In this document: positions 1 to 64,000 of the stretch, one piece after another | How positions within the stretch are numbered: position 1 is the stretch's first letter | How the letters are laid out: every line of letters starts with the position of its first letter | Origin: Methanobacteriota archaeon | GTDB lineage: Archaea; Thermoplasmatota; DTKX01; VGTL01 | Length of the DNA: 64,000 bases | Direction: 5' to 3' | NCBI GenBank assembly: GCA_016874675.1 | Contig: VGTL01000007.1 | Coordinates: 1 to 64,000, forward strand | Notes under the pieces: model-generated | The model's input: the letters and a program-made list of their open reading frames with translations, nothing else | What the model was told of the DNA's origin: nothing | Databases searched by the model: none | Made by a program: the position numbers and the translations under genes

Positions 1-71
1 GTCATGGAGAGCTCGCCCCGGTCCCATTCCTTGATAAGCCACCGGCGTTTCTTGCGGTTCAGGGTCCGCAT
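1..71 (-). CDS. Possible N-terminus (truncated by window edge) of an HTH-containing transposase/integrase-like protein
   Basis: Minus-strand reading from ATG at 71: MRTLNRKKRRWLIKEWDRGELSM.., resembling the N-terminus of archaeal integrase-core/HTH transposases (M.kLN..K.rWiir...kGe.S...IA). Only 23 codons visible. Confidence 0.35.
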   Translation of the reverse strand, partial: MRTLNRKKRRWLIKEWDRGELSM

Positions 72-195
72 ACATTCATATCCGCCTCTTAGATTTACCG
101 AGAGGTCCTTATTTCGGGATTCTACATCCCCGGGCGTCCAAAGAAAAACGCATAAGGGGCGAACGCGATGGCAGGGCCGGTATCGGGGTGCAAGG

Positions 196-450
196 ATGGG
201 ACTTCTCGACAAGACCAAGGACCTGGGGAAGAAGACGGTCGAACTGGGCAAGAAGGGAGTGGACAAGGGCATCGATCTTGGGAAGAAGGGCGTGGGCGCC
301 ACGAAGGAGGCCGTGAGAAAACACAACTGCGTGGAGTGCAAGCACTACGTGCCGGCCGACGAGAACAGCGGCGACTGCCCTCCCGGCGGCCACCGCATGG
401 CCTCGGCCGACGTCGGCACCTGCCCGCAGAAGGCGTTCGTGAAGAAGTAG
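196..450 (+). CDS. Small Lys-rich protein with C-terminal Cys motif (CVECKHYVPADENSGDCPPGG)
   Basis: ORF 4..450; likely start ATG at 196 (MGLLDKTKDLGKK..). Conserved-looking CxxCxH..C..C metal-binding pattern. Confidence 0.6.
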   Translation: MGLLDKTKDLGKKTVELGKKGVDKGIDLGKKGVGATKEAVRKHNCVECKHYVPADENSGDCPPGGHRMASADVGTCPQKAFVKK

Positions 451-455
451 CGCCG

Positions 456-1337
456 ATGGGCCGGATGGGCGGGCCGGGGACCCGATCGCGCCGGCCGCGA
501 TACTCGGGGATATTCGAGCGCCTGGAGCGCGAGGCCGGCTTCGTCACTCCGCAGGACCCCATTTCCGAGTTCTGCCGCCGGGACATCGACCGGAGCCAGC
601 ACGCCGCGCTCGACGGCCCGGTGGCCCCGGCGCGCCAGGTTTTCAGGGACCCGCGGGAGGCGGCCCGCGTCGTGTCCGGGTTCGCAAGGCAGGCCGGGGC
701 CGACCTCGTGGGCTTCACCCGCGTGAAGCGGTCGTTCGTATTCGAGGGCGTCGAGATCCGCCATCGCCACGCGGTCATCCTGGGCCTGCAGATGGATTAC
801 GACCGCATGGCCGCCGCGCCGGCGCAGCCCGCCGGGAGCGAGGCCCTCCGCGCCTACTGGGTGCTGGGCGGCATCACGGTCAAGGTGGCGGAGTTCGTCC
901 GCTCGCTGGGCTATGCGGCCCGGGCCCACCACCCGAGGAGCTCTGGCGGCCGGCCGCCGACGGTGCTTCACACCCTGGCCGCAGTTGAGGCCGGACTGGG
1001 GGAGACGGGCCGGTCGGGGCTGCTCGTCACGAGGGAGTTCGGGCCGAGGGTGAGGCTCTCGACGGTCACGACCGCGCTCCGCCTGCCAGCGGGGGGCCGC
1101 AAGGCCTTCGGCGTGGACCGCTTCTGCCGGGAATGCCGCGCCTGCCGGGAGGCCTGCGAGGGAGGGGCCATCCCGGACGAAAAAAAGCGCGTCCGGGGGG
1201 TCCTCAAGTACACCATCGACCCGGACCGGTGCCTGCCGGTGTTCGCCCGTTACGACGGTTGCGGGGCGTGCATCGCCCGGTGCCCGTTCAACCGGGGGCC
1301 GGGGACCGGGCCTGGTCATCGACGGGGACAGGTTTAA
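456..1337 (+). CDS. 4Fe-4S dicluster protein (epoxyqueuosine reductase/reductive dehalogenase-like)
   Basis: In-frame ATG at 456; C-terminal CRECRACREACEGGAI...CLPVFARYDGCGACIARCPFNRG, two 4Fe-4S motifs. Confidence 0.7.
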   Translation: MGRMGGPGTRSRRPRYSGIFERLEREAGFVTPQDPISEFCRRDIDRSQHAALDGPVAPARQVFRDPREAARVVSGFARQAGADLVGFTRVKRSFVFEGVEIRHRHAVILGLQMDYDRMAAAPAQPAGSEALRAYWVLGGITVKVAEFVRSLGYAARAHHPRSSGGRPPTVLHTLAAVEAGLGETGRSGLLVTREFGPRVRLSTVTTALRLPAGGRKAFGVDRFCRECRACREACEGGAIPDEKKRVRGVLKYTIDPDRCLPVFARYDGCGACIARCPFNRGPGTGPGHRRGQV

Positions 1338-1361
1338 TACATCGAGGGAAAATATCCGGCC

Positions 1362-2384
1362 GTGGGCTTTTTCAGGAAGTCGAAGATATGCCCCATATGC
1401 TCCGGGAGCAACGAGGTCTCCATCGACGAGGAGGCCGGGGTCTACGGCGTCGTGGTCTTCCCGTTCACCAGGGCGTCCTGCGGCTACTGCCGTTATAGAT
1501 TCAGCTTTCCGGGCCTGACGCTCGCGCTGGGACCGGGCTGGCTGCTCCCGCCGCTGGTCGCGGCCTCCGTCCCGGGCGTGGCCGGGGCCGTGGCGCTCCT
1601 GGCCTTTCTGGTGACGGCCCCGGTCAGCCTTGGGGTCTTCCTCTCCATCGTCCATGCGGACCTCTTCGACCGTCTCCTGTACCGCCTGGTGCTGCGGGAG
1701 GCGGAGAAGCTCGTGCGCAGGGGCGAGAAATACGGCTGGGCCGGCCGCTTCGAGAACGAGGAGATGAGGGAGCGGGTGAAGCGGCGGCTCCCGGCGAGGC
1801 AGGGACAATCGCGGTGCTCATCTGCCGGCCGTTGGTTTGGGCCGCCACGGGCAGTCCTCGATCTCGCACCCCTTGCAGCCGACGAATATCGATATCGCCG
1901 GGATCACGGCGAAGCCGTCGACGCAGAAGGCAACAAGGAGGATGGCGGCGGGCCACGAGAAGGCCGTCCAGATGAGGCAGGTTCCACCCGCGAGGGGCGC
2001 CAGCCAGACGGGGAACATTATCGCTATGTTGCGCCGGAACACCCCGCGGAAGTCGCCGCCCGCCTTCCGGGCGAACAATCGCGGCGCCACCCTGCCGTAG
2101 CCGCAGGGGCAGGCGCCGGTCCCGAAGTGGTGGCAGTACGGGCAGATGATCGCCCAGAAGAGGACTATCGAGGCGGCGCAGTAGGCCAGGAAGAGGAGGG
2201 AGAGGGGCCACCAGAGGAGCCAAAGCATCGCCGCCCCCAGCGCGAACAGCAGGAGGGTCGGGCCGTTGTCCAGGGCGACGAGCCAGGCCGGGACCTCCCG
2301 CGCGCAGCGGTTGGGGACGCCGCAGTCCTCGCCCTGCCCGGCCCCATGGTCCCTTGGCGCCCCGTCCACGGGCATTTCGATTAG
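1362..2384 (+). CDS. Zinc-ribbon N-terminus plus transmembrane protein; true C-terminus uncertain
   Basis: GTG start; KICPICSGSNE...CGYCRYRF zinc ribbon and hydrophobic segment. The frame stays open after about 1815, antisense to gene 1818..2375, so the annotated end is doubtful. Confidence 0.5.
   Translation: MGFFRKSKICPICSGSNEVSIDEEAGVYGVVVFPFTRASCGYCRYRFSFPGLTLALGPGWLLPPLVAASVPGVAGAVALLAFLVTAPVSLGVFLSIVHADLFDRLLYRLVLREAEKLVRRGEKYGWAGRFENEEMRERVKRRLPARQGQSRCSSAGRWFGPPRAVLDLAPLAADEYRYRRDHGEAVDAEGNKEDGGGPREGRPDEAGSTREGRQPDGEHYRYVAPEHPAEVAARLPGEQSRRHPAVAAGAGAGPEVVAVRADDRPEEDYRGGAVGQEEEGEGPPEEPKHRRPQREQQEGRAVVQGDEPGRDLPRAAVGDAAVLALPGPMVPWRPVHGHFD
1818..2375 (-). CDS. Cys-rich membrane protein
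   Basis: 185 aa; several hydrophobic segments (LLLFALGAAMLWLLWWPLSLLFLAY) and Cys pairs (CPYCHHFGTGACPCGYG, CKGCEIEDC). Confidence 0.55.
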   Translation of the reverse strand: MPVDGAPRDHGAGQGEDCGVPNRCAREVPAWLVALDNGPTLLLFALGAAMLWLLWWPLSLLFLAYCAASIVLFWAIICPYCHHFGTGACPCGYGRVAPRLFARKAGGDFRGVFRRNIAIMFPVWLAPLAGGTCLIWTAFSWPAAILLVAFCVDGFAVIPAISIFVGCKGCEIEDCPWRPKPTAGR

Positions 2385-2439
2385 CCTGCGGCCTATTTAC
2401 CTTTTGTTGTTCGCATAGTGGAAATGGTTGCCATTTTCA

Positions 2440-2611
2440 AGGCGCAGGGCGCAGGGCGCAGGGCGCAAGGGGCGAAGGCGCAGGGCGCAGGGCGCAGGGG
2501 TCAAGGAACGGGGAATTGAATGATCCGATAATCCCCTTGTCCCTTGCGCCTTGGCCCTTGCGCCTCACGCCTCGCGCCTTGCGCCTCGCGCCCTGTGCCT
2601 TGTATCATCCT
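2440..2611. repeat. Heptad-type G-rich/C-rich hairpin element 1
   Basis: G arm ggcgcagggcgcagggcgcagggcgcaagggg...; AT-richer loop gaattgaatgatccgataat; C arm ccttgtcccttgcgccttggcccttgcgcctcacgcctcgcgccttgcgcc. Confidence 0.85.
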
Positions 2612-2624
2612 CGAGCCCGCAAGC

Positions 2625-3791
2625 TCACTTGCGCCTTCTGAGCTGGAGGACGGCCCCTCCCAGGGTCAGGCAGGCCATGAGCACCAGAACGAGCACCTGG
2701 GGCCAGATGTGCTCCAGGCCCCAGCCCCGGAGCATCACCGAGCGCATGGCGTCGATGCCGTAGCGCAGCGGGACGCAGTAGGAGACGGGCTGGAGGAACT
2801 GCGGTATCGATTCCACGGGCCAGAACATCCCGGCGAGCAAAATCGACGGGAAGAGGACGAGCGGGATGAACTGGATGGCCTGGAGCTCGTTTTTGGCGCT
2901 CGCCGAAAGGAGGATGCCCAGCCCCTGGTGGACGAAGGCCAAAAGCAGGATGACGAGGAGCGCCACGGCGATGTTGCCCACCACGGTGATGTTGAATATC
3001 AGCATCGCCGCGAAAAGGATGACGAGGCTCTGGAGCAGCCCGAGCACCGCGAACGCCAGCGCGTACCCGAACACGATCTCGGAGGCGGTGGCCGGGGACA
3101 CGAGCAGGCGCTGGAGGGTGCCGCTGCGCCGCTCGTAGACGAACAGGATTATCGTCAGCATCGTGGTGACCATCATTATCGCCATCGACATTATCGCCGG
3201 GGCGAAGTAGTCGATGAACTTGGTGTCGCCGCCGCCGTAGGCGTAGGATATGTCAGGCTCTATCGGGATTTTGCGCGCGCTCTGGCCCGTTTCCTCGGTG
3301 ATCTTGTTGATCGCGGCCAGGTAGGCGTTCGTGACGACCTTGAGCACGGTCTGGGCGATGTTGGGGCTGGAGCCGTCGATGTAGATTTCTATGCGGGCGG
3401 GCAGGGCCCCCGGAGTGGCATTGGCGCTCAGGAGGAAGTCCTGCGAGAAGTCCGGCTGGAACCTTATGGCGGCCCAGGCCTCGTTGCGGTCGACCTTGCC
3501 CTTCGATGCCTCCCAGTCCGTGGAGGCGGTCAGCTCCAGCGTATCGCGGTTGAGCTTGTCGATAACGCGGTTGCCGACGGTCCGGTTGCCCGAGAACATC
3601 GGGACGGACGGGATGCCGGAATCCAGGTTGACGATGTCCACCTTCACGTGGCTCACCTCGCCTCCGAAGGTGTAGCCGAAGGCGAGCATCATGAGGAGCG
3701 GCATCCCGATGACGAAGCCCAGCGTCCGGCGGTCGTGGCGGAACTGGAGCAGCATCCGCCGGGTGAACCCGAGCATCCGCCGAGCGTTCAT
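2625..3791 (-). CDS. ABC-2 type transporter permease
   Basis: 388 aa; N-terminal TM, large extracytoplasmic region, C-terminal TM bundle; overlaps the ATPase gene by 4 bp. Confidence 0.85.
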   Translation of the reverse strand: MNARRMLGFTRRMLLQFRHDRRTLGFVIGMPLLMMLAFGYTFGGEVSHVKVDIVNLDSGIPSVPMFSGNRTVGNRVIDKLNRDTLELTASTDWEASKGKVDRNEAWAAIRFQPDFSQDFLLSANATPGALPARIEIYIDGSSPNIAQTVLKVVTNAYLAAINKITEETGQSARKIPIEPDISYAYGGGDTKFIDYFAPAIMSMAIMMVTTMLTIILFVYERRSGTLQRLLVSPATASEIVFGYALAFAVLGLLQSLVILFAAMLIFNITVVGNIAVALLVILLLAFVHQGLGILLSASAKNELQAIQFIPLVLFPSILLAGMFWPVESIPQFLQPVSYCVPLRYGIDAMRSVMLRGWGLEHIWPQVLVLVLMACLTLGGAVLQLRRRK

Positions 3792-4510
3792 TCCGCACCC
3801 CTCCTCGCGACCTCCAGGAAGACGTCCTCGAGCGACCTCTTGCCGTGTTTTTTCATGAGCTCCTCCGGGTCGCCCTCGGCGATGAGCCGGCCCTGGCGCA
3901 GCAGGCCGACCTTTTGGCAGTGGCCCGCCTCGTCCATGTAGTGGGTGGTGATGACCACCGTTATCCCCTTCTCGCCCAGCTTGTCGAAGTACTCCCAGAA
4001 CGAGGCGCGCAGCTCGGGGTCCACGCCCACCGTGGGCTCGTCCAGGATGAGCAGCCTCGGCTCGTGCAGCAGGGCGCAGGCCAGGCTCAGCCGGTGCCTC
4101 ATGCCGCCGCTCAGGGTGGAGGCGAGATCGTCCCTCCAGCCGGCAAGGTCGACGAAGTCGAGCATCTCCCTCTCGCGCTCGCGGAACCGGGCCGGGGTCA
4201 TCCCGTAGAGGCTCGCGAAGAGCTCCAGGTTCTCGTGGACGGTGTTGTCGATGTAGACCGCCACGTCCTGGGGCATGTAGCCGATCGAGGAGAGGACCTC
4301 GCCGGAGGGCATGGCCCTGCCCAGCACCTTGACCGACCCAAAGGTCGGCCTGAGCAGGCCGCAGATCATCTTTATGGCCGTGGTCTTGCCCGAGCCGTTG
4401 GGGCCCAGGAGGCCGTAGGTCTCCCCTTCTTCGATCTTGAGGTCCAGATTGTCGACCGCGGTGAATTTCCCGAACTTCTTGACAAGCCTTCCCGTCTCTA
4501 TCGCCGCCAT
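3788..4510 (-). CDS. ABC transporter ATP-binding protein
   Basis: Walker A GPNGSGKTT, signature LSGGMRHR, Walker B LLILDEPTVGVD. Confidence 0.93.
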   Translation of the reverse strand: MAAIETGRLVKKFGKFTAVDNLDLKIEEGETYGLLGPNGSGKTTAIKMICGLLRPTFGSVKVLGRAMPSGEVLSSIGYMPQDVAVYIDNTVHENLELFASLYGMTPARFREREREMLDFVDLAGWRDDLASTLSGGMRHRLSLACALLHEPRLLILDEPTVGVDPELRASFWEYFDKLGEKGITVVITTHYMDEAGHCQKVGLLRQGRLIAEGDPEELMKKHGKRSLEDVFLEVARRGAE

Positions 4511-4514
4511 CCTC

Positions 4515-5102
4515 TCACCCCTTTCTCAGACCCTCCACGAACATCGAGCAGAAAGCGCGTATCGCCCTGTCGTCCATGGTGATGAACATGTCCTTCCCCA
4601 AAAACGCGGTCATCACGAACGAGCGGAAGAAGAAGCTGAAAAAGACCATCGCGGCCATCCTGGGGTCCACCTTCCGGATGAGGCCTTCCCGGGCGGCCTC
4701 TTCGAAGTATCCCGACAGGAGCTCGATGGCCGCCCGGGGCGCCGGCTCTATCCGGCGCCACATCCTGGGCCGCCGGTGCATCTCGGTCATGCCGAGCTTG
4801 AGGATGGGCGCCTTCTCGAGCATCCCGGCGAGCATGAAGCTCCCTATGAGAGAGAGGTCCTCCACGACGTCGCCCGTGGCCGGGAACCCGCCGGGCGGGA
4901 GGCGCTGCTCCATGTCCGCCTCCCGGTCGAGCAGCGCGAAGAAGAGCTTCTCCTTGGTCCCGAAGAGCCTGAAGAGCGTGACCTCGTTCGCGCCCGCCCT
5001 CCGCGCTATGGCCCGCGTGGTGACGCCGTCGAAGCCGCGGCGGCAGGAAAGCTCGAGCGCGGCGTCGAGCAACCGGGTGCGGGCGTCCTTCCTCCGGGCC
5101 AT
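4515..5102 (-). CDS. TetR family transcriptional regulator
   Basis: MARRKDARTRLLDAALELSCRRGFDGVTTRAIARRAGANEVTLFRLFGTKEKLF; start chosen at internal ATG 5102. Confidence 0.88.
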   Translation of the reverse strand: MARRKDARTRLLDAALELSCRRGFDGVTTRAIARRAGANEVTLFRLFGTKEKLFFALLDREADMEQRLPPGGFPATGDVVEDLSLIGSFMLAGMLEKAPILKLGMTEMHRRPRMWRRIEPAPRAAIELLSGYFEEAAREGLIRKVDPRMAAMVFFSFFFRSFVMTAFLGKDMFITMDDRAIRAFCSMFVEGLRKG

Positions 5103-5119
5103 CGTACCACCGGGCAGTG

Positions 5120-5141
5120 TATGCAAGTGCTTGCTTGCATA
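5120..5141. promoter_or_regulatory. Candidate TetR operator (inverted repeat)
   Basis: TATGCAAG-TGCTTG-CTTGCATA, perfect 8-bp arms, about 18 bp upstream of the TetR ATG. Confidence 0.6.
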
Positions 5142-5256
5142 ATGGCTTCTCGTGGATATATACCTTTGCCCGGCCGCCAAGACCTGACAGGCATTTATTA
5201 TAAATAACTATAACCGGATATAGAAAGTTATAATAACCCCGACGAGCCAATATACC

Positions 5257-5481
5257 ATGATGACGGCGACCACGATTCAGATAGACAAGGGCTTGAAAGC
5301 GCACCTTGACGGCCTGAAGCTCCATCCCCGGGAGACCTACAACGAGGTGCTCGAAAGGCTCCTCGAGGACCAGCTCGAGCTCAGCGAGCAGACCAGGCGG
5401 GAAATCGAGGAGGCGCTCGAGGCGGTGCGCAAGGGGCGCTTCAAGACCCACGAAAAACTGGGCAGGGAAATGGGATTCTAG
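5257..5481 (+). CDS. RelB/DUF7557-like antitoxin
   Basis: 74 aa MMTATTIQIDKGLKAHLDGLKLHPRETYNEVLERLLED..; immediately upstream of RelE-like toxin. Confidence 0.7.
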   Translation: MMTATTIQIDKGLKAHLDGLKLHPRETYNEVLERLLEDQLELSEQTRREIEEALEAVRKGRFKTHEKLGREMGF

Positions 5482-5732
5482 TGCCTTTCCAGATCATTTG
5501 GTCCGAGCCGGCCGAGAAGGCGCTGAGGAAGCTCGACCGGTCCGTTGCGAAACGGATATACGGGACCGTCGGCCGGCTCGCGGGGGACCCGCTTCGCAAC
5601 GTCATCCGCCTTGTCAACTCCCCGTATTACAGGTTGCGGGTGGGTGATTACCGGGTGATATTCGACCTCCAGGCCGACCTGATGAGGATCCTCGTCGTCA
5701 AGGTGGGCCACCGCAAGGGCATCTACGGTTGA
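5481..5732 (+). CDS. RelE/ParE family toxin
   Basis: 83 aa IIWSEPAEKALRKLDRSVAKRI..YYRLRVGDYRVIFDL....VVKVGHRKGIYG; GTG start adjoining the antitoxin stop. Confidence 0.85.
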   Translation: MPFQIIWSEPAEKALRKLDRSVAKRIYGTVGRLAGDPLRNVIRLVNSPYYRLRVGDYRVIFDLQADLMRILVVKVGHRKGIYG

Positions 5733-8700
5733 GCCCCGGGGGGTTTCGGCCCGCCCCTCCCCGGCTTCGGCCCGCCTCGTCCCCTTCCGCCGGCATGTAG
5801 GCCGCCGCCCGCCGGCGGCGGCCTGTCTCCGTGCCGGTGCGAGAGGATGCGCAAAAGGATGTAGATGATGATGGACACGGCGAGGAGGGCCCCGACCGCC
5901 GCGGCGGGCATCTCCCAGCCGACGTTCGGGCCGGTCGCCTGCCGCACATCCACCGTGACCGTCCGGACCGAGACGCCCCCGGCGGCGTCGCTCGCGGTCA
6001 GCGTCACCGTGTAGCGGCCGGGCCTGGAATAGGCGTGGTGGGCCCTCGCCCCGGTCGCGGTGGAGCCGTCGCCGAAGTCCCACAGGTACGAGAGGGCCTC
6101 CGGCGGGTCGTCGGGGTCGGTCGTGCCCGAGCCGTCAAAACGGAGCTCGGAGCCGGTGGCGGCGCTCCCCCCGACCGGACCGATCCGGGCCGAGGGCGGG
6201 GTGTTTTCGACCACCACGAGGAAGGCGGCGGGCGCGCTCCACTCCCCGAGCTGGTCCATCACTGTCAGGTTGACTGTATAGACGCCCCGGCGGGCGTAGT
6301 AGTGCGTCGGGGCCGGCAACTCGGAGGAGCCGCCGTCGCCGAACTCCCAGCGGATCCGGACGACCCGGCCGTCGGGGTCGGAGGACCTCGAGACGAACGA
6401 GAACAGGGTGGCCACCGTGCCGTTTTGCGGGAAGACCTGAAGCCGCGCCTGCGGGGGGGCGTTCAGGACCGCAACGACCGTCGAGAACAGGAAGGTCGAC
6501 CCGTCCTCGAGGCGGACCAGGAGCTCCACGGTGTAGTTGCCCGGGATGGCGTAGGTGTGGCCGGCCGCAAGCCGCGCGTCCGACATCTCCACCCCCCCGT
6601 CACCGAAAGACCACATGCCGGAGACCACGCGCTCCGCCGGGCCGGTCATTTCGACCGAGAAGGCGACCGGGCTCCCGGACCGGGCCGGGTCCGGGAGGGC
6701 GCGTATGGTCAGCTCCAGCGCCGGGGGCGACACCTCCATGTTGAGGGCGTTTTGGCACTCCCGGACGGTCCCCTCGAGGTTGGACAGCCACGCCCGGACC
6801 GTGTACCGGCCGGGCGAGGTGTAGGCGTGGGTGGCCGAGAGCGCAGTGGACCACTCCGTGGCGTTGCCGTCCCCGAAATCGAACCGGACCCCGGCGAGCG
6901 CCCCGGCCGAGCGCTCGAGGCGCACCGAAAAAATCACCGGCTCCCAGCAGGCGACCCGCGTCCCGCCCGACACGAGCGAGCCGTTCGGCATCGCCGAGAC
7001 GAAGAACTGGACCGTGGCCAGGTTGTTGTCCTCGAAGAGCTCGTCGATGAGGTGGGTGGAATCGACCATGAAGGAGGCGTTGTGCCACCCGGGCGTGGCG
7101 ATGGCGGCCGCCGAGAGACCGAACTCGCACCCGGGCAGGCACTCGGCCAGCTCCTTCGCAAGCAGGGGGCTTCCATCAAGGCCGATTTCGAGGACGGCGC
7201 CGGGCGCCGGCTGTTGGAACGGGTTGAAAGAGGCGTTGTGGACGCCGGTGGCGGAGATCCGCACCAGGTCGCCCTCCACCGGAGAGGGGGGCGAGACCTG
7301 GAGCGACAGGGGATGGAGCTCCGGCCCGCTGCGGAGGGACAGCTCGAGCTGGAACGGGCGGTCCACCACCCCCTGCACCCGGCCGACGCCCTTCTGGTCG
7401 GCGAGGGCGGTGAACTGGTGGGGGTTGTAGTCGCGATCGGTCCCGTTCCACCATACATGCTGGCCCTTGACCGCCAGCGTCTGGCTGCGGTATTCGGGGA
7501 GGTCGACCGCCACCGCACCGAGGCGGTCGGTCACGAGCAGGTGGAAGGTGCCGGCCGGCAACCAGTTCTCGGGGTCCCCGGGCGGGTTGGCGTTGTACCT
7601 GGCCGTCACCCGGACGCTCCAGAACCTCCCCTCGCGGCAGGCGCCGTCGCCCGCCGCCGGGCCGAATGCGTTGCCGCCGGAGTCCCCGGTGTAATCCAGC
7701 CCGTGGATGCCCCAGGCGCTGATGTTCTCCAGCTGGTTGGAGTTGACGGCGATGTCGGTCCTGCGCAGGGCGATGCCGACGCGCGAGCCCGCGACCGTGT
7801 TGCGGTCCACCGAGCCGGGGTTGTGCGAATCGGACCGCATCTCCACCGAAATGCCGGTCTCGTTGGCCGAGACCCCGTTCCCGGTGATGTCCCCGGTGAA
7901 GTCGACCGCGAGTATTCCGGTCTGCGCCTGCCCGGCCAGCCGGTTCCCGCTGACCGTCACCTTGGAGGAGCGGATATCGAGCCCGGTCCTCCCGCCCAGG
8001 ATGGTGTTGTTGGATATGAGGCCCCGGCCGGAGGCGTCCTGCATCATGCTGGCGTTGATGCCCGTGGTCCCGGAGCGCACGGTGTTGTCGGATATCCTCC
8101 ACGGCAGGCCGTCCGGGTTCTTTCCGCGCACCTCGATGCCGTTGTCAACGGATTCCACGGTGTTGCCCACGACATTGCCGTACGACTGGACCACCACGCC
8201 GTAGTTGGAGGCGGTCACACGGTTCTCGCCGACGATGTCGTCGTTGTTGTAGCCGCCGAAGTATATGCCGGTGCCCATCCCGGAGATGTTGTTGCCCCGG
8301 ACCTCCGAGTACTCGAGGATGCTCGGGTTCCTCAACAATATCCCGTAGGTCCCGATGGTCGGCCTGGCCGGCCCGTCGATCGTGTTTCTGAGGACGCACG
8401 CCGGCCTGCTGCAATCGATCATACCGCCGTTGTGGCCCAGTTCCGAGCGGATGGTATTGCCCTCCACGAGGCCCCCGCCCGAGCTGAGCGCGATACCCTT
8501 GCCGCCGAGGACCGAGTTCTCCCGTACGGCGAGGGTGTCGGTGGTGAAGTCGTAGCAGACGACGGCGTAGTCCTTGCAGTTGAAGGTCGAGCGCCCGATG
8601 ATGGTCACCGGCGAATAGACCGCCCCGATGGAGCTGCCGTCCCCTTCGAACGCGCAGCCGCGCACCAGGCTCTCCTTGGGATCGTTGAAGAAGACGGAGC

Positions 8701-9538
8701 ACTCCGGCCGGCTGAGGAACCCTGAGGCGACGAGGCATCCGGTGTAGCTCCGGTTGAATGTGCAGTCCTCGACGGTCAGGTTGGCTCCCCGGCCGGCGGC
8801 GGCGGCCGGCGGCGCGTCGCGCGCGCGCCCCCCCGCCTGGCCGAAGCCGCACCCCGACATTACTGTCTTCGAGGAATAGAAGGAGCAGCTGGCCCGGTAG
8901 GAGAAGAGGCAGTCCACGACGGTGACGTCCGAGAGCGTGGAGTCGATGCCGCCGGTGGCCTCGTCGGTGCAGTTCACCAGCGACACCGAGGAGTTCCAGA
9001 TGTATAGGCCCGCCGAATCGTTGCAGGCGAACCGGGTGTCCTCCAGGGTGATGCGCGAGTCTTCAAAGACCAGCACGGGCTCCCAGTCCTTGAAGGTGTC
9101 GTTGAACACGCACTGCCTGAAGCTGGCCGTCCCGCCCAGCACGTTGATGCCGCCCCTCTTGGTATCGAAGCTGGGGCCGATGTTGCCCATGCAGGACCGT
9201 TCCGCGTCCAGCTCCCCGTAGACCCGGAAGAACGCCGCCGGGACCGCCGGGTCGGGGTTCACCGTGCAGCCGATCAGGGTCAGGCGGGCGCCCCTCCCGA
9301 CCGTTATCCCGCTCTTGTACGAGGAGGTCTGGTTGAACGAGAGCAGGACGTTGTCCAGCGTCAGCCGGGCCCCCGACCTGACCGTGAGGTTCCAGGGGCC
9401 CAGCTCGATGGTCTCGTTCGAGACGAGTGTGTCGGCCGTGACGACCCAGTCCTGGCCGGGAGGGGGGGCCTGCGCCGGGACGGGAATGGCCGGGACCAAT
9501 GAAAGGAGCACCAATGCAGTGACGGCGAGCGCTCTCAC
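5723..9538 (-). CDS. Large secreted membrane-anchored protein: right-handed beta-helix, CARDB-like and PKD domains
   Basis: 1271 aa; signal peptide MRALAVTALVLLSLVPAIPVPAQA; NNTI/GNTV-type beta-helix repeats; several PKD motifs (WDFGDGSTATGARAHHAYSRPGRYTVTLTA); C-terminal TM. Confidence 0.88.
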   Translation of the reverse strand: MRALAVTALVLLSLVPAIPVPAQAPPPGQDWVVTADTLVSNETIELGPWNLTVRSGARLTLDNVLLSFNQTSSYKSGITVGRGARLTLIGCTVNPDPAVPAAFFRVYGELDAERSCMGNIGPSFDTKRGGINVLGGTASFRQCVFNDTFKDWEPVLVFEDSRITLEDTRFACNDSAGLYIWNSSVSLVNCTDEATGGIDSTLSDVTVVDCLFSYRASCSFYSSKTVMSGCGFGQAGGRARDAPPAAAAGRGANLTVEDCTFNRSYTGCLVASGFLSRPECSVFFNDPKESLVRGCAFEGDGSSIGAVYSPVTIIGRSTFNCKDYAVVCYDFTTDTLAVRENSVLGGKGIALSSGGGLVEGNTIRSELGHNGGMIDCSRPACVLRNTIDGPARPTIGTYGILLRNPSILEYSEVRGNNISGMGTGIYFGGYNNDDIVGENRVTASNYGVVVQSYGNVVGNTVESVDNGIEVRGKNPDGLPWRISDNTVRSGTTGINASMMQDASGRGLISNNTILGGRTGLDIRSSKVTVSGNRLAGQAQTGILAVDFTGDITGNGVSANETGISVEMRSDSHNPGSVDRNTVAGSRVGIALRRTDIAVNSNQLENISAWGIHGLDYTGDSGGNAFGPAAGDGACREGRFWSVRVTARYNANPPGDPENWLPAGTFHLLVTDRLGAVAVDLPEYRSQTLAVKGQHVWWNGTDRDYNPHQFTALADQKGVGRVQGVVDRPFQLELSLRSGPELHPLSLQVSPPSPVEGDLVRISATGVHNASFNPFQQPAPGAVLEIGLDGSPLLAKELAECLPGCEFGLSAAAIATPGWHNASFMVDSTHLIDELFEDNNLATVQFFVSAMPNGSLVSGGTRVACWEPVIFSVRLERSAGALAGVRFDFGDGNATEWSTALSATHAYTSPGRYTVRAWLSNLEGTVRECQNALNMEVSPPALELTIRALPDPARSGSPVAFSVEMTGPAERVVSGMWSFGDGGVEMSDARLAAGHTYAIPGNYTVELLVRLEDGSTFLFSTVVAVLNAPPQARLQVFPQNGTVATLFSFVSRSSDPDGRVVRIRWEFGDGGSSELPAPTHYYARRGVYTVNLTVMDQLGEWSAPAAFLVVVENTPPSARIGPVGGSAATGSELRFDGSGTTDPDDPPEALSYLWDFGDGSTATGARAHHAYSRPGRYTVTLTASDAAGGVSVRTVTVDVRQATGPNVGWEMPAAAVGALLAVSIIIYILLRILSHRHGDRPPPAGGGLHAGGRGRGGPKPGRGGPKPPGAQP

Positions 9539-9639
9539 AATGACCCCGCGAGTATTTCGCCGGCGGACTATATAGATTTATTGGGACGTTTTTAAGCAGC
9601 CTTGAAATACCACCGCCCCCATTCTGCGGCGGTGGTGGC

Positions 9640-10136
9640 ATGGTCCAGGGAAATCTGCCCGTGAAGCGGATGGTGCTGTACAAGCACGGCGTGGGGTTCA
9701 TAGAGCGCGGCGGGGCCTGCGAGGGCGGCCTCGTCAAGCTGAGCTTCAAGCGCGACGAGATGGACGACGTCCTCAGGAGCCTCTCGGTGTTCGTCAGGGG
9801 CAAGGGCCAGGTGACGGGCGTGTCGTACGAGACGGCCGACGACATCTCCAAGCTCCTGGCCGAGAAGGCCATCAATGTCCCGGACAAGGAGGCGATGGTG
9901 GGGCTCCTGCGCGCGCTCCGGGGCTACCGCGTTAGGCTCTGGGTGCCGGGGGAGCAGGCCGAGGGGAAGGTGGTCGGCACGGAGGAGGTGCCCCAGATGG
10001 ACCGCTGGGCCAGGAGTCCGGCCAGATAGTCCAGGAGCAGGACCGGTTGCGCAAGAACCTGGGGGCGCTGGGCCCGAGCCAGCAGGAGGCGGGCATGCGG
10101 GGAAAGTATGTCTCCAAGCTCGGGGCGTTGGGTTGA
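9640..10136 (+). pseudogene. Internally deleted/frameshifted remnant of a DUF4139-like protein
   Basis: N-terminal LPVKRMVLYKHGVGFIERGG...LSFKRDEMDDVLRSLSVFVRGKGQVTGVSYE ends at 10029; a typical C-terminal tail ESGQIVQEQDRLRKNLGALGPSQQEAGMRGKYVSKLGALG* follows in another frame to 10136. Confidence 0.6.
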
Positions 10137-10138
10137 GC

Positions 10139-10212
10139 GGGCAGGGCGCGGGGCGCGGGGCGCGGGGCGCGGGGGGAATGTGAAGGCGCAGGGCGGGAGA
10201 CGCAAGGGGCAA
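10139..10212. repeat. Heptad-type element 2 (G-rich arm only)
   Basis: gggcagggcgcggggcgcggggcgcggggcgcggggggaatgtgaaggcgcagggcgggagacgcaaggggcaagg. Confidence 0.7.
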
Positions 10213-10214
10213 GG

Positions 10215-12158
10215 ATGACCGAGAAGAAGGACATAATCAAGGAGCTCGGCGAGGGCCAGCTCTTGCTCCCCGGGCTGGTGAACGCGGCGCTGGTCGCCAA
10301 CGACCGGGTCAAGTACTACTTCACGCTCCTGCAGACGGCGCGCTCCCGGGCGGAGCACCCCGGGCGGGAGTTCCCCGACCTCAAGGCCGAGCGCGAGACG
10401 GCCGGGGTGGACGAAAGCTTCCTGGACAACGTCGTCACCGGGACCGAGAAGGTCTCCCCGGGCAGGTACCGGCTGCCCTTTTCGTCCGACATATTCGCGG
10501 CCGTCCGGGCAGCCATGGAGGACATGGCCCGGCCCGTCCTGATGCGCGAGGGGGCCGAGACGGACGAGCTCCGCTCCCGGCTGGGCCGGCTCCTGGAAGG
10601 GCTCCCCGCCGGCGGGGACGAGCCCGTGCCCGAAGAGCTCATAATGAGGCTCACCTCCGCCGACCGCGACGCCGGCGACAGCCTCCACCTGCTCGTGATG
10701 GACCTGCACAAGCGCCTCAACGCCCTGCAGGGGGAGCTCTCCAAGGACGTCATAGACGGCGCCCGCACCTACCTGCTCGAGGAACGGGACCGGGAGCTGG
10801 TCCGATCATTCATGTCCGGCGTCAACCGGACCGCCCCGCTCAAGTTCGAGCACCCCGGCCTGGGCACCACCGCCACGCGGGCGGGCCCAAAGCTCCTGCT
10901 CCAAAACGACATCGGCACCACCGACGCCCACGTCCTCGTGGTCAACATAGAGGACTCCACGGTGTCGATAGTGTACACGGACGTCCACCTGTCCCGGCTG
11001 ATGTTCCTCCACGGCCTCCTCGAGAAGTACCCGGTCAAGTGGGAGGACACGCTCTCGAGGAGCGGCGGGGCCCGGTTCGAGTCGGGCATGTACCACCTGT
11101 CCGTCGGGCGGTTCACGGCCAAAGACCGCGACGAGCTCAAGGCGTTCCTCGCCCACTTCGGCTCCCGGCTGGTCTTCCTCATCGACTGGAACCGCGCCCG
11201 GAAGCGGTTCCGCAACTTCCTGCGCAAGAAGGACTGCATCGCCGCCCTGAGGTGGGCCGCCGACAACGATGTCGGCCACATGGGCTTCCTGAAGCTCGGC
11301 GGCGAGAAGCTCGTGTACGAGGCGCTGGAGCTTGCCGCCCGCGTCCCGCTGCGCTACGGCGAGCCGCTCTACCAGATACTCGGGCGCGAGCGCACTCTCG
11401 AGTACATACAGTGGGTGCTCAAGACCGCCACCTCGGGGCTTTTGGCAAACCGGTCGGTCCTCCTCATACAGGACGAGATAAAGGCCGAGCTTTTGCGCTA
11501 CTTCCGCTCGGCCCACCAGGGCCTCATGGAGATCTGCACCGAGCACGCCTCCGTGACGACCGAGGTGGCGACCGCGGTGCGCGACTCGCTTCTCGGAGTC
11601 CATAGGGGCGGAAGCTCCTCGTTCGTCACGCGGACCGCCAAGCGGGCCAAGCGCTGGGAGAGCCAGGCCGACGAGCTCGTGAGCAAGGTCCGGGGGCTCT
11701 CCAAGCGGGCCGAGTCCGGGCCCTTCTTCATCGCGCTCATCACCGCCGCCGACGACGCCCTGGACTACCTCGAGGAGGCCTGCTTCTTCGCCACGCTGGC
11801 GCCGTCCGGCCCGGGGTCGAAGGGCATCCACTCCGAGCTGGTCGGAATGTCCGAGCTAGCGGTCAAATCCAGCCAGGAGTTCCTCAGGGCCCTCCACGCC
11901 GCCCAGTTCGTCCAGAAGGGCTGCACCCGCGAGGAGATGCAGGACTTCCTGGAGCCGGTCGACCGGGTGCTCTCATTGGAGCGGGAATCCGACGAGGCGC
12001 TCCGCCGCACCCAGAAGACCATACTCAAGGAGAGCTCCGATTTCAAGGAGCTCTCGGTCCAGTTCGAGCTCGCCCGCAGCATCGAGGAGGCCACCAACTC
12101 CTTCATGAAGTCCGTCCACATCATGCGCGACTACATACTCGACATGGTGAACAGGTAG
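10215..12158 (+). CDS. Uncharacterised 647-aa protein with C-terminal DUF47/PhoU-like helical region
   Basis: C-terminus (VDRVLSLERESDEALRRTQKTILKES...FELARSIEEATNSFMKSVHIMRDYILDMVN) resembles DUF47/PhoU-like proteins; 9 nt upstream of the PPDK-like gene. Confidence 0.6.
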   Translation: MTEKKDIIKELGEGQLLLPGLVNAALVANDRVKYYFTLLQTARSRAEHPGREFPDLKAERETAGVDESFLDNVVTGTEKVSPGRYRLPFSSDIFAAVRAAMEDMARPVLMREGAETDELRSRLGRLLEGLPAGGDEPVPEELIMRLTSADRDAGDSLHLLVMDLHKRLNALQGELSKDVIDGARTYLLEERDRELVRSFMSGVNRTAPLKFEHPGLGTTATRAGPKLLLQNDIGTTDAHVLVVNIEDSTVSIVYTDVHLSRLMFLHGLLEKYPVKWEDTLSRSGGARFESGMYHLSVGRFTAKDRDELKAFLAHFGSRLVFLIDWNRARKRFRNFLRKKDCIAALRWAADNDVGHMGFLKLGGEKLVYEALELAARVPLRYGEPLYQILGRERTLEYIQWVLKTATSGLLANRSVLLIQDEIKAELLRYFRSAHQGLMEICTEHASVTTEVATAVRDSLLGVHRGGSSSFVTRTAKRAKRWESQADELVSKVRGLSKRAESGPFFIALITAADDALDYLEEACFFATLAPSGPGSKGIHSELVGMSELAVKSSQEFLRALHAAQFVQKGCTREEMQDFLEPVDRVLSLERESDEALRRTQKTILKESSDFKELSVQFELARSIEEATNSFMKSVHIMRDYILDMVNR

Positions 12159-12167
12159 GCTGGGCCG

Positions 12168-13796
12168 ATGGAGGGCGACCAGAACCGCTTCGCATCGTTT
12201 TGGACCGGCTCGGCCGACGCCGTATCGCGGGAGGAGTTCGGCAACAAGGCGGCCAACCTGGCCGCGATGGTCTCCCTGGGTGTTCCGGTCCCGCCGGGGT
12301 TCGCGCTGGGTGTCTCGGTGTGCGAGGACTTCCACCGCGGCCGGGGCAGGCTCCCGGCCGACGTCCCGGTCCTCCTGGGGAAGGGCATCCAGCTTTTGGA
12401 GAAGGCCACCGGCCTGAAGTTCGGCGGCCGCCGCAGGCCCCTCCTCGTCTCGGTGCGCTCGGGCGCGCCGGTCTCCTTGCCCGGGCTCATGGAGACCATC
12501 CTCAATGTCGGGCTCAACCGTGAGACCCTCCAGGGCCTCGTTTTCATGTCCGGCAACCCGCGCTTTGCACACGACTCCTACCGCAGGCTGGTGGAGGGCT
12601 TCGGCACCACGGTCTTCGGCCAGGACCCGCGCCCCTACCGGACCCTGCTCGCCCGGGCGCAGGAGAGGGAGGAGGTCCCCGACGCCACCGAGCTGGACTG
12701 GGCCACGCTCCGCGACCTGGGCTGCGAGTACGAGCGGCTGTTCCAGGCTTCCGCGGGCACCCGGTTCCCGCAGGAGGCCTTCGAGCAGCTGGGGCTCGCG
12801 ACGGCCGCGGTGCTCCGCTCCTGGAAGGGCCCGAAGGTGGAATCCTTCCGCAGGCTGGGGATGCTCAAGGGCGCCCGGGGCACAGCCGTGACTGTCCAGG
12901 CGATGGTCTTCGGCAACATGGGGCCGCGCTCGGGGGCCGGGGTCATGTTCACCCGGGACCCCTCCACCGGGGCGAGCGAGCCCATGCTGGACTTCAAGTT
13001 CGGCGTCCAGGGGGAGGACGTCGTCTCGGGCGACGCCTCGGCCGCGCCGGTCATGCTGGCGGAGGTCCTGCCGGAGGTCCACGCCGAGCTCCTGCGCACG
13101 GGCCGCCGGCTGGAGCAGCACTTCGGGGACATGCAGGACCTCGAGTTCACCGTCCAGGAGGGGAGGCTATACATCCTCCAGAGCCGTGCCGGAAAACGGG
13201 CGCCCCTTGCGGCGCTGCGCATCGCGGTCGAGATGGAGCGGGAGGGCCTGGTGCGGCCCGAGGGGGCGCTCTCGATGCTCGCCGAGGTCGACATCGGCGC
13301 CATCCGGGTCCGCCGCCCGGTATCGGAAGGGACCCCCATGGCCCGGGGGGTGCCCGCCTCGACGGGCGTCGCCTCGGGCTCGGTGGCCCTTTCCCCGGAA
13401 AGGGCGAGGAGCTCCGGCGCCTCCCGGCCGGTGATACTGGTCCGGGAGACGGCCTCGCCGGAGGACCTGCCGGGCCTGGCGGCGTCCGCCGGACTGCTCA
13501 CGGCCCGCGGGGTTCGGACCTCCCACGCGGCGGTGGTCGCCCGCCAGCTCGGGAAGGTCTGCATCGTCGACTGCGGGGCGCTCCGGATCGACGTCCAGTC
13601 CCGGCGGTGCCGGCTGGGCGAGCGGGACATCCCCGAGGGCGAGCTCATCACGCTCGACGGCAACACCGGCAACGTCTACCAGGGGAGGATAGAGGTGGTG
13701 GAGGAGACCCCGGCCGAGCTCCTGTCGGCGTACCGCTCCTGGAAGGAGGGGCGGGACCCGCCGCGCGAGGTCAGCGGGTCTTGTCCCCGTGCCTGA
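12168..13796 (+). CDS. Stand-alone PPDK N-half: ATP-grasp plus phosphohistidine domain, no PEP-binding barrel
   Basis: EFGNKAANLAAMVSLGVPVPPGF; LLVSVRSGAPVSLPGLMETILNVGLN; GTAVTVQAMVFGNMGPRSGAGVMFTRDPSTG; catalytic His motif TARGVRTSHAAVVARQLGK. Ends at 542 aa. Confidence 0.8.
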   Translation: MEGDQNRFASFWTGSADAVSREEFGNKAANLAAMVSLGVPVPPGFALGVSVCEDFHRGRGRLPADVPVLLGKGIQLLEKATGLKFGGRRRPLLVSVRSGAPVSLPGLMETILNVGLNRETLQGLVFMSGNPRFAHDSYRRLVEGFGTTVFGQDPRPYRTLLARAQEREEVPDATELDWATLRDLGCEYERLFQASAGTRFPQEAFEQLGLATAAVLRSWKGPKVESFRRLGMLKGARGTAVTVQAMVFGNMGPRSGAGVMFTRDPSTGASEPMLDFKFGVQGEDVVSGDASAAPVMLAEVLPEVHAELLRTGRRLEQHFGDMQDLEFTVQEGRLYILQSRAGKRAPLAALRIAVEMEREGLVRPEGALSMLAEVDIGAIRVRRPVSEGTPMARGVPASTGVASGSVALSPERARSSGASRPVILVRETASPEDLPGLAASAGLLTARGVRTSHAAVVARQLGKVCIVDCGALRIDVQSRRCRLGERDIPEGELITLDGNTGNVYQGRIEVVEETPAELLSAYRSWKEGRDPPREVSGSCPRA

Positions 13797-13947
13797 ACGA
13801 GTTGGCGCAGACCGGGGAGCAGAACTGGTGGTCGGCGCCGTCGACGTGCTTCTTCACCACACCCCCGGGCTTCATAAGCTTCCCGCACTTGTCGCAGGTG
13901 ACGTCCATGCTGTGGCGCATCTTGCTCATCGAGTCCTTCAAACCCAT
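13771..13947 (-). CDS. 58-aa zinc-finger protein (TRASH/YHS-like), absent from supplied ORF track
   Basis: Minus strand from ATG 13947: MGLKDSMSKMRHSMDVTCDKCGKLMKPGGVVKKHVDGADHQFCSPVCANSFRHGDKTR*; CxxC..H..CxxxC pattern; overlaps the PPDK-like 3' end by 26 bp. Confidence 0.75.
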   Translation of the reverse strand: MGLKDSMSKMRHSMDVTCDKCGKLMKPGGVVKKHVDGADHQFCSPVCANSFRHGDKTR

Positions 13948-14064
13948 CCTGTTCCGCCTCCGGGCGTTCCATCCGCTTGCGCCCTTATAAGATTTGCGCG
14001 GGGGCGACTCTCAACTCGCGACAGAAGCAATTTAAATCCTAGTTGCCGCATAGTAATATGAACC

Positions 14065-17000
14065 ATGAGGGGGAAAGGACGCGCGAGGGGTGTCTTGGAA
14101 GCGACCCTGCTTATTTCCCTGCTCCTCCCCTGCCTGGTCCTCCCGGCCGCCCCGACCGCTTCCGCCCGTGAGATCACCATCACCTCGTTCGAGGACGGGC
14201 GGACCCGTGCCGAGGTGGCGTTCGGCGCGGCCGGCACCGACCTCTCGCTGTCGATATCGATGCAGACCGGGATGCGCACCAGCTGGGCGTTCATCAACAT
14301 CAGCGGGGCGCCCTACACGGGCGGCGGGAAGGACTGCCCGCTGTCGCCCTCGCTGGACCTGGGCGCCGACGGCGAGCCCGAGTGGCGCTTCAACGGCACG
14401 GGCTACGGGGCGCTGGGCCACCAGTACCTCTTCCCGGACGGTTCGGCGTCCTTCCAGGCCGTGTTCCCGGCGGCCGGCCTAAATGATTCGATGGCCATCC
14501 GCCTGCCGGCGGGCTCCACGATTATCGACGCCTCCTTCGACCTCGTTCCCTCGGGCTTCGCGGGCCCGTCCGTGAGCGTCTCGGTGGACGTCGGCACCGA
14601 CGGCGTTGCCGACTGGAGCAACTCCACCCTTGCCGGCAAGGCTAGCGTCCCGGGCATCGCTAGCCTCATCGGGAGCTATCTTTCGGACGCGTCGCCCAGC
14701 GGTGCCGACCAGTACGGCGTCAGGTACGTCGACGTCCCGGTGCGCCTCTCCTGCGGGTCGGCCGCCACGCTCTCGGCGACCAACCTCAGCGTCCGCTACG
14801 ACGTCACGCTCACCACCACCAACCTCGCCCTCAAGCTCCTGGCCCTCGTGCCCGGCGAGCCGGGCACCGGCAACGTCAGTGTCCCGGTCAGGCTCGCCTC
14901 CGGGAGCGCCGGGAGGATAATCATCAAGGACATCGCCCTCCAGGTGCGGCCGCCGCTCCACGCGCCCGACCTCCTCGACCCCGACCCGCCCCTCTCCCCG
15001 GAGCTGTTCATCGACGAGAACCGGAGCGCCCGGTTCAGCGTGAGGGTACAGGACATCTACGGGGACCCGGTCACCCTGCAGTGGTTCCTGGACCTCGTGC
15101 CCGTCCCGGGGGAGACCGGGACCTCGTTCACGCTTCTCACCAATTACAGCTCGGCGGGACGCCACAGCGTCACGGTCACCGCGGCCAACGACCTCTCGGA
15201 GGGCTCCCTGACCTGGTGGGTCAACGTGGCGGATGTCAACCGGCCGCCGGTGATACGGGGGTTCGCTCCCCACGCGGCGACCGTCGGGGAGGGCTTCCTT
15301 CTGAATTTCAGCGTGGACGCCTACGACCCTGACGGGGGCCAAACCAGCTACGCCTGGTACCTCGACGGCGCCCGGCAGTCCGAGCCTGGCCCCACATGGA
15401 GCTACCGGCCCCAGCTGGGCGACGCCGGCTACCACGATGTGGACCTCACCGTCGGGGACGTCGGGGGCGGTTCGGCCAACCTGTCCTGGAACGTGCTGGT
15501 CAAAAAGACCAACGTGGCCCCGACGGTCGTGGACTTCTCGCCCGCCTCCGACCCGGTGGTGGCCGAGGGCCAGGCGCTCCAGTTCCGCATCGCGGCCTCG
15601 GACCCCAACGGGGACCCCCTGACCTACGAGTGGGTCCTCGACGGCTACTCGGCGGGCTTCGGGGCCACCTACAACTACACCCCGGACTTCTCGGCGGCGG
15701 GGGTCTGGGTGCTCCGGGCGCTCGTCTCCGACGGGGTCTTCACGGCCGGACGGACCTGGAACATCACGGTCACCGACGTCAACCACGCCCCCGCGGCGAG
15801 GATGGACCGGCCCCGGGAGGGCGAAGAGTACCTGGACACGGACATCATATTGCTTTCCGCCCGGAACTCGACGGACCAGGACCGCGACCCGCTCGCCTTC
15901 CGCTGGTACGACGGGGAGACTGCCATCGCCGAGGGGGTGACGGCCAACGTGAGCCTCACGCGCGGCCCCCACAGCATCCGCCTGGTCGTGGAGGACGGCA
16001 AGGGCGGCAAGGGGGAGCTTGCGGTGAACATAACCGTCCGCACGGTATCGGCCTCCACGGAGGTGAGCCTTTCCCCCGGGAAGCCCCGCGAGGGCGAGCG
16101 CATCCGCATAAAGGTGGTCGTGACCAACGAGGGCGACACCGCGATGACCAGCGTCCCCCTGGAGCTCCAGATGGACGGCGTGCGGATTGGCGGCCGGACC
16201 GTCGCCCGCATCCTCCCCGGCGACAACGCCACCGAGTTCTTCTTCTGGACCGCCGAGCCCGGCAGGCACGACCTCTCGGTCAGCGTGGGCAACCAGACCT
16301 CGGTGCTCTATGTCTCGGTCGCCCCGGGCGTGCCGGCGTTCTACTTTTGGATCCTGATGGCGCTGGGGGCGGGGCTCATCGCGATGGCGGTCTCGGCGGT
16401 GCACTTCTCCATCCAGTGGAGACGGGCCATCCGGGAAGGCATAATCGACGAGGGGAAAAGGCGCGGCCGCAGGAAGGACCAGGACCGCGGGAAGGGCCAG
16501 GAAGAGCGAAAGCCGCTTGGGTTTTTCAACATCCGGCTGGGGGCCTCGCCGTACAAGGAGCGGCCCCTCGAGATACAGACCACCATGCCCGAGGACAGGC
16601 CTCCCCAGGACAACATCCGGGAGGAGCTGACGCCGGTCCGGAGGCACTACCTGGCCCGCCAGCCGGCCCCTCCGGGGAAGGGGGGCCCCGCGCCCTCGCC
16701 CCGGGGGTCGCCCGTCACGGCGGGCCTGTTCGCCGCCAGGCGGTCCGAAAGGCCCCTGCCGCCCCCGCCCGAGGCCTCGGACGTCGAGCTGCCCGTGGCC
16801 CACCCGGCCCCGCCGGAAAGCAAGCCGTCCGTGCCATCGCCGCCGCCGAAATCGAAGGCGAAGCTCCCGCCTCCGCCCCCGCCCGGGAAGGGCCCCGCGC
16901 CGGAGGAGCCCGGGCGCGCTCCCAAGAAGCGGATGAAGGCCGTGGAGGACCGCCTGCACGACCTGGAGGGCCGGGGCATGGACATCGCCGCGCCCCGCCG

Positions 17001-17205
17001 GTTCGCGAGCCTGGCCGCCTCGTTCTTCAAGGGCGGCAACGTGGCCAAGGCCGACCAGTACCTCGCCAAGGCCGAGGCGAAGCTGGACGAGCTGGAGAAG
17101 GAGGCCCGACCGGCGAAGGCGGAGGGGCCCACCTGCCGCAAGTGCGGGGCCGAGGTCGACCCGGCCTGGATCGTGTGCCCGGAGTGCGAGGCGATGCTGA
17201 AATGA
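14065..17205 (+). CDS. Secreted Ig/PKD-like multi-domain protein with one TM and a cytosolic Pro-rich/coiled-coil/zinc-ribbon tail
   Basis: Signal peptide; repeated Ig-like domains (VNRPPVIRGFAPHAATVGEGF...); CARDB-like domain; TM FYFWILMALGAGLIAMAVSAVHF; C-terminal CRKCGAEVDPAWIVCPECEAMLK. Confidence 0.82.
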   Translation: MRGKGRARGVLEATLLISLLLPCLVLPAAPTASAREITITSFEDGRTRAEVAFGAAGTDLSLSISMQTGMRTSWAFINISGAPYTGGGKDCPLSPSLDLGADGEPEWRFNGTGYGALGHQYLFPDGSASFQAVFPAAGLNDSMAIRLPAGSTIIDASFDLVPSGFAGPSVSVSVDVGTDGVADWSNSTLAGKASVPGIASLIGSYLSDASPSGADQYGVRYVDVPVRLSCGSAATLSATNLSVRYDVTLTTTNLALKLLALVPGEPGTGNVSVPVRLASGSAGRIIIKDIALQVRPPLHAPDLLDPDPPLSPELFIDENRSARFSVRVQDIYGDPVTLQWFLDLVPVPGETGTSFTLLTNYSSAGRHSVTVTAANDLSEGSLTWWVNVADVNRPPVIRGFAPHAATVGEGFLLNFSVDAYDPDGGQTSYAWYLDGARQSEPGPTWSYRPQLGDAGYHDVDLTVGDVGGGSANLSWNVLVKKTNVAPTVVDFSPASDPVVAEGQALQFRIAASDPNGDPLTYEWVLDGYSAGFGATYNYTPDFSAAGVWVLRALVSDGVFTAGRTWNITVTDVNHAPAARMDRPREGEEYLDTDIILLSARNSTDQDRDPLAFRWYDGETAIAEGVTANVSLTRGPHSIRLVVEDGKGGKGELAVNITVRTVSASTEVSLSPGKPREGERIRIKVVVTNEGDTAMTSVPLELQMDGVRIGGRTVARILPGDNATEFFFWTAEPGRHDLSVSVGNQTSVLYVSVAPGVPAFYFWILMALGAGLIAMAVSAVHFSIQWRRAIREGIIDEGKRRGRRKDQDRGKGQEERKPLGFFNIRLGASPYKERPLEIQTTMPEDRPPQDNIREELTPVRRHYLARQPAPPGKGGPAPSPRGSPVTAGLFAARRSERPLPPPPEASDVELPVAHPAPPESKPSVPSPPPKSKAKLPPPPPPGKGPAPEEPGRAPKKRMKAVEDRLHDLEGRGMDIAAPRRFASLAASFFKGGNVAKADQYLAKAEAKLDELEKEARPAKAEGPTCRKCGAEVDPAWIVCPECEAMLK

Positions 17206-17334
17206 GGGCGCAAGGCGCAGGGCGCAAGGGAAGGCACGAGGGGCAAGGGTCAAGGATGAGCGAGGCAAACGGTCCGTAGATCCCCTTGACCCTTGCGCCT
17301 TGTCCCGTGCGCCTCAAGCCCTGCGCCTTGCGCC
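17206..17334. repeat. Heptad-type hairpin element 3, between convergent stop codons
   Basis: gggcgcaaggcgcagggcgcaagg... / ...ccttgacccttgcgccttgtcccgtgcgcctcaagccctgcgccttgcgcc; fills the whole gap between TGA (17203-17205) and TAA (17337-17335). Confidence 0.88.
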
Positions 17335-18042
17335 TTACTGGATGTACCGCCCCACCTTCTCCTGCCTCTGGGCCCGCAGGTTCTCGAGCTCCTCCTCGAA
17401 GGAGCGCGTGTCCTCCGAACTGATGAACTCGCCCATCGAGCGCGAGAGGCAGTCGATGCGCCCGATGGTCTCCGAGAAGTCGTTGAACGCCTCGTTCACG
17501 CGGCGGTCGACCTCGCGCATGGTGGAGACGGTGGCGAGGACGGAGGCGTAGCCCTCGAGGGCGTTCGCGAACAGGGTGTTCTCCTGCCTGACGAGCCGGA
17601 GGAGCTCGGAGGGCCTTCGCCGGGCGGCCTCCATCCTCCCGCCCAGGACCGAAAGAAGCCTGCGGCCCGCGGCGAGCTCCCTTGTGCAGTCGTCGGTCGC
17701 GGCCGCGCAGCGGTCCCTGAACTCCGCGTAGCGGGTGCGGAGGCCCTCGAACGCGCCCTCCAGCGACGAGTGGACGTTGCTCAGCGAGTTGTGCATCTCC
17801 ACAAGACGCGGGACGACGGTCTCGGCGCCCCGGCCGCTGCTTTGGGACATCCGGGCGAGCGCCCCGAGCTGGGTGGCCAGGCTCTCGAGCACCTTCCGGG
17901 AGGACTCGAGCCTCCGCTCGAAGTCGTCGATTCCCGCCAGGAGCTCCCTGGCCTCCCCGGTCGAGACGCCCGCCGGCCGGGCCGGCCGGCCCCCGGCTCC
18001 GTCCGCCGCCTTCGCGGCTGCGTTGGGGCGCGCTCCGGGCAT
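17335..18042 (-). CDS. Predicted coiled-coil cytosolic protein
   Basis: 235 aa, heptad-rich helical sequence, no recognised family. Confidence 0.6.
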   Translation of the reverse strand: MPGARPNAAAKAADGAGGRPARPAGVSTGEARELLAGIDDFERRLESSRKVLESLATQLGALARMSQSSGRGAETVVPRLVEMHNSLSNVHSSLEGAFEGLRTRYAEFRDRCAAATDDCTRELAAGRRLLSVLGGRMEAARRRPSELLRLVRQENTLFANALEGYASVLATVSTMREVDRRVNEAFNDFSETIGRIDCLSRSMGEFISSEDTRSFEEELENLRAQRQEKVGRYIQ

Positions 18043-18049
18043 CGGCGCC

Positions 18050-18946
18050 TCAGCCCCCGAGGCGCGCCTCGAGCACCTGGTCGGTCGTGAACCCCTGAAG
18101 GGAAAGGTAGTGCGCGGCGCAGTCCACCAGAGCCTCCAGCGGAACGAGCCCCACGACCTCGCTGCGGTGCACCCTCACCCCGGCCCGCCCGGCCTCGGCC
18201 CTCACGGCCTCGAAGGCGGCGGCGATGCCGGTCCGCCTGAAGTCGACCAGGTTCATCGAGACCTGGACCATGCCCTTGCCGGAAAGCTCCAGCCCCAGGG
18301 CGCGCACCGCCGGGAGGCCGCCGTCCTTCTCGCGCACCTTCCTGGCGATGGCCTTGGCGACGTCGAGCCGGTCGGTCTCGAGGTCGACGTTGTAGGCGAT
18401 GAGGGGCGGGCGCGCCCCGACGATGGTGGCCCCGGCAGTGGGGTGCATGCGGGGCTCACCGACGTCGGGCCTCCAGGCCGGCTCGGAGATGTTGAGCTTG
18501 CGGCCCTCGTACTCGCCCCGCCGGACGTCGGGGAGGCTCCGGCGCGCCGGCGACAGGGCGGCCTCCTCGTAGAAATAGACGGGGACGCGCAGCCTCTCCC
18601 AGAGCTCCCGGCCGGCCTGGCGCGCAAGCTCCACCGTCTCGGCCATCGTGATGCCAAGGATGGGGACGAAGGGCAGGACGTCCAGGGCGCCCAGGCGCGG
18701 GTGCTCCCCCCGGTGCCTCTCCATGTCGATGAGCCCCACGGCCACCCCGGCCGCGTCGAGGGCGGCGTGCTTGACCGCCGCCGGCTCCCCGACGAACGTG
18801 AAGACGGAGCGGTTGTGGTCCCGGTCGTATTCCATGTCCAGGAGCTTGACGCCCGGCACGGCGCGTATCGCCGAGGCTATCTTCTCGAGCACCTCCGGCC
18901 GGCGCCCCTCGCTGAAGTTGGGCACGCACTCGACGAGCTGGGTCAT
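18050..18946 (-). CDS. ftcD: Glutamate formiminotransferase
   Basis: MTQLVECVPNFSEGRRPEVLEKI..DHNRSVFTFVGEP...HRGEHPRLGALDVLPFVP; TATA-like ctttataaat upstream. Confidence 0.93.
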   Translation of the reverse strand: MTQLVECVPNFSEGRRPEVLEKIASAIRAVPGVKLLDMEYDRDHNRSVFTFVGEPAAVKHAALDAAGVAVGLIDMERHRGEHPRLGALDVLPFVPILGITMAETVELARQAGRELWERLRVPVYFYEEAALSPARRSLPDVRRGEYEGRKLNISEPAWRPDVGEPRMHPTAGATIVGARPPLIAYNVDLETDRLDVAKAIARKVREKDGGLPAVRALGLELSGKGMVQVSMNLVDFRRTGIAAAFEAVRAEAGRAGVRVHRSEVVGLVPLEALVDCAAHYLSLQGFTTDQVLEARLGG

Positions 18947-19058
18947 GCGTATCGGTGGATGGAACGACGGACGGATTTATAAAGTTGGTTAGGGGGCCGC
19001 GCGTTCAGGTTGGTCGGGGGGACGCCGGGGGAGCTCTGTCGAGGGGATGTGTCGGGCG

Positions 19059-20216
19059 CTAGGGTCTTCTGCGCCCCTTCCTGCGCGCGGCGAGCTCCAC
19101 TGCGTGGAGCCTGGCCTCGGCCAGCCCGGAGGCCTCCCGCTCCCGGCGGCGGGAGCGCAGGGTCATGTGGACGGCCACTCCCACCGTCATCAGCGAGAAT
19201 ATCATGAGCAAGGCCGCAGTGAGGAGGAGCCAGTCGGTGCCGTCGCCTCCGTCTACAGGGGGGTTCTGACCGTCCACGGGGGCCGGCGGATACCTCAGAA
19301 CCAGCCCGCCGGCCCCGACGCACAGGGCGTAGCTACCGTTGGGGGCGTAGGCTATCGAGCAGATCGAGGCCGTCGTGTTGGTCTCCACCTTCGACAGGGG
19401 CCGGCCCTCCTCGTACATGTAGAGCAGGCCGCCGCGCGCGGCGAGCAGGGCCGTGCGGTTGTCGGGAGACCAGTCGGCGGCGAGCCACTGGTTGGCCGTG
19501 GGGGAGTCCAGCGGGGTGAAGCCGGCTCCGTCGTAGCGGAAGAGGTTGCCCAGCGTGCCGTAGACCAGGGCCGCCCCGCCATCGCGCCTCCAGGACACGC
19601 CCCGGAGGTACTGGTCCGCGACCCCTGTCCCGAGGCGGGCGACCGTCCCGGACTCCGGGTCGTACCGCAGCACGAACGGGAAGTCGCCGCAGACGAACGC
19701 GTAGCGCCCGTCGGGGCGCCAGGACACGCTCGTGAGGGTCCCGTTCACCGCCGGGTCGAGCAGTGTCAGCGCGCTCCCGTTCGTGCGGGCCAGGGTGCCG
19801 TTGTGGCCGACGATGAGGGCGAAGTCGCCCTGCGGGCGCCACTTCGCGTCCTCGAACCAGAGGGTGCGGTTCTGGGGAGCGGCGCGCAAGCCCGCGCCGT
19901 CGTACTCGATGAGCGTGCCCTCCCTGCCGACGAGCAGGGCGCGCGAGCCCGAGGGGTGCCAGCCGATGCCGTTGAGATCGGCCGATGTCCCGGCCGGGGG
20001 CTTCATGAAGAACCGCCCGGTGTACTGCAGCAGGGTCCCGCCCTCGCCGGCGATGAGGGCGAAGGTGTCGCCTTGGACGGGCCGCCACGAGACCGCCCGA
20101 AGGTCCAGCGAGGCCGTGCTCTCGAGGCGCTCGGCCGCCTTTGCCGCCGCCGGGGGGCACTGGAGCTGGACGAGCAGAAGCAGCCCCACGAGTACGAGCG
20201 CGGTCTTGCGGCTCAT
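19059..20216 (-). CDS. Membrane-anchored beta-propeller protein
   Basis: Repeats of the type ...SWRPDGRYAFVCGDFPFVLRYD / WHPSGSRALLVGREGTLIEYDG; N-terminal signal, C-terminal TM. ATG 20216 overlaps the protease stop (ATGA). Confidence 0.78.
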   Translation of the reverse strand: MSRKTALVLVGLLLLVQLQCPPAAAKAAERLESTASLDLRAVSWRPVQGDTFALIAGEGGTLLQYTGRFFMKPPAGTSADLNGIGWHPSGSRALLVGREGTLIEYDGAGLRAAPQNRTLWFEDAKWRPQGDFALIVGHNGTLARTNGSALTLLDPAVNGTLTSVSWRPDGRYAFVCGDFPFVLRYDPESGTVARLGTGVADQYLRGVSWRRDGGAALVYGTLGNLFRYDGAGFTPLDSPTANQWLAADWSPDNRTALLAARGGLLYMYEEGRPLSKVETNTTASICSIAYAPNGSYALCVGAGGLVLRYPPAPVDGQNPPVDGGDGTDWLLLTAALLMIFSLMTVGVAVHMTLRSRRREREASGLAEARLHAVELAARRKGRRRP

Positions 20217-20923
20217 GGTACGATCCCGAAGAAGCCCAAAAACTTGTCGCCCAGGAGCAGGAGCGCCGCGAGCGCCGCCACCAGGCCGATGTAGACGGCG
20301 GGGCTCCACCTCCACACCTTGCTCCCGTCGAACGGGTACACCGGCAGCATGTTGAAGAGCCCCAGGAAGGCGCTGACTATGACCGCGGTGGTGGCGATGT
20401 AGCCGAAGAGCGAGGCGGGGCCAAGAAGGATGGCGAGCGGCAGGCAGATGAAGCCCACGAGGGCGTTCGTGCCCGGCCCCGCGGCCGATATCTTGCCGTT
20501 GTCCCCGGTCGTGACGTTGCCCCGGATCATGACCGCCCCGGGCGCGATGATGAACCAGAACCCGATTATCGACATGAAGAGGCCGATCCCGAGCCAGGTG
20601 TCGGAGCGGCGGAACTCCGCCCAGTGGCCGTACCGGCGCGCAATGAACTTGTGGGCGAGCTCGTGGGTGAACACGCCCAGCATGACCGCGACCAGGGAGA
20701 GCAGGAACACCAATATCGCGATTATCCCCGGGATGGCGCCGAGAACCGCCAGCTTGATCTCGGCCATGGAGAAGATGGCCGAGAGCGCCAGCACCGCGAT
20801 GGTCAGGTCGATTATCTCCTGGGGGCTGGTCACCGGCCCGGGCCCGGGCTGGATGTATAGGACCTCCCGCCCGCCGTACGCCCCCGGGCCGAATATCACC
20901 GGCTCGTCGTCGTCACCCCTCAC
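20213..20923 (-). CDS. Site-2 protease family (M50) metalloprotease
   Basis: FTHELAHKFIARRYGHWAEF zinc motif, multiple TMs, NMLPVYPFDGSKV second motif. GTG start at 20923 is a choice; the ORF extends to 21016. Confidence 0.83.
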   Translation of the reverse strand: MRGDDDEPVIFGPGAYGGREVLYIQPGPGPVTSPQEIIDLTIAVLALSAIFSMAEIKLAVLGAIPGIIAILVFLLSLVAVMLGVFTHELAHKFIARRYGHWAEFRRSDTWLGIGLFMSIIGFWFIIAPGAVMIRGNVTTGDNGKISAAGPGTNALVGFICLPLAILLGPASLFGYIATTAVIVSAFLGLFNMLPVYPFDGSKVWRWSPAVYIGLVAALAALLLLGDKFLGFFGIVP

Positions 20924-20931
20924 CAGGACCC

Positions 20932-20996
20932 CCCCGCCGTGAACGGCGGGGCTCCCCCGCCATGCAATGTGACGAACCCCGGACTCAAGTCCGGGG
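20932..20996. other. Tandem perfect hairpins
   Basis: CCCCGCCGT-GA-ACGGCGGGG (20932-20951) and CCCCGGACT-CA-AGTCCGGGG (20977-20996). Confidence 0.8.
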
Positions 20997-20999
20997 CAT

Positions 21000-21163
21000 C
21001 CCTTGCCCCCTCGCACCCTTGCATTCTCACACCCTTTCCCTTGCCCCTTGCCCCTTGCCCCTCAACCCTTGCACCCTTGCTCCCTTGCTGCCTTGCTCCC
21101 TTGCTCCCTTGCTCCCTTGCTCCCGTTCGCCCAGCACCCTGCACCCTGCACCCCGCACCCCGT
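21000..21163. repeat. Heptad/octad-type element 4 (C-rich arm only)
   Basis: ccttgccccttgccccttgcccc...cttgctcccttgctcccttgctccc...accctgcaccctgcaccccgcacccc. Confidence 0.8.
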
Positions 21164-21166
21164 TCT

Positions 21167-22336
21167 TTAGCCAAATCCCATCTGTATAAGGTACGGGAAC
21201 GCCACGAACGTCCCTGTCATGCTCCCGACGTTGGTCAGCGCCGCCACCATCAGCACCCTAATGACCCGGTTGTTGAAAAAATCTTTGGTGCCCTTCGTCT
21301 GGCCGAGGTCCTGCCAGTCCCTCACCGTCGGGGTGCGGAGCTTGGCCTCCACCAGCCCGGAGAACCAGCCGGCGGCCACGCCCGGGTGGATGGCGGTGAA
21401 GGGCGAGGCGATGAACGCCGTCCCGATGGAGTACGGGTGGCCCCGCGCCGCGGCGCAGAAGACCGCCGAGAGGATGGCGTGTATCAGGAACCACCATCCG
21501 AATGCCTCCAGGCTCTTGTTCGGTCCGCTCCGGATGCCTATCCATACGATGAGCACGGCGAGCAGCACCGCGATGCCCCAGCCCAGCACCTTGCCCCAGG
21601 GGAACCCCTTCGGGGGCAGGCGCTCGAGCTCCTCGAGCGAGGGGAGCTTCTCGCCGGAAAGCACCCTCTCGATCTTCTCCTTCACCCCTTTCACGTGGCC
21701 GGCCCCGACGACCGCCAGCACCCTCTTTCCGCGGGAGGCGTCGGCGATGCGGCGGGCGATGTAGGTGTCCCGCTCGAAGAGGAGCACCTCGGCGACGTTG
21801 GGGGCGAGCCGCCGGAGCTCGTTCATCATCGAGCTGAGCGCGTCCTCCTTCATGAGCTCCTTGAGGTCCAGCTCCCTGGCCTCCTCCTCGTAGTCCAGGA
21901 AGGGCAGCTGCAGGAGCGTCCACACGATTCGCAGCTTCTCCCGGGCGGTCATCCGCTTCCAGGCGCGCTTGAGGGTTATCGTGATGTCGCGGTCGGCCAG
22001 GAGCACCCGCGCGCCCCCCTTCTCGGCCGCCCGGATCGCCTCCAGCATCTCGGAGCCGGGCTCGGCGCCGAACTTCTCGCCGAGCCTCCGCTGGTAGGAA
22101 GCGAGGAACGACTGGGCGATGAACACGTAGGCGTTGCGGTCCTTCAAAAGCCGCGTGATGGGTGTGCTCTCCCAGCCCTTCTTGTCGGAGAGCACCTTCA
22201 GCCGGCGCTCGTCGAGCTCCACCGCGACGATGTCGGGCCGGAAGACCTCTATTGCGTCCCTGACCTCCTTGACGCTCGCGGGCGAGACGTGGGCGGTCCC
22301 GACGATGAGGATGTTGTCGCCGACGTTCTCGAACAA
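21167..22336 (-). CDS. TraB family protein (PrgY/GumN-like)
   Basis: VGTAHVSPASVKEVRDAIEVFRPDIVAVELDERR...; VVGAGHVKGV; C-terminal TMs. TTG start at 22336 immediately after the upstream stop. Confidence 0.82.
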   Translation of the reverse strand: MFENVGDNILIVGTAHVSPASVKEVRDAIEVFRPDIVAVELDERRLKVLSDKKGWESTPITRLLKDRNAYVFIAQSFLASYQRRLGEKFGAEPGSEMLEAIRAAEKGGARVLLADRDITITLKRAWKRMTAREKLRIVWTLLQLPFLDYEEEARELDLKELMKEDALSSMMNELRRLAPNVAEVLLFERDTYIARRIADASRGKRVLAVVGAGHVKGVKEKIERVLSGEKLPSLEELERLPPKGFPWGKVLGWGIAVLLAVLIVWIGIRSGPNKSLEAFGWWFLIHAILSAVFCAAARGHPYSIGTAFIASPFTAIHPGVAAGWFSGLVEAKLRTPTVRDWQDLGQTKGTKDFFNNRVIRVLMVAALTNVGSMTGTFVAFPYLIQMGFG

Positions 22337-22338
22337 TC

Positions 22339-23691
22339 TCAGCCCTCGCCCCGCAATCCGGCCGCCCCAAGGTAAAGCTTGCGGACTGCCCTCCGAGCCA
22401 GGCCGGACCGGCTCTCGTCGGTGCGGGCCCGCCCCAGGACCTCCAGCGGGACCCGGGCGCCGGCGGAGGAGGCGTGGCCGCCGGCGGAGCCCGCCCGGCC
22501 GAAGGCCCTCCGGAGAAGCCGGCCCATGTGCAGCGACGGGTCGTTGGAGCGGGCCGAGACGAAGAGGTCGCCCCGGAGAACGCCAAACACCACCGCGGCC
22601 TTCACGGCCTCGAGCCTCACGAGGAAGTCGGCGGCCACGGCGAGGGAGTCGCGGTCGCGCATCTCGCCCGCGCAGGCGAGGAGGTGACCGCCGTGCATCT
22701 CCCGCGCCCCGATGGCGCGCGCCAAAAGGTCGGCGGTGGAGGAAGGCATCGGCGGCGAGATGAAGCTGCGCATGAGGGCCAGGTCGGCGTGCTCGGCGAG
22801 GTACACCGCCGCCTCCAGGTCGTCGCCGCTGACGTGGCGGGTGAGGTCGTCGGTGTCCGCCTTGACGGCGAAGAGAAGGCCGGCGGCGAGCGCCGGGTCG
22901 GGCCTTATCCAGAGCCGGCGCAGGTAGCCCGAGAGCATCGTGGCCACGGCCCCCACCTGGGGCCGTATGTCGGCGAAGGCGGCCGCCGGGGAGCACCCCC
23001 CGGGGAGCGGGTGGTGGTCGATGACCAGGTCCACCCGGGAGCCCGGGGGAAGGATGTTGTTCTGCCCCGGCAGGGAGGACTCGACGAGCGCCGTGAGGGC
23101 GTGCCGCGCCGAGGCGGCCCGGGCCTCGTCGGCGGTCTTGAGCTGGACCAATGGCGCGTCCAGGGCGGTGACCAGCAGCCGGTTGCCGGGGCGCGCGATC
23201 TCGCCGCCGTAGTAGAGCGCGCAGCGGACCTGGTTTCGGGCGCAGATCCTCTGGAGGGCCACCGCCGAGGAGATGGTGTCCGGGTCGGGGTTGTCGTGGA
23301 GGAACACGGCGACCCCCCTGCGGCCGGCGGGCCGGATGGCCGCCACCAGCCGCCGGGCCAGGCGGCGCCGCTCGAGCTCGGTTATCTCGGAGAGGAAGGT
23401 CGATGCGACCAGGGCGCCCGGCTCGAGCACGAAGTCCGCCCCGGCCGCGACGGCGCGCCGGGACGCCCCCGGCCCCCCGGATTCGGCGAGCACGAGCAGG
23501 TCCGGCCGGCCGGCCCGAAGGGCGCGCACGGCGGCCAGGTTGGCCCGGTCGCTGCCGGTGACGACGAACACGGCGCCGGCGTCCGCCCTGACGGCCAGGG
23601 CCCGCCGGACCCGCTGGGGCCGCTCGCCCCGGGCGGCCAGCGCCACGGCCAGGTCCCGGGCGGTCGGGCCGGTCCCGACTATCGATATCAA
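22339..23691 (-). CDS. TrkA-N (RCK)-DHH/DHHA1 phosphoesterase
   Basis: N-terminal MISIVGTGPTARDLAVALAARG (Rossmann-like), then VAVFLHDNPDPDTISSAVAL, DLVIDHHPLPG (DHH), C-terminal GGHASSAGA (DHHA1). Confidence 0.85.
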   Translation of the reverse strand: MISIVGTGPTARDLAVALAARGERPQRVRRALAVRADAGAVFVVTGSDRANLAAVRALRAGRPDLLVLAESGGPGASRRAVAAGADFVLEPGALVASTFLSEITELERRRLARRLVAAIRPAGRRGVAVFLHDNPDPDTISSAVALQRICARNQVRCALYYGGEIARPGNRLLVTALDAPLVQLKTADEARAASARHALTALVESSLPGQNNILPPGSRVDLVIDHHPLPGGCSPAAAFADIRPQVGAVATMLSGYLRRLWIRPDPALAAGLLFAVKADTDDLTRHVSGDDLEAAVYLAEHADLALMRSFISPPMPSSTADLLARAIGAREMHGGHLLACAGEMRDRDSLAVAADFLVRLEAVKAAVVFGVLRGDLFVSARSNDPSLHMGRLLRRAFGRAGSAGGHASSAGARVPLEVLGRARTDESRSGLARRAVRKLYLGAAGLRGEG

Positions 23692-23692
23692 T

Positions 23693-24196
23693 TCAAGCGC
23701 CCCCCCAGGGCGCCTCCTTGTGCGAGCCCATGACTATCTGGACCTCGGTGTCCGTCACACCGTCGATGCGGAGGAAGTCGTCCACGAAGTCCTGGAGCTC
23801 GGCGATGGACACGAAACGGGCGATGACCAGGATGTTCCTCTGGCCGCTGACGCGGTTGACCTCCAGTATGCGCTGGTGGGCCCGGAGATGTTCGACCACG
23901 GACTTGAGCCGGCCCGGCGCCACGGAGAGGTGGATGAACGCCCGGACCGTGTTCTCTATGGCGGCGAAGTTGATCCGCGTGGTGAATCCGAGGATGAGCC
24001 CCCGGTCCGTGAGGGCGCGCACCCGGCGGCGGACGGTCGCCTCGGTGATGTGGAGCGCGGAGGCCATGTCGCTGTAGGTCTCACGGGAGTTCGCAACGAG
24101 CATGGACAGGATGCCCATGTCCGTGTCGTCGACCGGGAGCAGGTCCGGGTCCAGGCCCTTCCACCTCTGCCGCAGGTCCTGCGCTTTTTCCTTCAT
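23693..24196 (-). CDS. Lrp/AsnC family transcriptional regulator
   Basis: DDTDMGILSMLVANSRETYSDMASALHITEATVRRRVRALTDRGLILGFT.. HTH plus RAM-like C-terminus. Confidence 0.88.
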   Translation of the reverse strand: MKEKAQDLRQRWKGLDPDLLPVDDTDMGILSMLVANSRETYSDMASALHITEATVRRRVRALTDRGLILGFTTRINFAAIENTVRAFIHLSVAPGRLKSVVEHLRAHQRILEVNRVSGQRNILVIARFVSIAELQDFVDDFLRIDGVTDTEVQIVMGSHKEAPWGGA

Positions 24197-24297
24197 CCAC
24201 CCCCCCTTTCGGATGTGTGCAGATTCCGTCTTTTTTTTTGCCCTTCGCGTCGAATATCGAAAGCATCGCGAGCTAATAAAGTTATTGCCATCGGCAT

Positions 24298-24432
24298 GAG
24301 GCGCAGGGCGCGGGGGGTTCGGGGCCGTGAATCCTCATTACCCCCCTTGTCCCTTGCGCCTTGTCCCTCGCGCCTTCAGCCTTGCGCCTTGTCCCTCGCG
24401 CCTTCAGCCTTGCGCCTTGCGCCCTGCCCCCT
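24298..24432. repeat. Heptad-type hairpin element 5a
   Basis: aggcgcagggcgcgggggg ... ccccttgtcccttgcgccttgtccctcgcgccttcagccttgcgcc. Confidence 0.8.
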
Positions 24433-24675
24433 CCAAAAGCATTGCTTTAAGGCCAGCGACCGCCAAAAGGGGGGTAGAAACAGTCTGTGGAAGAGGTGGG
24501 TGTTCCATTTCTCGGCGGTCACTGGCCCTTCATCATGAGTTTCCATGTTATGGCGTCTTGCGGACGCCTCTCTGACCGCATACATTCTCGCAGGCACTAT
24601 AAATAATTTGCTGATGGATTCCGGCAGGAAGGCGACGGATAGCGAAAAGATGGCGAATAACGGCGCGGCAACCGG

Positions 24676-24698
24676 CGCCCTGCGCCCTGCGCCTTCCT
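24676..24698. repeat. Heptad-type element 5b (short C arm)
   Basis: ggcgccctgcgccctgcgccttc next to the pilin-like gene stop. Confidence 0.6.
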
Positions 24699-25562
24699 TT
24701 ATTTTATCCTCACCTCGACGACCGCCACGCCGAGGTCCAGCCGCCTGACCTTCATGAGGTCCAGGGCCACGAAGCCCGCCCCCACCGTCAGGTTGTACTG
24801 GGTCTGCCAGGTGAGGTTGGTGAGGGGGGTGGTGAGCGTCGAGTTGAAGTACCGGGCCCAGGCGCCGGGATAGGGGGTCGTGAGGTTCAGCCGTATGTTC
24901 CGGCCCAGGGTCCACTCGCCGCCCTCGTAAATGTTGGCGTCGCGCACGACGAGGCGGGTCTCGATGATGGCGTTCTCCGTCCCGGTGAAGGAGCTGAAGT
25001 CGCCCGCTATCGACACGAACAGCATGGAGACGGAGAGGTTGCCGCCGTCGTCCTTGGAGACGCCGAAGTGGGGCGGGGCGCGGACCGCGGCGTCGCGGGG
25101 CCCTGCCACGAGGATCGCCCCCTGCTCGTAGATGTAGGACTGCTGGTCGATGTAGTAGTTCTGCGAGGTGTAGGTAAGGTTGCCGCGGCTCAGGGCGAAG
25201 ATGTCGGCCGGGTCCGTCTGGTTGTGCACGGAGAGGCTGCCGTTGAACGGGTTGCTCACGATTCGGCCGGTGCTCCGGGAGAAGCCCAGGAGCGCGGAGG
25301 GGGCGTTGCCCAGGGTTATCTTGCTCGAGGTGGACACCGGGCTGTCCCGGAGCACCTGCGCGTCTATGTTCTCGCGCAGGGCGTAGAACTGCTCCAGCGT
25401 CCGCCGCATGTGCTGGGACTCGTCGGACTCGCCCCAGGCGGGGACGAAGACCACCATCACGATGGAGATCACCGAGCTGATGATGAGAAGCAGCATCACC
25501 GCCGTCACCGCGCCCGAAATGGCGTCCCGGTCGCGCCCCCAGCCGAACTTACGTCGCCGCAA
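24699..25562 (-). CDS. Pilin-like membrane protein A
   Basis: MRRRKFGWGRDRDAISGAVTAVMLLLIISSVISIVMVVFVPAWGESDESQHMRRTLEQF: short basic leader, hydrophobic helix, beta-rich C-terminus. Confidence 0.75.
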   Translation of the reverse strand: MRRRKFGWGRDRDAISGAVTAVMLLLIISSVISIVMVVFVPAWGESDESQHMRRTLEQFYALRENIDAQVLRDSPVSTSSKITLGNAPSALLGFSRSTGRIVSNPFNGSLSVHNQTDPADIFALSRGNLTYTSQNYYIDQQSYIYEQGAILVAGPRDAAVRAPPHFGVSKDDGGNLSVSMLFVSIAGDFSSFTGTENAIIETRLVVRDANIYEGGEWTLGRNIRLNLTTPYPGAWARYFNSTLTTPLTNLTWQTQYNLTVGAGFVALDLMKVRRLDLGVAVVEVRIK

Positions 25563-25568
25563 TGTCCA

Positions 25569-26489
25569 TCACGTCCGAAGCTGCATCTCCACTATCGCTA
25601 TCCCGAGCTCCAGGCGGGTCACGCCCGCGAAGGTGGCGTTCACGGACCCCGGCCCGACGGTGACCGAGTAATCGGCCGGGAGGAGCCCCGCATCCGGCCG
25701 CCCCAGGGCGGTGTTGAGGAAATCGGCCCAGGCGGAAGGATAGCCTGTGGTGATGTTGAGCGTGGTGCCCTTCCCGAGGGTCCAGTCGGTGCCCGAGTAG
25801 GTGGTGAGGTCGTAGACGTCGAGCGTGGTCTCCAGCTGCACGTCGCCAGTGCCCTCCCGGGCGGTGGCGGCCCCTCCCAGGGACACCAGCGTGATTGAGA
25901 CCGTGTAGTTGCCGTCGGCCTCCCTCCGGGCCTCGACGTGCGGCCCGGCCTTCATCACGGCCCGGCCACCCTGCACTATCAGGAGCGCGCCGTTCTCGTA
26001 AACGAAGGTCTGGTCCACGTAGTACGTGTTGGCCGAGGAGTAGGTCAGCTGGCCCCGGGCGATTCCCTGGGAGTCGTTCCGGTCGGTGGTGTTGGAGACC
26101 ATGTAGACCCCGGTTTCGGGCCGGAACCTGAGGGCGCCCGGGGCCCTCGTGATGTGGAAGACCGGGCCGCCCTCGTCCCCGATGGTCAGGCGGGTCGTGT
26201 AGGTCGAGCCCTTGCCGGCGAGGATCTGGACGTCGATGTTGTTTTTGAGCTCGAGCATCTGCGTCTGGATGCGCTTGAGCTGGGCCGCCTCCGTGTCCTT
26301 GCCCCAGATGGGCACGTAGATGCTCATGAACATCGACATGGCCCCCACGGCCACCATCAGGATGAGCAGCGTGACCACGATGCCCGAGGCCGCCCGGCGG
26401 TCCCGGCGCCAGTGGTGCCTCAGGGTGCGGTGGGAGGTGAGGGGCAGCGGGCAGCAGGGAGCGGTGACGGGATGATTCCCGTCGTCCAC
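25569..26489 (-). CDS. Pilin-like membrane protein B
   Basis: WRRDRRAASGIVVTLLILMVAVGAMSMFMSIYVPIWGKDTEAAQLKRIQTQ; same architecture as A and C. Start uncertain (GTG 26489 lies inside the repeat element). Confidence 0.7.
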   Translation of the reverse strand: MDDGNHPVTAPCCPLPLTSHRTLRHHWRRDRRAASGIVVTLLILMVAVGAMSMFMSIYVPIWGKDTEAAQLKRIQTQMLELKNNIDVQILAGKGSTYTTRLTIGDEGGPVFHITRAPGALRFRPETGVYMVSNTTDRNDSQGIARGQLTYSSANTYYVDQTFVYENGALLIVQGGRAVMKAGPHVEARREADGNYTVSITLVSLGGAATAREGTGDVQLETTLDVYDLTTYSGTDWTLGKGTTLNITTGYPSAWADFLNTALGRPDAGLLPADYSVTVGPGSVNATFAGVTRLELGIAIVEMQLRT

Positions 26490-26562
26490 CGCTGCCCGCT
26501 GCCCGCTCCCCGCTCCCCGTTCCTCCCGCTGCCCGCTGCCCGCTGCCCGCTGCCCCCGTCCG
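26438..26562. repeat. Heptad-type hairpin element 6
   Basis: gaggggcagcgggcagcagggagcgg ... ccgctgcccgctgcccgctccccgctccccgttcctcccgctgcccgctgcccgctgcccgctgccc. Confidence 0.85.
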
Positions 26563-26563
26563 A

Positions 26564-27445
26564 TCACTTCGACACCCTCGTTTCCACGACGCTGAACCTG
26601 ACGGTGAGCTGGGAGACGCTGTATATATTGAACGTGAAGCCGGTGGCGGACCAGGAGACGCTGTAGTTGGAGGAGGTGAGGTTGGCGCTGGCGGAGGCCG
26701 AAAGCACCGAATCGGTCAGCCAGCTCGCCCAGCCGTCCCCGCAGGTGGTCGAGGCGTTGAAGGTGATGTTCCGGTTGGACGGGAACGGTATCACGGTCTC
26801 CTCGGTGTGGACCACGCGCGTCTCGATGCCGGCGCTGCCGGTGCCGGTGATCTGGGCGGAGTCCCCGTACAGGGCGTATATCGAGAAGTGGACGTTCAGC
26901 GCCCCGTTCCCGTCGCGGGAAAAGCGCGGCTCCGAGCCCTCGCGGAAGGTGGAGCAGGTCCCCTGCCTGACGATGACGGCCCCCTGCTCGTAGATGTGCT
27001 CCTGGTCGACATAGTAGGAGTTGCGCGACTGGAAGGATATCCTCCCGCGGCCGATGCCGAAGACGTCGGACACGTTGTCGGCGTCGTGGAGCTCGAACAC
27101 GCTGCCGCTGCTGTCCAGGGAGAGCGTCCCCTTGGACGGCTCGCCCTGTATGCCCAGAAACGAGCTCGTGGTCCCGGAGGTCATCACGATGTGGTAGTAG
27201 AGGCTCCCGGCACCCTCGCCCTGGTCGATCTGGTCCTCGATGCCGTCCCGCACCGACTGGAACTGGTTGGCCACCTTGTTCATGTGCTCGGCCTCGGCGT
27301 CCTTGGACCAGGACGGGACGTAATACAGGGCCACGCCGGCGAGCACGGTGGTGATGATTATGACGAACAGCACCGCGGTGACCGAGCCGGCTATGCCGCC
27401 CCGGTCCCTGGCCCACCGGGCCCTCACCGGACGATCCTGCCTCAC
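26564..27445 (-). CDS. Pilin-like membrane protein C
   Basis: MRQDRPVRARWARDRGGIAGSVTAVLFVIIITTVLAGVALYYVPSWSKDAEAEHMNKVANQF. Confidence 0.75.
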   Translation of the reverse strand: MRQDRPVRARWARDRGGIAGSVTAVLFVIIITTVLAGVALYYVPSWSKDAEAEHMNKVANQFQSVRDGIEDQIDQGEGAGSLYYHIVMTSGTTSSFLGIQGEPSKGTLSLDSSGSVFELHDADNVSDVFGIGRGRISFQSRNSYYVDQEHIYEQGAVIVRQGTCSTFREGSEPRFSRDGNGALNVHFSIYALYGDSAQITGTGSAGIETRVVHTEETVIPFPSNRNITFNASTTCGDGWASWLTDSVLSASASANLTSSNYSVSWSATGFTFNIYSVSQLTVRFSVVETRVSK

Positions 27446-27488
27446 CCTTCTCGCTCCCGAATTATCATTGTTTCATTGCCTTTTATAG

Positions 27489-30400
27489 TTATTCTGTCGG
27501 GAACCAACAGTCGCCCGGGCGAAAACGACGCTCGACCGGCAGGAACCGGGTCGCGGGACCGGCCGGAGCCCCCGACCCTTCCGGTCCGGCCGGCTCCGGC
27601 GGGACCCGTGCCCCGTCGTCGGTCCCGGTCACGCCCCGACCGCCTTCCGCCGAGGGCCCGTCGTCGCAGGAGCGCCCGGTGCCGGGCATCGAGGGTGCGC
27701 TGGCCGCCGACCGTCCCTGCCCGGTCGTGGTGTTACCCGTCACGGTGACGTCGTCGATGAAGAACCCGCCGAACCCGGCGCCGAGGTCCTGGTGGTGGTT
27801 GACGGTGTCGTTGCGCGTGACCACGCGGAAGCGTATCTGTATGACCGAGCCGGCCCAGCCCGAGAGGTCGCAGTTTAGGCGCGTGAGGGTGCCGGAGCTC
27901 ACCCAGTTGCCCCCCAGGTTCACGCCGGTGTAGCTCGTCCCGTCGGGCCCGGCGGCCTCCGTCCCGGAGACGTTCCAGGCCGAGCGCACGCCCATGTTGA
28001 GCTGGCGCCAGCTCAGGCCGTTGTCGCCGGAGACCTCCACGCGGAACCCGTCCGGGGGCCTTCCCTCGGGGTAGAGGATGTTGAAGCGGAACAGGGCGTT
28101 GAGCCGGACGTCCTTGGCGCGGCTGAGGTCTATGGGTATCGTGACCAGGCTGTTGTCCAGGCCGCCCTTCAGGGTGTCGATGCCGGCGCGCGGGTTGTGG
28201 TTCCACCAGGCGCGGGTGCCGCTTGCGGCGAACCGGCCGTCGGCGTAGTCGTCGCCGTACATCAGGCCCTCCTGCACGAGCTCCCACTGGTCCGTGGCGG
28301 CGGCCGTCACCGCCGCAGCGTCGGAGCGCTGGACGCGTATCTCGACGTCGTCTATGGCCCAGCCGAAGCCCGTGCCCCCGCCGCAGAACAGGTACAGGAA
28401 CCGGACCCTCACGTACTGCTGGCCGATGTACGGGGACAGGTCCGCCTGCACGAAGTCCCAGGTGAACTTCCCGGCGCCGGATATCCCGTTCCAGCACCAG
28501 CGCATGTCCGTGCCGGCGCCGTCCCTGAGGTGGGCGCTGCCCCACTCGGAGATCTTGAGGTTGTTGGGGTAGGGCTGGGTGGGCGCCAGGTAGCGGTAGG
28601 TCCAGGGCCCGCCGGCGCCCGGCGCCGTGCCGACCTGGAGCACGCCCCCGTTGGAGCCGACCTTGAGGTTGTACTTGTGCCAGAAGGTGAGCTTGGCCGA
28701 GGCGACGCCGGTCAGGCCGAAGGTCGGCGTGGTGATGGACTTGTCGCGCGGGACCTCGTCGCCGTCGTTCCAGTAGGAGGTGAAGCTCTGGGGCGGCGGC
28801 CCCGCCGGCGGCGTCACCGCCGTTATGAGGACGTCGTCCACGGACCAGCCGGTGTCTATGTTGTTGTCGTTGTTGGAGACGAACCGGAAGCGGAGCCTCA
28901 TCTGGTTGGTGAGCGGCACGGTCCCCGAGACGGTCATGTCCAGGCCCAGCACCGCAGCCCAGGTGTTGTTGTTGGTGTCGGACTGCCACACCGTCACCCA
29001 CGTGGCGCCGTTGTCGTTGCTGATGTCGGCGTAGCACCAGTCGTCGGCGAAGACGTCCGTGCGGTGCCAGAACGTGAGCAGGGGCGAGGTGTAGCCACCC
29101 GAGAGGTCGAAAATAGGGGAGACGAGGGTGTCGTCGTCGTTCTTGCGGTACTGGTTGCCGGCGTCGCGGTAGCACCGGTACGAGTAGCTGTCGGTGTGTG
29201 CCCAGGTCGTGTCCCGGTGCCAGTAGGAATCGGCCGGGGCGGCGTTGGTGATGGTCCACCCGGGCGGCGGCTCCAGCTCGAAGCCCTCCTGGATGAGGGT
29301 CACGGTGGCCTGCGGCGCGGCGGCGCCCTCCCCGCTGCGGCCCCAGCCGAGGGTGCCCGTCACGACCACGTCGTCCACCGACCAGCCCTGGGCGTTCGTG
29401 TTGCCGTCGGACCACATGCGGAACGCCACCTTCATCTGCGAGGTCGGGGTTAGGGCGTTGAGCAGGACGCCGGTGACGGACGCCGGGTTGGCGTTGTTGG
29501 CCCCCTGGATGTTGTTGGCGAAGCACTGGACGCCCACCCAGGTGGCGCCGTTGTCGTTGCTCAGGAACACGAAACCGGCGTCGAAGCCCCCGGCGCGGCG
29601 CATCGCCGGGCGGTGCCAGAAGCCGAGCTGCAGGTCGCGGTAGCCGTAGGCGTCGAAGGTCGGCGTGATGAGCCAGTCGTCGTTCCAGTTGGCGTAGGAG
29701 CCGACGCCGTCGTAGCATCGCCAGGAGTGGATTCCGGAGCCCCTGAAGTCGTTGGTCTGGTACCTCCAGAAGGTGCCCGCGGCGGCGTAGTTGCGGGTCG
29801 TCCAGCTGCCCGCGCCGGGCTCCATGTTGTCGGAGAAGAGCACGATCCTGGGGCTTGAGCCCGCCGCGTCGGGCGGGGGGGCCGGCCGGGCCGCCGGCGC
29901 GCCGCCGCGGCCCAGAGTCTGGGCGAGCTCCTCTATCTTCCTGGAGATGTTTTCGAACACCTGGGCGATGTCGCTGGGGCCGGGCGAGTAGTAGTACCAC
30001 CCGCCGCCGCCGGGGGTGATGTTCGCCTCGGCCGCCAGGTTCACCATGTTCGTCCTTATGGTGGCGGTGATGCCGGCGCCGTAGCCTATGAGGAACACCG
30101 GTATCGGCTGGGTCTTGACGATGGCCATGGCGGCGGCCAGGCCGGCGGCCACGCTCGGCTGGTCCGAGTTGCTGTCCCCGTCGGTCAGGACGACTATGCA
30201 GCGCACTCGGGTGTTGTCCCCGTAGTCCCGGATGTACCTGTAGCTCACCACCACGGCGTTCCAGAAGGGCGTGCCCCCGTCGATCGTTATGTTCACGATG
30301 CCGTCGGCAAGCAGGCTCTTGTCGCCGGTGAGCGGGGTGAACAGCCTGGTGTAGTAGGGCGTGAGCGGCGGGTTGGGGGCGCTGTTGAGCGGGTAGTTCG

Positions 30401-33400
30401 TGGTGAAGGCCGCTATCGCCCCCCGGTCGCTCGTGTGCATCCGGTTGACGAACGTGAACATCGCCGACTTGGCGCCCTCGGCCCTCGCCGGCGTGTCCCA
30501 CTCCATGGACCCCGTGGCGTCCAGCGTCAGGATGACGTCCACCGGCGTGCGCGAGGTGGCGACGGGCTCGTGCATGTAGAACGCCCTGTCCTGGCTGTGG
30601 TACTGCTTCGTGATGTTCGCGAGGCTGGCGTTGTCGGTGGTGTTCCTCCAGCCGTTGTACTCGGCCCAGCTGCCCAGAATGTCGCTTGCGACCGGCCCGG
30701 GGTCGAGGTACTCCAGGGTGGATTCGCCGTTGATGCGGGCGATGGTGGAGCTGTGGGACCACTTCCCGGTCCCGTCCTCCATGTCGTCGTAGAAGAAGTA
30801 TACCTGGAGGTTCACCCGGGCGTCGTTGTTGAACTCGAAGACCTCCCCCAGGAGGTCGTCGGGGTCGACCCGGACCGACATCACCCGGTTGCCGGCGAAG
30901 AGGGGCGTCCAGATGACCTCCACGAGGGCGAAGGAGTCGTGCTCCACGGAGATGGAGACCGAGTCTATCACCGTGCCGCCGTCGCTGAAGCGCACCACGG
31001 CGTCGCCGCGGGTCCCGCCGGGGTTCCAGACCCTGGCCTTGAGCATGTAGGATTCGCCCATCATGGGCTTCATGTCCCGCAGGGGCTGCAATGTCGTGTG
31101 GAAGAGGTCCAGGTGGGTGATGCGCAGCTCGGTGCGCTCGTCGTACATGTTGAACCAGCCCATCACTAGGTAGGCGAGCTCGGCGTTGCAGTCCTCGTTG
31201 TCCGTGTAGGAGATGAAGCTCGGGTCCCAGCCGAAGACCACCGTGCGGAAGTTGGCGGTGACGTTGTCGTGCCTGATCGCTATGAACGGCCGGGAGAGCT
31301 GGACGTCGTCCACGCGGGCCGTGCCGGTCCCTATCGCCACCTCGAAGCCGTCCACCTCCCGGATGTTGAGGCCCCCGCCCGCGCCCTCGCGCAGGTCCAG
31401 GAGCAGGTCCCGGGTGACGGTGTGCCAGCCGTTGTCGGCGGTGTAGGCCCCCAGGCCGTGGTGCACCGGCTCGGCCCCCAGGAGGCTTGTGTCCGAGTTC
31501 GTGTAGGTGAGCGTGTGCTTCGTGCCGACGGTGTCCGTGAGGTGCCAGACGAAGGTGTAGGGTATGGCCGAGCGGAAGCTCCACCGGGCGACGGAGCGCT
31601 GCTCCTCCTTCCAGGGCAGCGAGTTGGGGTTCTGGTCGGACGCCTGGCTGAAGTCGCCCACGATGAAGGAGTTGGGGTTGATGTGCGCGCCGGTCCGGGC
31701 GACCTGTATCACGTTCTGGCCGCGCAAGGGGTCGTAAACGTTGGTTATCGTGGAGGAGGTCAGGGGCTGGACGACGCGGGCGTACCAGCCGGCGGTGGTG
31801 CCGTCCTTGCCGTCGGAGTAGACGATCTCGTTTGGGGTTGTGATGTCAGGCATCGGCTTCTGGTAGAGCATGCCCAGGCCGTCGTTGTAGGGGACGAGCT
31901 TGTGGGCGGCGTCGGCGTAGGTGGGCGTCGCCGGGTACCTGGTCCCGTGGGCGATGGGGTCCAGGTTGGCGCCCTCCAGGTGATCGGGCGTCCTCTGCCC
32001 GACGGGGTTGTCCACCCGCGCCAGCCGCAGGTAGTCCCGGACGAACGGGTCGGCGCCGCCCGTGTAGTCGCCGTTGGGGACGGCCCGGGGCCCGACCAGC
32101 CACAGGTACCGGCCGTCCCCCTTGTCGAGGAAGGTCTTGAGGCTGGCCTTGTCCGTGGCGGTGAGCGCGTTGCCGGCCTGGCCGGTCACCCATATTATGG
32201 CGTTGTAGAGCTCCATCTTGGCGATTCCGGGGCCGTCGCCCGCGCCGGTGGTGTTGACCTGGTCGTAGGTGTAGCCCAGAAGGTCGAACGCCCGGGTCAG
32301 GTTGGCGGTCGAATCGTAAAAGAGCCCGCCGTTGTTGGGGCTGCCGTCGTCGTCAACGACCAGCGTTCCGTAGCGGACGAACACGGTCCGGGCGAGCGAG
32401 GCCGCCACCTCGTTGTTGTTCTCGTTGAGCTCCTGGATGTAGTCGTAGGGGTCGACCTTGCCCAGCACGGTGTGCTCGCCGATCCGGTCCGCGATCCAGC
32501 CCATGGTCACCTTGATGAAGCCGCCCCGCCCGGGCACCTTCAGGCTGGCGTTGCCGGTGTCCTGCGGGATCCATATCTCCGAGGTGGGCGGGTCGAGGGT
32601 GGTGTTGCCCCCGCCTGCCTCTATCGTCACGTGCACCGGGTCGAACACGATCCCGTCCACGTAGAACCCGACCTGGAGCTGGGGCCGGCTCTGGTCCACC
32701 GGCTCGTCCCCGACGCCGTTGTTTCGCAGGTACATCGTGATGTTGACCATCTCCATGAACGCCGGCGTGGTCTTGCTGAACCGCTGGTCCGAGACCCCGA
32801 GGTCCCGGCCCCAGGCGGCGCCCACTCCGAACCACTCGAGCATCTCGTAGGTCATAATCGAGCGCTCGTTGGGCGACCTTATGCGGGAGGGCTCGAACCC
32901 GAAGAGGCAGGTCTTGTAGGTGTCGTCGGTCGGGGTGCCGTTGGTGGTGGCGTTGAACAGGATGGCGAAGGCGTTGCCGCCCCCCGACTCGTTGAACACT
33001 GCCGCGCCGGTGGGCAGGAGCCTCATGGTGTCGGAGCGGTCCGGAAGGCCGGTGGGGAAGGGCAGGTCCATGACCATGTTGAAGCCCGCCATCGGGTTCC
33101 GGCCCTCCACATCGTTCGTGAGCCCCACGTTGAGATGGCCCAGGGGGGTGGCCGGGCTCACCTTCATGTATGTGTTGAGGAAGGCGTTGGTCCGGCCCAG
33201 GCCGCTCAGGACGTCCTGCCCGATGAGCCAGAGCTTGCCCTTGTCGTCGAGGTAGCGGCCCAGCTGGACCTGGTCGTTCGCCGTGACCGTGGTCCCGGGC
33301 TCGTAGCCTGTGAGCCAGATGACGAGATCGTAGTCCACGAGGGGCCTCTCGCCGGCGTCGAAGAGGGGACCGTCCCCCCCGCCCGGGACCGTGTGGACCG

Positions 33401-34670
33401 AAAACGACGCCGCCACCGAGCCCAGGGCCTCCTTCATCGAGGTGGTGACGTCGCGCAGCCCCCCGTCGCCCGCCCGGTCGTCGTCCACGAGCAGGATGGT
33501 CGGCAGCACCTCCACCTGGAGGAGCGCCTGGTCCGTGGAGCCGCTGGGGTCGGTGACGTTGACGATGACGTTGTGGGTGCCCCCGCGGGGGGTCCGCCAC
33601 ACGATGGTGGAGACGGACTCGCCGCCCACCGGAACGCCCAGCCCGGTGTCCTCGCCGATGAGGTTGGCCGGGTCGACGCTGCCCAGGTAGTAGCGGACGG
33701 TGGCGTTGGCGGGCACGCCCCCCTGGTTGGAGATGCGCGCCGTCAGGTTGACGTAGGCCCCGTGCACCGGGAACCGGGGCAATGACTCTATGGAGCGTAT
33801 CCGCAGCACCGGGTTCCCCGGGTGGGAGGCGATGACCGTGTAGCCAACGCGGTAGTCTGTCGAGGCGTAGTTGTTGGCGAACCGGGTCTCGTTGGGCAGG
33901 GGAACGATCCTGACGCTCAGGGTGTGCATCCCCCAGCTGCCGGCCGGTATGCGGTACTGCACGCTGAGGTTGGTCGAGGAGGTGCCGTCGAGGTCCAGAG
34001 TGGCGGTGAGCACCGGGTAGGACCGCCGGTCCAGCACGGAGTAGTCCGAGACCCTGACCGTGAAGTTTTGGGCGGCCGCCGGGCCGAAGTTGTGCACCGT
34101 GACATTGACGGTCACGGTGTCGTCGGCCATCGGGCCGTTGGTGTCGTTGAAGGTCGCGTTCCGGAAGAGGATGATTATGTCGTTGCGCGAAAGCCCCAGG
34201 TCGGGCACCATGCTGGCGTCCGGGCCGCGCTGGAGGACCTGGTCCAGGAGGACCATGTCGTTTTTCGTGTCGATGACCTGTATCCTCACCCTCTGGCTGG
34301 GGTTGGTGATGTACCGCAGCGTCCAGTTCTCGCCCACCTGCCAGCCCTGCCCGGCCTTGCCGTCGGTGATCGAGGCCTGCCGGTCGTACGTATCGTTCAC
34401 GTAGAGCTGGAACCGGGTGGAGAGGTTGTCGAGCGCCTCGCCGCCCATGTGGAGGACGGTGATGTCCTCCCCGTCGTAGGAGGCCACCAGGTCCGCCCGC
34501 ACGCTGTCCCGCGGGTCCTGCACCGTGCTCAGCTGGAGCGCCAGCGCCGAGACCATTATGACGGACATGGCGACGAGCAGGATGTCGCCGATAATCTCGG
34601 CCGCGCCCGACCGGTCGCCGGAGAACCTCCGCCCCGATTTTGCCCTTCCGATGCCGCGCCTTGCGTTCAT
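27489..34670 (-). CDS. Giant surface protein 1 (2393 aa): Pilin_N-like N-terminus, CARDB, GATase-like VDDD modules, vWA, jelly-roll-like modules
   Basis: N-term GDRSGAAEIIGDILLVAMSVIMVSALALQL; TILLVDDDRAGDGG..LVIWLTG..; vWA VDVILTLDATGSM..GGTPFWNA..VVLTDGDSN; FSDNMEPGAGSWTTRN...; C-terminal module ending GFFIDDVTVTGNTTTG. Confidence 0.88.
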   Translation of the reverse strand: MNARRGIGRAKSGRRFSGDRSGAAEIIGDILLVAMSVIMVSALALQLSTVQDPRDSVRADLVASYDGEDITVLHMGGEALDNLSTRFQLYVNDTYDRQASITDGKAGQGWQVGENWTLRYITNPSQRVRIQVIDTKNDMVLLDQVLQRGPDASMVPDLGLSRNDIIILFRNATFNDTNGPMADDTVTVNVTVHNFGPAAAQNFTVRVSDYSVLDRRSYPVLTATLDLDGTSSTNLSVQYRIPAGSWGMHTLSVRIVPLPNETRFANNYASTDYRVGYTVIASHPGNPVLRIRSIESLPRFPVHGAYVNLTARISNQGGVPANATVRYYLGSVDPANLIGEDTGLGVPVGGESVSTIVWRTPRGGTHNVIVNVTDPSGSTDQALLQVEVLPTILLVDDDRAGDGGLRDVTTSMKEALGSVAASFSVHTVPGGGDGPLFDAGERPLVDYDLVIWLTGYEPGTTVTANDQVQLGRYLDDKGKLWLIGQDVLSGLGRTNAFLNTYMKVSPATPLGHLNVGLTNDVEGRNPMAGFNMVMDLPFPTGLPDRSDTMRLLPTGAAVFNESGGGNAFAILFNATTNGTPTDDTYKTCLFGFEPSRIRSPNERSIMTYEMLEWFGVGAAWGRDLGVSDQRFSKTTPAFMEMVNITMYLRNNGVGDEPVDQSRPQLQVGFYVDGIVFDPVHVTIEAGGGNTTLDPPTSEIWIPQDTGNASLKVPGRGGFIKVTMGWIADRIGEHTVLGKVDPYDYIQELNENNNEVAASLARTVFVRYGTLVVDDDGSPNNGGLFYDSTANLTRAFDLLGYTYDQVNTTGAGDGPGIAKMELYNAIIWVTGQAGNALTATDKASLKTFLDKGDGRYLWLVGPRAVPNGDYTGGADPFVRDYLRLARVDNPVGQRTPDHLEGANLDPIAHGTRYPATPTYADAAHKLVPYNDGLGMLYQKPMPDITTPNEIVYSDGKDGTTAGWYARVVQPLTSSTITNVYDPLRGQNVIQVARTGAHINPNSFIVGDFSQASDQNPNSLPWKEEQRSVARWSFRSAIPYTFVWHLTDTVGTKHTLTYTNSDTSLLGAEPVHHGLGAYTADNGWHTVTRDLLLDLREGAGGGLNIREVDGFEVAIGTGTARVDDVQLSRPFIAIRHDNVTANFRTVVFGWDPSFISYTDNEDCNAELAYLVMGWFNMYDERTELRITHLDLFHTTLQPLRDMKPMMGESYMLKARVWNPGGTRGDAVVRFSDGGTVIDSVSISVEHDSFALVEVIWTPLFAGNRVMSVRVDPDDLLGEVFEFNNDARVNLQVYFFYDDMEDGTGKWSHSSTIARINGESTLEYLDPGPVASDILGSWAEYNGWRNTTDNASLANITKQYHSQDRAFYMHEPVATSRTPVDVILTLDATGSMEWDTPARAEGAKSAMFTFVNRMHTSDRGAIAAFTTNYPLNSAPNPPLTPYYTRLFTPLTGDKSLLADGIVNITIDGGTPFWNAVVVSYRYIRDYGDNTRVRCIVVLTDGDSNSDQPSVAAGLAAAMAIVKTQPIPVFLIGYGAGITATIRTNMVNLAAEANITPGGGGWYYYSPGPSDIAQVFENISRKIEELAQTLGRGGAPAARPAPPPDAAGSSPRIVLFSDNMEPGAGSWTTRNYAAAGTFWRYQTNDFRGSGIHSWRCYDGVGSYANWNDDWLITPTFDAYGYRDLQLGFWHRPAMRRAGGFDAGFVFLSNDNGATWVGVQCFANNIQGANNANPASVTGVLLNALTPTSQMKVAFRMWSDGNTNAQGWSVDDVVVTGTLGWGRSGEGAAAPQATVTLIQEGFELEPPPGWTITNAAPADSYWHRDTTWAHTDSYSYRCYRDAGNQYRKNDDDTLVSPIFDLSGGYTSPLLTFWHRTDVFADDWCYADISNDNGATWVTVWQSDTNNNTWAAVLGLDMTVSGTVPLTNQMRLRFRFVSNNDNNIDTGWSVDDVLITAVTPPAGPPPQSFTSYWNDGDEVPRDKSITTPTFGLTGVASAKLTFWHKYNLKVGSNGGVLQVGTAPGAGGPWTYRYLAPTQPYPNNLKISEWGSAHLRDGAGTDMRWCWNGISGAGKFTWDFVQADLSPYIGQQYVRVRFLYLFCGGGTGFGWAIDDVEIRVQRSDAAAVTAAATDQWELVQEGLMYGDDYADGRFAASGTRAWWNHNPRAGIDTLKGGLDNSLVTIPIDLSRAKDVRLNALFRFNILYPEGRPPDGFRVEVSGDNGLSWRQLNMGVRSAWNVSGTEAAGPDGTSYTGVNLGGNWVSSGTLTRLNCDLSGWAGSVIQIRFRVVTRNDTVNHHQDLGAGFGGFFIDDVTVTGNTTTGQGRSAASAPSMPGTGRSCDDGPSAEGGRGVTGTDDGARVPPEPAGPEGSGAPAGPATRFLPVERRFRPGDCWFPTE

Positions 34671-37600
34671 TGCCTGTGCCCCCTTTGGGAATCACTCACG
34701 ATAAGCTCGTTTCTGGAAAGGATCGTCATCACCGGCACCGCCGGGGCCGGCCGGGCCGCCTGCGGCGATGCGGGCCCCGTCCCGGCCGGCGGGGCCGCCT
34801 GCGGCGACGGCGCGGGATCGCCGGTCCCGACCGCATCCCCCGCCGCGGCCGGAGCACCGTCCGGGGCGGCCCCCGGCCCGCCGGCCGACCGGCCGCCGGT
34901 GGTGGTGTTGCCGAACACCGTCACGTCGTCGATGTAGAACCCGCCCCATCCCGTGACGGAGTGGTAGTGGTTCACCGAATCCGTGCGGGTGACCACCCGG
35001 AACCGCAGCTGGATGACCGAGCCCGCCCAGCCGGTGAGGTCGCAGTTGAGCCGGGTGAGGCTCGTGGAGTGGACCCAGTTGCCGCCCAGGTCCACGCCGG
35101 TGAAGCTCGTGCCGTCGGGCCCGGCCGCCTCCGTGCCCGAGACCTTCCAGGCGGAGCGGACGCCGAAGTTTATCGGCCTCCAGCTCACCCCGCCGTCCGA
35201 CGAGACCTCGACGCGGAAGCCGTCCGGCGGTCGGCCGTCCGTGTAGTTGATGTTGAACTTGAACTTGGCGATGAGCCGGGCGTCCAGCGCGCTCCTCAGG
35301 TCTATGGGGACGGTCAGGAGCGAGTTGTCGAGCCCGGGCCGCAGGTAGTCGACGCTCGGGGACGGGCTGTGGCAGAGCCAGGCCCAGTCCCCGCTCCAGG
35401 CGTCGGCGGTGTCCGCCCCGCCGCCCAGCAGCGTGCCCTTCCGGACCAGCTCCCACTGGTCCCTGGATGTGTCGGTGACGGCCACGGAGTTGGAGCGGCT
35501 GACCCGGACCTCGACGTCGTCTATCCACCAGCCCAGTCCCCCGCCCCCGCCGGCGCGCAGGTAGGCGAACATGACGCGCACGTACTGCTGGCCGCAGAAG
35601 GAATTGAGGTTGACCTCGGCGAACTCCCAGTCGAAGTCGCCCTTGCCTGAGATCCCGTTCCAGGCCCAGCGGATCTCGGAGCCCAGGTCGTCGAGGCGGG
35701 TGATTGTGGTCTTCAGGTTGCCCTTGTAGGACTGGCCGGGGGTCACGTACTTGTAAGTGAAGGTGGTGTTGTCGGCCGAGGTGCCCACGAGCACCACGCA
35801 GCCGCTCAGGCCCATCGTGATGGAGTACTTGTGCCAGAAGCTCAGCCGCGCTGAGCTCACCCCGCGAAGGTCGATGCTCTGCGTCAGGGCGTACCGGTCG
35901 TTGGGGCCGGGGATGTTGGGGCTCCGGGCGCCGGCGGCGCCCTCGGCGGACCCGCCCGTCCGGGAGCCGGGCGCCGGCGCGCCGGGGCCGGGCGCCTCCG
36001 GCCCGGGCGCCGCCGCGCCCCGGGCCAGCACCAGCGACGAGAGCTGCTCGCCCACGGCCTGGAACACGCCGAAGAGGTCCAGGCTCGAGGGCGCGTAGAA
36101 GTAGGACCCCTTGGGGGAGGTGGTGGCGATGCGGTACAGGTTGTACTCCGGCGTGCCGGACTCCTGGGAGCCGGCGCCGGTGTAGACGGTGAAGGCGTTC
36201 TGGGCCCGGTCGACGACGTTGGCCGCCACCGAGGTGGACGAGAACGCCGGCAGGTTGGGGTCGTGCTCCAGGTCGATGCCAATGGTGAATAGGGGTATGG
36301 GCGCGTTGAGCAGCCCCTTGCGGGTGCCGTCGGCCACCGAGAAGCTCTGGGTGAACCAGTAGCCCGGGATGGCGGCCTTCCCGAAGTACTTGCCGGTGTG
36401 GCTGCCGGCCACCTGCGTCACCCCCCAGTTCCACCAGGGGGCGTAGCCCCACGGGTTGTCGTCGCTGCCCAGCTCCAGCTGGTTGTAGTCGGCGGGCCAG
36501 CTGGGGGGCAGGCCTATCGTGCCGTCCGAGCCCTGGTAGTCCTGGCCGTCGCAGAGCGCCACCACCGCCGGGACGCGGTCGGGGGATCTGAAGTCGATCA
36601 CGTACTGGATCGCCTCGCCGAAGGCGAGCCAGATGGGCGTCCAGGCCTGCACCGACAGGCCGTTTATGGTGGTCGTCACCCCCGCCCGGCCGGCCGCGTC
36701 GAGCAGCGTGAACGGCCGCACGAACCGCTGGCCGGGGTTGGAGGCCATGCAGAATATCGCCACCCGGCTGTCGTTGGTCAGGTTGTTGACCAGCGTGAGG
36801 GCCGCCGCCTTCTCGTCGGCCAGGGGCTGGCCGGTCATCGAGTTCGAGGTGTCGAAGACCAGCGCCAGGTCCACCGGCGGCCCCGGCTCCTTCATGTGGA
36901 ACGAGGAGTTCATGGAGTGGTAGTCCCGGGTGGTCTGGGCGAACCCGGAGAGCGCCTGCCAGGAGGACGCCACGCCGGTGCTCACGTTGCCGATGTCGAT
37001 GTACTCGAGGGCCGACTCGCCGTTTATGCGCACCACGGTGGCCTCGTGGCGGAAGTTGCGCGCCCCGTCCTCCATGTCGTCGTAGAAGAAGTAGGAGCGC
37101 AGGTTAACGGAGGCCAGGTCGTTGAACCGCATTATCTCGGACACCACCGAGTCGGGGTCGAGCTGGACCGATATCTTGCGGTCCCCGGCGAAGAGCGGGG
37201 TCCAGATGATCTCGGCTATCGTCTCTCCGTCGGGCGCCACCGAGACGAACGAGGTCCCGATGACGGTGCTGCCGTCGAGGAAGCGCACCGAGCAGTCCCC
37301 GCGGGCGCCGCCCGGGTTGGCGACCACCGCCTTGACCACGTAGGAGTTGCCCATCGCCGGGTGCATCCCTTGGATGGGAGTCAGGTTGCCGTAGTACATG
37401 TCCATCTCCGTGACGCGCAGCTCCACCCGCGTCTCGGGCAAGCCCAGCCAGTGGAGCGCCATGTAAACGAGCTCCGATTCGTACTCGGTCTCCGGCACCG
37501 TGCCGCGCCCGGCGATGAACGAGAGGTCGTAGCCGCAAAGGAGGGTACGGTAGCCCATGGAGGACGAGTCGAACCGGACTGCGTTGTATGACGATCCCGC

Positions 37601-40423
37601 AGGGTTCAGGTAGGTCACGCCCCGGGCGTCCGCCCGCGGGGTCAGCCGGGAGCCGCCGGTGACCGGGCCGAATGTCCGGCTCGTGGTGTAGTTGATGCCG
37701 TGCCCCACCGGGTCGTCCCGCACCCCGAGGAGCGGGTCGGGCATCCCCACGCCCCGGTTCACGGCCGAAACGTGCAGGAAATCGTAGAGGAACGAGCCGG
37801 CGCCGTAGATGCCGGTGGGGAACATGTCCTGGCCGATGAGCCAGAGGCCCCGGTCGTCCCCGGCGGACAGGAAGCCCTTGAGGTTGGTCTCGTCCTGGCT
37901 GGTCAGGGGGTTGGGTGCCCCGGGGGCGCACTGGCCTGTGAGCCAGATGACCGTGTTGAACCTGCGCAGGTAGGATTCGGACGGGCCGTTGATGCCGGGG
38001 CCCGGCACGACGTACGTCGTGGCCGTGTAGCCCAGCCGCTCCAGGGCCCTCTGGAACTCGAACGTGCTGTTGTAGAAGGTCGCCATCGCCCGGTTGTTGG
38101 GGCTGTCGTCGTCGTCCACAACGAGTATGCTGTACCGGACGACCAGCGAGGACGTGGCGGAGCCCCACACCTCGTTGTTGTCCTCGTTGGTCTCCGCAAT
38201 GAAGTTGAACGGGTCCACGCTGACGCGCACGGCGTGGCTGCCGACGCGGTTGGCCAGCCACACTATCGTCACCCGGACCACGCCTCCGTCGCCCGGGACC
38301 CCCGGCACCTCGACGGGGTTGGTGGTCATGGAGCCGTTCATCAGGGTGTCGTTGATGTACACCTGGTAGGGCGGGATGGGGGAGTTGTCCATGAGGAACA
38401 GCACCAGCACGCGGTCGCCGCCCTCCGGCTCGTACCCCTGGCCGTTGTTGCGCACCCAGACGGTGATGTTGACCTCTTCCATGAAGTCGGGGTTGAGCTT
38501 GCCGATTACCTGCTCCGACAGCGCCAGGTCCCGGCCGTAGCGGGCCAGGCAGTCGAACCACTTGAGCATGTGGAAGGTCAGGTTGGCGCGGTCGTTGGCG
38601 CTCCTGAGCTGGGAGAACTCGAACGAGAAGAGCGCCATCGTGTAGGTGGGCCCGGAGGAGTTGGTGGTGGCGTTGAACATCAGGGCGTACTTGGAGCTCG
38701 TGGAGGAGTTCCAGAGCGCCGCCACGGAGCGGCTGTCGTTGACCAGCTTGTCCGCGAGGTCCGTAAGGCCTCCAGCCCACGGAATCGAATTGACGGGAAG
38801 CGTCATGTTGCACGTGACGAAGTTCTCAGGCACGCCCTCCAGCGGGTTGTACAGTCCGGCGTCCAGCACCTGCCCGGAGACGTGCAGGTAGCCGCTCAGC
38901 CAGGCGGGCGCCGTGCTCCGCAGGTCGTTGACGAGGTCCTGGCCGATGAGCCAGAGCTTGCCGCCGTGGTCCATGTACTGTGAAAGCGACGCCATGTCGT
39001 TGGGGGTGAGGGTGGAGGTCCTCTCGTGGCCGGTGACCCAGATGACCAAATCGAAGTCGGCGAGCCGCCGCTTGGCCGGCCCCGTGTCGTACTTGGGGCC
39101 GTCGCCCCCGCTCACCTCGTAGTAGGTGTACTCCGCAGACACGGCGCTGAGGGCGGCCTCCACCGCCGAGGTGGCGTCCTTGAGCGTCCCGGGCCCGGCC
39201 TTGTCGTCGTCGACCAGGAGCACGGTCGGCAGGACCTCGATGTAGACCGTCCGGTTGTTGTTGTCGGGGTTGGCGTCGTCGGGGGGGCCGTTGATCACCG
39301 AGACGTTGGCGAACATCCGGTGGATGCCGCCGAAGCTGGGCAGCCAGACCGTGTCGACCTCGAGGAGCTGGCCGGCGGACACCGAGAGGTTGTAGTCGGT
39401 GAAGAGCTCCACGCCGTTGTCCCAGTAGGTGACGCTCGCCATCGCCGGCACGCCGCCCTGGTTGGCTATCCGCACGAACATCTTGACGGCGTCGCCGTGG
39501 ATGGGGTGGTTGTTCGAAAACGATATCGAGGTGATGTTGAGGTCGGGTGCATCGGGCGTGGTTATGCCGGGACCGATGCGTATCTGCCTGCTCGCGTAGT
39601 TGTTCGTGAAGACGCTCTCGTTGCGCAGGGGGACCGCCCTGACGTAGACCGAGTGCGGCCCCCAGGCCGTGATGGGCCACGGCACGCTGACGACGGCCGT
39701 GTCCCCGGGGTTGCCGGAGGAGTTCAGGAAGGGCACCAGGCGGGGCTCGAGGGCCAGCGCCGTGTACATGAACACGGACGAGGCGACGGTTATGTTGTTC
39801 ACAGGCACCCGGCCGAAATTGTGGACCACCACCTGTACGGCGAGGATGTCGCCCTCCACGGGGGCGTTGTCGCCGTCGTCGACGAGCGAGCCGGCGCGCC
39901 AAAACGATATGTCGTCGGCCGAAAGGCCCACGTCCGGCAGCAGGGAGTAGTCCTGGGGCCGCCGGATGAACTGGTCGGAGAGCACCCGGGAGTCGCGGGT
40001 GTTCACCACCACGACGTGCACCCGGTCGTCGGGGGAGACCACGGCGCTCACGTTCCTCGTCCAGACCTCCCCGACGCCCAGCGCGCCGTCGGGGTGCCCC
40101 TGCGAGATGGAGAAACGGGCCGGCAGGCTGTAGTCCTTTCCGATCTGTATCGTCACCTGGTCCTGCCGGAGCACGGCGCCGCCGACGTGCTCGATGGTGA
40201 CGTTCGTGCCGTCGAACGAGGCGACCGTGTCCGCCTCGAGCGTGCCGGCCGGCGGGGGCAGGCTCATGAGCTGCGTCGCCAGGGCCGAGAGCATGATGAC
40301 GGAGGTCACGACGAGCAGGATGTCCCCCAGCGTCTCCGACACGCCCCGCCGGTCGTCTTGGAACCTCCGGCCGCCCCGCCCCCGCACCCCGCGCCCTGCA
40401 CCCTGCGCCCTGCACACTGTCAT
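34667..40423 (-). CDS. Giant surface protein 2 (1918 aa), same family, with vWA
   Basis: N-term DDRRGVSETLGDILLVVTSVIMLSALATQL; vWA LALVFDTSNSM..WTPIWLA..VALCDGQD; shared C-terminal module GGFYIDDVTVFGNTTTG. ATGA overlaps at both ends. Confidence 0.88.
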   Translation of the reverse strand: MTVCRAQGAGRGVRGRGGRRFQDDRRGVSETLGDILLVVTSVIMLSALATQLMSLPPPAGTLEADTVASFDGTNVTIEHVGGAVLRQDQVTIQIGKDYSLPARFSISQGHPDGALGVGEVWTRNVSAVVSPDDRVHVVVVNTRDSRVLSDQFIRRPQDYSLLPDVGLSADDISFWRAGSLVDDGDNAPVEGDILAVQVVVHNFGRVPVNNITVASSVFMYTALALEPRLVPFLNSSGNPGDTAVVSVPWPITAWGPHSVYVRAVPLRNESVFTNNYASRQIRIGPGITTPDAPDLNITSISFSNNHPIHGDAVKMFVRIANQGGVPAMASVTYWDNGVELFTDYNLSVSAGQLLEVDTVWLPSFGGIHRMFANVSVINGPPDDANPDNNNRTVYIEVLPTVLLVDDDKAGPGTLKDATSAVEAALSAVSAEYTYYEVSGGDGPKYDTGPAKRRLADFDLVIWVTGHERTSTLTPNDMASLSQYMDHGGKLWLIGQDLVNDLRSTAPAWLSGYLHVSGQVLDAGLYNPLEGVPENFVTCNMTLPVNSIPWAGGLTDLADKLVNDSRSVAALWNSSTSSKYALMFNATTNSSGPTYTMALFSFEFSQLRSANDRANLTFHMLKWFDCLARYGRDLALSEQVIGKLNPDFMEEVNITVWVRNNGQGYEPEGGDRVLVLFLMDNSPIPPYQVYINDTLMNGSMTTNPVEVPGVPGDGGVVRVTIVWLANRVGSHAVRVSVDPFNFIAETNEDNNEVWGSATSSLVVRYSILVVDDDDSPNNRAMATFYNSTFEFQRALERLGYTATTYVVPGPGINGPSESYLRRFNTVIWLTGQCAPGAPNPLTSQDETNLKGFLSAGDDRGLWLIGQDMFPTGIYGAGSFLYDFLHVSAVNRGVGMPDPLLGVRDDPVGHGINYTTSRTFGPVTGGSRLTPRADARGVTYLNPAGSSYNAVRFDSSSMGYRTLLCGYDLSFIAGRGTVPETEYESELVYMALHWLGLPETRVELRVTEMDMYYGNLTPIQGMHPAMGNSYVVKAVVANPGGARGDCSVRFLDGSTVIGTSFVSVAPDGETIAEIIWTPLFAGDRKISVQLDPDSVVSEIMRFNDLASVNLRSYFFYDDMEDGARNFRHEATVVRINGESALEYIDIGNVSTGVASSWQALSGFAQTTRDYHSMNSSFHMKEPGPPVDLALVFDTSNSMTGQPLADEKAAALTLVNNLTNDSRVAIFCMASNPGQRFVRPFTLLDAAGRAGVTTTINGLSVQAWTPIWLAFGEAIQYVIDFRSPDRVPAVVALCDGQDYQGSDGTIGLPPSWPADYNQLELGSDDNPWGYAPWWNWGVTQVAGSHTGKYFGKAAIPGYWFTQSFSVADGTRKGLLNAPIPLFTIGIDLEHDPNLPAFSSTSVAANVVDRAQNAFTVYTGAGSQESGTPEYNLYRIATTSPKGSYFYAPSSLDLFGVFQAVGEQLSSLVLARGAAAPGPEAPGPGAPAPGSRTGGSAEGAAGARSPNIPGPNDRYALTQSIDLRGVSSARLSFWHKYSITMGLSGCVVLVGTSADNTTFTYKYVTPGQSYKGNLKTTITRLDDLGSEIRWAWNGISGKGDFDWEFAEVNLNSFCGQQYVRVMFAYLRAGGGGGLGWWIDDVEVRVSRSNSVAVTDTSRDQWELVRKGTLLGGGADTADAWSGDWAWLCHSPSPSVDYLRPGLDNSLLTVPIDLRSALDARLIAKFKFNINYTDGRPPDGFRVEVSSDGGVSWRPINFGVRSAWKVSGTEAAGPDGTSFTGVDLGGNWVHSTSLTRLNCDLTGWAGSVIQLRFRVVTRTDSVNHYHSVTGWGGFYIDDVTVFGNTTTGGRSAGGPGAAPDGAPAAAGDAVGTGDPAPSPQAAPPAGTGPASPQAARPAPAVPVMTILSRNELIVSDSQRGHRQ
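40375..40418. repeat. Heptad-type element 7, inside the 5' end of giant protein 2
   Basis: ccgcccccgcaccccgcgccctgcaccctgcgccctgcacac; translated on minus as MTVCRAQGAGRGVRGRGG. Confidence 0.75.
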
Positions 40424-43400
40424 CGCCGGTCACCTCCGGGCGCATGGAAACGGGCGGCCCGGGTGGCCGCCGGCAGGCAGGATCGCGGCGGCCCGCCGGC
40501 GTCCCCGGCCGGCGCCTGCAGGGGGCCGGCGGCCTCGCCAGTGGCCGCCGTGCCTCCATCGCCCGGGGTCTCCCCGGGGCCGGCCCCACCCTGCATCTTG
40601 CCGGCTCCATCACTGCTGTGATGGGAATCAGGCACCGGCCCGCCGCCCGGCTGTGACCGGACCGCCCTGCCCCCGCCGGTGGTGGTGTTGCCCACCACCT
40701 GCACGTCGTCGATGTAGATGCCGCCGAAGCCGGCGCCGGCGCTCTCGTAGTGGGTGGCGATGTCGGTCCGGGTCACCACCCTGAAGCGGAGCAGGATGAC
40801 CGAGCCCGCCCAGCCCGAAAGATCGCAGTTGAGGCGGGAGAGGGTGTTGCCCGCCACCCAGTTGTCCAGGATGTTGACGCCTGTCATGCTGGTGCCGTCC
40901 GGGCCGGCCGCCTGGGACCCCGAGAGCCCCGACGAGGAGCGCACGCCGCGGTTGAGGGCCGTCCAGGTCTCGCCGTTGTCGGAAGAGACCTCCACCCGGA
41001 AGCCGTCGGGGGGCCGCCCGTCCGAGGCGTTGATGTTGAACTTCAGGTTGCAGTGCAGGGCGGCGTCCAGGGCGTTGGTGAGGTCGATGGGGACGGTGGT
41101 GAGGCTGTTGTCTATGCCGCCCTTGAGGTGGTCCACGCCCGCGCTGGGGTTGTGGCACAGCCAGGCCCGCACCCCGCTGAAGGAATCCGCGACATCGGTC
41201 CCTCCCAGGGGCGTTCCCCGGGTGACCAGCTCCCACTGGTCGTCCACCGATGTGGTGGGCCCGGCCGCGTCGCCCCGCCCGGCCTTGACGACCACGTCGT
41301 CGATGTACCAGTAGCCGACGCCGGTCATGGTGGCGTTCAGGTAGAGGAACTTCACCTTCACGTGCACCTGCCCGATGAACGGGGAGAGGTCCACCGTGAT
41401 GTAGTCCCAGCCTCCCAGCCCGTTGGTGCTCACGCCGTTGTAGCACCAGCGCATCTCCCGGCCGAAGTCGTCCCTTATCCTGCTTGCGGGGATGTCGAAG
41501 CGGATGTTGCCCGTGTAGGGCCTCGTGGGCGTGACATAGCGGTACTTGTAGTTGTTGTCGCCGGCGGTGTCGTTCCCCACCATTATGACCACGCCGTTGG
41601 CGCCCACCTGCATGGAGTACCTCTGGTAGAAGCTGAGCCCGGCCGAGGAGTACCCGACCAGCGAGAACGGCTGGGTGACGATGTAGAAGTCCTCGTTGGC
41701 GCGCCCGCCGGCCCCGCCCTCGCCGCCGCTCCCCGCCGCCCGCTCCCCGCTCCCGGACGACCTCCGGTCGTCTTCGCCTAGACGAGCTTCGCTCGTCTGC
41801 GGTTCGCTCGCCTGCGGTCCCGCTCCCTCCACCGATCGCATGATGCCCGGCGTCTCCACCGCCCCCTCGAAGGGCAGGATGGTGTGTATCCAGCAGTTGC
41901 CGCTGCCGCCGACCAGGTACAGGAATCGGTGGTTGGCCGTGAAGTTCCACCAGTGGTTGTCGTCGAAGTCCGAGGTGGATTCGTCGAAGCCGGTCCCCGG
42001 CGGGTTGCCTATCGTGGGCCAGAGCTGCCAGACGAACTCCCCGCCGCTGTCCGTGGCGAAACGGACGATCTGCAGGCCGGCACCCCCGCCGAAGACGGTC
42101 CTCCACTGGAAGGTGTGCGCCCCGGCGGGCAATGTGAAGTTGGCAAAGCCGCTCCCGTCGAGGTCGTAGGGGACCCAGATCGTGGCGTCCAGCATCGACT
42201 GGTTCACGGAGAGGGGCCCGGTCCCCATGACGGTCACGTAGACCGGGACGGTCGACAGGTACCTCAGGCCGTTCTGGTTCACGCCGTTCAAGCTGCCCAG
42301 CACCGGCAGCCCGGGGTCGATGTCGATGGTGATGGCCGTGCCGAACGAGAAGTCCTGGTAGAGGTTGTAGAGGCGGTTGGCGGCCTGGGCGGTGTTGGTC
42401 CCGTAGAGCTGGGGCGTGGACATGCGGTAGAAGCCGGGCTGCTCGGTGACCAACCGGTAGTCCCACACGCCGTCGGCGTAGAAGTGGTCCTGGTACCTGG
42501 GGCAGTTGTTGGCGAAGGCCTTGCCCGCGTGCTGCTCCTGGCCGAACACCACCGTGATGTTGCGGTCCGAGGTTATCCTGAAGTAGTGGAGGCTGTTGTC
42601 GTTGGGGGGCCCCATCCGGCTGAAGACCCTGGAGCTGTGGGGGTCCACCCGCTGGTTGAGCAGCGACCAGCCGCCCCAGCCCGAGGCCTCTGTCGACTCG
42701 TATATGTCGATGTCCAGGGCCTGGGCGTCCTCTATGTTGGAGACGAGGAAGCGCCAGGGCCACCCGCCGTTGCTCCTGTACATCACGAAGTACAGCTCCT
42801 TGCCGTAGGTGTAGCCGGTGGTGGACATGGCGTTGTCGGCCTCGTCGTTGTCGTTGGAGATGCGGTAGAGCAGTATGGGCTTGGTGGCGGTGACGTTGGC
42901 CACGGCGTAGGAGTGCGGGGCGCCGAGGTAGGTGTGCCAGCGCTCGCCGGCCATGAGGTTTCCCGACACGTCGGTCTCGAGAGTGGCGCCGTAGGTGCCG
43001 GGCAATGCCGATATCGCCACCCAGGTGACGGTCACCTGCGTGTTGTCCTCCAGGGCTATCGCGGCGACGTGGGTGTCCCCCCCCAGCCGGCCGGCCAGGT
43101 CGCCCATCACGGTGAAGTTGCGCCCGCAGGCCAATCCGTCGTCATGGTTGGCCACGTTGACGTTGGAGCCCTCCGAGGAGGTGACCACCACGAGCAGCGG
43201 CCCGGTGCTGTGTATCCTGTAGAGCGCACCGGCGGTCTGTTGGTGGTATATGGCCACGCGGCCCTTGGCGAGTATGCCCGTGTAGAGGAGGTCGTACTCG
43301 AGGGTCCCGGTGTTGAACCTCTCGACCGTGTAGCTGGCCTCCTTCTTGATGGCGACGATGTAGTATCCCTGGGCGAAGGAGACGTTCCAGGGGTCGTAGG

Positions 43401-46400
43401 TCAAAAAGAAGGTGTAGGTGTAGTCCTCCACCGCCGGCGCCAGCATGCGGTAGCTTCTGGGGTAGGTGCGGTAGTCCGAGGTGGTGGCGCACACCCCCAG
43501 GGAGGCGGACCAGTCCCGCACTATGTTGGTGTTGACCGTGCCCGGGTCCATGTACTCCAGGGGGGTCTCGCCGTTTATGCGCAGCAGGGTGGCGTCGTGG
43601 TTCCAGTTGACGGTCCCGGACTCCAGGTCGTCGAAGAAGAAGTAGCACTGGATGTTGATGCTGGCGCGGTTGTTGAACTTCATGACCTCCGCGACCGAGT
43701 TGTCCGGGTCCACGACCGCCCCGACCGTGCGGCTCCCGGCGAACAGGGGCGTCCACACTATCTCGGCCAGCGCCCGGGAGCCCGCGTCCACGGAGACGGT
43801 GACGGAGTCGATGACGGTGGTGCTGTCCATGAATCGAACGACCGCGTCGCCGCGAGTTCCCCCCGGGTTCCACACGACGGCCTTGAGCACGTACGACTCG
43901 CCTATCATGGGCTTCATCTGGCGCAGGGGCACCATGTTGCCGAAGTAGAGGTCCTGGAAGGTGATGCGCAGCTCGGTGCGCTCGTCGTAGAGGTTGAACC
44001 AGCTCATTATCATGTAGACGAGCTCCATGCTGTAGCTCTGGTCGGTCGAGTAGGAGACGAAGCTTGGGTCCCAGGCAGTGAAGACGGTCTTGAAGTTGAA
44101 CTCGGAGTTGGAGTAGCGGACGCTGTTGTACGGGCGGTTGAGCGACAGGCCGTCCAGAAGGCCGGTCCCGACGTTCATCCAGACCTCGAAGCCGTCGACG
44201 GAGGCGATGTTGAGCGCCCCGTTGCCGGTGCCCTCCCGCAGGTCCAGGAGCAGGTCCCGGGTGGCGGTGTGCCACAGGCCGTCGGCCGTCCAGGCGCCGA
44301 GCCCGAACTCGGGGTCCGCCCCGGAGAGGTTGGTGTCGGTGTTGGAGTAGTAGAGGATGTGGTGGCCGCTGAGGGTGTCGGTGACGTGGAACCCGACCGT
44401 GTAGTCGATGGCGAAGCAGAAGGACCACTGGGCCACCCACCTGTCACGGTCCAGCCAGGGCAGGTCCTGGGGGTTCCAGTCCAGGGAGGGCGCGTGGTCG
44501 CCCAGAAGGAAGCTCGAGTCCTGGACGTTGACGCCGGAGCGCTCCAGCCGGATGACCCGGGAGCCGCGGGCGGGGTCGTCCACGTTCGATATCGTGTTGG
44601 TGGTGCCGACGGGGTTGATGCGGTTGTACCAGCCGGCGGTGGAGCGGTCCTCGGCGTCGCAGTAGGTCTCCCGGTTCATGCTGTTCAGGTCGGGCATCGG
44701 CGACTGGTACAGTATGCCCTCCCCGTCGATGTAGGGCACCAGCCTCCCGCCGCTGTCGGCAAACGTCGGCGTGGCGGGCATCCTCATCCCGTGCGAAACC
44801 GGGTCCTGGTCGACGCCCATGAGAAACGAGGGCGTCTTGGGGGCGGCGGGGTCCGTCACCCTGGCGACCCTCAGGAAGTCCCGGAAGAACGCCTGCGCGC
44901 CGTCGAAGTAGTTGCCGACGGGAACGGCGTCCTGCCCGACGAACCACAGGTAGCGGCCGTCGCTCTTTTTGAGGTAGCTCTCCAGGTTGGCCTGGTCGGC
45001 CGCCGTCAGGGAGGAGGCGGACTGCCCGGAGCACCATATGATGGCGTTGTACTGCTCGAGCCTGGCAGGCGCGGGGCCGTCCGCCGCCGGGTCCGGGACC
45101 ACGAACAGGTCGTAGTCGTACCCGAGGGCGTCCAAGGCCTGGCTGATGTTTTGGGTGGCGTTGTAGTTCGTGGCCCCGAGGCGGTTGTTGGGGCTGTCGT
45201 CGTCGTCGACGAGCAGCGTGCCGTACCGCACGAAGAGCTTGCCGTCGCAGATGGACGGGTCCACCTGGTTGTTGAGCTCGTTGTTCTCGTCGATGTAGTC
45301 GTAGGGGTCGACCCTCACGGTGACGTTGTGCTCGCCCACCTTGCTGGCCACCCACGCCGCCGAGACCTTGATGTATCCGCCCCGGCCGTTGATGACCATC
45401 CCGGGATCGGGGGTGCTCTGGGGTATCCAGATCTCGGAGGTGGGATAGGTGAATGTGTACGTAACGGGCCCTCTCTCGACGGACACGCTGTCGGGGTCGA
45501 AGGTCTTGCCGTCCATGTAGAACCCTATCTGCAGTATGGGGGACACGAAGCCCGGGGGCTCGTCGTTCAGCCCGTTGTTGCGGACCCAGACCGTTATATT
45601 GACCTTCTCCATGAACGAGGGATTGGTGACGTTGAAGCGCATGTTCGAGATCGCCAGGTCCCGCCCCCACCGGGCCGAGCAGTTGAACCACTCGAGCATG
45701 GAGTAGATGATGAGAGACCGGTCGTTGGGGCTCGAGACCTTGCCCAGCTCGAAGCTGAAGAGCGAGGCCATGTAGGTCTCGGAGCTGCCGTTGGTGGTGG
45801 CGTTGAAGAGCAGCCCGACCGGGCGCTGGGCGCCGTCCCTCTCTATCAGGGCGTAGGCCGAGCGGGAGGTGTTCTGAACGAAGTCGCCGCGGTTGCTCAG
45901 GCCTCCCGTGAACGGGGTCCCGAACGTGAAGTTGGTGCCGGTCAATATCCGGTCGCCCTGCAGCGGGGTGGGGGTCCCGGCGTTCAGCGGGTAGGGCGTG
46001 GCCGGGTCCAGCTGCATCCGGGAGCCTAGGAAGGCGTTGCCGTACCCGAGGTCGCTCACGACGTCCTGGCCGATGAGCCACAGCCTGCCCCGGGACTCGT
46101 GCAGGTAGCGGGTGAGCTCGGACTGGTCGTTTCCGGTCAGGGTGTTGGCCTCCTCGAACCCGGTCATCCAGATGACGAGGTCGTACTCGACGAGCGGGTG
46201 CTCCCCGCCCTCGTACCTGGGGCCGTCGCCGCCGCCGACGGCGTGCACGCCGTAGGTCGCGCCCACGGCCTGGAGCCCGGCCAGCATGGGCGTCACGACG
46301 TCCCGGGGCGAGCCCTCGCTGGCTCGGTCGTCGTCGACCACGAGGATGGTCGACAGCACCTCGATTTGGGCGGTGCGCTCGTCACCGGTGGCGTTGGGGT

Positions 46401-47508
46401 CGGTGACGTTGACTATTATGGTGTGGAGCCCTCCCGAGGAGGTCTTCCAGAACACGCTGGACAGGGACTCGCCGCCGACGGGGACCCCCAGGCCGCTGTC
46501 GGTGCCGATGAGGGTGCCCTTGTTGTTGTCGTAGTACCTGACGGTGGCGGTGGCCGGCACCCCGCCCTGGTTGATTATCCGCGAGCTGATGACTATCGTG
46601 GAGCCGTGGGCCGGGTGGTCGGAGGAGAAGTCGATGTCGCGGATTCTCAGGTAGGGGCGGGTGGGGCTCGAGGCCATGACCGGGTACCCCACGCGGTACT
46701 GCTTGGTGGCGTAGTTGTTGGCATAGCGGCTCTCGTTGAAGACGGGGATCACCTTGACATTGATGGCGTGGAGGCCCCAGGACCCGTTCTCGATGCGGTA
46801 GCTCATCGATATGTTGGCCGCGTCCGATGCGTTCAGGAGGGGGATCGTACGGTTGCCCACATCGTAGGTGCGGAGGTCCAGAGTGGAGTAGTCAGTCACG
46901 CGCACCTGGACGTTGGGAACGGGGGCCCCGCCGTAGTTGTGGATGGTGCAGTTGATGGTGATGGTCTCGTTGGTCATGGGGAAGTTGCCGCTCTCGTTGA
47001 TCGTGCCGTTGCCCCGGATGAGGTATATGTCCTGGGCAGAAAGCCCCAGGTCGGGGAGCCCGGCCGCCTCGGGGCCGCGCTGGACTATCTTGTTGAAGAT
47101 GACGCGGTGGCCCACCTCGTCGATTATCTGCAGGCGGATGACGTCGGTGGAGTTGGAGGCGTAGGGCACGGACCAGGTCTGTCCCACCGAGAAGCGGGCG
47201 CCGCCCCCGCGGCCATCGGCGACCGTGCGGGAGGCCTTGAAGGTGTCGTTCGTGAAGAGGTAGAAGCGGGTGGTCTGGTTCGTGAGGGCGTCCCCGCCCC
47301 TGTGGGCCACGGTCACGTTGGAGCCGTCGTAGGTGGCGTCGAGGCTCGCCATCACCCTGTCCTCGGGCGGGTCGAGGGTCCCAAGCTGGGCGGCGAGCGC
47401 GCCCATCATGACAACGGCTATGCTGACGAGCAGGACATCCCCGACGATCTCGGAAACGCCCGTCCTGCCCTGCCGAAAAGACTTCCTGAAAACCTGGCCG
47501 CTCCTCAT
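40420..47508 (-). CDS. Giant surface protein 3 (2362 aa), same family, different central module
   Basis: N-term RQGRTGVSEIVGDVLLVSIAVVMMGALAAQL; CARDB and VDDD modules; central FLTYDPWNVSFAQGYYIVAIKKEASYTVERF... instead of vWA; shared C-terminal module GGIYIDDVQVVGNTTTG. Confidence 0.87.
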   Translation of the reverse strand: MRSGQVFRKSFRQGRTGVSEIVGDVLLVSIAVVMMGALAAQLGTLDPPEDRVMASLDATYDGSNVTVAHRGGDALTNQTTRFYLFTNDTFKASRTVADGRGGGARFSVGQTWSVPYASNSTDVIRLQIIDEVGHRVIFNKIVQRGPEAAGLPDLGLSAQDIYLIRGNGTINESGNFPMTNETITINCTIHNYGGAPVPNVQVRVTDYSTLDLRTYDVGNRTIPLLNASDAANISMSYRIENGSWGLHAINVKVIPVFNESRYANNYATKQYRVGYPVMASSPTRPYLRIRDIDFSSDHPAHGSTIVISSRIINQGGVPATATVRYYDNNKGTLIGTDSGLGVPVGGESLSSVFWKTSSGGLHTIIVNVTDPNATGDERTAQIEVLSTILVVDDDRASEGSPRDVVTPMLAGLQAVGATYGVHAVGGGDGPRYEGGEHPLVEYDLVIWMTGFEEANTLTGNDQSELTRYLHESRGRLWLIGQDVVSDLGYGNAFLGSRMQLDPATPYPLNAGTPTPLQGDRILTGTNFTFGTPFTGGLSNRGDFVQNTSRSAYALIERDGAQRPVGLLFNATTNGSSETYMASLFSFELGKVSSPNDRSLIIYSMLEWFNCSARWGRDLAISNMRFNVTNPSFMEKVNITVWVRNNGLNDEPPGFVSPILQIGFYMDGKTFDPDSVSVERGPVTYTFTYPTSEIWIPQSTPDPGMVINGRGGYIKVSAAWVASKVGEHNVTVRVDPYDYIDENNELNNQVDPSICDGKLFVRYGTLLVDDDDSPNNRLGATNYNATQNISQALDALGYDYDLFVVPDPAADGPAPARLEQYNAIIWCSGQSASSLTAADQANLESYLKKSDGRYLWFVGQDAVPVGNYFDGAQAFFRDFLRVARVTDPAAPKTPSFLMGVDQDPVSHGMRMPATPTFADSGGRLVPYIDGEGILYQSPMPDLNSMNRETYCDAEDRSTAGWYNRINPVGTTNTISNVDDPARGSRVIRLERSGVNVQDSSFLLGDHAPSLDWNPQDLPWLDRDRWVAQWSFCFAIDYTVGFHVTDTLSGHHILYYSNTDTNLSGADPEFGLGAWTADGLWHTATRDLLLDLREGTGNGALNIASVDGFEVWMNVGTGLLDGLSLNRPYNSVRYSNSEFNFKTVFTAWDPSFVSYSTDQSYSMELVYMIMSWFNLYDERTELRITFQDLYFGNMVPLRQMKPMIGESYVLKAVVWNPGGTRGDAVVRFMDSTTVIDSVTVSVDAGSRALAEIVWTPLFAGSRTVGAVVDPDNSVAEVMKFNNRASINIQCYFFFDDLESGTVNWNHDATLLRINGETPLEYMDPGTVNTNIVRDWSASLGVCATTSDYRTYPRSYRMLAPAVEDYTYTFFLTYDPWNVSFAQGYYIVAIKKEASYTVERFNTGTLEYDLLYTGILAKGRVAIYHQQTAGALYRIHSTGPLLVVVTSSEGSNVNVANHDDGLACGRNFTVMGDLAGRLGGDTHVAAIALEDNTQVTVTWVAISALPGTYGATLETDVSGNLMAGERWHTYLGAPHSYAVANVTATKPILLYRISNDNDEADNAMSTTGYTYGKELYFVMYRSNGGWPWRFLVSNIEDAQALDIDIYESTEASGWGGWSLLNQRVDPHSSRVFSRMGPPNDNSLHYFRITSDRNITVVFGQEQHAGKAFANNCPRYQDHFYADGVWDYRLVTEQPGFYRMSTPQLYGTNTAQAANRLYNLYQDFSFGTAITIDIDPGLPVLGSLNGVNQNGLRYLSTVPVYVTVMGTGPLSVNQSMLDATIWVPYDLDGSGFANFTLPAGAHTFQWRTVFGGGAGLQIVRFATDSGGEFVWQLWPTIGNPPGTGFDESTSDFDDNHWWNFTANHRFLYLVGGSGNCWIHTILPFEGAVETPGIMRSVEGAGPQASEPQTSEARLGEDDRRSSGSGERAAGSGGEGGAGGRANEDFYIVTQPFSLVGYSSAGLSFYQRYSMQVGANGVVIMVGNDTAGDNNYKYRYVTPTRPYTGNIRFDIPASRIRDDFGREMRWCYNGVSTNGLGGWDYITVDLSPFIGQVHVKVKFLYLNATMTGVGYWYIDDVVVKAGRGDAAGPTTSVDDQWELVTRGTPLGGTDVADSFSGVRAWLCHNPSAGVDHLKGGIDNSLTTVPIDLTNALDAALHCNLKFNINASDGRPPDGFRVEVSSDNGETWTALNRGVRSSSGLSGSQAAGPDGTSMTGVNILDNWVAGNTLSRLNCDLSGWAGSVILLRFRVVTRTDIATHYESAGAGFGGIYIDDVQVVGNTTTGGGRAVRSQPGGGPVPDSHHSSDGAGKMQGGAGPGETPGDGGTAATGEAAGPLQAPAGDAGGPPRSCLPAATRAARFHAPGGDRR
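41700..41770. repeat. Heptad-like tract 8, inside giant protein 3 coding region
   Basis: ccgccctcgccgccgctccccgccgcccgctccccgctcccgg, encoding SGSGERAAGSGGEGGAGG; followed by hairpin agacgagc-ttc-gctcgtct. Confidence 0.55.
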
Positions 47509-47573
47509 CGCGTTCTCCCTCCGGTCCCGGGTGCGTGCTTTGCATGCATCTCACCGTTATTATTAGGTTGGGA

Positions 47574-47593
47574 GAATATATTCTGAATATATC
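47574..47593. promoter_or_regulatory. Candidate operator/promoter element upstream of the giant-protein operon
   Basis: GAATATATTC (palindrome) followed directly by TGAATATATC; near-direct repeat GAATATATtCT/GAATATATCT, 66 bp upstream of ATG 47508. Confidence 0.45.
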
Positions 47594-47602
47594 TTGGGAA
47601 AA

Positions 47603-47742
47603 GGCGCGGCGCAGGGCGCAAGGCGCAAGGGGATGGACAAGGGCGAGAGCGAATATCGCAACCATCCCCCTTGACCCTCGATCCTTGACCCTCGCGCCTT
47701 CGCCCCTTGCGCCTTGCGCCCTGCGCCCTGCGCCTTCGCCAA
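47603..47742. repeat. Heptad-type hairpin element 9
   Basis: aaggcgcggcgcagggcgcaaggcgcaagggg ... cccttgaccctcgatccttgaccctcgcgccttcgccccttgcgccttgcgccctgcgccctgcgcc. Confidence 0.87.
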
Positions 47743-47773
47743 CTAATAAATATCGCCCAGTCGATTATCGCGC

Positions 47774-50299
47774 GTGCCGGTCAACCTCACCCTGGGGATG
47801 CGCATACTGCTGCACCTTTCGGGGTTCGACCCCTCACGAGAGGGCTACGACCTCCCGCCCGACGTGACCCAGCAGGGCATCGCGGACGTGCTCTCCGTCA
47901 GGCAGAGCGACGTCTCCCGGGCCCTGGCGCGCATGAGATCGGACGGGCAGGTGGAGGAGCGGTCCGCCTCCATCGCGCCCGGCCGCGCCGGCCGCAAGCA
48001 GCGGCTCAAGGTCTACTTCCTCTCGGTGCGGGGCCGCGAGGCGGCCCAGGCCCTGGCGGCCCGGCTCCTCGATGTCAAGGTCAGGTTGCCGCCGGCCCGG
48101 GAGGGCGGCGAGGAACGCGCGGTCCCGCTGCGGGACGTGAACATGGCGATGGGGACCAACCTACCGCTCCTGCGGCTGGCCGGGATGGTCTCCCCGGAGG
48201 GGGCCCTGGTCCCCCCGTCGCCGGCACCGGGACCGGTGAAGGTGCCCGGGGCGCCGCCGCAGGAGGGTTTCTTCGTCGGAAGGAACGGGGAGCTCACCGC
48301 ACTGATGGAAAAGATCGCCAAGGGCCCCGAGACCCTGCTGGTGGTCTCGGGGATAGCCGGCGTCGGGAAGACCACGCTGGCCGGGAGACTGCTGTCCTCG
48401 CTGAAGGACCGGCCGGGCTTCTATTTCCGGATAAGGGGCTGGGCCTCCTACGAGCCGCTGCTGCACGCCCTCCGCGACTTTTTGTGCAGGTCGGGGCGGC
48501 GCAGGCTGGCCGCCGCGCTCCGCAGGGGCGGCTCCCCGCCGTTCGACGAGGTGCTGGACGCCCTGCGCCGCGACCTGGACGGCCTGGGCGCTGTCCTTCT
48601 GCTCGACGACTTCCACGAATCCTCCGGACAGCCGGAGCTCCGGCACCTGGCGAGGGAGCTCCTCGAGGTGCTGCCCGCGCTCAGGCCGCCCTCGAGGCTG
48701 CTCCTCTTCTCCCGGACCGCCCCCGCCGTCTGCGACCCGCGGGAGCTCGCCGTCAGGAGGAATGTCTGGGAGCTCCCCCTCGGCGGCCTGGACGACGCGA
48801 GCGCCGCCGCCCTGGCCGCCCGGGCCGGGTTCCCCCCGCATGCCGCGGCGGCCGTCGCATCGGCCACCCGGGGCCACCCTCTCTCCATAATGCTCGCGGG
48901 GGGCGCGCCCGGTCCGGGGGGCGGAGCGGAGGCGTCCCGCCTGTTCCTGCAGGAGGAGGTCATCGGGGGCATCCCTCCCGGCGAGAGGCAGTTGCTCCAG
49001 GTCCTCTCCGTCCTCAGGCGGCCGGAGCCCTCGGGGACGGTCCTGGGGATGTCCGACGACCCGCTGGCGTTCGACGCGCTGAGCGCGCTCGTCTCCCGTT
49101 CCCTGGCCTCCCTCTCGGGCGGAAGGTACGAGGTCCACGAGATGGTCAGGGATGCCGCCTACGGGCGTTTGCCCGACGGCACCAGGAGGGCGATCCACAC
49201 CCGGGCGGCCGCGCTCTACCTGAGGTCCGGCGGGGTGGAGGGCGAATCCGAGGCCGTCTACCATTTCCTCCGGGCCGGCGAGCCGGACAGGGCGGCGCAG
49301 CTCCTGCTCTCCATCGGCGGGTCGCTGATAGACCGGGGCCGCTTCGAGGAGTGCCGCTCGCTCCTCGACCTCCTGGGCGGCGCGGCACCGGCTGAAAGGG
49401 AAGGCCTGTGGAGGCTCCGGCAGGACCTGCTTTCGGCCTACGGCGAGTGGGACCTGGGCTACGAATACCTGTTCCAGTGCTCGGTCCTGGAGACGGTGAC
49501 CGGCCTGGGGCTCGAGGCCCCCGGGGCGAGGAACCGCAGCCCGGTCGAGTGGGGGGCCGCGATCTCCGAGCACGAGCGCGCCCTCGGGCTTCTCCGGAGG
49601 ATCGGCGACCGGGCCGGCCAGTGCGAGCTCTGGTCCAGCCTGGGATGGATGAGGCTCCTGCGCGGCGAGCGCCGCCTGGCAGCCGAGGCGTTCCGGAAGA
49701 TACTGCAGGTGCCGCCGGCCCCCGATTGCCATGCGGCGGCCGTGAAGGCCGGGCAGGGGCTGGGCCACGTCGCCTGGCTCTCCGGGCGGCCGCGGGCGGC
49801 CGCCACCCGTTACCTGGCGACGCTCAGGAAACTCGGACCGGACGATGCCGGGGCCAGGATCGCCTGCCTAAACTTCGTCGCGAACCTGGCCTCCGCCAGG
49901 TCCGAGCTCGAGGGCGCCGCCCGCAGGCTGGAGGAGGCGCTGGAGCTCTGCGGGCGGGGCCGGCACAGGCGGGAGAGGGCCTACACCCTGCTCCATCTCG
50001 GGAGGGTCCGCTCTCTCCTGGGGATGCCTGACGCCGCGGTGGCCGCTCTCGGCACAGCGCTCGAGGAGCTCCGCGGCATCGGTGACGCGCACGGGGCGGT
50101 GTTCGCGAGGATGGCACTGTCCGCCCACCATCTTTCCGCCGGCCGGCCGGCAGAGGCCCTGGACCTGGCCGAGGCCGCCGCACGGGAATGCGACGCGCCC
50201 GAGCTGGGCGCCCTCGGGGCATACGCCGCGCGCCTCTCGAAGCTCGCCGGCCGCGGCAACGATGGCGGGGCCGCGCCCGCCGGGAAGGAGTCACCATGA
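47774..50299 (+). CDS. HTH-STAND NTPase-TPR regulator
   Basis: N-terminal winged helix (TQQGIADVLSVRQSDVSRALARMRSDGQVEE); Walker A VSGIAGVGKTTLAGRL; Walker B LGAVLLLDDFHE; C-terminal TPR-like repeats. GTG start. Confidence 0.85.
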   Translation: MPVNLTLGMRILLHLSGFDPSREGYDLPPDVTQQGIADVLSVRQSDVSRALARMRSDGQVEERSASIAPGRAGRKQRLKVYFLSVRGREAAQALAARLLDVKVRLPPAREGGEERAVPLRDVNMAMGTNLPLLRLAGMVSPEGALVPPSPAPGPVKVPGAPPQEGFFVGRNGELTALMEKIAKGPETLLVVSGIAGVGKTTLAGRLLSSLKDRPGFYFRIRGWASYEPLLHALRDFLCRSGRRRLAAALRRGGSPPFDEVLDALRRDLDGLGAVLLLDDFHESSGQPELRHLARELLEVLPALRPPSRLLLFSRTAPAVCDPRELAVRRNVWELPLGGLDDASAAALAARAGFPPHAAAAVASATRGHPLSIMLAGGAPGPGGGAEASRLFLQEEVIGGIPPGERQLLQVLSVLRRPEPSGTVLGMSDDPLAFDALSALVSRSLASLSGGRYEVHEMVRDAAYGRLPDGTRRAIHTRAAALYLRSGGVEGESEAVYHFLRAGEPDRAAQLLLSIGGSLIDRGRFEECRSLLDLLGGAAPAEREGLWRLRQDLLSAYGEWDLGYEYLFQCSVLETVTGLGLEAPGARNRSPVEWGAAISEHERALGLLRRIGDRAGQCELWSSLGWMRLLRGERRLAAEAFRKILQVPPAPDCHAAAVKAGQGLGHVAWLSGRPRAAATRYLATLRKLGPDDAGARIACLNFVANLASARSELEGAARRLEEALELCGRGRHRRERAYTLLHLGRVRSLLGMPDAAVAALGTALEELRGIGDAHGAVFARMALSAHHLSAGRPAEALDLAEAAARECDAPELGALGAYAARLSKLAGRGNDGGAAPAGKESP

Positions 50300-50820
50300 A
50301 GACCCCAACGATAGTAAAGAAGGTGTGCGTGCTCGGCGACCCGGCCGTCGGAAAGACCAGTCTGGTCGGGCGGTTCGTGAACCAGCAGTTCGGCGAGGAG
50401 TACGTTTCGACCATAGGGGCGAGGGTGTGCGAGAAGAGGGTCCGGCCGGGAGAGGAGGCGTCCGGCCCGACCGTCCAGCTGGTCATCTGGGACATCGCCG
50501 GGCAGGCCCAGTTCACGAGCGTCACGCCCGGGTTCTACCGGGGCGCCGAGGGCGCGCTCATAGTCTGCGACCCGTCGCGCCGCGAGACCCTGCGAAGCCT
50601 CTTCAGCTGGGAGCATCGCTTCCGCGAGACCGCCGCGGCGCGCAACCTGATCGTCCTCTTCAACAAGACCGACCTCGAGGCCAGGTGGGAGGTATCGCGC
50701 GCGCAGGCCGAATCCGTGGCCGGCGAGCTGGATTGCCCCTGCCTGTTCACGAGCGCCAAGACCGGCGAGAACGTCGATGAGGCGTTCAACACCCTGGCGG
50801 CGAGGATGTTGAGGAAATAG
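50296..50820 (+). CDS. Ras/Rab-like small GTPase
   Basis: G1 LGDPAVGKTSLV, G2 region STIGARV, G3 WDIAGQAQF, G4 NKTD, G5-like TSAKTGENVDEAF. ATG 50296 overlaps the STAND stop (ATGA). Confidence 0.93.
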   Translation: MKTPTIVKKVCVLGDPAVGKTSLVGRFVNQQFGEEYVSTIGARVCEKRVRPGEEASGPTVQLVIWDIAGQAQFTSVTPGFYRGAEGALIVCDPSRRETLRSLFSWEHRFRETAAARNLIVLFNKTDLEARWEVSRAQAESVAGELDCPCLFTSAKTGENVDEAFNTLAARMLRK

Positions 50821-50973
50821 GGAGCAGGCAGCCGGCAGCGGGCAGCGGGGGGGAAGGGGAGCGGGCAGCAGGGAGCTTTGGACGACGGGCTTCGTTTCGT
50901 CACCGCTCCCTGCTCCCCGCTCCCCGCTCCCCTTACCCCCGCTGCCCCCCCGCTGCCTGCTGCCCGCTGCCTA
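50821..50973. repeat. Heptad-type hairpin element 10, between convergent stop codons
   Basis: ggagcaggcagccggcagcgggcagcggggggg... / ...ccgctccctgctccccgctccccgctccccttacccccgctgcccccccgctgcctgctgcccgctgcctactgcc. Confidence 0.88.
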
Positions 50974-52164
50974 CTGCCCCCTTTTCCCGACGTCATCCCG
51001 CTTCATGAAGAACCAGGCATAGAGCGCCGTGGACAGGATGTAGAGCAGCCCGCAGACGAGGAAAGGGACCTCCGGGTTGAATGCCATGAGCGCGCCTCCG
51101 GCCGCGACGGAGAGCATGTGGGGCAGCATCCAGGCCAGCTGGTTGGCGGCGACGGCCGTGCTGCGCAGGTCCTTCCCGACCAGGGTCATCATGTACGAGT
51201 CGGCTATCGGGCGGGAGGCGTTCATCAGGATCATGCGCACCGCGAAAAGGAATGCCGTGCTGCCGAAGTCCGCGGTCAGCGGTATCGCGAAAAGCGCCGC
51301 CACCGCCATCGCCTGCATGAAAACCAGTGTCCGGACGCTCCCCCGCCTTTCGGCTATGACGGGCATCGCCATGTAGGTCGCGGCCCAGAAAAGCTGGGTT
51401 GCGGTGAACAGGGCGGAGATGGTGGCCGTGTCGGCCGAGAAGCGCAGCTTGAAGTACACGGGGAAGAACGGTATGACCAGCCCGGCGCCCAGGCCCAAAA
51501 CGAACTGGGGGAGGACGAACGGAAGGAGGGCGCGGGTGCCGCCCCCCGTCCTTGGCGCCGGGGCGCAGGGGCCCTCCGGCCGGCGCGTGAGCAGGACCGC
51601 CCCCGCGAGCACGATGCCGCCGGCGAACCAGAACAGCAATCGGAAGCCGCTCTCCTCCCCCACCAGTCCGACGAACAGGCCCGAAAGGTAGAACCCGAGC
51701 GCCCCGGAGAGCATCATCCCGAAGGCGTTGATGCTCATGAGATACTTGCGGTCGGCGTCGCAGGCCGTGTCCGCCAGGGCGGTGGATATGACGGGCGTGA
51801 CGAGGGACGTGCCCAGGCCGAGAAGGAGCATCCCGGGCACGAAGTGCCAAAGCTCGGTGGAGAGCGCGACGCACACATAGGATGCAGCGGTGAGCGCCAG
51901 CCCGGAAAACAGCATGCGGCGCTTGCCGGCGCGGGGGGCGAGCATCCCGAACGGCAGGATGGTCAGCGCCACCGAGACCTCCATGAGCGACAGCAGGACG
52001 CCCTGGAGGCCGGTGCCGTGCCCGAGGCGCAGCATGAAGAGCACGAACGAGAAGAGGAATATCCCGTTGGCGACGGACACGAACGCCGCCAGCGTGACGA
52101 GCCGCCAGGCCTGCGGCGGGAGGGCCCGGATTCGCCCGATGAGGCCGTTGGCGCTGGCGGTCAT
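50971..52164 (-). CDS. MFS transporter
   Basis: 397 aa, about 12 hydrophobic segments; GMLAPRAGKRRMLFSG loop motif. Confidence 0.85.
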   Translation of the reverse strand: MTASANGLIGRIRALPPQAWRLVTLAAFVSVANGIFLFSFVLFMLRLGHGTGLQGVLLSLMEVSVALTILPFGMLAPRAGKRRMLFSGLALTAASYVCVALSTELWHFVPGMLLLGLGTSLVTPVISTALADTACDADRKYLMSINAFGMMLSGALGFYLSGLFVGLVGEESGFRLLFWFAGGIVLAGAVLLTRRPEGPCAPAPRTGGGTRALLPFVLPQFVLGLGAGLVIPFFPVYFKLRFSADTATISALFTATQLFWAATYMAMPVIAERRGSVRTLVFMQAMAVAALFAIPLTADFGSTAFLFAVRMILMNASRPIADSYMMTLVGKDLRSTAVAANQLAWMLPHMLSVAAGGALMAFNPEVPFLVCGLLYILSTALYAWFFMKRDDVGKRGQ

Positions 52165-52228
52165 GTTGGTGTGCTTGGCACCAAATGCCGGACGGCATCA
52201 AAAAGGATTGCGCTGGGGTGGGCGGCCC

Positions 52229-52261
52229 GTACGAATGCTGCGCTTCGCTCCGCATTCGTAC
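52229..52261. other. Perfect 10-bp inverted repeat hairpin
   Basis: GTACGAATGC-tgcgcttcgctcc-GCATTCGTAC between tRNA-Leu and the MFS gene. Confidence 0.75.
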
Positions 52262-52346
52262 TCGTCGCCCCTTTCGCTCTTTGCTATCATCCCAGCGAGA
52301 GCGCCTCCGGCGCCCTCCTGTTGATCGTCGTTATCGGTTATTATAT

Positions 52347-52429
52347 GCGAGGGGGGCGATTCGAACGCCCGAACCGCTAGGGATAGGATCTTGAGTCCTA
52401 CGCCTTTGACCAGACTTGGCTACCCTCGC
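52347..52429 (-). tRNA. tRNA-Leu(CAA)
   Basis: Minus strand GCGAGGG TA GCCAAGTCTGGTCAAAGGC G TAGGA CTCAAGA TCCTA TCCCTAGCGGTTC GGGCG TTCGAAT CGCCC CCCTCGC: paired acceptor, anticodon and T stems; long variable arm; anticodon CAA; no encoded CCA. Confidence 0.95.
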
Positions 52430-52477
52430 GGGCCGATAAATCCCATCCGGGCCAATAAAGCTTGTCATGGACGGAGG

Positions 52478-52671
52478 CGCGGGGCGCAGGGCGCAGGGCG
52501 CAAGGCCGGAGGCGCAAGGAACAAGGTGAAATGGGCATGGGGGATCGCAGCTGCAGGGCATGCAGGGAGATCCCCTGTCCCAGACCCTTCATCCCTTGCG
52601 CCTCGCGCCTCGTCCCTTGCGCCCTAGCCCTTGCGCCTTGCGCCTTGCGCCTTGGGCCGTGCGCCGTGCGA
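52478..52671. repeat. Heptad-type hairpin element 11
   Basis: ggcgcggggcgcagggcgcagggcgcaaggccggaggcgcaagg ... cccttgcgcctcgcgcctcgtcccttgcgccctagcccttgcgccttgcgccttgcgccttgg. Confidence 0.87.
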
Positions 52672-52688
52672 TTTCCGCTTTCCGGCGA

Positions 52689-53294
52689 TCACTGCCTCGC
52701 GAACGCCTCCGTCCTTCCCTTGCGGATGGCCTCGAGGAGCCCCTCGACGGTCGCCCCGTCGCAGGCGGTGAGGCCCCGGCCCAGGTCCTCGACGGAGTGG
52801 GCGTCCGAGCCCCCGATCTGGGCCTTCCCGTTCTCCCGGGCCACCCGGCGGGCCTTGGCGTTGTCCACAGACCTTTTGGGGCTGGTCACCTCCAGCCCGT
52901 CTATCACCCCGATGACCTCGAAGACACGCCCGTTCATGCAGATGTGCGCGAGCTCCCCGGAGAACGCGTGGGGCACCACCGCCACCCCGCCTTGGTCATG
53001 GATGTCATCTATGAGCTCGGGCACCGGAAGGCCGGCCGGGGGGAGCTCGGATATCCCCAGAGCCAGCAGGTCGCCCCATTCCGTGGAGAGCTCGGCCCCG
53101 GGTACGAGCACGAAATCATTGTAGGGCGATTCGAGCAACGTCAGGCGATCATGATCGGTGAACGCCAGGCCCCGCAGGCCCAGTTCGCGGGCCCGGGCGA
53201 TCGCCCGCTTCGTCGAGAGACGGGAGTCAGCCGACCCGTCTCCGTGGACGTGCAGGTCGAAAAGCTCGCGAGCGGTCGCCTTCATTACGCCCAC
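52689..53294 (-). CDS. PHP domain phosphoesterase
   Basis: FDLHVHGDGSADSRL; GLAFTDHDRL; VPGAELSTEWGDLLALG; VVPHAFSG; GGSDAHSVEDLG. Confidence 0.9.
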   Translation of the reverse strand: MGVMKATARELFDLHVHGDGSADSRLSTKRAIARARELGLRGLAFTDHDRLTLLESPYNDFVLVPGAELSTEWGDLLALGISELPPAGLPVPELIDDIHDQGGVAVVPHAFSGELAHICMNGRVFEVIGVIDGLEVTSPKRSVDNAKARRVARENGKAQIGGSDAHSVEDLGRGLTACDGATVEGLLEAIRKGRTEAFARQ

Positions 53295-53441
53295 CCCGGG
53301 CCGGCCCTGACCCTGTAAGTATTAATATATATCGAAACTGTCCCAAAGAATATAAGACCTTGTTCCGATTATTAATACAAGCCAGGAATAATGATAAATA
53401 GGAAGAGGGGGTTCCAAATCCCGACATCCGGAGGAAGAAGC

Positions 53442-56012
53442 ATGCGAGATCGCAAATTGCCGTTGGTGCTCCTGATTGTCGCCATCCTTTGCATCCCGCC
53501 GGCGGTGACCGCGGCGGGCGAGGGGCCCGGGCCGGAGGCTGCGGTCGTGCCGCGGGGCGAGTACAGCCAGCAGGGCAGCTGGGAGGGCGAGCTGAAGCTC
53601 ACCGGGGGATACTACACGAACTCCAATCTGACCGTCTCCCTGCCCAACAACGCCACCATCAACTTCGCCTCCCTGGACATCCTGGGCAAGTGGGTCGAGG
53701 GTCCCAAGCAGTCGATGGACTGCGATTTCGCCTCCGATCCCGGCAACCAGTACACCGCCTACGCCGGGGTGTACAACAAGAACGCGCCCGGCAGCGCGAA
53801 GCCCAGCGCGTTCCAGGGGGCCCAGCTCCAGGGCTCCGAGCTCAGCAGCATCGCCTACAGCGACGCCAGGTACGCCCAGTACTGGGGCTACGGGTGGAAC
53901 AGCGAGTGGGCCTTCCACCACTTCCAGTTCAAGCTGCCGCTCGACAAGGTGACGAAGGTGGTCGCCACCTACGAGGGGTTCGCCGGCTACTCCTACTACG
54001 GAGTGGGAACGGTCGCGGCCTACATCTGGAACAACGCCTCCCAGGCCTGGGACGTGCTCGGGACCGGCAGCGACAGCCCCAAGTCGACCTTCATGAAGGA
54101 GTTCAACGGCCCGGGCCACCTTACGGTCCAGGGCAACTACAAGTACATCGACCTGCTAGCCATCTGCCAGAAGGGATCCAATGTCTACGGGAACGAGTAC
54201 AACGTCATCAACACCGATTATGTCAAGATCTACGTCGAGGGGAACGTGCTCACCTATCCCGCGAACCCCAAGCTCACCGTGGGCTCCGCCTACAACCCCG
54301 CATGGAGCATCCAGACCGACAAGTTCGACTTCCTGGTGAGCGTCGGCACGGCCGACCTCATGAACCAGATACAGGACGTGACGAGACGGGCGACCACCCA
54401 GTACGCCGAGGTCCGGTTCACGTTCAGGTCCGAGACCGTCGGCAGGGTCAACGTCACCAACCTGAAGATCAGCTACACGTCGCCCCCGTGGTACAAGGGC
54501 GGCCTCGACAGGGCCTACTCCCTGGAGGAGGACACGCCCAATCCCAAGCTCATCGACCTCAACCAGTACTTCACCGACGACATCGACGAGAAGAAGCTCC
54601 GGTTCGATATAATTTACGAGGAGGATTCCAAGAAGCTGGACGCCGACATCGATCCAGCGGGCTGGATGGGCTTCAAGCTCCCCACGAAGAACTGGTGGGG
54701 CTCGATGAGGTTCCAGGTCCGGGCGACCGACTCCGACAGCCTCACGCGCGATTCCCCCAAGTTCACCGTCAGCGTGACATCGGTCAACGACCCGCCGGTC
54801 ATCTCGCCAATAGGCCACATGATCGCGACCGAGGAGGTGCCCTTCACCTTGCAGGTGAGGGCGCGGGACGTCGACATGGACCTCGACCCCGAGGAGATGG
54901 TGATGTTCTCCGACAACACCAGCCTCTTCGAGATAGACACCTCGACCGGGAAGGCGTCGTTCACTCCGAGGCAGGAGCAGGTCGGCCTCTACAGCATAGG
55001 CATCATCGCGACCGACCTTCTGGGCGACACCGACCAGGAGAACTTCACCCTCGAGATAATGGACGCCGAGGACGCGCCCGTACTGGACGACATCCCGGAC
55101 CAGTCGGCCATGCAGGACCAGCCCTTCCTGTACACGGTCACCGCCACGGACCCCGACCTGCCCTACGGCGACTCGCTGAGGTTTTTCGACAACTCGCCGC
55201 TCTTCGTCATCGAGCCCGACACGGGCCTCATAAGCTTCACCCCGACCGTGAAGGACATCGGTTCCTACCTGGTGTCGATCACCGTCAACGACGCCCGCGG
55301 CGGGACGGACGTCCGGCAGTTCGAGCTCAAGGTGCTCAACCTGCTGGGCACCCTCAACCGGCCGCCCGCGGTCGAGGCGGTGCCGGACCTGACCGCGCAG
55401 GAGGGCGTGCAGTTCGAGCACACGGTCAAGGGCTCCGACCCGGACTTCAACTCGGGGGACAGCATCAGCTACGCCGACAACTGCCCCGTCTTCGACATAG
55501 GCGCCGGCAGCGGCCGGATTTCTTTCAAGCCCACCGCCAAGGACGCCGGCTCGTACAAGGTCAAGGTGACCGTCAAGGACAGGGAGGGGCTGACGGCGAC
55601 CGTGGAGTTCAACCTGACGGTCCTCAAGACCAACCACCCGCCCGAGATAACCGAGGTCCTGCCCAAGGACGGCACCGAGGTGCTCGCGAAGCGCGCCTTC
55701 AAGCTCTCCGCGGCCGCCCGCGACGTCGACGGCGACCGGATCAACTACACCTGGATGGACGGGCCCACGGTGCTCGGGTACGGCCCGGAGATCACCGTGA
55801 GCTTCCCCGACGAGGGGACCTACATCATCACCGTCATCGCGTCGGACGGCAAGCTCGAGAAGGTCAACGAGACCACCATCGAGGTGGTGGACAGGATCTC
55901 GACCGGCGGCCCCTCCGGGAGCGGCACGCCCGGCTTCGGGGCCGCGCTGGCGGCGGCGGCCGTGGCGCTCGCGGCGCTGGGGATGGCGCGCAGGAGAGGG
56001 CTGCGCAGGTAG
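53442..56012 (+). CDS. Cadherin/Ig-like surface protein with PGF-CTERM-like tail (paralog 1)
   Basis: Signal peptide MRDRKLPLVLLIVAILCIPPAVTAAG; repeated (I)PD..A.qd.pF.y.v.a.DpD domains; C-terminal GTPGFGAALAAAAVALAALGMARRRGLRR. Confidence 0.87.
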   Translation: MRDRKLPLVLLIVAILCIPPAVTAAGEGPGPEAAVVPRGEYSQQGSWEGELKLTGGYYTNSNLTVSLPNNATINFASLDILGKWVEGPKQSMDCDFASDPGNQYTAYAGVYNKNAPGSAKPSAFQGAQLQGSELSSIAYSDARYAQYWGYGWNSEWAFHHFQFKLPLDKVTKVVATYEGFAGYSYYGVGTVAAYIWNNASQAWDVLGTGSDSPKSTFMKEFNGPGHLTVQGNYKYIDLLAICQKGSNVYGNEYNVINTDYVKIYVEGNVLTYPANPKLTVGSAYNPAWSIQTDKFDFLVSVGTADLMNQIQDVTRRATTQYAEVRFTFRSETVGRVNVTNLKISYTSPPWYKGGLDRAYSLEEDTPNPKLIDLNQYFTDDIDEKKLRFDIIYEEDSKKLDADIDPAGWMGFKLPTKNWWGSMRFQVRATDSDSLTRDSPKFTVSVTSVNDPPVISPIGHMIATEEVPFTLQVRARDVDMDLDPEEMVMFSDNTSLFEIDTSTGKASFTPRQEQVGLYSIGIIATDLLGDTDQENFTLEIMDAEDAPVLDDIPDQSAMQDQPFLYTVTATDPDLPYGDSLRFFDNSPLFVIEPDTGLISFTPTVKDIGSYLVSITVNDARGGTDVRQFELKVLNLLGTLNRPPAVEAVPDLTAQEGVQFEHTVKGSDPDFNSGDSISYADNCPVFDIGAGSGRISFKPTAKDAGSYKVKVTVKDREGLTATVEFNLTVLKTNHPPEITEVLPKDGTEVLAKRAFKLSAAARDVDGDRINYTWMDGPTVLGYGPEITVSFPDEGTYIITVIASDGKLEKVNETTIEVVDRISTGGPSGSGTPGFGAALAAAAVALAALGMARRRGLRR

Positions 56013-56027
56013 GCGGACGGCATTTCA

Positions 56028-56148
56028 GGGTGCTGGGTGCAGGGGAAGACGGGCCGTCCCGCCTCCCGTGATCGTCGCCCTGCCGCGACATCGCGCCCTG
56101 AACCCTCGTCTTTTCCCCGCACCCCGCACCCTGCACCCCGCTCCCTGT
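56028..56148. repeat. Heptad-type hairpin element 12 (degenerate)
   Basis: cagggtgctgggtgcaggggaagacggg ... ccctgaaccctcgtcttttccccgcaccccgcaccctgcaccccgctccctg. Confidence 0.75.
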
Positions 56149-56256
56149 CACTCTAGTAACTATTAAGAATCATATCGTTTTTTCGCGTCTTGTGTCGCGA
56201 ACCGTCAGACAGGGTTTAATAGCTCCTGTTTTTCTGCTCAATACGGGAAAGGAGGC

Positions 56257-58830
56257 GTGGGGATGCTGAAAGGGCGCGCAGGATGGGTCATCGCTCTGGC
56301 TCTGGGTGTGGTTCTGGGTCTTCCCGCGGTCCCGTCCGAGAGCGCCCCGGCGGGGGCCTCCGCCTCGGCGCGCGGCGAGTTCGTCCAGGACCAGACCGTC
56401 GAGCTGGGCTTCGACAACGAGACCTTCCAGAACCTGTCGTTTTCCATCTCCCTGCCCTCGAACTCGACCATCCACTCGGCGTCCGTGGACCTCGAGGGGC
56501 GGCCGGTGGTCGGGCCCGACACCGGGGTCGCCTGCGACTTCAGCGGCGACACCAAGGACTATGTCGGCTACAAGGGCACCTACTCGAAGAACGCCCCCGG
56601 AACCGCAAGGCCCACCTCATTCCAGGGCACCCAGATGCAGGGCTCCGACTTGGGCCGGGTGGCCTACCTCGACGGGACCTATGCCGAGCAGTACGCCTAC
56701 TCGTGGAACGGCGAGTACGGCTACCACCACTTCAAGTTCAAGCTGCCCCTCGACATGGTGGACAACCTGACGGTCACCTGGAACGGATACTCCGGCTACT
56801 ACTACAAGAGCGGGAGCTACACCTACGGAGGCTACGGCACCTCCAGCGTCTACATCTGGAACAACCAGAGCCTCGAGTGGGAGTACGTCGGCAACGTCTC
56901 CGGCGCCCCCAAGACGGTCTCGAAATGGTTCAACGGCTCCGCCTACCTTGACGGCACCGGCTGCGTGCACGTCCTCTCGCTGACCAAATCGGGCTGGGCC
57001 TACTCCGGCAGCTACGCCTACAACAACATGGACACGGACTACGTGCGCGTCTGCGCCACCGGCAACGTCCTGCTGTACCCGAAGGACCCGCTCATGGACA
57101 TCGGCGCCAACGGCCGCGTCGAGTGGTCGCTGGACGTCGAGGAGTTCGACTTCATGGTCAACGTCTGCGACTACTCGCTGGTCCAGGAGCTCCAGACGCT
57201 GGTGAAGAACTCCCCCGGCCGCTTCACGCCGATAAAGTTCCGGTTCCGCTCCCAGGCCGAGGGCTTCATCGCGGTCTCGAACCTCACCATCTCCTACAAC
57301 GCGCCCCCCTGGTGCCGCGGCATCCCCGACACCTACGTGCTCGACGAGGACACCCCCGCCGGGGCGCTCATCGACCTCAACCGCTTCTTCGACGACGACC
57401 AGGGCCGGCTGCAGTACGAGATAACCTACGAGGAGGACGCCAAGAAGCTCGACGCCGAGATCTCGGCGGACGGCCACAGCCTCGACTTCAAGCCCCCGAC
57501 CCGGAACTGGTGGGGGGAGATGCGCTTCCGGGTGAAGGCGACGGACCCGGAGAACGTCCCGCTGTCCGCGGAGAGCAACGCCTTCCGGGTCACGGTGCGG
57601 CCCGTGAACGACCCGCCGGTGCTGCAGTACCTCATGCCCCAGGTGGCGTTCGAGGAGACGCCCTTCCGGCTCACGGTCAGCGTCCGGGACGTCGACATGG
57701 ACCTGGACCCGGCCGAGAAGGTGGCCTTCTCGGACAACACCGACCTCTTCGACATCCACCCCGGCTCGGGCAAGATAGAGTTCACCCCGGCGCAGGAACA
57801 GGTCGGTTCCTACAACATCCAGATAGCCGCCACGGACTTGGCCGGCGCCCGGGACGAGCGCAACTTCACGTTGGAGGTCCGCAACATGCCGGACGCGCCG
57901 TCCCTCCAGTCCGTGCCGGACCTGGAGGCGCCCCAGGACCAGCCCTTCTCGTTCCGGGTCCGGGCCTCCGACCCGGACATTCCGTACGGCGACGGCCTCA
58001 ACTTCTCCGACGACACCCCGCTCTTCGACATAGACCCGCTCACGGGCCTCATCCAGTTCGTCCCGTCCGGGAAGGACGTGGGCCGCCACCCCGTCACTGT
58101 AAGGGTAACGGACACGACCGGCCTGTGTGCCGACAGGAAGTTCAACCTCACGGTGCTCAACACCATCGGCAACATCGACCGGCCCCCGGCGATCCAGGCC
58201 GTCGGGGACCAGACCGCGGTGGAGGGGCGGCCCTTCGAGCTTGCGGTCAAGGCGTCGGACCCGGACCTTCCCGCGGGCGACCTCCTGGAGTACTCGGACG
58301 ACTGCCCGCTCTTCGACATCGACCCGGACGGCCGGATCGCCTTCACGCCGCGCTTCGAGGACGCCGGCATATACAACGTCAGCGTCACGGTCAGGGACCG
58401 CGACGGCCTCTCGGCCTCGGCGGCGTTCGTCCTGACCGTCCTGACGGTCAACCACGCGCCCGAGATAACGGCGCTGAGCCCCGAGGAGGGGAGCAACTAC
58501 ACGACGGGGGCCAGGATCGTGCTTCGGGCCTCCGCCACCGACCTGGACGGCGACGCGCTCAACTACACCTGGAAGGAGGGCGGCATCATCCTTGGCCACG
58601 GCGAGGAGCTCGGCGTCTCGTTCGAGGAGGTCCGGACCTACTTCATCACCCTGTCGGTCTCGGACGGGGACCTGGAGGCGACCCGGGAGACCTCGGTCGT
58701 GGTTCTGGAGCCGCCGCCCGTGCCGGGCCTTCTCGGATCACCGGGCGCGCCCGGCTTCGGGACGGTGCTGGCCGTGCTGGCGCTGGCGGGGGCCGCCGTC
58801 GCGCTGGCCGCCCGGCGTCGGAAGGGCTGA
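56257..58830 (+). CDS. Cadherin/Ig-like surface protein with PGF-CTERM-like tail (paralog 2)
   Basis: Signal peptide MGMLKGRAGWVIALALGVVLGLPAVPSESA; C-terminal GAPGFGTVLAVLALAGAAVALAARRRKG. Confidence 0.88.
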   Translation: MGMLKGRAGWVIALALGVVLGLPAVPSESAPAGASASARGEFVQDQTVELGFDNETFQNLSFSISLPSNSTIHSASVDLEGRPVVGPDTGVACDFSGDTKDYVGYKGTYSKNAPGTARPTSFQGTQMQGSDLGRVAYLDGTYAEQYAYSWNGEYGYHHFKFKLPLDMVDNLTVTWNGYSGYYYKSGSYTYGGYGTSSVYIWNNQSLEWEYVGNVSGAPKTVSKWFNGSAYLDGTGCVHVLSLTKSGWAYSGSYAYNNMDTDYVRVCATGNVLLYPKDPLMDIGANGRVEWSLDVEEFDFMVNVCDYSLVQELQTLVKNSPGRFTPIKFRFRSQAEGFIAVSNLTISYNAPPWCRGIPDTYVLDEDTPAGALIDLNRFFDDDQGRLQYEITYEEDAKKLDAEISADGHSLDFKPPTRNWWGEMRFRVKATDPENVPLSAESNAFRVTVRPVNDPPVLQYLMPQVAFEETPFRLTVSVRDVDMDLDPAEKVAFSDNTDLFDIHPGSGKIEFTPAQEQVGSYNIQIAATDLAGARDERNFTLEVRNMPDAPSLQSVPDLEAPQDQPFSFRVRASDPDIPYGDGLNFSDDTPLFDIDPLTGLIQFVPSGKDVGRHPVTVRVTDTTGLCADRKFNLTVLNTIGNIDRPPAIQAVGDQTAVEGRPFELAVKASDPDLPAGDLLEYSDDCPLFDIDPDGRIAFTPRFEDAGIYNVSVTVRDRDGLSASAAFVLTVLTVNHAPEITALSPEEGSNYTTGARIVLRASATDLDGDALNYTWKEGGIILGHGEELGVSFEEVRTYFITLSVSDGDLEATRETSVVVLEPPPVPGLLGSPGAPGFGTVLAVLALAGAAVALAARRRKG

Positions 58831-58913
58831 GCGTCGCCGCCGGCCCGCCGCCCCGCACCGCTCCAAAAGACATTTATCCCCCTAGCGTCTTGAAAGATGC
58901 GCAAGGGATACCG

Positions 58914-61394
58914 ATGAGAACCCCCAGGATACTGTCGGTACTGGCGCTGACCGCCCTGCTGGCAATGCCCGCCATCCCGGCCGCGACCCGGGACGGGGAG
59001 GGTCCCGCGGCGCCGCGCACCGAGTGGCGCCAGGCCGGCGTCCAGGACTTCGAGCTCAAGGCCAACGGCTCGGTGTACGAGAGCTCTCTTTTCAAGATCC
59101 CCGTCCCGGCCAACGCCTCGGTGACTACTGCATCCTGCGACGTCAAAGGAGGCTACGTCAAGGGGCCGCTCACCTACGCCGCCTGCGACTTCAGCGACGA
59201 GCAGGCGGGCCACAAGGCCTACAAGGCCTCGACCAACACCTTCAGCCGGAACACCCCGGTCTGGTCCCTCGCCCAGAGCCCGGTCTCCTCGGGCGAGTAC
59301 TCCAAGCTGGCCGCCAGCGACGACGACAGGCTCAGCCAGCTGGGCGACTGGACCGACCAGGACGGCTACGAGCTCTTCAGGTTCCATGTCCCGGTGGACG
59401 AGAGCCGGACCCTCGTGGTCAATTGGGAGGGGTACGCCTCCCTGGACTCCCTGGGCTACTATTTCGTGTACATCTGGAACAACTTCACGGGCATCTGGGA
59501 GCTCCTGGAGACCGCCAACCCGACCGCCGACCGCTGGGTGCGCATGCAGTTCGACACCGACTACTACATAAACGACCGCTCCGTGTGGGTCCTGGCCATG
59601 AACGACAACGGGGGGTACATCCACACGGACTACGTGAACATCACCATCTCCGGCTATCCCTTCCTTTATCCCAAGAACCCGATGATGGACATAGGCGGGG
59701 ACGGCAAGCCCGAGTGGTCCCTCAAGACGGAAAAGCTCGACCACACGGTCATGGTGTACGAGCCGGCGATGCTCCAGGCCCTCGACGACGCCGCCCGGGG
59801 GGGCACCTCCAAGGACGTCAACGTCACCATCCGCTTCGTCTCGGACACGCCGTGCAGGATACGCCTGTCCGCGTTCTCGTTCAACTTCAGCGCCCCTCCC
59901 TGGTGCCGGGGCATCCCGAACATCGTCCTGGATGAGGACTCCGCGGAGCAGTCGGTGGTGGACCTTGCCCACTTCTTCCAAGACGACGTCGGGGGCAAGC
60001 TCACCTACCAGGTGAGCTACCAGCAGGACTCGAAGAGGGTCCAGTGCCTGGTGAACGCCGACGGCCACACGCTCGATGTCAAGACCGTGACGCGCAACTG
60101 GTGGGGCTCTGTCAACTTCCGGGTGCGGGCGGTGGACAGCGAGGGGCTCTCCGGCGAGTCGGGCAACTTCACCGTCACGGTGCGCCCGGTCAACGACGCC
60201 CCCATCATGCCCCAGATACCCGCCCAGATGGGGACCCAGGGCCTGCCCTTCACCTACAAGGTCACCGCCCGCGACGTTGACGTCGACCTGGACCCGACCG
60301 AGACCGTGACCTACTCGGACAACGCCTCCTTCTTCGCGATAGACCCGCAGACCGGCTGGATCAACTTCACGCCGAGGCAGGAGGACGTCGGGACCTGGTA
60401 CATCTGCGTCACCGCCACGGACTCGCACGGGGAGGCGAGCTTCGCGGAGTTCTCCTTCCTCATCGAGGACGTCCAGGACCGGCCGGTGATGATGCAGATA
60501 CCCGATCTTCGGGCGACCGAGGACGAGCCGTTCAGCTACACGGTGGAGGTGAAGGACCCGGACCTGCCCTACGGGGACGCCCTGACCTTCTCCGACGACT
60601 GCGCGCTCTTCAACATCACCCCCGACACGGGGGTCATAGCCTTCACCCCGACGATCCGGGAGGTCGGGTTCTACCAGGGCAACATCACCGTGCGGGACAG
60701 GCGGGGCGGCGTGGACCGCCGCATGTTCAACCTGAGCGTGTTCAACAGCATAGGCTCCTTCGACCGCCCGCCCTCGGTGGAGCCCATCCCCGACTTCACG
60801 GTCGTCGAGGGGACGCCATTCACGTACCAGGTGAACGCCTCCGACCCGGACGAGGACGATTCTCTGTCGTTCAAGGACAGCTGCCCGATATTCATCATCG
60901 GGGCCTCCAACGGGACCATCTCCTTCACCCCGAAGAAGGAGGACATCGGCACCTACCTCGTGAAGATAACCGTGAGCGACTGGGAGGGCCTCGACGCCGA
61001 AACGTCGTTCAGGCTGACCGTGCTCCGGTTCAACAGCCCCCCGGTCATAACCTCCTTCAAGCCGAAAAACGGCACCAAGGTGCTCTTCGACCACGAGGTG
61101 GTGCTATCGGCGGACGCAACCGATCCGGAAGCAGACCGACTGTCCTACACCTGGGTCGAGGGCAACCGGACATTGGGGCGCGGCTCGAGCATCGTGACGA
61201 TGTTCAGCCTGCCCGGGACCTACGTCGTGACTCTCGTCGTCAACGACTCCCGCGACGAGACCACCCAGAACATCACCCTGCAGGTGGTCACCAAGCTCGA
61301 CACGCCCAAATCCAGCCCCGGTTTCGGGACCGTCCTCGTGGCGGGCGCGGCCGCCATCGTCGCCGTGCTCGTGGCCAGACGCAGGAAACGCTAG
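58914..61394 (+). CDS. Cadherin/Ig-like surface protein with PGF-CTERM-like tail (paralog 3)
   Basis: In-frame ATG 58914 MRTPRILSVLALTALLAMPAIPAATRDGE; same architecture; C-terminal SSPGFGTVLVAGAAAIVAVLVARRRKR. Confidence 0.88.
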   Translation: MRTPRILSVLALTALLAMPAIPAATRDGEGPAAPRTEWRQAGVQDFELKANGSVYESSLFKIPVPANASVTTASCDVKGGYVKGPLTYAACDFSDEQAGHKAYKASTNTFSRNTPVWSLAQSPVSSGEYSKLAASDDDRLSQLGDWTDQDGYELFRFHVPVDESRTLVVNWEGYASLDSLGYYFVYIWNNFTGIWELLETANPTADRWVRMQFDTDYYINDRSVWVLAMNDNGGYIHTDYVNITISGYPFLYPKNPMMDIGGDGKPEWSLKTEKLDHTVMVYEPAMLQALDDAARGGTSKDVNVTIRFVSDTPCRIRLSAFSFNFSAPPWCRGIPNIVLDEDSAEQSVVDLAHFFQDDVGGKLTYQVSYQQDSKRVQCLVNADGHTLDVKTVTRNWWGSVNFRVRAVDSEGLSGESGNFTVTVRPVNDAPIMPQIPAQMGTQGLPFTYKVTARDVDVDLDPTETVTYSDNASFFAIDPQTGWINFTPRQEDVGTWYICVTATDSHGEASFAEFSFLIEDVQDRPVMMQIPDLRATEDEPFSYTVEVKDPDLPYGDALTFSDDCALFNITPDTGVIAFTPTIREVGFYQGNITVRDRRGGVDRRMFNLSVFNSIGSFDRPPSVEPIPDFTVVEGTPFTYQVNASDPDEDDSLSFKDSCPIFIIGASNGTISFTPKKEDIGTYLVKITVSDWEGLDAETSFRLTVLRFNSPPVITSFKPKNGTKVLFDHEVVLSADATDPEADRLSYTWVEGNRTLGRGSSIVTMFSLPGTYVVTLVVNDSRDETTQNITLQVVTKLDTPKSSPGFGTVLVAGAAAIVAVLVARRRKR

Positions 61395-61612
61395 GGAAGG
61401 GCAGCGGGGGGATGGCGCAAGGCGCAGGGCGCAAGGGACGGAGGCGCAAGGGGGAAGGCGCAAGGAGCAAGGATTCTACCCCGAAACCGCCCCATGCTTC
61501 CCCGCGCCCTGCCCCTTGCGCCTTCTCCCTTGCGCCTCCGTCCCTTGCGCCCTGCGCCCTGCGCCTTGCGCCTTCCTCCTGCAACTCCTCCCCGTTGCCC
61601 GCTGCCCGCTCC
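61395..61612. repeat. Heptad-type hairpin element 13
   Basis: ggaagggcagcggggggatggcgcaaggcgcagggcgcaagg ... gccccttgcgccttctcccttgcgcctccgtcccttgcgccctgcgccctgcgccttgcgccttc.. gttgcccgctgcccgctcccc. Confidence 0.87.
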
Positions 61613-61651
61613 CCAATAGTATAATAAATCGTACCGTCCGTTACAGTACCC

Positions 61652-62566
61652 GTGAAAATAGTCGTGCTAGGCTCGGGCGGCTCCTGGCCCTGCCGGGACC
61701 GAGCCCCGCCGGCCGTGGCGCTCAAGCTCGACGGCGAGATAATCCTGTTCGACTGCGCCGAGGGCACCCAGCGCCAGTTCATGTTCTCCACGCTGTCGTT
61801 CATGCAGGTCGGGCACGTGCTGCTTTCCCACCTGCACGGCGACCACTTCCTGGGCCTGCCCGGGCTCGTGGAGACCATGGCCCTCAACGACCGCCAGGAC
61901 CGGCTCGACGTCTACGGGCCCCCGGGGACCGCCAGGCGCCTCCGCACGCTCTTTTCGGTGGGCTACTTCTCCGCGGCGTTCCCGGTCGGGCTCCACGACC
62001 TGCGCGGCGGCGACGAGGTCGATTTCGGCACCTGCCGGCTCCGCTGCGCCGAGGCCTCCCACCAGGTCCCGTCGCTTGCGTACTCCGTCGAGGAGCCGCC
62101 CCGGCCCGGCCGGTTCAACCTGGACAAGGCCAGGGCGCTGGGCATTCCGGCGGGCAGGCTCTACAACCGGCTCCAGGCCGGGGAGACCGTCACCCACGCA
62201 GGAAGGACGTTCTCGCCGGACATGGTGCTCGGGCCGCCCCGGGGCGGCCGCAAGGTGGTCTACACGGGCGACAGCGCCCCCAGCGCCGCGCTGACCGAGC
62301 TCGCCCGGGGCGCCGACCTGCTCATCCACGATTCCACCTCGGACTCGGCCCTGGCCGCCAAGGCCAACCAGTACGGCCACAGCTCGAGCGTCCAGGCGGC
62401 CGAGACCGCCCGGAGCGCCGGCGCCCGGATGCTACTTCTGGTCCACATAAGCCCGCGCTTCGGGAAGGAGGACGAGCCGCGCATGCTGGCCGAGGCCCGG
62501 GCGGTGTTCCCGGACACGGTCCTGGCCTCGGACCTTCTCGAGCTCGACATCCGGCTCAGGGACTGA
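61652..62566 (+). CDS. rnz: Ribonuclease Z
   Basis: GTG start; LGSGGSWPCRDRAPPA; EGTQRQF; LLSHLHGDHFLGLPGL; YTGDSAPS; LIHDST; LVHISPRF. Confidence 0.93.
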   Translation: MKIVVLGSGGSWPCRDRAPPAVALKLDGEIILFDCAEGTQRQFMFSTLSFMQVGHVLLSHLHGDHFLGLPGLVETMALNDRQDRLDVYGPPGTARRLRTLFSVGYFSAAFPVGLHDLRGGDEVDFGTCRLRCAEASHQVPSLAYSVEEPPRPGRFNLDKARALGIPAGRLYNRLQAGETVTHAGRTFSPDMVLGPPRGGRKVVYTGDSAPSAALTELARGADLLIHDSTSDSALAAKANQYGHSSSVQAAETARSAGARMLLLVHISPRFGKEDEPRMLAEARAVFPDTVLASDLLELDIRLRD

Positions 62567-62648
62567 GGCGCGCCGGCGGCGGGCGGCGGCCCGCGCGAGA
62601 TCCCGCCGGGCAAACCTTAATGCCGGCCGTGCCCGATACGCCCTCCCG

Positions 62649-63509
62649 ATGGATGAGGAGCCGTTCCGGGAGGTCTGCCGCACCCTGCGGGACCGCTTCT
62701 CTCCCACCGTGGCCTATCTCATCTGCCCGGACCCGGAGGTCATCCGCAGGGTCCGGGAGGTACTGGGGGAGCTGCCGCTCATAGTCCCGGTCAACCTGAA
62801 CGGCGCCGGCAACGATATGCTCGCCGCCGGGCTCAAGAAGCTGGGCGTGAGGGTCCACCTCATCCACGAGGACTTCGAAAGCGACCTGGGCGTGCTCCCC
62901 CAGGCGAGGGTGCTGCTCCTCTCGGCCCACTCGGCGAGGCTCTTCGGGGCCGGCGACCGGGTGCTCCTCCTGGTCCACACCGGGGTCCAGGGCTGGGGGT
63001 TCTTCGAGGGGCGGAACCTCCGGCGCAACCGCCTGGGCGAGCTGCTCCAGGGCCGGCTGCGGACGGAGGTGCTAGAATCCGTCCTGGACCTGTCCATGGA
63101 GCTGGTCCGGGAGGGGCGCGAGGGCTTTCCGGTGGGGGCGCTTTTCACGATCGGCGATTCCGGGAGCGTGATGGGGGCCAGCCGGGAGGGCATCGCCAAC
63201 CCGTTCGAGGGGCACCCCCTGAGGACACGGGGAATCGGGGACCGGCGCAACTGGAAGACCATAAAGAACTTCGCCGCCCTCGATGGAGCCTGCGTCCTGG
63301 ACGACGACGGCAACGTGGTGGCGGCGGGGCGGTACATCAACGTCGGGGAGAACTGGTCGGCCTTCCTCAAGGGCGTCGGGGGACGCCACAGCGCGGCGAT
63401 GGTGGCCTCGGCCGGGACCAGGGCGGTGGCCGTCTGCGCCTCGCAGGAAGGCAACATAACCGTCTTCATGGACGGCAAGCCGGTCTATTCCATCGGCGTC
63501 CGGGGCTGA
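62649..63509 (+). CDS. dacZ: Diadenylate cyclase (DacZ-type, DisA_N domain)
   Basis: LDGACVLDDDGNVVAAGRYINV...GVGGRHSAAMVASAGTRAVAVCASQEGNITVFMDGK. Confidence 0.9.
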   Translation: MDEEPFREVCRTLRDRFSPTVAYLICPDPEVIRRVREVLGELPLIVPVNLNGAGNDMLAAGLKKLGVRVHLIHEDFESDLGVLPQARVLLLSAHSARLFGAGDRVLLLVHTGVQGWGFFEGRNLRRNRLGELLQGRLRTEVLESVLDLSMELVREGREGFPVGALFTIGDSGSVMGASREGIANPFEGHPLRTRGIGDRRNWKTIKNFAALDGACVLDDDGNVVAAGRYINVGENWSAFLKGVGGRHSAAMVASAGTRAVAVCASQEGNITVFMDGKPVYSIGVRG

Positions 63510-63513
63510 TGGG

Positions 63514-64000
63514 ATGGCGGGGCGCTCTCTCGGGCTTCTGGACATCCCGGCCGGCCGGTCGGGCCCGGCGCCGCGCTTTGCGCGTTTCCACGTGTGGAAG
63601 GCCCTCCGGGCCATCGGGCGCGAGGGCCCCATCGGCCGCCAGAGGCTCGCGGCCGCCATCGGGCTGGGCGAGGGGAGCGTGCGGACGATAGTCAACTTCC
63701 TCGTGGCCCGGGGGCTCGTCCGGGCCGACGAGGCGGGGATGAGGCTGACCGCCCGGGGCGAGCGGGAGACCGGGGCGGCCGGCCTGTCGATGGCGACGGT
63801 CAACGCCCGGGGGCTCTGCGTCGGGGAGTGCGACGTGGCGGTGCTCGCGCGCGGGAGGGCGGAGCGCGTCAGGGACGGCCTCCGCCAGAGGGACGAGGCG
63901 GTCAAGGCCGGGGCGGCGGGGGCCACGACGCTCGTGTTCCGCGGGGGGCGCCTGCTCATGCCGCCCGAGACCGACCTCGACGCCGAGTACCCCCATCTCG
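63514..64000 (+). CDS. DUF4443-like winged-helix protein (C-terminus beyond window)
   Basis: MAGRSLGLLDIPAGRSGPAPRFARFHVWKALRAIGREGPIGRQRLAAAIGLGEGSVRTIVNFLVARGLV...VKAGAAGATTLVFRGGRLLMPPETDLDAEYPHL, open to window end; not in supplied ORF track. Confidence 0.75.
   Translation, partial: MAGRSLGLLDIPAGRSGPAPRFARFHVWKALRAIGREGPIGRQRLAAAIGLGEGSVRTIVNFLVARGLVRADEAGMRLTARGERETGAAGLSMATVNARGLCVGECDVAVLARGRAERVRDGLRQRDEAVKAGAAGATTLVFRGGRLLMPPETDLDAEYPHL

What the first reader, a model, noticed from the sequence alone, without database searches (positions are those of the whole stretch)
24699..47508. About 23-kb operon of giant pilin-headed adhesins plus three small pilin-like proteins
Three giant proteins (2362, 1918, 2393 aa) each begin with a Pilin_N-like segment (R.G|(V/A)(S/A)E..GD(I/V)LLV) followed by CARDB modules, two LVDDD..(L/I)W(L/M/V)TG GATase-like modules and shared C-terminal jelly-roll-like domains. 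The genes overlap by ATGA. They are followed by three paralogous small pilin-like proteins. This looks like a dedicated surface filament or stalk-adhesin apparatus. No assembly ATPase, TadC-like platform or prepilin peptidase is in the window, so assembly would act in trans or the N-helix is only a membrane anchor.
Basis: partly seen in the sequence, partly recalled or inferred. Interest (0 to 1): 0.8.

Follow-up and report, generated by a model that had tools for sequence, protein, structure and literature searches.

The report
Giant archaeal pilins with swappable heads
This archaeon carries a row of three enormous surface proteins, each built by adding about 2,000 residues of rod and binding-head domains to a normal type IV pilin, together with three small partner pilins, and relatives show that they belong to a known kind of pilus machine whose binding heads can be exchanged.

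Summary
The host is a Thermoplasmatota MAG. All three giants (2362, 1918 and 2393 aa) pass the Pfam Pilin_N cut-off, have one hydrophobic helix (the N-terminal one), and their profile matches solved archaeal pilins. A cassette nested in a jelly-roll domain is a MIDAS-bearing VWA domain in two giants and an unrelated ~560-aa module "X" in the third. Across 22 homologues the split is exactly 19 VWA and 3 X. Between two genera the first giant keeps its scaffold (48-74% identical) but has a different head. The three small proteins are DUF7289 pilin-like proteins. In 22 genomes all 33 DUF7289 genes lie beside giants or near a PilB-type ATPase gene (usually directly adjacent). In two genomes giants, DUF7289, PilB and two platform genes form one cluster. 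The window's genome has such a PilB-PilC-PilC-PilB cluster, a PibD-like peptidase and two ordinary pilins on other contigs, so assembly in trans is credible. Best reading: giant modular type IV pilins that present exchangeable adhesive heads on an archaeal type IV pilus, a new, very large variant of a known kind. Tip location, ligand and processing are inferred.

The parts
40420..47508 (-). Giant modular pilin 1 (P0001, 2362 aa): pilin head, CARDB/Ig arm, LVDDD1, CARDB, LVDDD2, beta-sandwich, CARDB, jelly-roll with nested X cassette, C-terminal jelly-roll, low-complexity tail
   Evidence: single hydrophobic segment at residues 21-39
47074..47508 (-). Pilin module of giant 1 (residues 1-145), class III-type signal with predicted cleavage G17|VSEIVGD
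   Evidence: Pilin_N E 4.9e-10; PDB pilins 8fj5, 9myg, 8gi2, 8rey; AlphaFold helix 16-43 + strands 54-142; motif conserved in 22 homologues
45664..46353 (-). LVDDD module 1 of giant 1 (residues 386-615), alpha/beta fold; function unknown
   Evidence: AlphaFold secondary structure; V391 D392 D393 D394 invariant in all 22
44689..45216 (-). LVDDD module 2 of giant 1 (residues 765-940)
   Evidence: alignments A1/A3
41707..43437 (-). X cassette of giant 1 (residues 1358-1934), nested in a jelly-roll; replaces the VWA found in the paralogues
   Evidence: found in 4 of 390 Thermoplasmatota genomes; the three complete copies are all inside giant pilins
40672..41268 (-). C-terminal jelly-roll (InhA-like MAM) of giant 1, residues 2081-2279, among the most conserved parts
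   Evidence: PF20773; 63-79% identity among the giants of G000 and G001
34667..40423 (-). Giant modular pilin 2 (P0002, 1918 aa)
36125..36883 (-). VWA head of giant 2 (residues 1181-1433) with MIDAS D-T-S-N-S, T (TPIW), D (LCDGQD)
   Evidence: PF00092/PF13519, family HMM 6.4e-69, motif
27489..34670 (-). Giant modular pilin 3 (P0003, 2393 aa)
29931..30551 (-). VWA head of giant 3 (residues 1374-1580) with MIDAS D-A-T-G-S, T, D
   Evidence: PF13519, family HMM 1.9e-79
28755..29885 (-). Two extra reelin/MAM-like jelly-rolls in the cassette of giant 3 (residues 1596-1972)
   Evidence: PF21471
26564..27445 (-). Small pilin-like protein 1 (293 aa), DUF7289 paralogue
   Evidence: paralogy 26-29% to the other two and 57% to its orthologue in G001; profile E 2.6e-95 (includes itself); no Pfam hit on its own
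25569..26489 (-). Small pilin-like protein 2 (DUF7289); start uncertain, GTG 26489 proposed
   Evidence: PF23960 E 2.4e-6
24699..25562 (-). Small pilin-like protein 3 (DUF7289, 287 aa)
   Evidence: PF23960 E 7.1e-8; the DUF7289 profile's best solved-structure hits are type IV pilins (weak)
47774..50299 (+). Divergent neighbour: wHTH + STAND ATPase + TPR protein, possible regulator (membership in the system not shown)
   Evidence: Pfam; 53% orthologue at the same place in G001, but general synteny there makes this weak

Best explanation
The locus encodes giant modular type IV pilins and their partner pilins for an archaeal PilB-type pilus. Each giant is a complete pilin (helix plus beta domain) whose C-terminus is extended by a rod of Ig-like (CARDB), LVDDD and jelly-roll domains. 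The rod ends in a replaceable head nested inside a jelly-roll: a metal-binding-type VWA domain in two giants and the X module in the third. Proposed working: the PibD-like peptidase cuts after the conserved Gly/Ala. The PilB ATPases with the two TadC-like platforms, encoded elsewhere in the genome, insert the giants through their N-helices together with the DUF7289 pilins and ordinary pilins. The filament then displays the heads at the end of long rods to bind surfaces, cells or polymers. Shown here: domain content, mutually exclusive heads, genetic linkage of giants, DUF7289 and PilB/PilC across families, and presence of all machinery genes in the genome. Inferred: processing, incorporation into a pilus, tip rather than shaft position, and adhesion.
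For: Pilin_N over cut-off in the three giants and detected in 22 of 22 homologues. Profile of residues 1-615 matches solved archaeal pilins (8fj5 E 5.7e-10, 9myg, 8gi2, 8rey) over the pilin region. AlphaFold mean pLDDT 84 with pilin-like helix and beta domain. Cleavage-like motif G/A|xx(E/D/S) and one hydrophobic helix only, no C-terminal anchor. VWA at the cassette site in 19 of 22, X in the other 3, with MIDAS motifs. G079 carries giant, giant, DUF7289-like, DUF7289, PilB3-type T2SSE, T2SSF, T2SSF on one strand. G021 carries giant, DUF7289, giant, DUF7289, PilB, PilB, PilC, PilC. In G356 and G321 giants and PilB share a contig about 10-15 kb apart. In 22 genomes all 33 DUF7289 genes lie by giants or near PilB. 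Own genome: PilB-PilC-PilC-PilB at C4:114-5507 (PilB 54%, platforms 40-41% identical to the G079 genes); PibD-like at C21; two small Pilin_N pilins at C127. Precedent: S. sanguinis PilB, a pilin with a grafted vWA that acts as adhesin (PMC8179133).
Against: No experimental data. In the window's own genome the giants and the ATPase cluster are on different contigs, so the pairing is inferred from relatives. In several families (f43, f48, f49, f52) the DUF7289 gene sits with PilB and not with the giants. No pilin of near this size was met in the papers read, so it is unknown whether a 2,400-residue subunit can be assembled. X and LVDDD modules have no assigned function. The genome also has an ArlI-like and a further T2SSE ATPase, so the cognate machine is not proven.
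Confidence: 0.72

Rival explanations
1. The giants are ordinary cell-surface stalk proteins that keep their N-terminal helix in the membrane as an uncut or cut anchor; they borrowed a pilin-like N-terminus for membrane insertion only and never enter a filament.
For: One hydrophobic helix, very large size, Ig-rich stalk architecture like many archaeal surface proteins. Giants and machinery lie on different contigs in this genome.
Against: The complete pilin module including the beta domain is kept; the cleavage-type motif is conserved across families; giants share a cluster with PilB/PilC in two families.
Confidence: 0.15
2. The set forms a short pseudopilus, as in type II secretion: DUF7289 and giant pilins make a cell-attached piston or platform, and the giants are its displayed or released product.
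For: The DUF7289 profile's weak solved-structure hits include a GspG pseudopilin (E 0.09) beside a PilA; no obvious major pilin gene in the locus.
Against: Two stand-alone Pilin_N pilins of ordinary size exist elsewhere in the genome, as is usual for archaeal pili that use pilins in trans (PMC4858521).
Confidence: 0.1
3. The giants are primarily self/non-self recognition or contact effectors, with head exchange driven by recognition specificity between cells or viruses rather than by surface adhesion.
For: Non-homologous heads at the same site, one head changed between two genera while the scaffold is kept; sequence-homogenised flanks around different heads in G256.
Against: Only one clear switch was seen between the two close genera; the other two heads are retained at 55-64% identity, i.e. 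not hypervariable.
Confidence: 0.15

Closest known systems
Modular type IV pilin PilB (and PilC) of Streptococcus sanguinis (PMC8179133)
   Same: A pilin module with a grafted vWA/MIDAS (or lectin) adhesive module; proposed to be assembled through the N-terminal pilin module
   Different: Processed PilB is 50.5 kDa with one added module and a bacterial N-motif (IPR012902). Here 1918-2393 aa with roughly ten added modules, archaeal Pilin_N, the head nested in a jelly-roll at the far end and exchangeable, two or three copies per operon. The most extreme multi-domain case cited in that survey is 860 residues
Euryarchaeal T4P with the arCOG02911 minor pilin (PMC4858521)
   Same: Secretion ATPase, TadC-like proteins and an adjacent pilin of about 250-550 aa, prone to duplication, with other pilins in trans; Aciduliprofundum boonei is also reported with two ATPases in one locus
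   Different: The text of that census does not mention CARDB or Thermoplasmata, and I found no giant Pilin_N-CARDB-VWA protein described there. Identity of DUF7289 with arCOG02911 was not tested
PilY1/PilC and archaeal DUF2341 tip-adhesin candidates (PMC4858521, PMC8179133)
   Same: Large tip-adhesin candidates accompanying T4P, some with vWA
   Different: Those are not pilins themselves; here the pilin module is covalent and no DUF2341 or PilY beta-propeller is detected
CofB and ComZ large minor pilins (as described in PMC8179133)
   Same: Minor pilins extended by extra structural domains
   Different: Bacterial, with different added folds and without this multi-module rod

Membership tests
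Archaeal type IV pilin (Pilin_N) | Pilin_N profile over cut-off | tested here: met
   40.6, 29.9 and 28.0 bits against cut-off 25.2; detected in 22 of 22 homologues
Archaeal type IV pilin (Pilin_N) | Class III signal: short leader, G/A at -1, hydrophobic helix right after the cut | tested here: met
   Sequence motif in 22 homologues and a single hydrophobic helix in the three giants; the cut itself is predicted only
Archaeal type IV pilin (Pilin_N) | Beta domain after the helix | tested here: met
   AlphaFold helix 16-43, strands 54-142; profile alignment to 8fj5 over positions 12-121
Archaeal type IV pilin (Pilin_N) | Cleaved by PibD and present in a filament | not testable with these tools
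   PibD-like gene present at C21; no protein data
Modular pilin (S. sanguinis PilB kind) | Non-pilin functional module fused to a pilin module | tested here: met
Modular pilin (S. sanguinis PilB kind) | vWA with intact MIDAS | tested here: met
   P0002 and P0003 (DTSNS, DATGS plus T and D). Not met by P0001, which has X instead
Modular pilin (S. sanguinis PilB kind) | Bacterial N-terminal motif IPR012902, used in the published survey | tested here: not met
   N-terminus is archaeal Pilin_N; no bacterial N-methylation family among the Pfam hits. It works like a modular pilin but lies outside the surveyed set
DUF7289 (small proteins) | PF23960 over cut-off | tested here: met
   Two of three over 27 bits; the third only by paralogy and by the custom profile
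arCOG02911 minor pilin | Adjacent to secretion ATPase/TadC; about 250-550 aa | tested here: met
   (adjacent in relatives, not in the window's genome)
arCOG02911 minor pilin | arCOG membership itself | not tested
   no arCOG library available
PilY1 / DUF2341 tip adhesin | DUF2341 or PilY1 beta-propeller | tested here: not met
   absent from Pfam hits
GATase-like (LVDDD modules) | Detectable similarity to a GATase-class family or structure | tested here: inconclusive
   DUF4159 at 0.084 in P0002 and 7.4e-5 in one homologue; no solved-structure match

The most novel reading that the evidence does not exclude
A fixed-site head-exchange system in archaeal pili: tandem giant pilins share homogenised flanks, and within or between lineages the nested head (VWA, X or others) is replaced as a unit, letting one pilus machine acquire new binding specificities without changing its scaffold.
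Probability: 0.4. Interest if true: 0.75.

Novelty: new variant of a known kind. Interest (0 to 1): 0.62.

Why it matters
Modular pilins were surveyed in bacteria, where the most extreme example cited is 860 residues. This set is more than twice that size, is archaeal, and is linked by gene neighbourhood to a defined PilB/PilC machine. It would extend what a type IV pilus can assemble, suggest a function for DUF7289 genes, and offer a natural series of one scaffold with different heads for testing how archaea choose surfaces or partners. It also gives a concrete list of genes for imaging and pull-down work in Thermoplasmatota.

Tried and rejected
Foldseek of the 615-residue model against PDB: hits are transglutaminases, complement and other tandem Ig chains at TM about 0.2, uninformative. 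AlphaFold of the X cassette with three sequences: pLDDT 44, discarded. X cassette against Pfam and PDB: only IgGFc_binding at E 0.06 and nothing in PDB. NCBIfam on giants and small proteins: nothing over cut-off. Named-genome scan: only one giant homologue (Thermoplasmata archaeon SG225.bin14) plus a Cloacimonadota LVDDD protein, so absence from other phyla cannot be claimed. The first MIDAS pattern was too strict and was replaced. Considered and rejected: synteny with G001 as evidence for a functional link of the STAND and Ras genes, because synteny there extends well beyond the locus.
Full report
Observation. They are paralogues: about 1,300 N-terminal residues and about 350 C-terminal residues align, at 39-51% identity over the long N-terminal part and about 50-55% at the C-terminus, while the middle does not. 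Three small paralogous genes follow on the same strand. Pfam finds Pilin_N over its cut-off in all three giants, CARDB two or three times and an InhA-like MAM domain near the C-terminus. The host genome (G000, 3.36 Mb, 189 contigs) belongs to Thermoplasmatota, judged from its closest named relative, a Thermoplasmata archaeon found in the same-phylum search. G079:C1 and that named contig match in length (20,754 bases) and in gene coordinates.

The N-terminus is a pilin, not just an anchor. A profile of residues 1-615 from 21 giants, searched against the PDB, hits four archaeal pilins: 8fj5 (E 5.7e-10, positions 12-121), 9myg, 8gi2, and 8rey, whose chain starts at profile position 17. It also hits proteins matching the Ig-like arm, 2kut, 2kl6 and 3idu. 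AlphaFold (mean pLDDT 84) gives a 28-residue helix, a beta domain of seven strands, two further beta domains and an alpha/beta LVDDD module. The cleavage-like motif (G/A before the cut; E, D or once S at +3) is found in all 22 homologues. The three giants have one hydrophobic segment each and no C-terminal anchor.

The heads. The non-homologous middle lies inside one jelly-roll domain. With family HMMs, 19 of 22 giants carry VWA there and exactly 3 carry module X (P0001, one giant in G079, one in G256), never both. Nearly all VWA heads show the MIDAS D-x-S/T-x-S signature in a pattern search; in P0002 and P0003 the T and D positions are present too. X is found in only 4 of 390 Thermoplasmatota genomes; in the three with complete copies it is inside a giant pilin, and the fourth is a contig-end fragment. 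Compared with its positional counterpart in G001, P0001 keeps its scaffold (45-74% identity by segment, 48-74% outside the second half of the interrupted jelly-roll) but not its head: G001 has VWA. The other two pairs keep their heads at 64% and 55%. BLASTN homology of P0001 and its counterpart stops at residue 1333 and resumes at 2089. Conversely, X of P0001 is 43% identical to X in a different family whose scaffold up to the second LVDDD is only 24-35% identical. In G256 the tandem copies are 92-93% identical just before the head and at the C-terminus but 32% in the head, with DNA tracts of 79% and 85%. These patterns fit replacement of heads as units and homogenisation of the flanks; direction and age of each change are not resolved, and stronger constraint on heads is an alternative reading of the cross-family comparison.

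Assembly machinery. In the genome there is a PilB-PilC-PilC-PilB cluster at C4:114-5507, an ArlI-like ATPase with an ArlH-like neighbour at C10, a further T2SSE ATPase at C123, a PibD-like peptidase (Arc_PepC_II over cut-off) at C21, and two ordinary Pilin_N pilins at C127. The link comes from relatives. In G079 the order on one strand is giant, giant, DUF7289-like, DUF7289, PilB3-type ATPase, TadC-like, TadC-like; its ATPase and platforms are 54, 40 and 41% identical to those on C4. In G021 the order is giant, DUF7289, giant, DUF7289, PilB, PilB, PilC, PilC, with one other gene on the opposite strand between. In G356 and G321 giants and PilB lie on one contig about 10-15 kb apart. A DUF7289 profile finds 33 genes in 22 giant-bearing genomes. 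By their coordinates all are next to giants or near a PilB gene: usually directly adjacent, in G226 and G004 about 1-1.4 kb away. In the window's family, in G017 and in family f11 they are with the giants; elsewhere mostly with PilB. So DUF7289 is the bridge that ties the giants to this machine. This matches the description of a duplicated minor pilin of 250-550 aa shared by euryarchaeal T4P systems (PMC4858521), although arCOG membership was not tested.

Distribution. With a strict threshold the giant scaffold is found in 33 of 390 Thermoplasmatota genomes, 24 of 155 genera. Among loci inspected they usually come as tandem pairs, and as trios in the window's family. Scans outside the phylum were too insensitive to claim absence.

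Interpretation and limits. The best reading is giant modular pilins presenting exchangeable binding heads on an archaeal type IV pilus. The working precedent is S. sanguinis PilB, where a vWA grafted on a pilin binds host proteins (PMC8179133). What is inferred and not shown: peptidase cleavage, entry into a filament, tip versus shaft location, ligand, and co-transcription. The function of LVDDD and X remains open; structure prediction of X failed.

Noticed in passing
window intergenic gaps, e.g. 2430-2610, 17207-17336, 21000-21160, 24345-24427, 26440-26570, 47560-47745, 50820-50979, 52475-52670, 61414-61574: Heptanucleotide arrays (CCTTGCG, GGCGCAG, CCGCTGC types) fill many intergenic gaps, and in three of four tested places form inverted pairs with huge predicted hairpins (-99.6, -134.7, -68.2 kcal/mol). 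None was found in the syntenic relative L082.
   Followed up: partly
window 41704-41818 (P0001), 35960-36025 (P0002), 26440-26489: Short repeats lie inside the linkers at the cassette's 3' edge of two giants and in the leader of the middle small pilin gene, so repeats may have entered coding sequence.
   Followed up: no
window 50188-50820 and L088 16249-17094: A Ras/Rab-like small GTPase gene lies close to giant pilin genes in G000, G001 and also in the distant G256 (36% identity). It may be chance or a polarity regulator.
   Followed up: partly
window 53391-61394: Three tandem surface proteins of 826-873 aa with cadherin/Big_9/PKD repeats and PGF-CTERM-like C-termini (the motif hit in one is below cut-off), possibly a second surface array.
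   Followed up: no
L084-L086 next to giants: In families f48, f49 and f52 the giants are followed by large secreted proteins whose sequence looks like an M14-type carboxypeptidase (judged by eye, not searched).
   Followed up: no
L106 73-792 and window 52689-53318: A PHP-like gene that sits 1.4 kb before PilB in G001 has a homologue about 5 kb from the giants in the window (by eye), hinting that the two loci were once closer.
   Followed up: no
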